64,000 bases of DNA from Albugo candida. Its lineage: Eukaryota; Oomycota; Peronosporomycetes; Albuginales; Albuginaceae. Positions 1 to 64,000 of this stretch are shown one piece after another (positions within the stretch are counted from its first letter, which is position 1; the number at the start of each line of letters is the position of its first letter). The DNA lies in the NCBI GenBank assembly GCA_905220665.1, contig CAJNAR010000168.1:372001-436000 (forward strand). The letters are read 5' to 3'. Below the pieces are notes generated by a model that did not search any database, had not been told where the DNA came from, and saw only the letters and a list, made by a program, of their open reading frames with translations. Both the position numbers and the translations under genes were made by a program.

Positions 1-134
1 ATAGGTATTGGAATGATATTCTCTTTTGTTTCCAGTTGCGTATTATTCTTTGTATTTTGCTCATTGTCGCTGTCAGAATTCCATTCTTCGCCTTGTAATT
101 TTTCTAATTCGGTTGTAATCGAATTGGAGACCAT
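1..134 (-). CDS. 5' end of an unrecognised leftward gene (partial)
   Basis: On the minus strand an ATG at 134-132 opens 44 codons that stay open to the left edge of the window. The start has a good eukaryotic context (A at -3, G at +4). The predicted peptide is hydrophilic and rich in Asn, Glu, Asp and Lys, with no signal peptide or membrane segment, as expected for the disordered N-terminus of a cytoplasmic or nuclear protein. I do not recognise a family. The gene would be divergent from the MADS-box gene whose ATG is at 766. Composition and the open frame are the only evidence; the antisense frame is hydrophobic and less gene-like. It could still be a chance open frame. Confidence 0.4.
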   Translation of the reverse strand, partial: MVSNSITTELEKLQGEEWNSDSDNEQNTKNNTQLETKENIIPIP

Positions 135-765
135 TTTTGATTGGCGTCAAGCAAGTGAAAATAATGAGCGCCATATATATTTTCTACCAGTTATGTGTTA
201 AATGTTCGGATGCAAGTACGACCTTTAACAGTGCAGATGATCTTTTGACCTTTCTATTGCAATTACGGAGCCGCTTGGAATCATCGCATACATCAAAGGG
301 TCGGTTATGCAACGACAGACTACGGTTGCATAACGGACGTAGATACATTGCCAAAAGAGAAACTAAAAAAACCACAAGATTCCATCGCTCGTAACCAGGG
401 TTCGACAAGGCAGAAACGAGATTGGCGCCGCATCGAACGATCACAAAAGATCTCCACACAATTTTGTGTTCCACAAATACGAAAAATTATCATTCCAACG
501 ACTCTTACTAGTCGCGTAGCCCTTTTGCACTTGAAGGCGAAATAGCTTGCTATTTATATATATTGCACATTCAGGAAAGACTTCATTCTTCTCGTCAATC
601 TTTTAGACGTCCTTTTTGAACGTAGGTCCATGAATAGCCGTGACTGAGTGTTGTCATTGGCATCTATATTCATCTTGATCACAGCACTCATTGCTATTAC
701 GGATTTCATAATGATGTTAGGTCGAAAGCTGCGAACAAAGGTGCTAGTGCTGAAGAAGATTACTG
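135..765. promoter_or_regulatory. Intergenic region between divergent gene starts, probable bidirectional promoter
   Basis: About 630 bp separate the leftward ATG at 134 from the MADS-box ATG at 766. I see no gene in it; the longer open frames here have no recognisable domain. An AT-rich TATA-like run lies near 550-566 (TTTATATATATTGC), about 200 bp before the MADS start. Its role as a core promoter is inferred from position only. Confidence 0.3.
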
Positions 766-2241
766 ATGGGTCGGAAGAAAATCAAGATCCAGCGGATCGA
801 AGATGACCGCAACCGTCATGTGAGTGACTTCGATAAAAGAATGAAGCATTGAATTGAGAATGATTCGAACAGGTGACCTTCACCAAACGAAAGAATGGAA
901 TCTTCAAAAAGGCGATGGAGCTGTCAAAGTTATGCGATTGTGAGATCGCACTTATTGTATTCGATTCCAACGAGAAGCTCTATCAATACTCGAGCGCAAG
1001 TGTGGATCAGATTCTACTAAAGTATACCGAATATCGAGACCCTTATGAGATGAAAGACAACAGCGATGTAATAAAACTGTGCTTGTCATTGTAAACAGTT
1101 TCTTATCGTTTGTGGTCTTCAAGTACGAGATTTTATTCGGTGAGAAAAAGAAACGAAACAAAGAAGGTTCTATCTCCGAAACGCCAACTGGAACACCTAC
1201 CACAAAACAAGACGGAGATCAAGAAAGTGAACAAGATGTTATGGATCACAGGAATGGGGCAGGAAATAAGAAACGAGTGCAGCGAGGCTTTCAACAGCTA
1301 TTAAAAAAAGACCAATTGTCTTATATCCCGCCTACACTTCCAATATATCAACACGGGGTAAATATCTATATTCATTCGAGACGTAGCTTTTTGGGAAATA
1401 ATGACTGTGACATCTGTAGCTCGGTATGCTAGGAGGAATGCAATCACATCATATGTTTGCGGGGCTTACTAGTCCACCAAATCTTTCTGGCATCTTACCT
1501 TCACCGACCAGTATGTTTAGAGTCTCTCTTAGCCGACATTTGTATCTCACCATGAATCATCACGTAGCTGGCATGCTCTTTCGTCATGATTTTAGCCCCA
1601 ACTCTCAGACAATGTTTGGCTCTCAGCACCATCAGTTCTGGAATGCGGCAGATAATCACGAGAAAAATAGTTTGCTTGGGCTAAACTTGGTTCCTTCTGA
1701 CTTTGAGAGAGATTCGATGCAAAATGTTGCCAAACATTCCGCTTATCACTCGAAGCGAAGTTCTAGCCCCTCTAAGTGCACTTCCTACTATCAAGAATCA
1801 CCACTTGGGAACCATACTATGATGTCTACGGACTTCAGAGACTTTTCTGTCAATCCGGGAACCTTTGGGAATGAATTGCAAATGCATTTGGACGGTCAAA
1901 CTGTGCGTGATAAACTTGAAGGTGACGGTAGCGAAAAAGACGATAATGGAAATAGTAAGAATGTCGCAGCTCGAATAGAACGTGAACCATCTACAACGGC
2001 GTACATGAGCCCCATGAAAGATGAAGACAGTGAAGAGACTCGACAAGCGAGTTGTACCCAAGACAATATGGAGTCAGACAGAAAAAAAACCGAGATTTCT
2101 AACATGAGAATCAAAACCGGTAATGGAGAAGATAACAGGTTTTCGCTCAACACATCAGCAGTTGAGCGTAACGATAGTGGCGATCAATCGAAAAGCGAAG
2201 TCCTCTTGAATCAGAGTCCGAAAAGGAGAAAGCGGGATTGA
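766..2241 (+). CDS. MEF2-type MADS-box transcription factor, four exons
   Basis: Gene model: exons 766-819, 873-1067, 1124-1357 and 1420-2241. Introns 820-872, 1068-1123 and 1358-1419 are all GT-AG, all phase 0 and only 53-62 bp. The product is about 434 residues. Exon 1 encodes [18 protein letters not shown], the canonical start of a MADS domain; exon 2 continues [20 protein letters not shown], then [13 protein letters not shown] and [12 protein letters not shown]. The 'LLKYTEY..P.E...NSD' continuation resembles the MEF2-specific extension rather than SRF. The rest (about 350 residues) is low-complexity: Thr/Gln/Asp-rich, then His/Met/Ser-rich, then an acidic stretch, ending in a basic KRRKRD that could be a nuclear signal. 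MADS proteins bind CArG-type sites as dimers. In Phytophthora infestans a MADS-box factor is known to control sporulation. Intron 2 was placed by frame consistency; an alternative acceptor at 1098 would break the frame. The reading frame is undamaged, so this is probably a functional gene. Confidence 0.88.
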
Positions 2242-4877
2242 GTAGCACGAAGTAGTACATGGACATACAGTTAGGTCTCAAAATTAACAGCTGGAATGAA
2301 ATGTTGAATATCCAGATACAATATGTATCGGTGAAATTGCTGCAGCAGCTACTAGCCTCATTTGCGGGATCATACTCTCATAGTCAGACGTAGGATACGT
2401 GTATTGATTGCATTTAAGTGATGTTTGAATTAGAAGCTCAAAATATCAGACCGAATGTTATCAAAGTCATCGGCATTGGGAATTACGCATTCAGATGTGA
2501 TCTATCACACATATACTACGTCATTTAGGTGAGTGATAAACATCTCATGTATAATGACTGTGGAATCCTAGCGATGAAGATCTCATTAGATAGCAATGCC
2601 TTTCTCGACTCGGTTCATATTCGAGGGAGATACATACTCAGAAATTCTGACTCTGGCAAGAGTTGGCTTGAAATTAGAAATCTGCGCAAGGAATTAAAAT
2701 GCAAGCTCAGACCAGTGAAACTAAGGAGTATTTATCACTTCTTCCCGTAAAAATCTGCGAGTGACACATGTAGGAGATGTGTGTATTGGCGTGTAATTTA
2801 TGAATACAAATCGAGTCATGGTGAATGTACTTGATTTCATACCTTATCATGTTTGTTGGGCTATGTGATTCAATCTCCACATATTATATACTCGCGTACA
2901 AAATGCTACAATGCGTCATGCAAATATGAGGTAGAAGTCTTCACTGCATGAAATTCTCACAATCAGGCGGGCATGTTCAAGTGCGATGCCAAATACTGTT
3001 TAGTGATACTAAGTATGATCGCTTGAACAGCCTTGTTTCATGACGCTCAAGTCAGCTGATGATACAGTTTAAATAATCGCAGTGAGGATACCGGAACTGG
3101 ATTATACGAACTAGAACATAGGCCTAATCGCGTGGATAATTGAATGCTGGTAGCCAAGACAAACGGATTTGAAGCAGTGACAATCCTACTGAATTTCGTC
3201 ACTTGTAAACAATCGATTGCTAGAAAAGTGATTCCGTCTGTCGACTTATTCTGAAATTCGCTGAGCTCGCAAACATTATCCAATGATCACAAATAAGCAT
3301 GACTTTTGTATACAACTACATTGAATACGGGGCTAGTCAAAAATGGCAATTGATTTTGGCGTAGAATTCGTCTCCTCAACAATCAAGCATGAATATACGC
3401 AGGGATTGCTTAATCAAGACGGGAAGGAATAGAGGTAATCGCTGGCTTTTTGATTGTAAGCCGTCAGAATTCGCTGTTACATGACCTACGGATATGTACA
3501 GTCGATGCTTCTTTCTAGAATGTAAGGGAGCACATAAAATGTTGCCTATTTGAAAGGCCATACACAGAGACATCCGAAAAAGATGTTGCGAAAATATAAG
3601 AAAGGTGTGGATGTGCGCATGGTGGAACGCACCAACCGGTGCACCACATAACGGTAGATTTTATATAAGTAGATAATGAAAGGATCGGTATTGCTACCAA
3701 TCGTGAGCATACGACGCCGTAGTAGCGACCATGTCGAGTCATCCTGGAGTTTGGTTATTGACAGCTCAGCAGTATCACTGGTGATTTGAAGAGCTTAAAC
3801 CTCTTATGACAACAGAAGCACCGAAATCATTCAATAATACCTGTATAAGGACTGACAAGACAATCCAATTCTCAGAAGAAAGTAACGACGACTTCCTCCC
3901 GTTATTAACCCCACTGGAAACGCGTCTTGGCACTTGATAAAAAGGCAATGGTTCGCTGATAGGGATTACATACAGAAAAACACTACGATAATGCCTTTCC
4001 TCCATGGGATGAATTTGTGACAGAAGTGAGTTTGGCATAGGAGGTATAAGCATATTGTTTCACTGTGCCATCTATTTATCTTAATTTCTTGGATAATCAG
4101 TACGAATGTCCTAGCAAATCTAAGGGGAAATATAAATCGACTGCAGCATGGAACAATTCCTTGCAGATTGGCATGCACTTTGTGTATTATCCGCTGAGAC
4201 ATTCTTCTGAAATGCGGATCTCTTGAAATGAGATTTCCAACGGTTAGCCAATTTAGTTGTTCTAAAAAATAGAACTCTGTTGTAGCACGAAGGAATATTA
4301 TTGTAACGTAGACAAAACCTATATCCATTATCGGAACGTGAGCGAGCGACTACAAACGATGCATTGCAGTGTCTTTAGAAAGATGACATATTTTATAGCA
4401 AGCTTCTTCTTGCGTGTACCATCAGTCGATGGATATTTGTAATGCATATGGTCGTTCTCATTCTTTTACTCAGTTGCGAAACGACCTCTGATGTGCAAAG
4501 AATAGTTACACATCTCATTATTCCAAGTGTTTCAGATGCTTTCATTTTACCACACACATACATGCAAAAAGTAATATATATAGCATTACTGTCGCAAAAT
4601 TTAAGATCAAGAACTTCTATATTCGTACTTGGACAAAAGTAACTACCGCTCACCTTGCCCCAGTAAAATCGGCGTAATTGAAGTACTAGATGGGAGAATC
4701 CGACGTTGGGCCATACATGCTAACTCCATCAAAATGCAGAACTATTCAGCAATGATATGATGTCGGCAGAAATTCCGAGCTTTATTCAACGTAAAGAGCA
4801 GCATACGTTCATCCCTCACACTAGAAGCTAATGCTCGAACGAATTTGATGAAACGAAGGATACCTTTTCTTTGGCCA
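2242..4877. other. No recognisable gene
   Basis: About 2.6 kb downstream of the MADS-box gene. Open frames are short (at most 120 codons, minus strand 3966-4328), overlap on both strands and show no domain or gene-like composition. I see no RNA gene, LTR or repeat here. It may hold decayed mobile-element sequence beyond recognition. Confidence 0.5.
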
Positions 4878-4893
4878 GCGACCTTGTTTTAGA
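4878..4893 (+). repeat. Left target-site duplication of the SINE
   Basis: The 16-bp sequence GCGACCTTGTTTTAGA occurs here and again, identically, at 5138-5153. The bases next to both copies differ, so the direct repeat is exactly 16 bp. It brackets the tRNA-related element between them. Confidence 0.85.
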
Positions 4894-5137
4894 TTGTCAA
4901 GGATTTCATTACACTGTTTATCTGGTTTTTTAACTACCTTCCTTATCCTATCATGAGTCCCTGACCGTGTGAATATCACTTAAGTCTGACTTCAAACCTA
5001 GGGAGGCAGATATTTTCCAAGCTTATTGCTTGGGTGGGCTCAAACCGCTGCCCACACTGCCGGGAATCGAACTAACGACCTCCGGCAGGGGGTCCGTGCG
5101 CTCAAGTGCTAAACCGACTGAGCTGGGTACGGACCCT
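4894..5137 (-). mobile_element. tRNA-derived SINE, complete, 244 bp
   Basis: Read on the minus strand, the element begins with a tRNA-like head. An A-box-like CAGCTCAGTCGGTTTAGCAC lies at 5125-5106 and a B-box-like AGTTCGATTCC at 5073-5063, 32 bp apart, as in an internal RNA polymerase III promoter. About 170 bp of unrelated body follow, ending near 4894 without an obvious poly(A). Perfect 16-bp target-site duplications flank it, the hallmark of LINE-assisted retrotransposition. SINEs encode no protein and borrow a LINE enzyme; LINE remains are present in this window, but I cannot show that they share a 3' tail. The cloverleaf is imperfect, so this is not a working tRNA gene. The identical duplications suggest a fairly recent insertion. 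Confidence 0.85.
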
Positions 5138-5153
5138 GCGACCTTGTTTTAGA
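5138..5153 (+). repeat. Right target-site duplication of the SINE
   Basis: Exact second copy of the 16-bp direct repeat found at 4878-4893. Confidence 0.85.
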
Positions 5154-5182
5154 GACAACACCGCGCAGAGACCTACCCAAAA

Positions 5183-7065
5183 ATGAACAACGACTTTCAG
5201 CCTTCAACTATGAGGATAGAACTTCAGACACTGCTACATAGAATGAACCGAGGCGCGAATGTAGTGAACTCCAAGCATACTCTTGATTTTAGCGGATTCT
5301 ACGTAACCCACCAATCAAATAAAATAGGTTTGGAAAACCATTTTTTCAACCTTTTCCCTGTCCAATGCTATGATTTGAATTCATAATGCTAAAGACTCTA
5401 TTATCACATTTGATGTAGCCAGAAATCTATAATTCAATAAATGCACCATTCATTTTATCGAAATGTCGTGCCTTCAGCCAATAACTTCACCACCGATGTT
5501 ATCAACTAAATCAAGTACCGCGCTAGCGGCAAACTTTGTTAACGTCGCAACCCTGTTGTTGTTGGGACACTTGTACTTGGGTGACTGTATGATTGCATGA
5601 TAGAAGATGAATCGTCACCATTTTCCGATGGCGTCGGAAGTATCTCACTCCCAGCGAGATTGTCCAGGGTGGTGAAAGCGGTACACGTGCAAAAAATGTA
5701 CGTACTCCTGCCTCGTTACAGGCAAGTGGTGCCGTTCCAACAAGCGCAAACGCGAAAAGATCCCTACCTCAACGGAGACTTTGCAGGTTTCAAGTAGCCT
5801 TGGGAAAGACAAGAATTAAGCAGCAGAGTAGTCGCAAGGGTTCATGCCTGTCAACAGCTTGTGCACCTGCCAGCGACTAACCAGACTCTGAGTGAAGGGT
5901 GTTACATCAATGTATTTAGAATACGCTTGGAGGAAGAACGGATCAGTATCACCCGTTTCTCTGTTCTCAATGACGCAAGATATTTCCTAAAAATAGATTT
6001 AACTAAAAAAGTCGTGATTTCGACGTGGAAAGTCTACTTCGGTCCTTCTCAACAACTGTCATTCTTGGTATAGTATATGGACAAATCGTGTACGAGAAAC
6101 GGCTCTTCCCAGTACATGAAATCTTCAACCCACCCGCTTCGACTCGAACGAGCACTTTTGGGTGACGTGGCCTTGTTATGTGAATTTAGGGGCGAAAAAA
6201 ATGGAAAGCAAAAACACAACAAAAGATAATAGTGGTGACCAACAACATGTTGACTTGACTACCCAAAAATAGCATACGATGGGAAGGAAGCTGAAAACAA
6301 GAATTCCAATAAGCATCACATTACCCGGCTCATCACGATTCCTTAAATCACCCCGTCCACCTATTACATTTGTCAGACAATCCAACTGTGACAGCATCAA
6401 GGGATGAGAATATCACAATGCAACTCGTTTGGTCACGAGGCAAAAATCATAGTGTCAAAACCTCAGGCCCAACCTGGTTCGACAACCAGTGATTATCACT
6501 GATTGCTAGCATTGTTGGAGATAGAAGAAATCGAAGCTGTTTGCCAATTTAGTGAATGATAAGCGCATCTAAACAATATTTACTATACTCAGTAATTCAG
6601 AACGGTGGCCACCTTAAAACAGACGCCAAACCTTTACCGAAAACGACACATAGCGATCCGAATACAGGAGAGAACAACACAAATTGGCGAGGTGAGAGAG
6701 CTCACCTGAAGTGATCTCAAAAACGCTCTCTCTCCACCCATTTCAGACGGACAGATTCGTCTAAGCCAATAACAAACAATATATGTGCAAAGGCTGGCCC
6801 TGCTCTGCAAAAAACACACATGTTTAAAGGATGATACAGCTCTCCACAAATCCAGAAAAATTATTCCGAGCGGCGCTTGACCATTTGCTCATTATAAAAG
6901 GTGCGCTTATCACATGCATGGAATTAAATTATCGTGCCATGGACGAAATAGCGCATGTAATTCTGACCAATCGAGTGCTTGGTGTGCACAATCTCGGCGA
7001 AGATGTTATAGTGCAAGACACTTATAATCATACCCCCACTAATTTCTGCGGCCAAGTAAAATAAA
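5183..7065 (+). pseudogene. Degenerate LINE ORF1-like fragment, copy A (older lineage)
   Basis: Broken coding sequence that matches, block by block and in the same order, a second region at about 16960-18930. Blocks: FSGFYVTHQ (5288-5314) against FNGYYVTRQ (16979-17005); MIEDESSPFSDGVG (from 5597) against MIVDDSSPLCDEVG (from 17158); a block near 5890-5990 against one near 17757-17880; and 6834-7020 against about 18690-18890, including ILTNRVLGVHNLGEDV versus LLINRVFDAHDLSEDV. The second copy runs on into a LINE endonuclease, so I infer that this is ORF1 (gag-like) of an oomycete LINE. It has many stops and frameshifts. Protein similarity is only moderate, so copy A belongs to a more diverged lineage. 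No zinc knuckle or RRM was recognised. The function is by position only. Confidence 0.5.
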
Positions 7066-7300
7066 TTGTAATATCTAGGAAGCTACTATCCGGACCCCCC
7101 TCCTTACATATGTTTTATATTTTTGATAACCCCCCCCTATTTAGGTTAATAAATGGAATACGCTATAGCCACACCCTTAACCTAACTGAGAGCACCGGTA
7201 TCGCCACACCCCCTGCATACATTGCTATACGTACGCTAACGTGAATACACTGTTCTCACTATGCCATTTGCTCCACCCCGGGACACACTATGATACCTAT
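7066..7300. other. Unassigned spacer with C-tracts
   Basis: Short AT/C-rich stretch between the ORF1-like relic and the RT pseudogene, with C-runs of 6 at 7096-7101 and 8 near 7131-7138. No gene seen. The LINE endonuclease expected between ORF1 and RT is absent, so this marks a deletion or the junction of two insertions. Confidence 0.4.
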
Positions 7301-10272
7301 GAGCCCTTCGGATAGTTCTTGTCGTCGCGTGCCGATCGAAAATGTTACAAAAAATGTGGTACCGTGATATCGAACCCAAGGGAGATTATTGACGAATTCA
7401 GAGATCATTGGTGTGGTGTCATGGGCTCTCTTTATAGCTCCGAGACCGACTCAGATGATCCATGTGAAAGAAAGCAAAAAAAGTTACTCTATTTGATTCA
7501 AGTTTCCCTTGCCTCAGCAGAGCAAGAACGTCTCTCAACTCGGTTAAGTACGACCGAGACAGCGGAAGCGATCAAGCACATAAAGAGTAGTTCTTCTCCA
7601 GGTATGGATGGACTACCAGCTGCATTTTATCAGCTTGATCCGGAAACGTTTGGAGAGTGTCTAAAGATAGTGTTCGAATATCAGCTGGAACGAGGAATTT
7701 TACTTCGATCACAACGTCACTCAGCAATCACACTTTTATACAAAAAAGGATCACGCGGTGATCCTGGCAACTATCGACAGATCGCACTGCTTTGCGTCGA
7801 TGTGAAAGTACTTTCAAAAGTGTTGGCGTATCGATTGCAACGTTTTTTGCCAAAACGGGTCCATCAAGATCAAAAAGCATTCGTGCGAGGAAGGTCAATG
7901 CATCACCATATTCGACATCTGACCGACATACAAGACTTGGTCACTCATCGTGGGGAGGAAGCTTATGCGACTTTTCTCGACTTTGATCGAGTCAATTGGA
8001 CGTACATGTTTCGCGTTTTGGAAAAAATGGGCGTTGGAAAAAGTTTCATCGATTGGGTTCGTCTTTTGTACAATAACACAAAGGCGCAGTTGATGATTAA
8101 TGGAAATATCACACCGTCCATTACACCACAACGTGGAGTGAAACAAGGTGATCCTCTCTCAGCATTACTTTTTCTGATGACGATCGAACCTTTGGGAAAT
8201 TTACTTCGTCAACATGAAGAACATGGCATTTGGATTAATGGCACGACTGTCGCAACTGGATTATTTTTTGCGGACGAGTCGACATTGCTTTCAGAGACAC
8301 CAAATAGTGTTTGACGACAATCGAACTCGTACAAGTCTATTGCGATGGATCGGGTGCGAAACTCAACTTGAGTAAATCATCCTTGCTCTCGTTGAATTGG
8401 ACCAAGCCATGTCTACGTATTCCCAATTTGACCATAATGGGTCCGGAGGATTCGGTCAAGTATTTGGGTATTCCGTTCGGCCAGAAACCAACTCACTCGA
8501 TGGTTATTTCAACTCTCGACAAGCGTTTTTACGATGGGTTTGGTGTATGGTTTCGACGAGCAAGAACTGTTCGTGGTCGACTACTGGTTGCGCAGACGAT
8601 GATTTTATCACGTCTGTGGCATTATACGATGCACGTGGACTTACCAGCAATGACTATTCGACAGTGGCAATCGATGTTAAATCGATTTGTGCTTGATCGG
8701 AAACACAAAAAGATTCAAAACATGTTCACCTACTCAGCAAAGAGTTTTTATATTCGCCGACAAGATGGTGGACTACAAGTTCCTTTTTGGTGGGACGATT
8801 AAAGCTACAACGTATTCAATTCCTTCAGCAGTTCGCATCCGATGCGTCCACAAGTATTCCTGCGAATTGGACAACTGCTTCGACGAAATTATTACAACTT
8901 ATCCAACCTTCCTTTGGACCACACAAGCCGATGGATATATTCACCATCGCACCAAATCGACATGGGAAAATGGTTCAATGGGAGAGCATATCGTCATGGT
9001 GGAAACAAGCATTTAGAATGTGGTATCAGATGGATTGGAGCATTTCAATATCAGATTTGAATATTTCACAACGCCGTCAGTACTACATGGAACAACCGAT
9101 GTGGTTTCACTGCGACCAAAAGTTACATTACGAAGCTGCTACTCGTCATCCGAGTACGCAGAACGTTTGGTACAATCTTGGCATGGTGGATGAACCACAT
9201 CGAACATTTCGGAAAACGTTTGCTACACTTTTCGACGTTCTAAGTTTGCAAGACTTTTATTCGTGAAAGCGACACATGGCCAACGAAGGAAGATTTTGTC
9301 GACATGTATTACAACGACGAAGAGCTGAACACATCGGATATGTCTGAAGAAAAGTTGCTGAGTCGACTTTACAATGAAGTCACTCAGATTCTCCAGCGTC
9401 TCCACTCGACGATTGGTCTCATCACTTGGATTATACCAACCACAAGTGGCAGATCATTTTATGTGGGAGTAACAAGCACGGAAAGGAAACATTATTTTCC
9501 ATCTATTCCACGGTCACAACTCTCACGAATCGTCTGGAAACCTCCCGAACCAACCAAGAGTCATCCGATGTCGACACATTGGTCATCACGGGAGAGATCG
9601 GACGCACTGGATTCAGAACGAGTTCGAACTTTTATGGCTACATCACGGCATCTTCGAAAACGTGTATTACCAATTTTCGAGAATTTACAGTTTCGTCTAG
9701 CCTTTCGGATGTTGCCAGTTCGATCTCGTTTCTGGTTCTATAAGGATATTCAGCCCGACATTATATTGTGCACGCAGCCTTCGTATGGGGCAGTGGAATC
9801 CGATCAACATCTCTTTTTAGAGTGCGATCACACGGCACAATTATGGAGGAAGTTACTCCCTGGTTGGGATCAGTTTTTCTCCTCTCGACCACGTTAAACG
9901 CATATTGCATGTGCAATCGTACCAGCCCTACGGTCGGATTAGAAAGACTATTTAGATATTATCTCCGATTTATGGCTTGCATTGCAAGCGGTGACACTGC
10001 AATTCGTCTGGACAGATCGGAATCGTCGTTTTTTCGATCATCGATCAGCAACTCCGACAGTTCCAGCACTTTCCGTGATCTACACCACGTTTAGTGCGCA
10101 CATTCGGTACTTTCGAAGACAGTGTTACGACCACGAGGAACGCATTCGGCTTGCAAAGGTGCTGGATCAACTCGCAACGCAAGGATCATTTGGTGGATTT
10201 TTCAGAAGCCGAAGATCATTACTGCGGGTACGGCCCAGAAAAGTCAAAATGCAAGTGCAACTCAGATCCTAG
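7301..10272 (+). pseudogene. Non-LTR (LINE) reverse transcriptase with zf-RVT, frameshifted and truncated
   Basis: The first open segment (7319-8314, 331 codons) carries a LINE-type RT: SSSPGMDGLPAAFYQ, then LLYKKGSRGDPGNYRQIALL, then the motif-A region (LDF at 7976-7984), then RGVKQGDPLSALLF, then FADES at 8267-8281. Two lesions hit the catalytic core. About four residues are missing after the motif-A 'DF', so DFEKAYD-like has become DFDRVNW. The usual FADD is FADE, with the second Asp codon GAG at 8276-8278. Frame changes near 8310, 8790 and 9270 split the thumb and C-terminal region. A reverse-transcriptase zinc-binding domain is visible at about 9690-9860 (ENLQFRLAFRMLPV, then a Cys/His pattern ending HLFLECDHTAQLWRK). 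After a stop at 9895-9897 the coding trace resumes (LQFVWTDRNRRFFDHR) to 10272. The endonuclease is missing, so the copy is 5'-truncated or internally deleted. It is dead as an autonomous element. Confidence 0.85.
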
Positions 10273-10560
10273 TCCTATTGGCTGGTTATGCTCACCGTAA
10301 TGTGGCGCACACAAATTTGCAAACCACGGTACTTTTGGACCATTTTTACAACTTTACAACTTTACAGCATTTTCAAGCTGGACACAGTCTCGTATTAAGG
10401 GTGCTGAGGCTACTACGATACACGATTATCAACAAGAAGACATATTATCATCTCTCACAGGTATTTCACGAAACCTTTTTTATATGTATATATGTTATTT
10501 AAGATAGCCTAGGCAACTAGAGAAGTCAGTTAGTCTAATTCTAGTAATATAGACACCTTC
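10273..10560. other. Spacer, possible LINE 3' end
   Basis: Non-coding sequence between the end of the LINE coding trace and the first recognisable copia codons. It may contain the LINE 3' UTR. No poly(A) tail, LTR or target duplication could be identified. Confidence 0.35.
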
Positions 10561-10564
10561 AACT

Positions 10565-12964
10565 AAGCGTTTGCACCGCACGTTGATGAATATGGTTCGC
10601 TGCATGATTTTTTAGTGCGATTTGCCTTTCTCATTTTGGGGTGATGCAGTGAAATATTCCGCTTACGTTCCGAATCGTATGCCGACACGTTTCAATCCCA
10701 AGAGGGTGTCTCCGATAATAATGCTGAGCGGAAGTCAACCAAGTTTCGTGGATATTGCTGTCTTTGGGTCTCCATGTGAAACGTACCGTGATCCGCAGAA
10801 GAACTCGTTAAAGCAATGCTTCTCGCAAGGAATTATTGTCGGGAAGGGCGGTGAGACTATAGGATTTCGCGGTTGGCTTCCGAGGATTCGCATTTTGATT
10901 ACAACACGGCATGTTCGTCGGGTTGCAACGCTAAATGACGAGGCGAATGAGCAACTAAGAGACGTACTGCAGAATGGAGCAGAAAATGAACTGGAATAGC
11001 TTGCGCACACGCGTCAAGCTGGGCATTTTGCTACGGACAAGGCTGAGAAAACTCGTCAAGTGCAAGACGCGACGTCAAATGACTAGTTGATTCCTGGGAA
11101 TCCGAAATATCACGAAGCGGAACTATTCGTACAACAGCACGACTTTCCCAGAGAATCAAGAAAAAGCCGATTCACAAAGCGAAAGCGGACTTGGATATTT
11201 TGACTGCTTTTAAACCAGAGCGTGTGATTGTTAATGCAGTTAGTACGGCTATTACGGTGGACCAATCGCCGGGATCTAATGATGCTGTACACGCTGCCGT
11301 TCCTGCCGAGACACAAGTGTTTCAAGGTGAATCCGCGCATCTACCAGATCTGAGAAATCACAGAGAGGCTATGAGAAGTCCCGATAAAGAACTTTGGATT
11401 CGGGCCCACCGTGAGAAGCTAGCGTCATTGCATGCAAATCACACGTAGAGGGTCGTCAAAGCAGAACCAAATGTGCCCCGGTTGCATACAAAATGGGTGT
11501 ATAAAAAGAAACATACCAGTGATGGAGGCGTTGAACGATATAAAGCACGACTGGTAGCCTGTGGAAATGAACAGATGCTAGGCGTGAACTTCCTGTTAAC
11601 CTTCGCTGCAGTGCTGGATATGACAAGCGCGAAAGCCATTTTTGCTATCGCATGGATTTGGCGTGTCCCATCCAGGCATTCTGATGTGCCAAGTGCGTAC
11701 GTACGGGCAGCTAAAGAAGATGGCGTGGACATGCATCTCTTTATTACCGACGGTATGCATTTCACCCCGTAGGAGATTCCTGAGTACGGGTGCTCACGTC
11801 CAAGGATCTGTCACTGTGTTTGGAACGAAGCTTTTATGGACTGAAACAGGCAGACCGACTATGGAATCAGCTCCTCCATGCGACCTTAACAAACATTGGT
11901 TATGAGCAATGCATCACCGATACATGTCTGTACCACAAGTCTGACGCTGACGGAACGACGTTGGTCGGAACTTATGTTGATGATCTTCTGGTGACTGGTA
12001 CGAGCAACCAGTGTGTCGATGCTTTTTTCTCGCAAATGAAATGTCTAGAATCAAAGGATCTTGGGCTTGCCGAGAAATTTCTTGGGATGCGTTGTCATTT
12101 TGACGAAACCCATGGATACCAGTTTGATCAAGAAGCCACCATTCGCGAGTTATTACAAAAGCATGGACTCGACAAAACTAATGCTGTGCGATGCCCAATG
12201 TGCAGAGAGAACCTGGAGTAGGCGTGTTACTGCCGGCAAATGGGCCTGGTACATCTGAATACCCAAACATCAAGACATTTCAGTCGCTATTCGGAAGTTT
12301 CGTTTGAATTGCTCGCTCTACGCGACCGGACATCTCTTTTGATGTGCACCGCTCGTCTCGACGTGCCCATTTTTCTATGGTCTTTGATTTCAAATTAGCA
12401 AAACGTGTCGCTCGGTACTTGGCTGGAAGTCCTGGCCTGAAATGGGCGATGAAGCGCGATGGCAAACCCGGCCTTCCACTCAGAATAGAGTGCTTTCCCG
12501 ATGCCGATTTTTCTGGAGACAAACAAGATAGAAAGTCTGTCAGCGGTGGCATTGTTCGTATCAACGGAATGGCCGTGGTTGGCACTGCAAGAAGCAAACG
12601 GCAGTGGCTTTATCAACTGCTGTGGCGGAATATGTTGCTGCGTCTATTGGCGACAAAGATATTCTTGGACTAAAAGAATTGACTGGTGAGCTCGGTCTTC
12701 CAATTACACTTCCGATGTGAACGAATATGGACAGCCAGGCTGCTATCAAACAAGTGGAAAACGAAGGCAGATTAAGCCAGGCCAAGCATGTGGATGTACG
12801 CCTGGAGTTTATTGGCGATTACTACCGAAAAGTCGCTATTCAACCGACCTTCGTGACAACGCGCAATATGCTAGCTGACCTCCTGACCATGGCTATTTCA
12901 GCGCCTCGGATTCAAGCTTTGGAGCTGCTGTTGATTTCGAGTAGGCGCAAGACCTGGGGAGGAG
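10565..12964 (+). pseudogene. Ty1/copia pol fragment: integrase end, RT, RNase H (5'-truncated)
   Basis: A copia-type pol read on the plus strand in several frames. Integrase C-terminal part at 10570-10999 (LPFSFWGDAVKYSAYVPNR, then VFGSPCETYRDPQKNSLKQ). RVT_2 reverse transcriptase at 11473-12221 (HTKWVYKKKHTSDGGVERYK, RSFYGLKQADRLWNQLL), with an intact YVDD at about 11971-11982. RNase H at 12344-12673 (FPDADFSGDKQDRKSVSGG), with the C-terminal block QAKHVDVRLEFIGDYY and the LADLLT motif to 12984. Gag, protease, the integrase HHCC region and the catalytic integrase Asp residues are missing, so about half the element is lost at the 5' side. Stops and frameshifts are numerous. It is a different lineage from the minus-strand copia at 23559-28081. 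Confidence 0.85.
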
Positions 12965-13290
12965 TGTTGGAAGATGATGCCTGATCGAGTGAGATCTTGC
13001 CGGGTCTTCGGCCGTCTCGGTGACACCGTCTACCAGCATCTGCTGTTTTGAGTGCAGCAGGTGATAGGCGAGAGCGATTAGGGTGTGAGAAGACGTAGGT
13101 ACGGAAAAATTCGGATAATACAGAAGTCTGCTATTAATACTTCTTTGAACCACGCTGTCCTGATTCAATACGCAGCATCCCAGATTTAAAGGCTTGAAGT
13201 GTAGAAGCACGGGATAGTATGTAAGAAGATTCTCGCGGTGCGGACCCGGCGAAGCAGAAGCGCTCCAAAGGAAATGGAACAGCAGCAACA
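12965..13290 (+). repeat. Probable 3' LTR of the truncated copia element
   Basis: A polypurine stretch (GGGGAGGAG, ending at 12964) directly precedes TGTTGG, the usual arrangement at the start of a copia 3' LTR. The sequence ending at 13290 reads GCAACA, giving the terminal inverted pair TGTTG...CAACA and a 326-bp LTR. There is no second copy in the window to prove the ends. The pol trace runs about 20 codons into it, which is common in copia elements. Confidence 0.5.
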
Positions 13291-16200
13291 GTGAAGGATA
13301 TAATGCTGGAGCCCTGAATGTAAAGAAAGCTATTCTAGTAAGGATAAAGAGAAGTTCTTCTTTGATGTGGCTGAGATACGGAATTTATTCACACTATTGG
13401 ACTTCGGATTGGATTGCAGAATCGTATTCGTAGGATTGATGGGCATCTTCTAATCAAATACACTCGTTCTTTTGAGTCAGAAAACAACGCCAATGAAAAT
13501 AAATACGATCGGAAGCACGCCAATATGGTCAAAACGTCGCGTTATTCTGGATTGTGTGGAATTTTCCACGTCTAGTGGACATTTCATCTGTAGAAATTTG
13601 GAGGTGATGGTAAACGAAAAGACAAATTTCTGACATTATTAATCGATGGGGTATCTTCCATTGCCTCAGTCATCACGTGTTAGACCAGCAGAGAGAAACA
13701 CCCAATGTGATATTCTTTCAGTGCTATTTCGGGAGCAGCGAGACAAATAAGAAAAAAACATGGATCAAAGATAGTACCCTTCGTTTCGTTTGCTAGAATA
13801 ATGCGACGAAGCTTGCTATTCCAACGACATCAACGTCTTTGATGAGAAATGTTATGGATCGAAAACAGTATCCGTTTGACAAAAAATTCGTTGATGAGCG
13901 AAAACTCAGATGATGTTATTGGAGTGGTCAAGGCTGAGGATCAAAGGGATGCTGTTAATGGAAATTCTCGTGCCAAAATTCCAAGAAGCAAAAGAAAAGT
14001 CACAAAATGGAGTATCAATATCTCGAGTGGCGTCATCACTCTACCGGTATCAGAATTGTTTTAGGAACAAATTCTCAGTGGCCCCAACCTCAAGGTCCCT
14101 CCACTTGAGATGCAGATAAAGCAAAGGGAATGAGCCGATGATGGCGAGATACAGACGCTATCCACCGTTCGACCTAGATCTTCAGAATACAATCCGATTG
14201 ATTAAAATACCGACTCATGAAGGGGTAGCGCGTCTCGGATCGTTCAGAATAGCACTTTGGAAGCTATATAATGACGATGGATCTACGTGCAGTAAACGCG
14301 CTGGAAATCGCAATGGCGTGGCTAATTTCAAGGGAGTTTTGCGAGTCTCGATGGATTAAGCTGCTATTTTTCGGTGGATGTTTTCGTTTATACTGGCAAT
14401 CAACTTTTACATAAAAGCAGTGGTGATAATTAATTATGGTTAAACCAGAAAAGATTCATACTGGAAAACGAATTATTGTCGGTCAAATAGATGCGATAGC
14501 TTTTTCACAGTAGGTTTCTGAGCGAGTATTGAAACCCATTCTGGATCAGGAACTTCAAGTCTGGATGACATTTTAGCTAATTCTGGAACAGAAACAAAAC
14601 TACTTGATGTTCTGGAATCCTTTCTCGAAGGATGTGAATAGTTTGGTGTGAAATTTCATTCAAAAAAGGGCCCTTCTTTCTCTTTCGAAACTGTGTGATG
14701 CGGAAAAAAGATCCCGGGAAAACGATAGATTCATTATTTCGACCGAATTTCGGAATAATGCGAAATGGGACGACCATTCACTGCTGCGGATCTTAAGAAA
14801 TTGTTTTGCGCGGTAAATTGAATGCGAACAATATACCAAACAACCCGGAGCTGGTGCAGACCCTTTATGATTTGTTCATAAAGCCATGCAATTGGCGGGA
14901 AGGAGAAAGATAAGAAATCTGGTGCGAGTCCGATTAGATGAACATGAAGGTCGTTCAAAGAGCGACTTTCGTAGCTGTGGAGACGTGTAAACGATTGGAA
15001 TCTTTTTTACTGAGAGCGAAAGGCTACTATCTTTCACTGATCACCGAAAGTTTAGAATCATTCTTGAATCGAGAAAGGTGACACCGCCATTTCGAGATAG
15101 AAAACAGACAAGTTTTGAACATGAGCCATGGTATTGCACACTTTCGTTATGTGATTCGATATGGATCCGGTGTAAATTGTCTGGAGATATATTCTATCCT
15201 TTGGCGATCTGCAAATAAATTTCTGGGATAAAAAGAGACCAAATGTTATGCTTTTGCTGTTGAAAAATAGAAAAAGTATCGTCTTTGAAAAATATAATTC
15301 TGCTCGACATGTATTACTTCGATAGCTAAAGCTGCTTACCGCTATTTTGTCTTGCATGACATTCCCACCAACCTGAGTCGAGGTGGTTTGAGACACTTTC
15401 CCTTCTTTCCATCTTCTAACCGATCCGATGTCTCCAACCACCTCAACTCAGGTTCCAGGAAGCATTGTGCAAATCAAAATAACGGTAATGATCTTATCTT
15501 TTGAATGAAATTGGCTTCCTAAAAATTTTTCTCAAGAAAAAAGCCCTCAGTAAAAAACTCATTAACGTAAGATTAAACGCGCGGTATATTAGTAGATGAA
15601 AAAAAAATAATATTTAGAAAATAGATAGTGCCCCTAATGTCCAGGATCGACTTTGTATTTTGGCTTAAGCGGGATCAGTAGGTCATCGGGGTACCGCGAC
15701 GATATTTCAGATTTTGCAAAATAATTTAAACTGGAAATCCAATATCTCCACTGTCTTTTTTTCCCGGTGAAAAAGATGCCTTCACTCGATTGGGAAAACC
15801 TTGAGAGCCACCCAATGGAAGGAATCTTGAAAGTCTCGTTTTTTTATTCCCCCAGTTGTTGGATAGTATCGTTATGTGCTCGTAGAAGATAGAATGAGCG
15901 GAATTTGTGAGGTTTCTCTCTGTGGTGGATAATACGAATGTCGCCGGGGCAGAGAAACTGGATTAATTCAGTAGGTTTCGCCCGGTATCAGTCTTGGTGT
16001 CCGACGGGGGTCATAGCTCAAGAATGAAGTCATGTCGAAGATTTTGAAGATTCTAGACACAAATCATCGTTTTCCTACGACTTATTGGACGTGGGCAATA
16101 AGGTGATCAAAATACTCAACCGTCAAGTACTAAAGACAACGCGATATATTTCGAGCGAGAAAAAGTTAATTATTGCAGAATGGCCGAGTTTGTTGCCACT

Positions 16201-16960
16201 TTAATAAAGGTCATTATATCAGCTACCATCAGCTTGGCTGAATGGGTACGCACCGATAACGGATTTACGGCACTTCCAGCAGGAGATTCGATCAGCGTGT
16301 TGTATCATCCGATGCATGGGTTAATTTGGTGTCTATGACCGCGCTGGAATTAACTACAAGACAGCAAGGCCTTATTAAAAGCGTTCAAGAAATACTGGAA
16401 CATGAGCATCATGCCTCACTTGATGTACAAAGAAAAAAGGAAGCAGTAAGAAGCCACCACGGAAATAAAACGTGTGTCATATGTACCCATTGGAGGAATG
16501 GATGGGGGGGGGGTTGTCCCATCCGGCCACATTATCGAGCACGCAGACAAATCGCTTTACGGTAGTGACCCCACGAAGTGGTGCCTACATTGAGCGATTG
16601 GGTGTATAAAAATTCAGAAATTAGTGGAGTCCTGCGGTGTTCACGCGCGTCTCGCATCACTTATACGCATTTATCGAGAAAGAATTCGAAGGCTACTCCG
16701 AATTTAAGGGCTCATATTGTTTTCGAGAATGCCGACCATCAAATGAAATGATTCTTGAATTGCCGCATGACACACCGACATGAAAGATTCTGGCCGAATA
16801 GATCATCCTGGATAGCCACTGCAATCATTTATGAAGATGTCTCAATCCTACTGCCGAGATGCTTCATACACAATACCATAGCTGAAGTGATTTAACGTTC
16901 TATTGTACTTGAAGCCCAACATAAGAGGGAGAAGTGATGTGATCTAAAACCCTTGTGTCC
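13291..16960. other. No recognisable gene; decayed sequence
   Basis: About 3.7 kb with only short open frames. The most coding-like are 13849-14064 and 14138-14359 (plus strand) and scattered frames between 14430 and 15060, but none shows a domain I recognise. A run of ten G occurs at about 16504-16513. The part just before 16961 may belong to the 5' end of the following LINE, but I cannot show it. Confidence 0.4.
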
Positions 16961-19330
16961 CGTACACATCACAAAATGTTTAACGGCTACTACGTAACGC
17001 GCCAATTGGGTAGAAATAGCTTTATACCTTTTCAACCTTCTCCAAAATTTTACTCGCCAGCAGAATTGTTCAAGTCGACATATGACAAAACCCCGGTATC
17101 TAGCGTCTACTTGTAGGGACGCGGTAACCCTCATGAGTAATTCTGCCTTGGGTGACTATATGATTGTTGATGATTCATCACCCCTCTGTGATGAAGTTGG
17201 AAATACCCCCACCTCCAGTTTGACGGTTCAGGGTGGTAAGGTGGTACCTGTGGTGCTGTCACTGCCTCGTCACCAAGGCAACTACAAGCTTGAACGACAT
17301 GAAATGTACCGCTTTGGCAGACCATATTAAGTCGCAGAACCCTTACGTAAGGACAAGGATAGAGCTTGAGTGCATTACTGCGAGGAGCTCTCAAAGCCGA
17401 AAGCATTGTATATTGCAGCAATATCTGAACTTTATGATGGAGAGCATCCGGAGTGATCTGCTGTTTTTGCAAATTTTGAGACAGCAAGGCCTTACAAAAT
17501 TGCGAAAGGAATTTTCACAATGATTTTGAAAACGGGTCAAGCTTTGACCCTCATCACGAATGTGAAATCACTTACATCCCTCCTCCGGGACCAAGGCAAA
17601 CCGATGTTTGAGTCTCTTTTAGCTAGTCTTCAGATTGGACAGGTGTCTAAATTTCCACAAAAAATTCTCGTGTGATGGTCTCGTCCATTGACGTATGTGA
17701 GAAACTGAATGCTAGTCAGTCATCCTTCTGCGTAAAAAGTACTTCTTCAAAGGGTACGACACCCTCGAAAGCCGATACTATCTGGATGTATCCGGTCTCG
17801 CTCTTGAGGTCAAAAGGAAAGGTATCTCTTTCTCGATAACTTCCGATTCTTTTAAAGGAGTCGATGTGAAAAAATTTACTCTGCCCAGGTGCCCAGAAGT
17901 ATTGGTGCGTGTTGCGAAGACATGCGAGCAAATCGCATTGCTCTTCCCTGTGAGGGGCATTAATGCTCCGATTATGAGAGAGCGACCAAGTTTCTTCCAT
18001 AGTGGGCCATATTGTTTGGATCTGGGGCCACTGCTACTCCCTCAGCTGCACGTCAAAAACCAAAGAAGCAAAAAACAAAATTGACACCTGTGGTAACCTA
18101 CAAAACGATCAATATACAGTCGAACGAAAAATATCCGACCAAGTATCGTTGATGTTCAGCTCTCTTCCACATATCCCACCACTGGGAACACCACAACTCC
18201 CGCAAATATCCCTTCCACTATGACAATTCGAGGACAAACCGTCTCTACAAGGACTAACAGATCCCGTAGAGTGGTATGGGGGTATATTCATGCATGTGGT
18301 TCGTTCATGTGGAAAACATTACCATGTGAAGCCATCAGACACATGATGGCGAAAGCACGACGAAGTGCTTTAACTGGCATGGGCGATAAAAATAATTTCT
18401 CTGTTCTTGAAAAAATGTAGGTGAAGATAAAGGAAGTCGAAGCGGTTGGCAACCCGGAGCGCGGAGCACGATGTCACATTAATCCCGTAAAAACTCGGAT
18501 TACGATAGAAGTAGCCAATTTTAAGTAGGTAGCTCATTTTTTTCGAAAACTCCACGCGAAGTTTGAAAAAGGGAGCGACCAACCATAGTTGCCGAGGCTG
18601 GGAAACTCATGAAAACTGTTTCCAAAAATGCTCTCCACAATCAGAACGGAAAAGCTTATCCAAGCTGACGGGAAAATCGAATATATGCACGGGCTAGTTC
18701 AATTTAGCACAAATCCGAACAGAGTCATCTAAGAAGCAGTTGATGATCCAATCAGTATGCATGATGTGCTAATTGTCTGCGTGGAGTCCAATAATCAAGC
18801 ATAAGGCGATGTTACGTATCTACTGCTTATCAATCGAGTATTTGATGCTCATGATTTGTCTGAAGATGTTACGTTTGCGACAGGATGGGTCGACATATTG
18901 CTATAAAGTTTCATCGAAACGTGACGTGATGTTCTAGAAAATCGCCATATGGTGAGGGTTCGTACCGGAAACGGGCAAATTTTGACAAGATCAACGAAAG
19001 CTCTAGCCAGGATAAAAGTTCTACTCAAGTGTACTGACCCCATGTTTACAAAATTGATCACTGGGTCAAATATCTCAGGGTTGTCCAGTGATTTGGATTC
19101 GGGAACATCTTTGCCTATTAGTGCCAGCAAACGTGCTACTATCGTTGTCACTCTCAGAGGTAGGTATCAACTGCTGGTATTAATAGTGAAGAGGTAAATG
19201 GCGAGGGGTTCTCTGCCTTGATATCGACGAGCTCCCCCCCAAAACTCCATTTTTATCGGAAGAATTAGCAACACTTGACCTTTCCATTCAAGATGGTGAC
19301 AAGCAGCTGATTGCTGGTCCACTTCAGCGT
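16961..19330 (+). pseudogene. LINE ORF1-like coding relic, copy B
   Basis: Interrupted coding trace on the plus strand that runs into the LINE endonuclease at about 19380. Recognisable pieces are 16976-17080 (starts MFNGYYVTRQ), 17082-17330, 17740-18084 (TLPRCPEVLVRVAKTCEQIA and RPSFFHSGPYCLDLGPLLLP), 18230-18420 (RRVVWGYIHACGSFMWKTLP), 18660-18900 and 18949-19197 (RSTKALARIKVLLKCTD). It aligns in order with the diverged copy at 5183-7065. Position upstream of an endonuclease-RT unit fits ORF1 of a non-LTR retrotransposon, whose product usually binds the element RNA. No zinc knuckle or coiled coil was identified. Stops at about 17328-17330, several between 17520 and 17740, and others make it non-functional. 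Confidence 0.55.
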
Positions 19331-19339
19331 GAATGCTAA

Positions 19340-20612
19340 AGGATCCTCGATTGTATCCTCTTCGTACTCACGGTCAACGTCAATGCAATTCATATCAATG
19401 GTCATCTTTTTATCAACCACGCACTATCACGACAATCCACTAGTGTTAATGAGACAAAAAACACAATAGTGCTTTTATACATCCAACTCAAAATCTCCAT
19501 GAAGGTGTGATGACAACACTTCGTTTGAACTTTCCCAGCTATACAACAGCTGGTTTTGCAACAGCTGGAAGAAGTCACCGAACGAAGCATTCAAAATCGC
19601 TATTTGATTTTGCGTCATTTGATAAAAATGCACCGGGGTATATTCACAATGTATATCCAACGGTGAGGGACGAGGAGAGTTTGATTTTATATGAGTTGAT
19701 GCTCCACAGCACTTTCGAATCGACCGCAACACATATCGTATTTGATGGTTTCAGCACACCACTCGATTTAGCTATCGATGCTTCGAGAAGAACAATTCGA
19801 CAGGAACCAAGTCGATTAGCGTGTTTGGAATGGCTTTCGCAGTTGGATGTGGTAGACGCTTGATAGATTCAACATTCGACCGGAAAAATATTTACAGGAC
19901 CTTTACCGCGCAAGTATCGACTAGAGTACATTTGAATGTTGGAAGAGCTATTCAATATGGTATACAAAACCTCTGAGTATTTCCGTCCACGACATGCGGG
20001 AGATCATTCGGCACAAAAAGTATCTTTTGCGATAATATACGGGGCGAGGATATCGTAAATGTTCATTACGACTATCTGGCTATGCTCAAGTTGTCGAAGC
20101 AATCAAATTGGAAGCGAATTTGATGTTCGAACAGTTGCGGACAACTTCGAATCCCAGGAAAATGTGGGAAAGCTGGAAGACAAAAATCAGGAAACAGCTT
20201 CAAGAAATTGACAAAAAAATTTGACAGGATAGCTGACGTGATGTTGCTTCTAGCCAGCGTGTCATGGAAGGTGAGCGTCTCGATATCGTACTCAGCACAC
20301 CAATCCGTCATGTCATTTCTAAATTCTAGTATCGAGCAATTTAGAAGTTCGGTCGAAAACATTGCTAAACACAGCCAAGATGAGAATTTCGATCATCAGT
20401 GAAGCATAAGAAGAACTCATTCAAGCATTATTTTCGCCCTCCAGATAGTTCTTGTCGTCACGTGCCGATCGAAAATGTCACCAAACAATGTGGCACCGTG
20501 ATATCGAACCCGAGGGAGATTATCGATGGATTCAGGGATTATTGGGGTGGTTTCATGGGCTCTTTTTATCGCTCCGAGACCGACACAAAAAATTACCGAA
20601 ATCGACTCAAGA
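19340..20612 (+). pseudogene. LINE endonuclease, linker and start of RT, truncated at 3' side
   Basis: An APE-type endonuclease trace. VNVNAIHINGHLF (from about 19378) resembles the N-terminal Asn motif. A NETK (about 19447-19458) matches the metal-binding Glu motif. GYIHNVYPTVRDEESLILYE follows (19637 on). HIVFDGFSTPLD stands where GDFN-type motifs occur, altered. A RLEYI and a GDH then mark the C-terminal catalytic His region (to about 20030). The linker to RT follows (about 20130-20450). The segment 20443-20612 is close by eye to 7303-7510 of the RT pseudogene (roughly 88% over the first 146 bp), sharing PIENVTK, CGTVISNPREIID and MGS. The coding trace stops near 20612, where Ty3/gypsy sequence begins. 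Copy B thus holds the half of the element that the copy at 7301 lacks. Confidence 0.75.
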
Positions 20613-20664
20613 TCCATTCAAATTCTTCTTCAAGTTCTTCGAGTCGAGAAGATATTTTGTCATC

Positions 20665-23240
20665 AGACTAAATGTCATTTCGACAGTCGGAGGTGAAATT
20701 TCTTGGCCATGAAATTTCGGTTAAAGGACTTACCGTGGACAGCCGCAAGACCGAAGTCATTGCAAAATGGACGACACCTACCAGCAGACACAACTATTAC
20801 TTGCCTGGGTATGACTTGTTATCATCTTTGCTCTATTCGTGAATACAGAACTCTCGCAATCTAACTTGGTTGCCTCGTCAAGAAAGATCATGTTCATGCG
20901 TTTGAGTACCTTAACTTATGTCCGTTCCTCTGGACGCGCCTGTGTTGAATTTACCACAATGTGACAAACGTTTGATGGTGGCAACGGATGCCTATGGCTA
21001 TTGCGTTGATGTTGTTCTTTCTCGACACCACTCTGATTGCGATCATCCTTTTGCTTACTTTCCCAAGAAAATGGCAATTCCTGAGCTTACTTGCCCGACA
21101 AATGAGAGGGGAACGTTTTGCAGTTAAGCTTGCATTGTCAAAATGGCATTCATGGGCGTGAACTTGACATCTACACCGCCAAACCTGCATACAGACAATT
21201 TTTGCATCATCCGAAAGTTTATCCGAAGCTGGATTGGTTTCTGACGCTCTTTCCACATCTGTCATCCAAGCTGCATCACGTTTAAGGTCATTTAATGTGG
21301 TTGCCGATTCTTAATCCCATCACCCTCCAGAGGTGTCAATGCAACCAGCGTCTACGCAACAGTGCATTGTTCACGATCTCACAAGTTTATCAATTGTAGT
21401 CGTGAATGACGCTGTCTCTAATTAAACTTCTCGTTCATCATCTCGCTTTAAGTTGTTTGAAAAGAAGTATGTTACTAGCGACTCTAATCATGATGACTTT
21501 GAGCTGATCGACGCCGATGAATTCGTACTATTACGAACTTCGCGTTTTATAAGCACCACGAATCCTTGTGCTGTTGCGTTTTAAAGGCTACTATCAGTAC
21601 CAGAATTGCACCTCGGTTATGGATATGGAACTTCTCCAGATTCTGCTTGAGAAATTAAGCATCCAAAATTACTATACGTGAAACCGGAAGGTTTGCTTTA
21701 CTTCATGTCGCAAATGACGATGCGCGTGTGTGAGTTAAACACCAAAGAGAATTACCTTCGAGCTTTTCTCATATCAGACTTTTATGATTCCTTCATTGCC
21801 TCGTTCGTGGTGCTCAGCGCAAATTTTTACGCATCGCTCTGTGGAATCATTGGCCAACATTAGATTAAGACATTCGAGACTACATATAAACTTGCGTAAC
21901 ATGCATTCACTAGAAAAACAGCAGCGCTAGCAAGAATGGGCAAATGATTCAGTTGATAAAGTTTTTTTCATCTAAAATTTCATTTATTCTGATACCGGTT
22001 CCAGAAGAAAGTTGGTCTGTTGTCGCTACAGATTTCATTACGGCGTTAACAAAAATCAAACGGAATTGATGCTAACATGAAGGTTGTCGATAAAGTGTCA
22101 AATGATCAAAATATCAAGCGTGCGACCGCAATGATGATGCTCAAATGATGGTTTGTCACATCTTTGACTGTGTCGTTCGTCATCATGGTAAAAATTGATT
22201 ATCATCAGCTACCAAGATCCAAGTTTGTTTCAAAGTTCTGGTCATCTCTTGCTAGATTAATGTGAATTTATCAACACATGACGAATTCTTATCGGGCAAA
22301 AACCGTTGGACAAACGGAGAGTTTAAAAAATAATAATTTGAGAAGACGCTATACGCTGTATGGTTTCGTATCATGGACGTTATTGGTATGATCATCTCGG
22401 AAAAATTGATTCTGCTCATGTTACTCGCATTATTGCATCAACTGGTTTCTCTTATTTTGAAATTGGTAGTGTTGTACGTAAGAGACACTTGTATCTGCGC
22501 ATGCGCACTGTGATGGTGCTCAGTTCTCCCTAGTTCTTGTTTCTCACGCCATAATCGCTATTGGTTTCCGGAACGGTCTCATTCTTATCAATTTCTCGTC
22601 TATCCTAATCAGTGACTAACTACGAAATATTTGATTTAGCCTCAATATTGTCATAAAAGTACTAGGACAAAACACGGACTGCTAATACTTCCAAGTCTGG
22701 AGATTTGATTATGCTGGATACTAGAAGTATTCCTTCTATACCATATGGCAGAAGAAATTGATCAGAAACGTTCGACATTAGCTGCTCACAATGTTGATCC
22801 ATTTCGAGTCATTAAAATGTTCAACACGAATGATGCATAGTTGAACCTTCTGCGGACCATGAGGCGTTCGATGTCTAAGTTAGTATTGATAGTATTGACG
22901 CGTTGAGTAACTATGTTGAAAACCAATCATGTTTTTAGACGCGTTCGACTTTGAAATCATCCCGAGTAACTTTGACGGGGACAATGACGACACGGTGTAC
23001 ACCAGATTTATCCACTTCCTCCCCAACATATCCAGCTAGCTTAGAATTCCCGGCTGATTACCTTTTGGAACATCCTAAAAGACTTCTTCGAAAGCATCCC
23101 AATCGCTAACCTAAATTGCTCGTGAAGTGTCATGGACTAACCCACTATGAAACTACATGGGATTGCGAGCAAGATATTCGTCTTGTTACTCGTTGGCATG
23201 TTCTCATCACCTCTTTCGTGACGCAACTTCAATATGTCAA
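20665..23240 (+). pseudogene. Ty3/gypsy chromovirus pol relic (RT end, RNase H, integrase, chromodomain)
   Basis: Heavily decayed but ordered pol domains. The end of the RT reads SEVKFLGHEISVKGLTVDSR at about 20685-20745. RNase H spans about 20918-21290, with LMVATDAYGYCVDVVLSRH, FAYFPKKM and then RELDIYTAKPAYRQFLHHPK. The integrase zinc-binding region is at about 21640-21865 (TKENYLRAFLISDFYDSF). The integrase core is at about 21990-22470 (ESWSVVATDFITAL, a decayed second-Asp region near 22185-22215, and SYHGRYWYDHLGKI). A chromodomain-like LLVKCHGLTHYETTWDCEQD lies at about 23116-23175. Chromodomains at the integrase C-terminus direct chromovirus integration to particular chromatin. Gag, protease and most of the RT are absent, frames change repeatedly, and no LTR pair was found. 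The left junction abuts the LINE fragment within about 60 bp. Confidence 0.8.
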
Positions 23241-23558
23241 GTCCAAGCGGATGAAACATCCTAGAAGGTCTCATATGGCTTTCAACATGCCAGCATTGGC
23301 TCAGCCAATGTTTGTCAGAGCATCTTTCATTTCTCTAATTGCATTCTGTCATAGTTCTATATGGTTGGAAAACAGGACTAGCAAATCTGACAGGTGACCC
23401 AGGAATCTCTGATTTAGTGCCACACTTCCATCTTTCTTTGAAAGCTCCGATCCCCTATAATGTACGCCTGTACGTTCCCTGAAGTCGTTGACTTCCCCTC
23501 GTTCCTATAAATTTATAGCCGTTGTGACTTACTGGATACCCCCTCGTAGTTAAGTTGT
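23241..23558. other. Spacer, possible 3' end of the Ty3/gypsy relic
   Basis: The open frame of the chromodomain segment runs on to 23397 without recognisable similarity. The rest is non-coding and may include a decayed gypsy LTR. Nothing firm is seen. Confidence 0.35.
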
Positions 23559-23782
23559 TGTTGTTTTAGTTGGTAAAATGAAAAGTGAATAAATTAGGGT
23601 CCTTAGTTGTTGTTACTATTCTAAGCCCTAGTCTTTACGCATTGTCTTATAAGCTCCGCTGTATCAATCTTGATTGGTGGAATATGATGCACTGTCTTTA
23701 CATTGTTTCTTAACCTCGAATTTCAGCATCCGATTGGCGGGATCCTTTTCCGATCTTATGATTGGCTGATGCCATTGCGACA
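23559..23782 (-). repeat. Copia 3' LTR
   Basis: On the minus strand it starts TGTCGCAATGG and ends AAAACAACA (TG...CA ends). The minus-strand sequence just before it, AGGGGGACC (plus 23783-23791), is a typical polypurine tract. Pairs with 27858-28081. Confidence 0.9.
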
Positions 23783-24480
23783 GGTCCCCCTCGACGCGCA
23801 ATGCCTGACATTTGATTTCCGTATCAATTGTCGGAATTGTTTCGTCGAAATGACCTTCGTTAGAAAATCGGCCAATTGATCGTTTGATTCGATATACTTG
23901 ATTTCTACGTTGCCTTGTATAACTTGTTCTCGAATCAGGTGATATCTTATGTCGATATGCTTCGCACGACTCTGATATCCATTATTGATTGAATTGCTAT
24001 TGCACTCTGATGTCTTCATATACGATAGTGCTGGCTATATCCCGTACACCAATTTCGGATAGCTAAAATTCCTTTTCCATAATGATTCCTGTATACATAA
24101 TGATAAAGCAATGTATTCTGCTTCAGCTGTACTCAAAGCTACACTTTGCTTTAATTTCGATTTGAAAGCGACTGGAGATGAATTCAACATAACCATAAAC
24201 CCAGATGTTGATTTCCGGTTATCCTTGTTACTGGCCCGATCCGCATTGCAAAATGAAGTGAGTTGGATCTGACTTTTGCTTGTCCCAAAGCATGTTCGTG
24301 TCGATATTGTCGACTTCAAGTACCGAAGGACTCTAATTGCTGCATTACAGTGTTCTTCGCTAGGATTTTCGAGAAGGCGACTGAGTTGGCTTACTGCAAA
24401 AGCGATGTCAGGCCTTGTTCCATTTGCGATATACAAAAGCGATCCCACCAAAGACCTATAAGGCCTATTGACCATTCTTG
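23783..24480 (-). pseudogene. Copia RNase H and C-terminal end
   Basis: Minus-strand open segment 24475-24035 carries the end of the RT connection (YRSLVGSLLYIANGTRPDIA) and the Ty1/copia RNase H (NKDNRKSTSGFMVML, KQSVALSTAEAEYIALS). At the usual D-A-D-W site the sequence reads NADR, so a normally acidic residue is Asn. A second segment, 24019-23756, holds AKHIDIRYHLIREQVIQGNV and QLADFLTK, the conserved end of copia pol, and runs into the LTR. A stop separates the two segments, so the protein cannot be made whole. Confidence 0.85.
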
Positions 24481-24539
24481 AATCTTTTTCTTCGATCTTT
24501 GAAAGGAACTGTCCTACTGTACAACGAAAGGATTATCAA

Positions 24540-25616
24540 CAAATCTGGAATTGACTTTATTGTACTTTTCAACCATCCTAGATATGCTTGCTTGCTGGCT
24601 GATACACATAACTTTCTCCAATCGATCATAGTTAGGTTTAATACCAACTACGAATCCATCATTGCCAGGTTTCTTGAGCTTAAAATGTTTTGATCACTTA
24701 TCGACAAATTCTCCAATTCTATCCTCGCATTGTGATCCAATGAGTAGATCATCAACGGACAATGTGACTAGTAAGAATGTTTTACCCTGTCGTCTAACAA
24801 AGATGCAAGGGTCTTTCTTGCACTGATTGAAGTTCATTCCAATGATAAAGTCTGAGATAGTCTTGTACCAAGTCGATGCATCTTATTTCAATTCATAAAG
24901 ACTTTGATTCTTTATTTGAAGCAATTTTGAATCCTTTAGGAGGAAAAACATACACTTCTTCTTTCAAGTTCCAATTTAAGGATGCCGTGTCCACATCAAA
25001 TTGATGAATATAAGCTCCAATGTGACAGCAATTAGCTAAAAATACTCGAATTGAATTCATATTGGCCACAGGCGAGTAAGTTTCCATGTAGTCCACCCCA
25101 TGCATTTGTCTATATCCAATTGCAACTACTCGGGCTTTGTGTCTGTCAATTTCACCGTATTCGTTTCTTTTAATTGTGAATACCCATTTTGTACCAATAA
25201 CCTTCTTCATCGGAATTCGATCAACGCATATCCAACCCTTTTTGTTCTCCAATGCTGACAGCTCATTTTTAGCTCATTTCCAATGGCTTGCTTCAGAATC
25301 CACCTTCTAGAGAATGAACTGCTTCGTCATATGTCGCAGGTGCCTCTAATGCTGCGTTTGCCTGCTCGTATTCAATCTTGTATCTTTTAAATGGACGATC
25401 GTGTGATGGTACTATTGCCGTTGATTGTTCGTAAGGAACTATCGCTTCTTCGTTCGTATCAGTCGGTAATGCAGCATTGGACCTATATGGGTCAAATAGC
25501 GGTGAGCCGTTCGAATCATCTATTCTACCCCTAGGTAAAATGCTTCTGTCAACCTCGTCTTCTTCAAATTCGGTATCGTGGCATCCTTGATCGTTATCCT
25601 CTTCAATGTTTTCCAT
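24540..25616 (-). pseudogene. Copia reverse transcriptase (RVT_2), broken
   Basis: The acidic linker before the RT is at 25616-25293. The RT N-terminal half is at 25252-24893: IGTKWVFTIKRNEYGEIDRH, ARVVAIGYRQMHGVDYMETY, and the catalytic Asp in FDVDTASLNWNLKEEVYVFP. Frame changes follow. The second catalytic motif is at about 24733-24744 as SVDD in LVTLSVDDLLIG; the usual YVDD Tyr is replaced by Ser. The Tyr lines the nucleotide pocket in related enzymes, so activity would be impaired even without the frameshifts. Confidence 0.85.
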
Positions 25617-25717
25617 TGAGACATCATTAAAATCATTTCGTGCATCAAGTGTGATCTCATCATTGTCCGAAGCTGCGAAAACATGGTTGGTTGCATTACC
25701 ATCGGTGTGTAATATGT

Positions 25718-26816
25718 CTACAACATTGAGCGGGGTCTTCCATCAAAAGTCGCCGAACGTGTTAACTCAATTCGTTTTCGTGTTTGATTCCAGATGCGAT
25801 ATCCTTTTGCATCTTCGGAATATCCCAGAAAAATACAAGGAACGACCTTATTTTCGAATTTGGATCTTTTCGATTTGTCGACATGCGCAAATCTAGGTGA
25901 GCCAAACACAATGAAATGTGAGATATCCGGTTTGACTCCAAACATGACTTCATGAGGTGTTTTGATTCCGTTTGCTGCGCACGGTAGACGATTTGTAATA
26001 TAGGTAGCTGTATTCATTGCTTCCGCCCACCAATATTTCATCCAAGTTTATGTGTGAAAGCATTGAACGTGCACTTTCCGTCAATGTTCTGTTCATCCTT
26101 TCAGCTAGTCCGTTTTGCTGCAAAGAGAAAGGAACGGTCGTTTGATGTCGAACACCATTTTTCAGACATATTGCCCCAGATGATTTGTTGATATATTCTG
26201 TGCCATTATCGGTTCTGATGCTCTTGATTCTTTTACTGGTCTGATTTTCCATAAACGCTTTGTAATCTTTGAATGAGTCCACTACTTCGGTTTTTGATTT
26301 CAAGAAATAAACTTTGACATATCTGGAATAATCGTCGATGAATGATACCATATACCTTGAACCACCTTGTGACTTTTTCCTCATTGGACCCGTGACATCA
26401 CTATGAACTAATTCCAGAGATGTCTTTGTATTGATTTTACCAATATCGTGGTAGGAAACGGTTTGACAAAAGCTTTTGCATCCAAGCATCCTTCACATAA
26501 AACGTTTTCGTCTTCCAAAGAGCTTTGTTGAGCCTTGATTCTGTATCCTGTCACGCACGTTTTGGCTTTTCCCATCCTCTGTTTTGAAATGTGTCCTAAT
26601 CTTGCGTGCCATATTTCTTCGTTCGCTTCTGGAGTGTGTTGCTGCTCTTTGCCAAACAGAGCACTTTCAGATATACTTCCATTTAATACGAATAATTTTC
26701 CGCTGCGCTCAATACTGATAATCTTTGTCGATTCACTACTGACTTTTTAATTTGAATTTCCAAAAGTTACTTGTATACCTTTTCTATTCATTGCAGATAC
26801 TGACAAGAGTCGTTTG
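25718..26816 (-). pseudogene. Copia integrase, broken at both ends
   Basis: A gag-pre-integrase/HHCC zinc-binding segment lies at about 26680-26460 (WHARLGHISKQRMGKAKT, then CEGC). The core at 26489-25950 keeps the DD35E triad: HSDVTGPM, RTDNGTEY and QQNGLAERMNRT. After a frameshift near 26040, the C-terminal segment 26041-25718 continues (WWAEAMNTATYITNRLP, VFGSPRFAHVDKSKRSKF, CIFLGYSEDAKGYR). The zinc-binding part is separated from the protease by at least one stop. The catalytic residues are intact, so this is the best preserved enzyme of the element. Confidence 0.88.
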
Positions 26817-27827
26817 TCAAGCTTTGGAACATACAAAACATCTTCCTCGAATCTTTTCTCCATTTGGAAGTGTCAAATGTATATTTCCAATACCCATTGC
26901 TTTTAGCTTCCCTCCATTTGCAATTGATATGCTAATATGGTTCTTCATCGGCCGAAGCTGGCTAAAATCTTTTTCATTGAAGGACATGTGGCTAGACGCA
27001 CCACTATCCAGTATCCATTCACAGTGGTTATTCTCATAGGAAGAAAAAGCGTGTTCGTTCTTTTCTTTATTTTCATTGTTCAATTTCCAGCAATCCTTTT
27101 TGATATGTCCTACTCTGTTACAATGAAAGCATTTGATATCGACCTTTCTGTGGAATTTCTTCATCCCATTCCATTCTCTATGGGGACCTTTGTTCTTGTA
27201 CTTCGTAGCACGCAACGCCACTCCATTAGCTTCCTTTCTTTGTAATCTTTCAAACTTTCTGCGTAGCATTTCTTTAGCCTGTAAAATATTGGTCCCTTGA
27301 ATGTTTTCAATGATCTTACTTATCTGATCATATTCATCCGATAGACTTCCCAGCAATATTACCAACTTTTCGTCCTCGCTTATACCATCACCCAATGCTT
27401 ACATTGATAGGCATAAATCATCAAAGTTTTGGAAGTGGTGCATTATATTTCCAATTTTGACAAGCTTAAACTGGTGTAATTCCTTTTTCTTTTGCACACG
27501 ATGATGGATGTTCCTTCCCAGATGAAAGCTTTGCAGTATTTCCCACACTTCGGAGGCTGTACAAGCATTTCTGATAAATGATTGAAAACTTATACCGATT
27601 GACATCGATATTATGGCGAATGCCTTCAAGTCATTGACTCTCCATGATTCATGGACTTGATTTTCAGCAGTTGGTACTTTAGTTGCATCAATCTGGTCCA
27701 ACAGACCTTTCTTCATCAGCTTGAGACGAGTACTGAATTCCCAAACGAAAAATTCATCTTCTTTGAGTATCGCTGTTGGATCATTCATTATTTCAAGAGT
27801 GTATTTATGACTGACGCTGGATCTCAA
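26817..27827 (-). pseudogene. Copia gag and protease with one in-frame stop
   Basis: One continuous minus-strand frame of about 336 codons is interrupted only by a TAA at 27401-27399. Upstream of it lies a UBN2/gag-like region (WEFSTRLKLMKKGLLDQID, then CTASEVWEILQSFHLG). Downstream are LLGSLSDEYDQISKIIE and an intact CX2CX4HX4C zinc knuckle, CFHCNRVGHIKKDC, that would bind the RNA. The aspartic protease active site follows as WILDSGASSH. The frame ends at a stop at 26817-26819. The single stop is the only visible lesion in gag; whether it is a point mutation or a programmed site cannot be told from one copy. Confidence 0.85.
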
Positions 27828-27836
27828 TTCGCGAGT

Positions 27837-27857
27837 GCGCTTGGGCTCATAACCTGC
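27837..27857 (-). other. Copia primer-binding site, half-tRNA type (initiator Met)
   Basis: Immediately inside the 5' LTR the minus strand reads GC, then AGGTTATGAGCCCAAGCGC. Its complement, GCGCTTGGGCTCATAACCT, matches the anticodon stem-loop of eukaryotic initiator tRNA-Met (CTCATAA loop), not the tRNA 3' end. Drosophila copia and yeast Ty5 prime in this way from an internally cleaved tRNA. Confidence 0.75.
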
Positions 27858-28081
27858 TGTTGTTTTAGTTGGTAAAATGGAAAGTGAATATATTAGGGTC
27901 CTTAGTTGTTGTTACTCTTCTCAGCCCTAGCCTTTACGAATTGTCTTAAAAGCTCCGCTGTATAAATCTTGATTGGTGGAGTATGATGCACTGTCTTTAC
28001 ATTGTTTCTTGACTTCGCATATCAGCATCCGATTGGCGGAATCCTTTTCCAATATGATGATTGGCTGATTCCATTGCGACG
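27858..28081 (-). repeat. Copia 5' LTR, abutting the tandem array
   Basis: Matches 23559-23782 along its full length with about 19 differences by eye. Its outer end should read ATTGCGACA but reads ATTGCGACG and is followed at once by array sequence GCATGAGACTCC. Confidence 0.9.
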
Positions 28082-29540
28082 GCATGAGACTCCATTTCAT
28101 GACAACTGATTTTTTCTGTTGTGTGATAAGAAATCAGCCTTGTGATAACGTGCATGAAGCCATTCGTGATACATTGTTATGGTGAGTTGTGCAGTGTTGG
28201 ACAGGAGAAACATTCAGAACAATCTGCATAGAAGCAACTATGTGCGACTTTCTTATAAGAATATCCAGATAGATTTCGCCTTGAAACTGATCTCTAAAAC
28301 ATTGATTTCTCAAATTCCTATGTTTTTCAGGAGCTCAAAAACCAGATTTCTCAAACACACTTTAATATAAGTTTAGTAACAACCTGAACGGTTATTCATC
28401 CTTGAACCATCAAGCCTACACGAACCAATCTCAGCATGATGGAGAGCTCACACCGGACTTATATATAGAAAGGCATCGCATTGTGTCAATCAGTGCGAGT
28501 ACAAGAAGAAAATAGATGTCGATAATCATGCAAGCTACCTGCTTTAGCAGTTGTCTAATATTCCCCTGTAGCATATTTCGCTTTCTTCATGAATTGGACA
28601 TACAGAAAAAACTCATATCAGGTTGTTTTGCGAAACATCATACGATAATGAGCAAGTAATGTCGAGAATTAGAGAGTCCTCGAGTATAGAGAACGGGTTA
28701 CAGAAATGTCGTGTGATACTGCAAAAAATTCATGTGGCTGTACTTTATGAACGTGCCAAAGTGATAGATATCTCACAAGGGTCTAGACATTTGTATCCGT
28801 GGTAACTTACTCGATCACTTTTCCTGATTGAATAAATGGACTGGTGCCAGCATTTGCATTAGTTAGAAAGTACTTGGGATTGACAATTTCATAAACTTGC
28901 GAGCATGAGACTCCATTTCATGACAACTGATTTTTTCTGTTGTGTGATAAGGCATCAGCCTTGTGATAACGTGCATGAAGCCATTCCTGGTACATTGTTA
29001 TAGTGAGTTGTGCAGTGTTGGACAGGAGAAACATTCAGAACAATCTGCATAGAAGCAACTATGTGCGACTTTCTTATAAGAATACCAAGATAGATTTCGC
29101 CTTGAAACTGATCTCTAAAACATTGATTTCTCAAATTCCTATGTTTTTCAGGAGCTCAAAAACCAGATTTCTCAAACACACTTTAATATAAGTTTAGTAA
29201 CAACCTGAACGGTTATTCATCCTTGAACCATCAAGCCTACAGGAACCAATATCAGCATGATGGAGAGCTCACACCGGACTTATATATAGAAAGGCATCGC
29301 ATTGTGTCAATCAGTGGGAGTACAAGAAGAAAATAGATGTCGATGATCATGCAAGCTACCTGTTTTAGCAGTTACCTAATATTCCCCTGTAGCATATTTC
29401 GCTTTCTTCATGAATTGGACATACAGAAAAAACTCATATCAGGTTGTTTTGCGAAACATCATACGATAATGAGAAAAAAATGTCGAGAAGCAGAGAGTCC
29501 TCGAGGACAGAGAACGGGTTACAGAAATGTCGTGTGATAC

Positions 29541-29852
29541 ATGTTGCCTCCTGGCATTTTGGACACCTGAGTGATTACGCAGCGATTTAAAGATTTAATT
29601 TTGTGTCAATGTCCCACTCAAAACTGAAAAGACGTGATCGTTGTCAATGATGGCGTGAAGTATGCATTCTTTTGCAATCGCAATTACAAACAACGAAGGA
29701 CATCAGATTCGTGCGCAACACACCGATATTCGCTATCATTTTTTGTACGCGATCATGTTAAGAAAGGGATCTTGGAGCAGTTTGTTGCGAGCTTCACTAT
29801 AAGAAAAGAACGGGCTTCTCTGATATTATACGCCAGCATGTTGGAGTGATAC
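29541..29852 (+). repeat. 312-bp optional module of long units (first of ten complete copies)
   Basis: Present only in long units, between TCGTGTGATAC and TGCAATAAATTC. The module begins ATGTTGCCTCCTGG and ends GGAGTGATAC, so GTGATAC stands on both sides of it. Other complete copies: 30675-30986, 32630-32941, 37828-38139, 38960-39271, 40092-40403, 42533-42844, 43665-43976, 49547-49858, 50679-50990. Partial copies lie at 33261-33364 and about 33975-34072. Each complete copy contains a 71-codon frame with no recognised domain. Confidence 0.9.
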
Positions 29853-32800
29853 TGCAATAAATTCATGTGGCTGCACTTTATGAACGTGCCAAAGTGATAG
29901 ATATCTCACAAGGGTCTAGACATTTGTATCCGTGGTGACTTACTCGGTCATTTTTTCCTGATTGAATAAATGGACTGGTGCTAGCATCTACATTATTGAG
30001 AAAGTACTTGAGATTGATAATTTCATAAACTTGCGAGCATGAGACTCCATTTCATGACAACTGATTTTTTCTGTTGTTTGATAAGGCATCAGCCTTGTGA
30101 TAACGTGCATGAAGCCATTCCTGGTACATTGTTATAGTGAGTTGTGCAGTGTTGGACAGGAGAAACATTCAGAACAATCTGCATAGAAGCAACTATGTGC
30201 GACTTTCTTATAAGAATATCCAGATAGATTTCGCCTTGAAACTGATCTCTAAAACATTGATTTCTCAAATTTCTATGTTTTTCAGGAGCTCAAAAACCAG
30301 ATTTCTCAAACACACTTTAATATAAGTTTAGTAACAACCTGAACGGTTATTCATCCTTGAACCATCAAGCCTACAGGAACCAATATCAGCATGATGGAGA
30401 GCTCACACCGGACTTATATATAGAAAGGCATCGCATTGTGTCAATGAGTGCGAGTACAAGAAAAAAATAGATGTCGATAATCATGCAAGCTACCTGCTTT
30501 AGCAGTTGTCTAATATTCCCCTGAAGCATATTTCGCTTTCTTCATGAATTGGAAATACAGAAAAAACTCATATCAGGTTGTTTTGCAAAACATCATACGA
30601 TAATGAGAAAATAATGTCGAGAAGCAGAGAGTCCTCGAGGACAGAGAACGGGTTACAGAAATGTCGTGTGATACATGTTGCCTCCTGGCATTTTGGACAC
30701 CTGAGTGATTACGCAGCGATTTAAAGATTCAATTTTGTGTCAAAGTCCCACTCAAAACTGAAAAGACGTGATCGTTGTCAATGATGGCGTGAAGTATACA
30801 TTCTTTTGCAATCGCAATTACAAACAACGAAGGACATCAGATTCGTACGCAACACACCGATATTCGCTATCATTTTTTGTACGCGATCATGTTAAGAAAG
30901 GGATCTTGGAGCAGTTTGTTGCGAGCTTCACTATGAGAAAAGAACGGGCTTCTCTGATATTATACGCCAGCATGTTGGAGTGATACTGCAATCAATTCAT
31001 GTGGCTGTACTTTATGAACGTGCCAAAGTGATAGATATCTCACAAGGGTCTAGACATTTGTATCCGTGGTGACTTACTCGATCATTTTTTCCTGATTGAA
31101 TAATGGACTGGTGCTAGCATCTACATTATTGAGAAAGTACTTGAGATTGACAATTTCATAAACTTGCGAGCATGAGACTCCATTTCATGACAGCTGATTT
31201 TTTCTGTTGTGTGATAAGGCATCAGCCTTGTGATAACGTGCATGAAGCCATTCCTGGTACATTGTTATAGTGAGTTGTGCAGTGTTGGACAGGAGAAACA
31301 TTCAGAACAATCTGCATAGAAGCAACTATGTGCGACTTTCTTATAAGAATACCAAGATAGATTTCGCCTTGAAACTGATCTCTAAAACATTGATTTCTCA
31401 AATTCCTATGTTTTTCAGGAGCTCAAAAACCAGATTTCTCAAACACACTTTAATATAAGTTTAGTAACAACCTGAACGGTTATTCATCCTTGAACCATCA
31501 AGCCTACAGGAACCAATATCAGCATGATGGAGAGCTCACACCGGACTTATATATAGAAAGGCATCGCATTGTGTCAATCAGTGGGAGTACAAGAAGAAAA
31601 TAGATGTCGATGATCATGCAAGCTACCTGCTTTAGCAGTTACCTAATATTCCCCTGAAGCATATTTCGCTTTCTTCATGAATTGGACATACAGAAAAAAC
31701 TCATATCAGGTTGTTTTGCGAAACATCATACGATAATGAGCAAATAATGTCGAGAAGTAGAGGGTCCTCGAGGATAGAGAACGGGTTACAGAAATGTCGT
31801 GTGATACTGCAATAAATTCATGTGGCTGCACTTTATGAACGTGCCAAAGTGATAGATATCTCACAAGGGTCTAGACATTTGTATCCGTGGTGACTTACTC
31901 GGTCATTTTTTCCTGATTGAATAAATGGACTGGTGCTAGCATCTACATTATTGAGAAAGTACTTGAGATTGATAATTTCATAAACTTGCGAGCATGAGAC
32001 TCCATTTCATGACAACTGATTTTTTCTGTTGTGTGATAAGGCATCAGCCTTGTGATAACGTGCATGAAGCCATTCGTGATACATTGTTGTAGTGAGTTAT
32101 GCAGTGTTGGACACGAGAAACATTCAGAACAATCTGCATAGAAGCAACTATGTGCGACTTTCTTATAAGAATATCCAGATAGATTTCGCCTTGAAACTGA
32201 TCTCTAAAACATTGATTTCTCAAATTCCTATGTTTTTCAGGAGCTCAAAAACCAGATTTCTCAAACACACTTTAATATAAGTTTAGTAACAACCTGAACG
32301 GTTATTCATCCTTGAACCATCAAGCCTACAGGAACCAATATCAGCATGATGGAGAGCTCACACCGGACTTATATATAGAAAGGCATCGCATTGTGTCAAT
32401 GAGTGCGAGTACAAGAAAAAAATAGATGTCGATAATCATGCAAGCTACCTGCTTTAGCAGTTGTCTAATATTCCCCTGAAGCATATTTCGCTTTCTTCAT
32501 GAATTGGAAATACAGAAAAAACTCATATCAGGTTGTTTTGCAAAACATCATACGATAATGAGAAAATAATGTCGAGAAGCAGAGAGTCCTCGAGGACAGA
32601 GAACGGGTTACAGAAATGTCGTGTGATACATGTTGCCTCCTGGCATTTTGGACACCTGAGTGATTACGCAGCGATTTAAAGATTCAATTTTGTGTCAATG
32701 TCCCACTCAAAACTGAAAAGACGTGATCGTTGTCAATGATGGCGTGAAGTATGCATTCTTTTGCAATCGCAATTACAAACAACGAAGGACATCAGATTCG

Positions 32801-33225
32801 TGCGCAACACACCGATATTCGCTATCATTTTTTGTACGCGATCATGTTAAGAAAGGGATCTTGGAGCAGTTTGTTGCGAGCTTCACTATAAGAAAAGAAC
32901 GGGCTTCTCTGATATTATACGCCAGCATGTTGGAGTGATACTGCAATAAATTCATGTGGCTGCACTTTATGAACGTGCCAAAGTGATAGATATCTCACAA
33001 GGGTCTAGACATTTGTATCCGTGGTGACTTACTCGGTCATTTTTTCCTGATTGAATAAATGGACTGGTGCTAGCATCTACATTATTGAGAAAGTACTTGA
33101 GATTGATAATTTCATAAACTTGCGAGCATGAGACTCCATTTCATGACAACTGATTTTTTCTGTTGTTTGATAAGGCATCAGCCTTGTGATAACGTGCATG
33201 AAGCCATTCCTGGTACATTGTTTTA

Positions 33226-33648
33226 GTGAGTTGTGCAGTGTTGGACAGGAGAAACATTCAGCGATCATGTTAAGAAAGGGATCTTGGAGCAGTTTGTTGC
33301 GAGCTTCACTATGAGAAAAGAACGGGCTTCTCTGATATTATACGCCAGCATGTTGGAGTGATACTGCAATAAATTCATGTGGCTGCACTTTATGAACGTG
33401 CCAAAGTGATAGATATCTCACAAGGGTCTATACATATGTATCCGTGGTAACTTATCCGATCCTTTTTGCCTGATTGAATAAATGGACTGGTGCTAGCATC
33501 TACATTAGTTAGAAAGTACTTGAGATTGACAATTTCATAAACTTGCGAGCATGAGACTCCATTTCATGACAACTGATTTTTTCTGTTGTGTGATAAGGCA
33601 TCAGCCTTGTGATAACGTGCATGAAGCCATTCCTGGTACATTGTTATA
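33226..33648 (+). repeat. Chimeric unit 6 (423 bp, internal deletion)
   Basis: The unit starts normally to GAAACATTCA at 33260, then jumps to GCGATCATGTTAAG, the late part of the 312-bp module. About 710 bp of a long unit are lost. A short shared CAG/GCG context at the break suggests end-joining between misaligned copies. Confidence 0.85.
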
Positions 33649-34356
33649 GTGAGTTGTGCAGTGTTGGACAGGAGAAACATTCAGAACAATCTGCATAGAA
33701 GCAACTATGTGCGACTTTCTTATAAGAATACCAAGATAGATTTCGCCTTGTAACTGATCTCTAAAACATTGATTTCTCAAATTCCTATGTTTTTCAGGAG
33801 CTCAAAAACCAGATTTCTCAAACACACTTTAATATAAGTTTAGTAACAACCTGAACGGTTATTCATCCTTGAACCATCAAGCCTACAGGAACCAATATCA
33901 GCATGATGGAGAGCTCACACCGGACTTATATATAGAAAGGCATCGCATTGTGTCAATCAGTGGGAGTACAAGAAATGTTAAGAAAGGGATCTTGGAGCAG
34001 TTTGTTGCGAGCTTCACTATGAGAAAAGAACGGGCTTCTCTGATATTATACGCCAGCATGTTGGAGTGATACTGCAATAAATTCATGTGGCTGCACTTTA
34101 TGAACGTGCCAAAGTGATAGATATCTCACAAGGGTCTATACATATGTATCCGTGGTAACTTATCCGATCCTTTTTGCCTGATTGAATAAATGGACTGGTG
34201 CTAGCATCTACATTAGTTAGAAAGTACTTGAGATTGACAATTTCATAAACTTGCGAGCATGAGACTCCATTTCATGACAGCTGATTTTTTCTGTTGTGTG
34301 ATAAGGCATCAGCCTTGTGATAACGTGCATGAAGCCATTCCTGGTACATTGTTATA
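33649..34356 (+). repeat. Chimeric unit 7 (708 bp, internal deletion)
   Basis: The unit runs normally to AGTACAAGAA at about 33974, then joins ATGTTAAGAAAGG of the optional module. Its breakpoint in the module is within about ten bases of that in the preceding unit, while the other end differs by about 300 bp. Confidence 0.85.
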
Positions 34357-35981
34357 GTGAGTTGTGCAGTGTTGGACAGGAGAAACATTCAGAACAATCT
34401 GCATAGAAGCAACTATGTGCGACTTTCGTATAAGAATATCCAGATAGATTTCGCCTTGAAACTGATCTCTAAAACATTGATTTCTCAAATTCCTATGTTT
34501 TTCAGGAGCTCAAAAACCAGATTTCTCAAACACACTTTAATATAAGTTTAGTAACAACCTGAACGGTTATTCATCCTTGAACCATCAAGCCTACAGGAAC
34601 CAATATCAGCATGATGGAGAGCTCACACCGGACTTATATATAGAAAGGCATCGCATTGTGTCAATGAGTGCGAGTACAAGAAGAAAATAGATGTCGATGA
34701 TCATGCAAGCTACCTGCTTTAGCAGTTACCTAATATTCCCCTGAAGCATATTTCGCTTTCTTCATGAATTGAACATACAGAAAAAACTCACATCAGGTTG
34801 TTTTGCGAAACATCATACGATAATAAGAAAATAATGTCGAGAAGCAGAGAGTCCTCGAGGACAGAGAACGGGTTACAGAAATGTCGTGTGATACTGCATC
34901 CTGGCACTTTATGAACGTGCCAAGATGATAGATATCTCACAAGGGTCTAGACATTTGTATCCGTGGTAACTTACTCGATCACTTTTCCTGATTGAATAAA
35001 TGGACTGGTGCCAGCATTTGCATTAGTTAGAAAGTACTTGAGATTGACAATTTCATAAACTTGCGAGCATGAGACTCCATTTCATGACAGCTGATTTTTT
35101 CTGTTGTGTGATAAGGCATCAGCCTTGTGATAACGTGCATGAAGCCATTCCTGGTACATTGTTATAGTGAGTTGTGCAGTGTTGGACAGGAGAAACATTC
35201 AGAACAATCTGCATAGAAGCAACTATGTGCGACTTTCTTATAAGAATATCCAGATAGATTTCGCCTTAAAACTGATCTCTAAAACATTGATTTCTCAAAT
35301 TCCTTTTTCAGGAGCTCAAAAACCAGATTTCTCAAACACACTTTAATATAAGTTTAGTAACAACCTGAACGGTTATTCATCCTTGAACCATCAAGCCTAC
35401 AGGAACCAATATCAGCATGATGGAGAGCTCACACCGGACTTATATATAGAAAGGCATCGCATTGTGTCAATGAGTGCGAGTACAAGAAGAAAATAGATGT
35501 CGATGCTCATGCAAGCTACCTGCTTTAGCAGTTGTCTAATATTCCCCTGTAGCATATTTCGCTTTCTTCATGAATTGGACATACAGAAAAAACTCATATC
35601 AGGTTGTTTTGCGAAACATCATACGATAATGAGCAAATAATGTCGAGAAGTAGAGGGTCCTCGAGGATAGAGAACGGGTTACAGAAATGTCGTGTGATAC
35701 TGCAATAAATTCATGTGGCTGCACTTTATGAACGTGCCAAAGTGATAGATATCTCACAAGGGTCTATACATATGTATCCGTGGTAACTTATCCGATCCTT
35801 TTTGCCTGATTAAATAAATGGACTGGTGCCAGCATCTACATTAGTTAGAAAGTACTTGAGATTGACAATTTCATAAACTTGCGAGCATGAGACTCCATTT
35901 CATGACAACTGATTTTTTCTGTTGTGATAAGGCATCAGCCTTGTGATGACGTGCATGAAGCCATTCGTGATACATGTTATA

Positions 35982-36469
35982 GTGAGTTGTGCAGTGTTGG
36001 ACAGGAGAAACATTCAGAACAATCTGCATAGAAGCAACTATGTGCGACTTTCTTATAAGAATATCCAGATAGATTTCGCCTTGAAACTGATCTCTAAAAC
36101 ATTGATTTCTCAAATTCCTATGTTTTTCAGGAGCTCAAAAACCAGATTTCTCAAACACACTTTAATATAAGTTTAGTAACAACCTGAACGGTTATTCATC
36201 CTTGAACCATCAAGCCTACAGGAACCAATATCAGCATGATGGAGAGCTCACACCGGACTTATATATAGAAAGGCATCGCATTGTGTCAATCAGTGCGAGT
36301 ACAAGAAGAAAATAGATGTCGATTATTAGTTAGAAAGTACTTGAGATTGACAATTTCATAAACTTGCGAGCATGAGACTCCATTTCATGACAACTGATTT
36401 TTTCTGTTGTGTGATAAGGCATCAGCCTTGTGATAACGTGCATGAAGCCATTCGTGATACATTGTTATA
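35982..36469 (+). repeat. Short (488-bp) unit with the 333-bp deletion junction (first of eleven)
   Basis: The sequence ATAGATGTCGAT is joined directly to TATTAGTTAGAAAG (near 36321); in medium units about 333 bp lie between. The same junction recurs near 41025, 46242, 47551, 48862, 54075, 54563, 55872, 57182, 59315 and 62272. One identical junction in eleven units means a single origin followed by spread through the array. Confidence 0.9.
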
Positions 36470-39400
36470 GTGAGTTGTGCAGTGTTGGACAGGAGAAACA
36501 TTCAGAACAATCTGCATAGAAGCAACTATGTGCGACTTTCTTTTAAGAATTTCCAGATAGATTTTTCCTTGAAACTGATCTCTAAAACATTGATTTCTCA
36601 AATTCCTATGTTTTTCAGGAGCTCAAAAACCAGATTTCTCAAACACACTTTAATATAAGTTTAGTAACAACCTGAACGGTTATTCATCCTTGAACCATCA
36701 AGCCTACAGGAACCAATATCAGCATGATGGAGAGCTCACACCGGACTTATATATAGAAAGGCATCGCATTGTGTCAATGAGTGCGAGTACAAGAAGAAAA
36801 TAGATGTCGATAATCATGCAAGCTACCTGCTTTAGCAGTTGTCTAATATTCCCCTGTAGCATATTTCGCTTTCTTCATGAATTGGACATACAGAAAAAAC
36901 TCATATCAGGTTGTTTTGCGAAACATCATACGATAATGAGCAAGTAATGTCGAGAAGCAGAGAGTCCTGGAGGACAGAGAACGGGTTACAGAAATGTCGT
37001 GTGATACTGCAATAAATTCATGTGGCTGCACATTATGAACGTGCCAAAGTGATAGATATCTCACAAGAGTCTAGACATTTGTATCCGTGGTAACTTACTC
37101 GATCACTTTTCCTGATTGAATAAATGGACTGGTGCTAGCATCTACATTAGTTAGAAAGTACTTGAGATTGACAATTTCATAAACTTGCGAGCATGAGACT
37201 CCATTTCATGACAACTGATTTTTTCTGTTGTGTGATAAGGCATCAGCCTTGTGATAACGTGCATGAAGCCATTCCTGGTACATTGTTATAGTGAGTTGTG
37301 CAGTGTTGGACAGGAGAAACATTCAGAACAATCTGCATAGAAGCAACTATGTGCGACTTTCTTTTAAGAATTTCCAGATAGATTTTTCCTTGAAACTGAT
37401 CTCTAAAACATTGATTTCTCAAATTCCTATGTTTTTCAGAGCTCAAAAACCAGATTTCTCAAACACACTTTAATATAAGTTTAGTAACAACCTGAACGGT
37501 TATTCATCCTTGAACCATCAAGCCTACAGGAACCAATATCAGCATGATGGAGAGTTCACACCGGACTTATATATAGAAAGGCATCGCATTGTGTCAATGA
37601 GTGCGAGTACAAGAAAAAAATAGATGTCGATAATCATGCAAGCTCCCTGCTTTAGCAGTTGTCTAATAATCCCCTGAAGAATATTTCGATTTCTTCATGA
37701 ATTGGACATACAGAAAAAACTCATATCAGGTTGTTTTGCAAAACATCATACGATAATAAGAAAATAATGTCGAGAAGCAGAGAGTCCTCGAGGACAGAGA
37801 ACGGGTTACAGAAATGTCGTGTGATACATGTTGCCTCCTGGCATTTTGGACACCTGAGTGATTACGCAGCGATTTAAAGATTTAATTTTGTGTCAAAGTC
37901 CCACTCAAAACTGAAAAGACGTGATCGTTGTCAATGATGGCGTGAAGTATACATTCTTTTGCAATCGCAATTACAAACAACGAAGGACATCAGATTCGTG
38001 CGCAACACACCGGTATTCGCTATCATTTTTTGTACGCGATCATTTTAAGAAAGGAATCTTGGAGCAGTTTGTTGCGAGCTTCACTATGAGAAAAGAACGG
38101 GCTTTTCTGATATTATACGCCAGCATGTTGGAGTGATACTGCAATAAATTCATGTGGCTGTACTTTATGAACGTGCCAAAGTGATAGATATCTCACAAGG
38201 GTCTAGACATTTGTATCCGTGGTAACTTACTCGATCACTTTTCCTGATTGAATAAATGGACTGGTGCCAGCATTTGCATTAGTTAGAAAGTACTTGAGAT
38301 TGACAATTTCATAAACTTGCGAGCATGAGACTCCATTTCATGACAACTGATTTTTTCTGTTGTGTGATAAGGCATCAGCCTTGTGATAACGTGCATGAAG
38401 CCATTCCTGGTACAATGTCATGGTGAGTTGTGCAGTGTTGGACAGGGGAAACATTCAGAACAATCTGCATAGAAGCAACTATGTGCGACTTTCTTATAAG
38501 AATATCCAGATAGATTTCGCCTTGAAACTGATCTCTAAAACATTGATTTCTCAAATTCCTATGTTTTTCAGAGCTCAAAAACCAGATTTCTCAAACACAC
38601 TTTAATATAAGTTTAGTAACAACCTGAACGGTTATTCATCCTTGAACCATCAAGCCTACAGGAACCAATATCAGCATGATGGAGAGCTCACACCGGACTT
38701 ATATATAGAAAGGCATCGCATTGTGTCAATGAGTGCGAGTACAAGAAGAAAATAGATGTCGATGCTCATGCAAGCTACCTGCTTTAGCAGTTGTCTAATA
38801 TTCCCCTGAAGCATATTTCGCTTTCTTCATGAATTGAACATACAGAAAAAACTCACATCAGGTTGTTTTGCAAAACATCATACGATAATAAGAAAATAAT
38901 GTCGAGAAGCAGAGAGTCCTCGAGGACAGAGAACGGGTTACAGAAATGTCGTGTGATACATGTTGCCTCCTGGCATTTTGGACACCTGAGTGATTACGCA
39001 GCGATTTAAAGATTTAATTTTGTGTCAAAGTCCCACTCAAAACTGAAAAGACGTGATCGTTGTCAATGATGGCGTGAAGTATACATTCTTTTGCAATCGC
39101 AATTACAAACAACGAAGGACATCAGATTCGTACGCAACACACCGATATTCGCTATCATTTTTTGTACGCGATCATGTTAAGAAAGGGATCTTGGAGCAGT
39201 TTGTTGCGAGCTTCACTATGAGAAAAGAACGGGCTTCTCTGATATTATACGCCAGCATGTTGGAGTGATACTGCAATAAATTCATGTGGCTGTACTTTAT
39301 GAACGTGCCAAAGTGATAGATATCTCACAAGGGTCTAGACATTTGTATCCGTGGTAACTTACTCGATCACTTTTCCTGATTGAATAAATGGACTGGTGCC

Positions 39401-40686
39401 AGCATTTGCATTAGTTAGAAAGTACTTGAGATTGACAATTTCATAAACTTGCGAGCATGAGACTCCATTTCATGACAACTGATTTTTTCTGTTGTGTGAT
39501 AAGGCATCAGCCTTGTGATAACGTGCATGAAGCCATTCCTGGTACAATGTCATGGTGAGTTGTGCAGTGTTGGACAGGGGAAACATTCAGAACAATCTGC
39601 ATAGAAGCAACTATGTGCGACTTTCTTATAAGAATATCCAGATAGATTTCGCCTTGAAACTGATCTCTAAAACATTGATTTCTCAAATTCCTATGTTTTT
39701 CAGAGCTCAAAAACCAGATTTCTCAAACACACTTTAATATAAGTTTAGTAACAACCTGAACGGTTATTCATCCTTGAACCATCAAGCCTACAGGAACCAA
39801 TATCAGCATGATGGAGAGCTCACACCGGACTTATATATAGAAAGGCATCGCATTGTGTCAATGAGTGCGAGTACAAGAAGAAAATAGATGTCGATGCTCA
39901 TGCAAGCTACCTGCTTTAGCAGTTGTCTAATATTCCCCTGAAGCATATTTCGCTTTCTTCATGAATTGAACATACAGAAAAAACTCACATCAGGTTGTTT
40001 TGCAAAACATCATACGATAATAAGAAAATAATGTCGAGAAGCAGAGAGTCCTCGAGGACAGAGAACGGGTTACAGAAATGTCGTGTGATACATGTTGCCT
40101 CCTGGCATTTTGGACACCTGAGTGATTACGCAGCGATTTAAAGATTTAATTTTGTGTCAAAGTCCCACTCAAAACTGAAAAGACGTGATCGTTGTCAATG
40201 ATGGCGTGAAGTATACATTCTTTTGCAATCGCAATTACAAACAACGAAGGAAATCAGATTCGTACGCAACACACCGATATTCGCTATCATTTTTTGTACG
40301 CGATCATGTTAAGAAAGGGATCTTGGAGCAGTTTGTTGCGAGCTTCACTATGAGAAAAGAACGGGCTTCTCTGATATTATACGCCAGCATGTTGGAGTGA
40401 TACTGCAATCAATTCATGTGGCTGTACTTTATGAACGTGCCAAAGTGATAGATATCTCACAAGGGTCTAGACATTTGTATCCGTGGTAACTTACTCGATC
40501 ACTTTTCCTGATTGAATAAATGGACTGGTGCCAGCATTTGCATTAGTTAGAAAGTACTTGAGATTGACAATTTCATAAACTTGCGAGCATGAGACTCCAT
40601 TTCATGACAACTGATTTTTTCTGTTGTGTGATAAGGCATCAGCCTTGTGATAACGTGCATGAAGCCATTCCTGGTACAATGTCATG
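35982..40686 (+). repeat. Higher-order block S-M-L-L-L (4705 bp)
   Basis: Five consecutive units totalling 4705 bp. The following block from 40687 (S-M-L-L) repeats the same order and the same private variants at an offset of exactly 4705 bp, for example 37243 to 41948 and 38420 to 43125. A third, shorter version without the M unit starts at 48523 (S-L-L). Confidence 0.8.
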
Positions 40687-43600
40687 GTGAGTTGTGCAGT
40701 GTTGGACAGGGGAAACATTCAGAACAATCTGCATAGAAGCAACTATGTGCGACTTTCTTATAAGAATATCCAGATAGATTTCGCCTTGAAACTGATCTCT
40801 AAAACATTGATTTCTCAAATTCCTATGTTTTTCAGGAGCTCAAAAACCAGATTTCTCAAACACACTTTAATATAAGTTTAGTAACAACCTGAACGGTTAT
40901 TCATCCTTGAACCATCAAGCCTACAGGAACCAATATCAGCATGATGGAGAGCTCACACCGGACTTATATATAGAAAGGCATCGCATTGTGTCAATCAGTG
41001 CGAGTACAAGAAGAAAATAGATGTCGATTATTAGTTAGAAAGTACTTGAGATTGACAATTTCATAAACTTGCGAGCATGAGACTCCATTTCATGACAACT
41101 GATTTTTTCTGTTGTGTGATAAGGCATCAGCCTTGTGATAACGTGCATGAAGCCATTCGTGATACATTGTTATAGTGAGTTGTGCAGTGTTGGACAGGAG
41201 AAACATTCAGAACAATCTGCATAGAAGCAACTATGTGCGACTTTCTTTTAAGAATTTCCAGATAGATTTTTCCTTGAAACTGATCTCTAAAACATTGATT
41301 TCTCAAATTCCTATGTTTTTCAGGAGCTCAAAAACCAGATTTCTCAAACACACTTTAATATAAGTTTAGTAACAACCTGAACGGTTATTCATCCTTGAAC
41401 CATCAAGCCTACAGGAACCAATATCAGCATGATGGAGAGCTCACACCGGACTTATATATAGAAAGGCATCGCATTGTGTCAATGAGTGCGAGTACAAGAA
41501 GAAAATAGATGTCGATAATCATGCAAGCTACCTGCTTTAGCAGTTGTCTAATATTCCCCTGAAGCATATTTCGCTTTCTTCATGAATTGAACATACAGAA
41601 AAAACTCATATCAGGTTGTTTTGCAAAACATCATACGATAATGAGCAAGTAATGTCGAGAAGCAGAGAGTCCTGGAGGACAGAGAACGGGTTACAGAAAT
41701 GTCGTGTGATACTGCAATAAATTCATGTGGCTGCACTTTATGAACGTGCCAAGATGATAGATATCTCACAAGGGTCTAGACATTTGTATCCGTGGTAACT
41801 TACTCGATCACTTTTCCTGATTGAATAAATGGACTGGTGCTAGCATCTACATTAGTTAGAAAGTACTTGAGATTGACAATTTTATAAACTTGCGAGCATG
41901 AGACTCCATTTCATGACAACTGATTTTTTCTGTTGTGTGATAAGGCATCAGCCTTGTGATAACGTGCATGAAGCCATTCCTGGTACATTGTTATAGTGAG
42001 TTGTGCAGTGTTGGACAGGAGAAACATTCAGAACAATCTGCATAGAAGCAACTATGTGCGACTTTCGTATAAGAATATCCAGATAGATTTCGCCTTGAAA
42101 CTGATCTCTAAAACATTGATTTCTCAAATTCCTATGTTTTTCAGAGCTCAAAAACCAGATTTCTCAAACACACTTTAATATAAGTTTAGTAACAACCTGA
42201 ACGGTTATTCATCCTTGAACCATCAAGCCTACAGGAACCAATATCAGCATGATGGAGAGTTCACACCGGAGTTATATATAGAAAGGCATCGCATTGTGTC
42301 AATGAGTGCGAGTACAAGAAAAAAATAGATGTCGATAATCATGCAAGCTCCCTGCTTTAGCAGTTGTCTAATAATCCCCTGAAGAATATTTCGATTTCTT
42401 CATGAATTGGACATACAGAAAAAACTCATATCAGGTTGTTTTGCAAAACATCATACGATAATAAGAAAATAATGTCGAGAAGCAGAGAGTCCTCGAGGAC
42501 AGAGAACGGGTTACAGAAATGTCGTGTGATACATGTTGCCTCCTGGCATTTTGGACACCTGAGTGATTACGCAGCGATTTAAAGATTTAATTTTGTGTCA
42601 AAGTCCCACTCAAAACTGAAAAGACGTGATCGTTGTCAATGATGGCGTGAAGTATACATTCTTTTGCAATCGCAATTACAAACAACGAAGGACATCAGAT
42701 TCGTGCGCAACACACCGGTATTCGCTATCATTTTTTGTACGCGATCATTTTAAGAAAGGAATCTTGGAGCAGTTTGTTGCGAGCTTCACTATGAGAAAAG
42801 AACGGGCTTTTCTGATATTATACGCCAGCATGTTGGAGTGATACTGCAATAAATTCATGTGGCTGTACTTTATGAACGTGCCAAAGTGATAGATATCTCA
42901 CAAGGGTCTAGACATTTGTATCCGTGGTAACTTACTCGATCACTTTTCCTGATTGAATAAATGGACTGGTGCCAGCATTTGCATTAGTTAGAAAGTACTT
43001 GAGATTGACAATTTCATAAACTTGCGAGCATGAGACTCCATTTCATGACAACTGATTTTTTCTGTTGTGTGATAAGGCATCAGCCTTGTGATAACGTGCA
43101 TGAAGCCATTCCTGGTACAATGTCATGGTGAGTTGTGCAGTGTTGGACAGGGGAAACATTCAGAACAATCTGCATAGAAGCAACTATGTGCGACTTTCTT
43201 ATAAGAATATCCAGATAGATTTCGCCTTGAAACTGATCTCTAAAACATTGATTTCTCAAATTCCTATGTTTTTCAGAGCTCAAAAACCAGATTTCTCAAA
43301 CACACTTTAATATAAGTTTAGTAACAACCTGAACGGTTATTCATCCTTGAACCATCAAGCCTACAGGAACCAATATCAGCATGATGGAGAGCTCACACCG
43401 GACTTATATATAGAAAGGCATCGCATTGTGTCAATGAGTGCGAGTACAAGAAGAAAATAGATGTCGATGCTCATGCAAGCTACCTGCTTTAGCAGTTGTC
43501 TAATATTCCCCTGAAGCATATTTCGCTTTCTTCATGAATTGAACATACAGAAAAAACTCACATCAGGTTGTTTTGCAAAACATCATACGATAATAAGAAA

Positions 43601-45904
43601 ATAATGTCGAGAAGCAGAGAGTCCTCGAGGACAGAGAACGGGTTACAGAAATGTCGTGTGATACATGTTGCCTCCTGGCATTTTGGACACCTGAGTGATT
43701 ACGCAGCGATTTAAAGATTTAATTTTGTGTCAAAGTCCCACTCAAAACTGAAAAGACGTGATCGTTGTCAATGATGGCGTGAAGTATACATTCTTTTGCA
43801 ATCGCAATTACAAACAACGAAGGACATCAGATTCGTACGCAACACACCGATATTCGCTATCATTTTTTGTACGCGATCATGTTAAGAAAGGGATCTTGGA
43901 GCAGTTTGTTGCGAGCTTCACTATGAGAAAAGAACGGGCTTCTCTGATATTATACGCCAGCATGTTGGAGTGATACTGCAATCAAATTCATGTGGCTGTA
44001 CTTTATGAACGTGCCAAAGTGATAGATATCTCACAAGGGTCTAGACATTTGTATCCGTGGTAACTTACTCGATCACTTTTCCTGATTGAATAAATGGACT
44101 GGTGCCAGCATTTGCATTAGTTAGAAAGTACTTGAGATTGACAATTTCATAAACTTGCGAGCATGAGACTCCATTTCATGACAACTGATTTTTTCTGTTG
44201 TGTGATAAGGCATCAGCCTTGTGATAACGTGCATGAAGCCATTCCTGGTACAATGTCATGGTGAGTTGTGCAGTGTTGGACAGGGGAAACATTCAGAACA
44301 ATCTGCATAGAAGCAACTATGTGCGACTTTCTTATAAGAATATCCAGATAGATTTCGCCTTGAAACTGATCTCTAAAACATTGATTTCTCAAATTCCTAT
44401 GTTTTTCAGGAGCTCAAAAACCAGATTTCTCAAACACACTTTAATATAAGTTTAGTAACAACCTGAACGGTTATTCATCCTTGAACCATCAAGCCTACAG
44501 GAACCAATATCAGCATGATGGAGAGCTCACACCGGACTTATATATAGAAAGGCATCGCATTGTGTCAATCAGTGGGAGTACAAGAAGAAAATAGATGTCG
44601 ATGATCATGCAAGCTACCTGCTTTAGCAGTTACCTAATATTCCCCTGTAGCATATTTCGCTTTCTTCATGAATTGGACATACAGAAAAAACTCATATCAG
44701 GTTGTTTTGCGAAACATCATACGATAATGAGCAAATAATGTCGAGAAGTAGAGGGTCCTCGAGGATAGAGAACGGGTTACAGAAATGTCGTGTGATACTG
44801 CAATAAATTCATGTGGCTGCACTTTATGAACGTGCCAAAGTGATAGATATCTCACAAGGGTCTATACATATGTATCCGTGGTAACTTATCCGATCCTTTT
44901 TGCCTGATTGAATAAATGGACTGGTGCTAGCATCTACATTTTTGAGAAAGTACTTGAGATTGATAATTTCATAAACTTGCGAGCATGAGACTCCATTTCA
45001 TGACAACTGATTTTTTCTGTTGTTTGATAAGGCATCAGCCTTGTGATAACGTGCATGAAGCCATTCCTGGTACATTGTTATAGTGAGTTGTGCAGTGTTG
45101 GACAGGAGAAACATTCAGAACAATCTGCATAGAAGCAACTATGTGCGACTTTCTTATAAGAATATCCAGATAGATTTCGCCTTGAAACTGATCTCTCAAA
45201 CATTGATTTTTCAAATTCCTATGTTTTTCAGGAGCTCAAAAACCAGATTTCTCAAACACACTTTAATATAAGTTTAGTAACAACCTGAACGGTTATTCAT
45301 CCTTGAACCATCAAGCCTACAGGAACCAATATCAGCATGATGGAGAGCTCACACCGGACTTATATATAGAAAGGCATCGCATTGTGTCAATGAGTGCGAT
45401 TACAAGAAAAAAATAGATGTCGATAATCATGCAAGCTACCTGCTTTAGCAGTTGTCTAATATTCCCCTGTAGCATATTTCGCTTTCTTCATGAATTGGAC
45501 ATACAGAAAAAACTCACATCAGGTTGTTTTGCGAAACATTATACGATAATGAGGAAGTAATGTCGAGAAGCAGAGAGTCCTGGAGGACAGAGAACGGGTT
45601 ACAGAAATGTCGTGTGATACTGCAATAAATTCATGTGGCTGCACTTTATGAACGTGCCAAAGTGATAGATATCTCACAAGGGTCTAGACATTTGTATCCG
45701 TGGTAACTTACTCGATCCTTTTTGCCTGATTAAATAAATGGACTGGTGCCAGCATCTACATTAGTTAGAAAGTACTTGAGATTGACAATTTCATAAACTT
45801 GCGAGCATGAGACTCCATTTCATGACAACTGATTTTTTCTGTTGTGTGATAAGGCATCAGCCTTGTGATAACGTGCATGAAGCCATTCGTGATACATGGT
45901 TATA

Positions 45905-48522
45905 GTGAGTTGTGCAGTGTTGGACAGGGGAAACATTCAGAACAATCTGCATAGAAGCAACTATGTGCGACTTTCTTATAAGAATATCCAGATAGATTTC
46001 GCCTTGAAACTGATCTCTAAAACATTGATTTCTCAAATTCCTATGTTTTTCAGGAGCTCAAAAACCAGATTTCTCAAACACACTTTAATATAAGTTTAGT
46101 AACAACCTGAACGGTTATTCATCCTTGAACCATCAAGCCTACAGGAACCAATATCAGCATGATGGAGAGCTCACACCGGACTTATATATAGAAAGGCATC
46201 GCATTGTGTCAATCAGTGCGAGTACAAGAAGAAAATAGATGTCGATTATTAGTTAGAAAGTACTTGAGATTGACAATTTCATAAACTTGCGAGCATGAGA
46301 CTCCATTTCATGACAACTGATTTTTTCTGTTGTGTGATAAGGCATCAGCCTTGTGATAACGTGCATGAAGCCATTCGTGATACATTGTTATAGTGAGTTG
46401 TGCAGTGTTGGACAGGAGAAACATTCAGAACAATCTGCATAGAAGCAACTATGTGCGACTTTCTTTTAAGAATTTCCAGATAGATTTTTCCTTGAAACTG
46501 ATCTCTAAAACATTGATTTCTCAAATTCCTATGTTTTTCAGGAGCTCAAAAACCAGATTTCTCAAACACACTTTAATATAAGTTTAGTAACAACCTGAAC
46601 GGTTATTCATCCTTGAACCATCAAGCCTACAGGAACCAATATCAGCATGATGGAGAGCTCACACCGGACTTATATATAGAAAGGCATCGCATTGTGTCAA
46701 TGAGTGCGAGTACAAGAAGAAAATAGATGTCGATAATCATGCAAGCTACCTGCTTTAGCAGTTGTCTAATATTCCCCTGAAGCATATTTCGCTTTCTTCA
46801 TGAATTGAACATACAGAAAAAACTCATATCAGGTTGTTTTGCAAAACATCATACGATAATGAGCAAGTAATGTCGAGAAGCAGAGAGTCCTGGAGGACAG
46901 AGAACGGGTTACAGAAATGTCGTGTGATACTGCAATAAATTCATGTGGCTGCACTTTATGAACGTGCCAAAGTGATAGATATCTCACAAGGGTCTAGACA
47001 TTTGTATCCGTGGTAACTTACTCGATCACTTTTCCTGATTGAATAAATGGACTGGTGCTAGCATCTACATTAGTTAGAAAGTACTTGAGATTGACAATTT
47101 TATAAACTTGCGAGCATGAGACTCCATTTCATGACAACTGATTTTTTCTGTTGTGTGATAAGGCATCAGCCTTGTGATAACGTGCATGAAGCCATTCGTG
47201 ATACATGGTTATAGTGAGTTGTGCAGTGTTGGACAGGGGAAACATTCAGAACAATCTGCATAGAAGCAACTATGTGCGACTTTCTTATAAGAATATCCAG
47301 ATAGATTTCGCCTTGAAACTGATCTCTAAAACATTGATTTCTCAAATTCCTATGTTTTTCAGGAGCTCAAAAACCAGATTTCTCAAACACACTTTAATAT
47401 AAGTTTAGTAACAACCTGAACGGTTATTCATCCTTGAACCATCAAGCCTACAGGAACCAATATCAGCATGATGGAGAGCTCACACCGGACTTATATATAG
47501 AAAGGCATCGCATTGTGTCAATCAGTGCGAGTACAAGAAGAAAATAGATGTCGATTATTAGTTAGAAAGTACTTGAGATTGACAATTTCATAAACTTGCG
47601 AGCATGAGACTCCATTTCATGACAACTGATTTTTTCTGTTGTGTGATAAGGCATCAGCCTTGTGATAACGTGCATGAAGCCATTCGTGATACATTGTTAT
47701 AGTGAGTTGTGCAGTGTTGGACAGGAGAAACATTCAGAACAATCTGCATAGAAGCAACTATGTGCGACTTTCTTTTAAGAATTTCCAGATAGATTTTTCC
47801 TTGAAACTGATCTCTAAAACATTGATTTCTCAAATTCCTATGTTTTTCAGGAGCTCAAAAACCAGATTTCTCAAACACACTTTAATATAAGTTTAGTAAC
47901 AACCTGAACGGTTATTCATCCTTGAACCATCAAGCCTACAGGAACCAATATCAGCATGATGGAGAGCTCACACCGGACTTATATATAGAAAGGCATCGCA
48001 TTGTGTCAATGAGTGCGAGTACAAGAAGAAAATAGATGTCGATAATCATGCAAGCTACCTGCTTTAGCAGTTGTCTAATATTCCCCTGAAGCATATTTCG
48101 CTTTCTTCATGAATTGAACATACAGAAAAAACTCATATCAGGTTGTTTTGCAAAACATCATACGATAATGAGCAAGTAATGTCGAGAAGCAGAGAGTCCT
48201 GGAGGACAGAGAACGGGTTACAGAAATGTCGTGTGATACTGCAATAAATTCATGTGGCTGCACTTTATGAACGTGCCAAGATGATAGATATCTCACAAGG
48301 GTCTAGACATTTGTATCCGTGGTAACTTACTCGATCACTTTTCCTGATTGAATAAATGGACTGGTGCTAGCATCTACATTAGTTAGAAAGTACTTGAGAT
48401 TGACAATTTTATAAACTTGCGAGCATGAGACTCCATTTCATGACAACTGATTTTTTCTGTTGTGTGATAAGGCATCAGCCTTGTGATAACGTGCATGAAG
48501 CCATTCCTGGTACATTGTTATA
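45905..48522 (+). repeat. Higher-order dimer S-M repeated twice (1309-bp period)
   Basis: Units at 45905(S)-46393(M) and 47214(S)-47702(M) repeat with an offset of 1309 bp. The M units share a variant in which TTCTTATAAGAATATCC is TTCTTTTAAGAATTTCC, also found in the units at 36470, 37291 and 41175. Confidence 0.8.
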
Positions 48523-51500
48523 GTGAGTTGTGCAGTGTTGGACAGGAGAAACATTCAGAACAATCTGCATAGAAGCAACTATGTGCGACTTTCTTATAAG
48601 AATATCCAGATAGATTTCGCCTTGAAACTGATCTCTAAAACATTGATTTTTCAAATTCCTATGTTTTTCAGGAGCTCAAAAACCAGATTTCTCAAACACA
48701 CTTTAATATAAGTTTAGTAACAACCTGAACGGTTATTCATCCTTGAACCATCAAGCCTACAGGAACCAATATCAGCATGATGGAGAGCTCACACCGGACT
48801 TATATATAGAAAGGCATCGCATTGTGTCAATGAGTGCGAGTACAAGAAGAAAATAGATGTCGATTATTAGTTAGAAAGTACTTGAGATTGACAATTTCAT
48901 AAACTTGCGAGCATGAGACTCCATTTCATGACAACTGATTTTTTCTGTCGTGTGATAAGGCATCAGCCTTGTGATAACGTGCATGAAGCCATTCCTGGTA
49001 CATTGTTATAGTGAGTTGTGCAGTGTTGGACAGGGAAACATTCAGAACAATCTGCATAGAAGCAACTATGTGCGACTTTCTTATAAGAATATCCAGATAG
49101 ATTTCGCCTTGAAACTGATCTCTAAAACATTGATTTCTCAAATTCCTATGTTTTTCAGAGCTCAAAAACCAGATTTCTCAAACACACTTTAATATAAGTT
49201 TAGTAACAACCTGAACGGTTATTCATCCTTGAACCATCAAGCCTACAGGAACCAATATCAGCATGATGGAGAGTTCACACCGGAGTTATATATAGAAAGG
49301 CATCGCATTGTGTCAATGAGTGCGAGTACAAGAAAAAAATAGATGTCGATAATCATGCAAGCTCCCTGCTTTAGCAGTTGTCTAATAATCCCCTGAAGAA
49401 TATTTCGATTTCTTCATGAATTGGACATACAGAAAAAACTCATATCAGGTTGTTTTGCAAAACATCATACGATAATAAGAAAATAATGTCGAGAAGCAGA
49501 GAGTCCTCGAGGACAGAGAACGGGTTACAGAAATGTCGTGTGATACATGTTGCCTCCTGGCATTTTGGACACCTGAGTGATTACGCAGCGATTTAAAGAT
49601 TTAATTTTGTGTCAAAGTCCCACTCAAAACTGAAAAGACGTGATCGTTGTCAATGATGGCGTGAAGTATACATTCTTTTGCAATCGCAATTACAAACAAC
49701 GAAGGACATCAGATTCGTGCGCAACACACCGGTATTCGCTATCATTTTTTGTACGCGATCATTTTAAGAAAGGAATCTTGGAGCAGTTTGTTGCGAGCTT
49801 CACTATGAGAAAAGAACGGGCTTTTCTGATATTATACGCCAGCATGTTGGAGTGATACTGCAATAAATTCATGTGGCTGTACTTTATGAACGTGCCAAAG
49901 TGATAGATATCTCACAAGGGTCTAGACATTTGTATCCGTGGTAACTTACTCGATCACTTTTCCTGATTGAATAAATGGACTGGTGCCAGCATTTGCATTA
50001 GTTAGAAAGTACTTGAGATTGACAATTTCATAAACTTGCGAGCATGAGACTCCATTTCATGACAACTGATTTTTTCTGTTGTGTGATAAGGCATCAGCCT
50101 TGTGATAACGTGCATGAAGCCATTCCTGGTACAATGTCATGGTGAGTTGTGCAGTGTTGGACAGGGGAAACATTCAGAACAATCTGCATAGAAGCAACTA
50201 TGTGCGACTTTCTTATAAGAATATCCAGATAGATTTCGCCTTGAAACTGATCTCTAAAACATTGATTTCTCAAATTCCTATGTTTTTCAGAGCTCAAAAA
50301 CCAGATTTCTCAAACACACTTTAATATAAGTTTAGTAACAACCTGAACGGTTATTCATCCTTGAACCATCAAGCCTACAGGAACCAATATCAGCATGATG
50401 GAGAGCTCACACCGGACTTATATATAGAAAGGCATCGCATTGTGTCAATCAGTGGGAGTACAAGAAGAAAATAGATGTCGATGATCATGCAAGCTACCTG
50501 CTTTAGCAGTTACCTAATATTCCCCTGAAGCATATTTCGCTTTCTTCATGAATTGAACATACAGAAAAAACTCACATCAGGTTGTTTTGCAAAACATCAT
50601 ACGATAATAAGAAAATAATGTCGAGAAGCAGAGAGTCCTCGAGGACAGAGAACGGGTTACAGAAATGTCGTGTGATACATGTTGCCTCCTGGCATTTTGG
50701 ACACCTGAGTGATTACGCAGCGATTTAAAGATTTAATTTTGTGTCAAAGTCCCACTCAAAACTGAAAAGACGTGATCGTTGTCAATGATGGCGTGAAGTA
50801 TACATTCTTTTGCAATCGCAATTACAAACAACGAAGGACATCAGATTCGTACGCAACACACCGATATTCGCTATCATTTTTTGTACGCGATCATGTTAAG
50901 AAAGGGATCTTGGAGCAGTTTGTTGCGAGCTTCACTATGAGAAAAGAACGGGCTTTTCTGATATTATACGCCAGCATGTTGGAGTGATACTGCAATCAAT
51001 TCATGTGGCTGTACTTTATGAACGTGCCAAAGTGATAGATATCTCACAAGGGTCTAGACATTTGTATCCGTGGTAACTTACTCGATCACTTTTCCTGATT
51101 GAATAAATGGACTGGTGCCAGCATTTGCATTAGTTAGAAAGTACTTGAGATTGACAATTTCATAAACTTGCGAGCATGAGACTCCATTTCATGACAACTG
51201 ATTTTTTCTGTTGTGTGATAAGGCATCAGCCTTGTGATAACGTGCATGAAGCCATTCCTGGTACAATGTCATGGTGAGTTGTGCAGTGTTGGACAGGGGA
51301 AACATTCAGAACAATCTGCATAGAAGCAACTATGTGCGACTTTCTTATAAGAATATCCAGATAGATTTCGCCTTGAAACTGATCTCTAAAACATTGATTT
51401 CTCAAATTCCTATGTTTTTCAGAGCTCAAAAACCAGATTTCTCAAACACACTTTAATATAAGTTTAGTAACAACCTGAACGGTTATTCATCCTTGAACCA

Positions 51501-54500
51501 TCAAGCCTACAGGAACCAATATCAGCATGATGGAGAGCTCACACCGGACTTATATATAGAAAGGCATCGCATTGTGTCAATGAGTGCGAGTACAAGAAAA
51601 AAATAGATGTCGATAATCATGCAAGCTACCTGCTTTAGCAGTTGTCTAATATTCTCCTGAAGCATATTTCGCTTTCTTCATGAATTGAACATACAGAAAA
51701 AACTCACATCAGGTTGTTTTGCGAAACATCATACGATAATGAGCAAATAATGTCGAGAAGTAGAGAGTCCTCGAGGATAGAGAGCGGGTTACAGAAATGT
51801 CGTGTGATACTGCAATAAATTCATGTGGCTGCACTTTATGAACGTGCCAAAGTGATAGATATCTCACAATGGTCTAGACATTTGTATCCGTGGTGACTTA
51901 CTCGATCATTTTTTCCTGATTGAATAAATGGACTGGTGCCAGCATCTACATTAGTTAGAAAGTACTTGAGATTGACAATTTCATAAACTTGCGAGCATGA
52001 GACTCCATTTCATGACAACTGATTTTTTCTGTTGTGTGATAAGGCATCAGCCTTGTGATAACGTGCATGAAGCCATTCCTGGTACATTGTTATAGTGAGT
52101 TGTGCAGTGTTGGACAGGGGAAACATTCAGAACAATCTGCATAGAAGCAACTATGTACGACTTTCTTATAAGATTATCCAGATAGATTTCGCCTTGAAAC
52201 TGATCTCTAAAACATTGATTTCTCAAATTCCTATGTTTTTCAGGAGCTCAAAAACCAGATTTCTCAAACACACTTTAATATAAGTTTAGTAACAACCTGA
52301 ACGGTTATTCATCCTTGAACCATCAAGCCTACAGGAACCAATATCAGCATGATGGAGAGCTCACACCGGACTTATATATAGAAAGGCATCGCATTGTGTC
52401 AATGAGTGCGAGTACAAGAAGAAAATAGATGTCCATAATCATGCAAGCTACCTGCTTTAGCAGTTGTCTAATATTCCACTGAAGCATATTTCGCTTTCTT
52501 CATGAATTGAACATACAGAAAAAACTCACATCGGTTGTTTTGCGAAACATCATACGATAATGAGCAAGTAATGTCGAGAAGCAGAGAGTTCTCGAGGACA
52601 GAGAACGGGTTTCAGAAATGTCGTGTGATACTGCAATAAATTCATGTGGCTGCACATTATGAACGTGCCAAAGTGATAGATATCTCACAAGAGTCTAGAC
52701 ATTTGTATCCGTGCTGACTCACTCTATCACTTTTCCTGATTGAATAAATGGACTGGTGCCAGCATCTACATTAGTTAGAAAGTACTTGAGATTGACAATT
52801 TCATAAACTTGCGAGCATGAGACTCCATTTCATGACAACTGATTTTTTCTGTTGTGTGATAAGGCATCAGCCTTGTGATAACGTGCATGAAGCCATTCGT
52901 GATACATTGTTGTAGTGAGTTATGCAGTGTTGGACACGAGAAACATTCAGAACAATCTGCATAGAAGCAACTATGTGCGACTTTCTTGAAAAAATAGCCC
53001 GATTGATTTCGCCTTCGAACTGATCTCAAAAACAGTGATTTCTCAAATTCCTATGTTTTTCAGGAGCTCAAAAACCAGATTTCTCAAACGCACTTTAGTA
53101 TAAGTTTAGTAACAACCTGAACGGTTATTCATCCTTGAACCATCAAGCCTACAGGAACCAATATCAGCATGATGGAGAGCTCACACCGGACTTATATATA
53201 GAAAGGCATCGCATTGTGTCAATGAGTGCGAGTACAAGAAGAAAATAGATGTCGATAATCATGCAAGCTACCTGCTATAGCAGTTGTCTAATATTCCCCT
53301 GTAGCATATTTCGCTTTCTTCATGAATTGGACATACAGAAAAAACTCACATCAGGTTGTTTTGCGAAACATCATACGATAATGAGCAAGTAATGTCGAGA
53401 AGCAGAGAGTCCTGGAGGACAGAGAACGGGTTACAGAAATGTCGTGTGATACTGCAATAAATTCATGTGGCTGCACTTTATGAACGTGCCAAAGTGATAG
53501 ATATCTCACAAGGGTCTAGACATTTGTATCCGTGGTAACTTACTCGATCCTTTTTGCCTGATTAAATAAATGGACTGGTGCCAGCATCTACATTAGTTAG
53601 AAAGTACTTGAGATTGCCAATTTCATAAACTTGCGAGCATGAGACTCCATTTCATGACAACTGATTTTTTCTGTTGTGTGATAAGGCATCAGCCTTGTGA
53701 TAACGTGCATGAAGCCATTCGTGATACATTGTTGTAGTGAGTTATGCAGTGTTGGACACGAGAAACATTCAGAACAATCTGCATAGAAGCAACTATGTGC
53801 GACTTTCTTGAAAAAATAGCCCGATTGATTTCGCCTTCGAACTGATCTCAAAAACATTGATTTCTCAAATTCCTATGTTTTTCAGGAGCTCAAAAACCAG
53901 ATTTCTCAAACGCACTTTAGTATAAGTTTAGTAACAACCTGAACGGTTATTCATCCTTGAACCATCAAGCCTACAGGAACCAATATCAGCATGATGGAGA
54001 GCTCACACCGGACTTATATATAGAAAGGCATCGCATTGTGTCAATGAGTGCGAGTACAAGAAGAAAATAGATGTCGATTATTAGTTAGAAAGTACTTGAG
54101 ATTGACAATTTCATAAACTTGCGAGCATGAGACTCCATTTCATGACAACTGATTTTTTCTGTTGTGTGATAAGGCATCAGCCTTGTGATAACGTGCATGA
54201 AGCCATTCGTGATACATTGTTATAGTGAGTTGTGCAGTGTTGGACAGGGGAAACATTCTGAACAATCTGCATAGAAGCAACTATGTGCGACTTTCTTATA
54301 AGAATATCCAGATAGATTTCGCCTTGAAACTGATCTCTAAAACATTGATTTCTCAAATTCCTATGTTTTTCAGAGCTCAAAAACCAGATTTCTCAAACAC
54401 ACTTTAATATAAGTTTAGTAACAACCTGAACGGTTATTCATCCTTGAACCATCAAGCCTACAGGAACCAATATCAGCATGATGGAGAGCTCACACCGGAC

Positions 54501-57500
54501 TTATATATAGAAAGGCATCGCATTGTGTCAATCAGTGCGAGTACAAGAAGAAAATAGATGTCGATTATTAGTTAGAAAGTACTTGAGATTGACAATTTCA
54601 TAAACTTGCGAGCATGAGACTCCATTTCATGACAACTGATTTTTTCTGTTGTGTGATAAGGCATCAGCCTTGTGATAACGTGCATGAAGCCATTCCTGGT
54701 ACAATGTCATGGTGAGTTGTGCAGTGTTGGACAGGGGAAACATTCAGAACAATCTGCATAGAAGCAACTATGTGCGACTTTCTTATAAGAATATCCAGAT
54801 AGATTTCGCCTTGAAACTGATCTCTAAAACATTGATTTCTCAAATTCCTATGTTTTTCAGAGCTCAAAAACCAGATTTCTCAAACACACTTTAATATAAG
54901 TTTAGTAACAACCTGAACGGTTATTCATCCTTGAACCATCAAGCCTACAGGAACCAATATCAGCATGATGGAGAGCTCACACCGGACTTATATATAGAAA
55001 GGCATCGGATTGTGTCAATCAGTGCGAGTACAAGAAGAAAATAGATGTCGATAATCATGCAAGCTACCTGCTTTAGCAGTTATCTAATGTACCCCTGCAG
55101 CATATTTCGCTTTCTTCATGAATTGGACATACAGAAAAAACTCACATCAGGTTGTTTTGCGAAACATCATACGATAATGAGCAAGTAATGTCGAGAAGCA
55201 GAGAGTCCTGGAGGACAGAGAACGGGTTACAGAAATGTCGTGTGATACTGCAATAAATTCATGTGGCTGCACTTTATGAACGTGCCAAAGTGATAGATAT
55301 CTCACAAGGGTCTAGACATTTGTATCCGTGGTAACTTACTCGATCCTTTTTGCCTGATTAAATAAATGGACTGGTGCCAGCATCTACATTAGTTAGAAAG
55401 TACTTGAGATTGACAATTTCATAAACTTGCGAGCATGAGACTCCATTTCATGACAACTGATTTTTTCTGTTGTGTGATAAGGCATCAGCCTTGTGATAAC
55501 GTGCATGAAGCCATTCGTGATACATTGTCATGGTGAGTTGTGCAGTGTTGGACAGGAGAAACATTCAGAACAATCTGCATAGAAGCAACTATGTGCGACT
55601 TTCTTGAAAAAATATCCCGATTGATTTCGCCTTGAAACTGATCTCGAAAACATTGATTTCTCAAATTCCTATGTTTTTCAGGAGCTCAAAAACCAGATTT
55701 CTCAAACACACTTTAATATAAGTTTAGTAACAACCTGAACGGTTATTCATCCTTGAACCATCAAGCCTACAGGAACCAATATCAGCATGATGGAGAGCTC
55801 ACACCGGACTTATATATAGAAAGGCATCGCATTGTGTCAATCAGTGCGAGTACAAGAAGAAAATAGATGTCGATTATTAGTTAGAAAGTACTTGAGATTG
55901 ACAATTTCATAAACTTGCGAGCATGAGACTCCATTTCATGACAACTGATTTTTTCTGTTGTGTGATAAGGCATCAGCCTTGTGATAACGTGCATGAAGCC
56001 ATTCGTGATACATTGTTATAGTGAGTTGTGCAGTGTTGGACAGGGGAAACATTCTGAACAATCTGCATAGAAGCAACTATGTGCGACTTTCTTATAAGAA
56101 TATCCAGATAGATTTCGCCTTGAAACTGATCTCTAAAAAACATTCATTTCTCAAATTCCTATGTTTTTCAGGAGCTCAAAAACCAGATTTCTCAAACACA
56201 CTTTAATATAAGTTTAGTAACAACCTGAACGGTTATTCATCCTTGAACCATCAAGCCTACAGGAACCAATATCAGCATGATGGAGAGCTCACACCGGACT
56301 TATATATAGAAAGGCATCGCATTGTGTCAATGAGTGCGAGTAAAAGAAGAAAATAGATGTCGATAATCATGCAAGCTACCTGCTATAGCAGTTGTCTAAT
56401 ATTCCCCTGTAGCATATTTCGCTTTCTTCATGAATTGGACATACAGAAAAAACTCACATCAGGTTGTTTTGCGAAACATCATACGATAATGAGCAAGTAA
56501 TGTCGAGAAGCAGAGAGTCCTGGAGGACAGAGAACGGGTTACAGAAATGTCGTGTGATACTGCAATAAATTCATGTGGCTGCACTTTATGAACGTGCCAA
56601 AGTGATAGATATCTCACAAGGGTCTAGACATTTGTATCCGTGGTAACTTACTCGATCCTTTTTGCCTGATTAAATAAATGGACTGGTGCCAGCATCTACA
56701 TTAGTTAGAAAGTACTTGAGATTGACAATTTCATAAACTTGCGAGCATGAGACTCCATTTCATGACAACTGATTTTTTCTGTTGTGTGATAAGGCATCAG
56801 CCTTGTGATAACGTGCATGAAGCCATTCGTGATACATTGTTGTAGTGAGTTATGCAGTGTTGGACACGAGAAACATTCAGAACAATCTGCATAGAAGCAA
56901 CTATGTGCGACTTTCTTATAAGAATATCCAGATAGATTTCGCCTTGAAACTGATCTCAAAAACATTGATTTCTCAAATTCCTATGTTTTTCAGGAGCTCA
57001 AAAACCAGATTTCTCAAACACACTTTAATATAAGTTTAGTAACAACCTGAACGGTTATTCATCCTTGAACCATCAAGCCTACAGGAACCAATATCAGCAT
57101 GATGGAGAGCTCACACCGGACTTATATATAGAAAGGCATCGGATTGTGTCAATCAGTGCGAGTACAAGAAGAAAATAGATGTCGATTATTAGTTAGAAAG
57201 TACTTGAGATTGACAATTTCATAAACTTGCGAGCATGAGACTCCATTTCATGACAACTGATTTTTTCTGTTGTGTGATAAGGCATCAGCCTTGTGATAAC
57301 GTGCATGAAGCCATTCGTGATACATTGTTATAGTGAGTTGTGCAGTGTTGGACAGGAGAAACATTCAGAACAATCTGCATAGAAGCAACTATGTGCGACT
57401 TTCGTATAAGAATATCCAGATAGATTTCGCCTTGAAACTGATCTCTAAAACATTGATTTCTCAAATTCCTATGTTTTTCAGGAGCTCAAAAACCAGATTT

Positions 57501-60500
57501 CTCAAACACACTTTAATATAAGTTTAGTAACAACCTGAACGGTTATTCATCCTTGAACCATCAAGCCTACAGGAACCAATATCAGCATGATGGAGAGCTC
57601 ACACCGGACTTATATATAGAAAGGCATCGCATTGTGTCAATGAGTGCGAGTACAAGAAGAAAATAGATGTCGATAATCATGCAAGCTACCTGCTTTAGCA
57701 GTTGTCTAATATTCCCCTGAAGCATATTTCGCTTTCTTCATGAATTGAACATACAGAAAAAACTCACATCAGGTTGTTTTGCGAAACATCATACGATAAT
57801 GAGCAAGTAATGTCGAGAAGCAGAGAGTCCTCGAGGATAGAGAACGGGTTACAGAAATGTCGTGTGATACTGCAATAAATTCATGTGGCTGCACTTTATG
57901 AACGTGCCAAAGTGATAGATATCTCACAAGGGTCTAGACATTTGTATCCGTGGTGACTCACTCGATCACTTTTACTGATTGAATAAATGGACTGGTGCCA
58001 GCATCTACATTAGTTAGAAAGTACTTGAGATTGCCAATTTCATAAACTTGCGAGCATGAGACTCCATTTCATGACAACTGATTTTTTCTGTTGTGTGATA
58101 AGGCATCAGCCTTGTGATAACGTGCATGAAGCCATTCGTGATACATGGTTATAGTGAGTTGTGCAGTGTTGGACAGGGGAAACATTCAGAACAATCTGCA
58201 TAGAAGCAACTATGTGCGACTTTCGTATAAGAATATCCAGATAGATTTCGCCTTGAAACTGATCTCTAAAAAACATTCATTTCTCAAATTCCTATGTTTT
58301 TCAGGAGCTCAAAAACCAGATTTCTCAAACACACTTTAATATAAGTTTAGTAACAACCTGAACGGTTATTCATCCTTGAACCATCAAGCCTACAGGAACC
58401 AATATCAGCATGATGGAGAGCTCACACCGGACTTATATATAGAAAGGCATCGCATTGTGTCAATGAGTGCGAGTAAAAGAAGAAAATAGATGTCGATAAT
58501 CATGCAAGCTACCTGCTTTAGCAGTTGTCTAATATTCCCCTGAAGCATATTTCGCTTTCTTCATGAATTGAACATACAGAAAAAACTCACATCAGGTTGT
58601 TTAGCGAAACATCATACGATAATGAGCAAGTAATGTCGAGAAGCAGAGAGTCCTCGAGGATAGAGAACGGGTTACAGAAATGTCGTGTGATACTGCAATA
58701 AATTCATGTGGCTGCACTTTATGAACGTGCCAAAGTGATAGATATCTCACAAGGGTCTAGACATTTGTATCCGTGGTGACTCACTCGATCACTTTTACTG
58801 ATTGAATAAATGGACTGGTGCCAGCATCTATATTAGTTAGAAAGTACTTGAGATTGCCAATTTCATAAACTTGCGAGCATGAGACTCCATTTCATGACAA
58901 CTGATTTTTTCTGTTGTGTGATAAGGCATCAGCCTTGTGATAACGTGCATGAAGCCATTCGTGATACATGGTTATAGTGAGTTGTGCAGTGTTGGACAGG
59001 GGAAACATTCAGAACAATCTGCATAGAAGCAACTATGTGCGACTTTCTTATAAGAATATCCAGATAGATTTCGCCTTGAAACTGATCTCTAAAACATTGA
59101 TTTCTCAAATTCCTATGTTTTTCAGGAGCTCAAAAACCAGATTTCTCAAACACACTTTAATATAAGTTTAGTAACAACCTGAACGGTTATTCATCCTTGA
59201 ACCATCAAGCCTACAGGAACCAATATCAGCATGATGGAGAGCTCACACCGGACTTATATATAGAAAGGCATCGCATTGTGTCAATCAGTGCGAGTACAAG
59301 AAGAAAATAGATGTCGATTATTAGTTAGAAAGTACTTGAGATTGACAATTTCATAAACTTGCGAGCATGAGACTCCATTTCATGACAACTGATTTTTTCT
59401 GTTGTGTGATAAGGCATCAGCCTTGTGATGACGTGCATGAAGCCATTCGTGATACATTGTTATAGTGAGTTGTGCAGTGTTGGACAGGGAAACATTCAGA
59501 ACAATCTGCATAGAAGCAACTATGTGCGACTTTCGTATAAGAATATCCAGATAGATTTCGCCTTGAAACTGATCTCTAAAACATTGATTTCTCAAATTCC
59601 TATGTTTTTCAGGAGCTCAAAAACCAGATTTCTCAAACACACTTTAATATAAGTTTAGTAACAACCTGAACGGTTATTCATCCTTGAACCATCAAGCCTA
59701 CAGGAACCAATATCAGCATGATGGAGAGCTCACACCGGACTTATATATAGAAAGGCATCGCATTGTGTCAATGAGTGCGAGTAAAAGAAGAAAATAGATG
59801 TCGATAATCATGCAAGCTACCTGCTTTAGCAGTTGTCTAATATTCCCCTGAAGCATATTTCGCTTTCTTCATGAATTGAACATACAGAAAAAACTCACAT
59901 CAGGTTGTTTTGCGAAACATCATACGATAATGAGCAAGTAATGTCGAGAAGCAGCGAGTTCTCGAGGACAGAGAACGGGTTACAGAAATGTCGTGTGATA
60001 CTGCAATAAATTCATGTGGCTGCACTTTATGAACGTGCCAAAGTGATAGATATCTCACAAGGGTCTAGACATTTGTATCCGTGGTGACTTCACTCGATCA
60101 CTTTTACTGATTGAATAAATGGACTGGTGCCAGCATCTACATTAGTTAGAAAGTACTTGAGATTGCCAATTTCATAAACTTGCGAGCATGAGACTCCATT
60201 TCATGACAACTGATTTTTTCTGTTGTGTGATAAGGCATCAGCCTTGTGATAACGTGCATGAAGCCATTCGTGATACATTGTTATAGTGAGTTGTGCAGTG
60301 TTGGACAGGGGAAACATTCAGAACAATCTGCATAGAAGCAACTATGTGCGACTTTCTTATAAGAATATCCAGATAGATTTCGCCTTGAAACTGATCTCTA
60401 AAAAACATTCATTTCTCAAATTCCTATGTTTTTCAGGAGCTCAAAAACCAGATTTCTCAAACACACTTTAATATAAGTTTAGTAACAACCTGAACGGTTA

Positions 60501-62420
60501 TTCATCCTTGAACCATCAAGCCTACAGGAACCAATATCAGCATGATGGAGAGCTCACACCGGACTTATATATAGAAAGGCATCGCATTGTGTCAATGAGT
60601 GCGAGTAAAAGAAGAAAATAGATGTCGATAATCATGCAAGCTACCTGCTTTAGCAGTTGTCTAATATTCCCCTGAAGCATATTTCGCTTTCTTCATGAAT
60701 TGAACATACAGAAAAAACTCACATCAGGTTGTTTAGCGAAACATCATACGATAATGAGCAAGTAATGTCGAGAAGCAGCGAGTTCTCGAGGACAGAGAAC
60801 GGGTTACAGAAATGTCGTGTGATACTGCAATAAATTCATGTGGCTGCACTTTATGAACGTGCCAAAGTGATAGATATCTCACAAGGGTCTAGACATTTGT
60901 ATCCGTGGTGAATTACTCGATCGTTTTTTCCTGATTGAATAAATGGACTGGTGCCAGCATCTATATTAGTTAGAAAGTACTTGAGATTGACAATTTCATA
61001 AACTTGCGAGCATGAGACTCCATTTCATGACAACTGATTTTTTCTGTTGTGTGATAAGGCATCAGCCTTGTGATAACGTGCATGAAGCCATTCGTGATAC
61101 ATTGTTATAGTGAGTTGTGCAGTGTTGGACAGGAGAAACATTCAGAACAATCTGCATAGAAGCAACTATGTGCGACTTTCTTATAAGAATATCCAGATAG
61201 ATTTCGCCTTGAAACTGATCTCTAAAAAACATTCATTTCTCAAATTCCTATGTTTTTCAGGAGCTCAAAAACCAGATTTCTCAAACACACTTTAATATAA
61301 GTTTAGTAACAACCTGAACGGTTATTCATCCTTGAACCATCAAGCCTACAGGAACCAATATCAGCATGATGGAGAGCTCACACCGGACTTATATATAGAA
61401 AGGCATCGCATTGTGTCAATGAGTGCGAGTACAAGAAGAAAATAGATGTCGATAATCATGCAAGCTACCTGCTTTAGCAGTTGTCTAATATTCCCCTGAA
61501 GCATATTTCGCTTTCTTCATGAATTGAACATACAGAAAAAACTCACATCAGGTTGTTTAGCGAAACATCATACGATAATGAGCAAGTAATGTCGAGAAGC
61601 AGAGAGTCCTCGAGGATAGAGAACGGGTTACAGAAATGTCGTGTGATACTGCAATAAATTCATGTGGCTGCACTTTATGAACGTGCCAAAGTGATAGATA
61701 TCTCACAAGGGTCTAGACATTTGTATCCGTGGTGACTCACTCGATCACTTTTACTGATTGAATAAATGGACTGGTGCCAGCATCTACATTAGTTAGAAAG
61801 TACTTGAGATTGCCAATTTCATAAACTTGCGAGCATGAGACTCCATTTCATGACAACTGATTTTTTCTGTTGTGTGATAAGGCATCAGCCTTGTGATAAC
61901 GTGCATGAAGCCATTCGTGATACATGGTTATAGTGAGTTGTGCAGTGTTGGACAGGGGAAACATTCAGAACAATCTGCATAGAAGCAACTATGTGCGACT
62001 TTCTTATAAGAATATCCAGATAGATTTCGCCTTGAAACTGATCTCTAAAACATTGATTTCTCAAATTCCTATGTTTTTCAGGAGCTCAAAAACCAGATTT
62101 CTCAAACACACTTTAATATAAGTTTAGTAACAACCTGAACGGTTATTCATCCTTGAACCATCAAGCCTACAGGAACCAATATCAGCATGATGGAGAGCTC
62201 ACACCGGACTTATATATAGAAAGGCATCGCATTGTGTCAATCAGTGCGAGTACAAGAAGAAAATAGATGTCGATTATTAGTTAGAAAGTACTTGAGATTG
62301 ACAATTTCATAAACTTGCGAGCATGAGACTCCATTTCATGACAACTGATTTTTTCTGTTGTGTGATAAGGCATCAGCCTTGTGATGACGTGCATGAAGCC
62401 ATTCGTGATACATTGTTATA

Positions 62421-62814
62421 GTGAGTTGTGCAGTGTTGGACAGGAGAAACATTCAGAACAATCTGCATAGAAGCAACTATGTGCGACTTTCTTTTAAGAA
62501 TATCCAGATTGATTCGCCTTGAAACTGATCTCTAAAACATTGATTTCTCAAATTCCTATGTTTTTCAGGAGCTCAAAAACCAGATTTCTCAAACACACTT
62601 TAATATAAGTTTAGTAACAACCTGAACGGTTTTTCATCCTTGAATCATCCAGACTACAGGAACCAATCTTAGCATGATGGAGAGCTTACACCGGACTTAT
62701 ATATAGATAGGCATCACATTGAGGCAACGAGTGCGAGTACAAGAAGAAAATAGATGTCGAAAATTGTGCAAGCTATCTGCTTTAGCTGGTATCTAATATT
62801 CCCCTGAAGCATAT
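62421..62814 (+). repeat. Terminal, diverged partial unit of the array
   Basis: The last unit accumulates many substitutions after about 62630 and loses array similarity at CCCCTGAAGCATAT (62801-62814). It and the first unit both carry AACCAATCT[C/T]AGC where internal units read AACCAATATCAGC. Confidence 0.8.
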
Positions 62815-62917
62815 CTGCACAACAAGGAATAACTTAGAACATGAACGAAAATTACCAATCACAAACAGCAAATGGCAAGTTCTCGATCGTCGATCCTTCG
62901 AAAATGCCTGTCAGTCA
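62815..62917. other. Junction between tandem array and MULE relic
   Basis: About 100 bp that match neither the array consensus nor recognisable transposase. On the minus strand the transposase frame stops being recognisable after GKG. No inverted terminal repeat was identified. Confidence 0.4.
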
Positions 62918-64000
62918 TCATCCTTTTCCAGTAAAATGGAGCTTGCATTTGGCGACCAAGTTCTTCTCAAAATTCCAAATGCAAAGCAGGATATTTGCCA
63001 AAGGAAAAATTATCCGCAAAGTGTTCATGAGAGCAAGCTCACGGTCAACAGTGAATACTTTCGGTTGACTGTCGGCGTGGAAAAGTCGTTGTAAGAAGTT
63101 GATGGCGGTAACATATGAGTCAGCAGCCTCGTTCTTCATGGAAGCGAAGTTCGCCGAGAACTTGTAATATGGTAGGGTATTTCCAGCAACGTGGAGCAAA
63201 GGAAATCTCGTCTTGATTGTTTCATATGTGCAATCTAGCAACAAGACGTCGCAGTTCTTCCATAAGAGTTCCACATTTTTTGAATAAGCGAAGAAAAAAT
63301 GTGTGATACGCTTATCGGAATCTTCTCGATATTTATTTCGAACTCGAAGTCCGTGAAGGTTTCAAACAGCATCTCCATTGAAATCGTCCATCGAGTTTTC
63401 TGATTGCATTCTTCTGCTTCAAATTCCAGAGCTTTCGCTGAGTGAGTTCCAATTGCTAGCTTTCAAACCGGACTGAAAGAATCCAGCAATTTTTTCTTCT
63501 TGAGACTCCGAGATGCGAGTGTGAACTGGATGAGCGGCCCTGACGGTGGAAGTTTCGTGGCTATGCTCGTTGCATGTAGTTGTAAAGGACCAGGTGCCGT
63601 CTGTAATTAGGAGGAGATTTTTAATGTGAAAGTTGAATTCCTCGGTGAAGTCACTCAGCCATGATGCGTGGCTTTACCTTTCGATTCCTGTCCAACACCT
63701 TTGAATGGACAGTCAATGATTGCAAGGCCTTTCGCCTTCCGATACTTTGTTACTGAGACAAGTCCGTGACGGTTTCGATCTACGCCTCCACGATCGCATT
63801 TGTAGTGAGCAACTTGTCGTCTATCCCGCTGCTTGTATGAGGACTTGGTGACGATTCCATAGCCATTTGCAGCAGCTAGCACATTCATATGTTCTTCCAT
63901 GGTCTTCCGCACGGTGAATTGTTTGTACTGCTGCTGCTCCATGTCCATCCATGCCTGCTGAGAGTACTGCGGATATCTAGCCCGATTCGTGAATGAGCTC
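62918..64000 (-). pseudogene. FAR1/MULE-type transposase, minus strand, broken, continues past the right edge
   Basis: The N-terminal segment (64000 down to 63655, open to the window edge) resembles a FAR1-type DNA-binding region (ANGYGIVTKSSYKQRDRRQV, then HYKCDRGG). A frameshift near 63657 leads to a segment with HSHETSTVRAAHPVHTRISE (about 63540-63480) and, after further damage, to 63274-62918 with the MULE transposase core: DVLLLDCTYETIKTRFPLLH, then TVDRELALMNTLRIIFPLAN and CKLHF. The two acidic blocks DCTY and DREL match the first catalytic Asp residues of the MULE DDE domain. Similarity ends at about 62918, before the third acidic residue, and the tandem array begins only 100 bp further left. 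It is a non-functional remnant. Confidence 0.8.

Follow-up and report, generated by a model that had tools for sequence, protein, structure and literature searches.

The window, that is, the whole 64,000-nucleotide stretch of Albugo candida DNA analysed here (C166:372001-436000, in an assembly of 38.9 Mb and 196 contigs), contains a tandem array that is a new oomycete satellite family found at one locus, and the three lengths of its units have ordinary causes. Quite probably, an ancestral unit of 821 bp acquired a patchwork insert during repair in one case and lost its tail by deletion in another, and both derived forms were spread by turnover of the array. Among the causes of the unit lengths, the six-donor repair patchwork, amplified within a satellite, is the striking one.

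Organization of the array

Unit starts were identified at 43 places on the plus strand of the window and at none on the minus strand; with the truncated first unit added, the array comprises 44 units and spans 34,733 bp, or 54% of the window, the letters of which include no N. The coordinates, orientation, unit number and share of the window given in an earlier note on this DNA are all borne out by these counts. The 42 complete units comprise 11 of about 488 bp, 19 of about 821 bp and 10 of about 1132 bp (40/42 within 12 bp of their class), and two outside these classes, which start at 33080 (420 bp) and 33500 (708 bp).

28082..62814, plus strand: tandem array of 44 head-to-tail units, the first and last truncated (unit starts, spacings, boundaries)
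40538..41025, plus strand: example of a 488-bp unit, lacking the 333-bp tail (alignment of the three unit types)
36321..37141, plus strand: example of an 821-bp unit, arranged as in the diverged relic on contig C189 and taken as ancestral (unit and relic alignments)
36809..37141, plus strand: 333-bp segment (tail), absent from 488-bp units (unit and relic alignments)
37142..38273, plus strand: example of a 1132-bp unit, reference for long-unit positions (alignment of the three unit types)
33080..33499, plus strand: irregular 420-bp unit, long-unit positions 1-185 joined to 895-1132 (spacings, alignment)
33500..34207, plus strand: irregular 708-bp unit, long-unit positions 1-475 joined to 901-1132 (spacings, alignment)

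An alignment of one unit per class showed that the 1132-bp unit differs from the 821-bp one by an insert and that the 488-bp unit lacks the final 333 bp of the 821-bp form. The inserted module, at long-unit positions 687-998, lies inside the 333-bp segment, which in the long unit extends over about 489-1132. The 420-bp and 708-bp units are long units with an internal deletion, whereby the last ~90 bp of the module were retained and the first half of the 333-bp segment was lost. The earlier note had described three discrete lengths, the absence of the long module from any unit without the 333-bp segment, and an unusual modular satellite with defined states. The discrete lengths stand for 40 of the 42 complete units and fail for the two irregular ones; the rule on the long module holds for the most part, trivially, because the module sits inside the segment, and is broken by the irregular units, which carry the end of the module without the first half of the segment. 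A rule-based modular code is ruled out by this nesting together with the two irregular units. The three states hold as far as tested, and they are best taken as the outcome of two one-off rearrangements, not as an unusual coding by modules.

Between-unit variation is lowest at unit positions 321-400 (e.g. 37462-37541), at 0.006 compared to 0.017-0.045 in the other backbone blocks.

Genomic distribution and nature of the unit

Using 28-base patterns with up to 3 mismatches, we located the tail at 91 places, all 91 of them on contigs C166, C56, C112 and C122, and the backbone at 124 places, of which the 100 listed are all on the same four contigs; read backwards, both patterns gave 0 places in the genome. 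These contigs count as one locus because C56 and C112 have the same flanks as the window and C122 begins at the left boundary of the array. A DNA search with the 821-bp unit, which skips words common in the genome, omitted even copies in the array and could have missed other diverged copies, returned one relative beyond the arrays, on C189 (71-75% identity). When a 307-bp stretch of this relative served as the query, the 40 scored matches, out of 127 candidates, were the stretch itself and 39 places in the arrays.

The 44 similar, head-to-tail, non-coding units, with mean differences of about 2-4%, correspond to satellite DNA. Presence on several chromosomes, at centromeres or at telomeres, which is common in satellites and not required of them, was not observed, the unit occurring at one locus and in the C189 relic. 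Stop-free stretches in a long unit reach 73 codons at most. No match was found in an Rfam search of the window, no RNA or tRNA genes were found within it, and Rfam revealed none of the rRNA genes in the window that should adjoin the array if it were an rDNA spacer; comparison of the unit with plasmid records likewise gave no match. A tandem array of LTR retrotransposons, the units of which would contain LTRs and internal domains, was considered and rejected, given that the unit aligns nowhere in the window to the left of the array, where a Copia element and its repeats are located, and contains no long reading frame. The earlier note had recognised no known family in the array and had named a match to a transposon or an rDNA spacer as grounds for abandoning that view. 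The view is upheld, as far as tested, by the lack of an Rfam match in the window and by the finding of a single diverged relic outside the arrays in a search that skips common words.

Presumed ancestral form of the unit

The C189 relic aligns with the unit over 717 columns at 72% identity, from mid-unit into the next unit, and runs uninterrupted across the insertion point as well as the 333-bp segment. It has the segment and lacks the module; hence, the 821-bp form is taken as ancestral, such that the 488-bp form would be a deletion and the 1132-bp form an insertion, with the polarity drawn from this one relic. The empty insertion site is accordingly known, in the 821-bp units as well as in C189.

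Composition of the insert

The insert of ~305 bp (the 311-bp module) consists of six consecutive pieces of 34-90 bp that match six unlinked sources at 91-100% identity. Together, the six matches tile long-unit positions 687-992 except for 4 bases (766-769).

37821..37827, plus strand: left copy of the 7-bp duplication GTGATAC (unit and donor alignments)
37828..37861, plus strand: piece 1, long-unit positions 687-720, identical to C174 at 34/34 bases and apparently antisense, at that site, to a gene-like frame (pattern search, comparison)
37856..37906, plus strand: piece 2, 715-765, matching C15 about 100-150 bp past the end of an ion-channel reading frame (alignment)
37911..37961, plus strand: piece 3, 770-820, matching C11 about 106-156 bp past the end of a DUF4200 reading frame (alignment)
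37960..38049, plus strand: piece 4, 819-908, Copia retrotransposon fragment from the RNase H region, best match C167 (alignment; translation of a related copy)
38049..38088, plus strand: piece 5, 908-947, repeat family on C135, C47 and C96 (alignment)
38089..38133, plus strand: piece 6, from 941 or 948 to 992, satellite of roughly 457 bp on C97, C154 and C193 (alignment)
38133..38139, plus strand: right copy of the 7-bp duplication GTGATAC (unit and donor alignments)

The modules were collected with a pattern anchored at both ends that permits other lengths, which yielded 27 copies, 10 in the array of the window and 17 in C56; outside this set are the remnants in the 420-bp and 708-bp units, the cut-short first half of a 1656-bp unit in C56 and the modules of C122, a contig covered in part. 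Over the 27 modules, identities between piece and donor are 100% (piece 1), 92-96% (piece 2), 94-96% (piece 3), 97-99% (piece 4), 92.5-95% (piece 5) and 91-93% (piece 6), with genome E-values of 2.6e-14, 2.1e-15, 2.0e-36, 1.9e-9 and 1.0e-9 for pieces 2 to 6, respectively. Piece 1 is exact over its 34 bases in 27/27 modules, and its 28-base pattern read backwards had 0 hits. The Copia family of piece 4 has copies on C167, C10, C162, C53, C145, C187, C21 and C157, and the translation of a related copy contains what we take to be an RNase H motif. Pfam assigned no family to the frames at the piece 1 and piece 5 sites or to those in the piece 6 satellite.

All six donors are still present, at loci distant from the array. 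Outside the match, each donor shown runs on into sequence that is absent from the module, and the copies of the Copia element, of the C135/C47/C96 repeat and of the satellite resemble each other well past the matched stretch. Thus, copying went from donor to module. The ~457-bp satellite fills long stretches of C97:1-10000, C154:620000-629999 (near the contig end) and C193:1-10000.

As controls, the module read backwards was compared with the genome, with 0 hits, and three unrelated 318-bp stretches were searched, of which, beyond itself, the first matched nothing, the second a single diverged sequence and the third one repeat family, across its final 44 bp. Short single matches are not rare, and the argument lies in six unlinked ones in a row, found only in the module. 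The 821-bp unit was also considered as a control for the patchwork and set aside as weak, given that its search skips common words.

Two copies of GTGATAC flank the insert, and the 821-bp unit has a single one. The left end of the module starts ATGTTGCC, and its right end reads GTTGGAG followed by the duplication. Read by eye, the overlaps are about 4 nt between pieces 1 and 2 (followed by one or two unmatched bases), 2 nt between 3 and 4, 1 nt between 4 and 5, up to 5 nt between 5 and 6 and 1 nt between piece 6 and the array, with 4 nt of filler between pieces 2 and 3. Junction overlaps of 0-5 nt and one 4-nt filler are as expected of templated insertions.

Probable spread of the module through the array

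The module has the same length in 27/27 copies, which fits a single event. A 28-base pattern across the left junction is exact at 37 places (10 in C166, 17 in C56, 10 in C122 and 0 in C112), a count of places in the assembly and not of units on one chromosome, the contigs being in part versions of one locus; with 1-3 mismatches, four more places were found, one each on C174, C34, C71 and C56. An exception to the one-event claim is a divergent, cut-short module in C56 that has a base missing at the left junction, where the array and piece 1 then have two bases in common.

In long units, the mean pairwise difference is 0.012 for the module, 0.019 for the backbone and 0.028 for the tail; in 821-bp units, it is 0.042 for the tail. 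Given its lower divergence, the module looks younger than the array. At two sites just left of the insert, A is present in 25/26 and 26/26 long units vs. 1/37 and 12/37 of the 821-bp units, and the backbone has few sites at which the commonest base differs between unit types. Linked sites next to the insert in an otherwise little-differing backbone are the pattern expected from exchange between units.

Other contigs of the locus

The array of C56 is about 40.3 kb long, and its left flank is in common with the window (99.98% over 5121 bp); 43/45 complete units fit the three length classes. Irregular joins in this array are seen in a 1656-bp unit with a partial tandem duplication and an extra 37-bp duplication, and in a 302-bp unit with an internal deletion. 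C112 contains array units and the right flank of the window (99.96% over 2751 bp). In C122, the second complete unit of the stretch C122:15385-18652, a long unit, has C-rich, poorly aligning blocks, one in the backbone and one in the module, which may be consensus noise from low coverage.

The window and C56 agree over the first 3.7 kb of the array, which belong to a 4.8-kb block at 99.8% that includes the flank; beyond, the order of units is different, with displaced shared blocks, e.g. one of 7.0 kb at 99.1%. Since the units follow each other differently next to flanks that the contigs have in common, the array is either rearranging or imperfectly assembled; the differing orders would be accounted for by more than one haplotype or by a mixed culture. 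Copy number and unit order are given as they stand in the assembly.

Neighbourhood of the array

23556..28081, minus strand: Copia retrotransposon abutting the array (Pfam gag, integrase and zinc knuckle; repeat comparison)

The LTRs of this element, at about 23556-23781 and 27855-28080, are 92% alike. Its right end directly adjoins the array, and six bases, TTGCGA, are common to the end of the repeat and the unit. Insertion of the element into the array was rejected: the window to the left of the array is without unit sequence, so that the junction would be of another origin.

Further away, positions 7316-8311 contain a frame with a reverse transcriptase domain (RVT_1), and the frames that follow it gave no match in Pfam; the element is probably of non-LTR type or degraded. 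Among the few scanned frames to the right of the array, the first in which Pfam recognised a gene are Palmitoyl protein thioesterase frames at about 442.8-443.8 kb of C166. Elicitins are an oomycete family; a search of the genome gave 21 matches to Elicitin (20 above the family cut-off) and 0 in 14 control genomes, which supports an oomycete origin of the DNA, and 12 elicitin-like frames are clustered within 100 kb at C12:254881-354584.

Proposed origin of the unit forms and alternative explanations

In the proposed mechanism, a double-strand break in one unit would have been repaired by copying or capturing scraps in series, through polymerase-theta-type end joining, template-switching synthesis or end-joining capture of fragments as candidate routes. 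Such repair would leave filler DNA with short overlaps at the junctions and a filled-in overhang. The 488-bp form would be due to a separate deletion of the tail, and unequal exchange or gene conversion would then have spread both forms along the array, which would account for the discrete lengths as well as for the differing unit orders between contigs. The break-repair origin is a past event that we infer, and its pathway is not readable from the sequence. Pieces 5 and 6 stand somewhat against it, being short and only 91-95% like the copies compared.

The origin of the insert could be sought elsewhere. The 7-bp duplication would fit insertion by a transposase or a reverse transcriptase equally well, and pieces 2, 3 and 4, which are sense-oriented relative to neighbouring reading frames or to their own, would be equally expected from copies derived from RNA. 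If a retrotransposon enzyme had switched between RNAs, the module would be a chimeric reverse transcript that integrated with a short duplication of the target site; Copia is itself among the donors, and one class of human templated insertions is ascribed to the LINE-1 enzyme in the accessible part of the report (PMC5110952). We consider this origin a live rival, yet unlikely, since no poly(A) tract was found at the ends of the module, a feature in which it departs from the human class 1 (LINE-1) insertions, and piece 1 looks antisense: the differences among C174, C34 and C71 are, by eye, all synonymous only in the frame on the other strand, itself a frame without support from a Pfam family. 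Mobile elements such as MITEs, SINEs, gene-capturing Helitrons and Pack-type elements can carry captured fragments, and the short direct duplication at the ends would suit an ordinary element of this kind inserted in one unit. Such an insertion is nevertheless highly improbable: the left end with its junction is exact only in the arrays, all 40 scored matches (of 137 candidates) of a whole-module search are in the arrays, no inverted repeat between the two module ends was listed when one long unit was scanned for repeats and, to our knowledge, Helitrons make no target duplication. Within the break-repair reading, the array might also be a site of recurrent breaking and patching that traps scraps of the genome, with turnover making an abundant repeat out of a repair scar. 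We regard this extension as speculative and rather unlikely; if true, satellites would take in unrelated sequence by repair patchwork, and the 420-, 708-, 302- and 1656-bp units would be further scars.

Two further explanations concern the array as a whole. That artefacts of assembly underlie the array, the order of its units or their length classes, a doubt already raised in the earlier note, is suggested by the alternative contigs C56, C112 and C122, by the one noisy unit in C122 and by runs of N elsewhere in the assembly, some of which may be gaps. The doubt is weakened by the recurrence of the flanks, each flank junction being present in two contigs, and is left standing to a degree by the differing unit order; given also the lack of N in the window, the single module length in 27 copies and the differences of about 1% between displaced shared blocks, which are not duplicates, an artefact appears scarcely credible. 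A function, e.g. as a centromere or a regulatory tandem, could be argued from the position beside retrotransposons, from a TATA-like stretch in the three aligned example units and from the low variation at positions 321-400, and clusters of Copia mark centromeres in Phytophthora sojae according to the portion of that study consulted (PMC7082073). One abutting Copia element is not a cluster; moreover, only one locus with the array was found, the C189 relic has not preserved the TATA-like stretch, and no stop-free stretch of a long unit exceeds 73 codons, so that a function seems very unlikely. The array appears to behave like an unconstrained satellite, and we propose no cellular function for it.

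Relation to known repeats and insertions

PpSat1 and PpSat2 of Phytophthora parasitica likewise form head-to-tail oomycete arrays of tens of kb, with no Repbase match reported, and PpSat1 is AT-rich, as is the present array (PMC7290008). According to the part of that report available, their units measure 337 and 143 bp, no patchwork module is described and PpSat1 is on 18 scaffolds, whereas the present array is at one locus; the distinction is drawn from the description and not from sequence (PMC7290008). Cassandra retroelements in plants, as far as the accessible text describes them, also form long tandem arrays (PMC7215508); in contrast, no retroelement parts were recognised in the present unit, and the Copia piece of the module is a 90-bp coding fragment.

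Templated, or filler, insertions at breaks are described in the available parts of two reports for yeast, humans and plants, and can contain multiple fragments with overlaps of 0-20 nt (PMC11724301, PMC5110952). The module resembles them in its scraps from distant loci, several fragments, short overlaps, and retrotransposon and repeat donors (PMC11724301, PMC5110952), and the insert appears to fit the multi-fragment break insertions so described. It differs, within the same limits of those sources, in having six donors, in lying inside a satellite unit, in having been multiplied (37 places in the assembly) and in that its break is one we infer. In the open-licence literature searched, mostly at listing level, no description of a satellite with an amplified patchwork module was found.

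How new satellite sequence originates is an open question, and the present case bears on it. Because one genome contains donors, empty site and amplified product alike, the path from a repair scar to an abundant repeat can be followed and dated. The module would also represent a multi-donor templated insertion in an oomycete.
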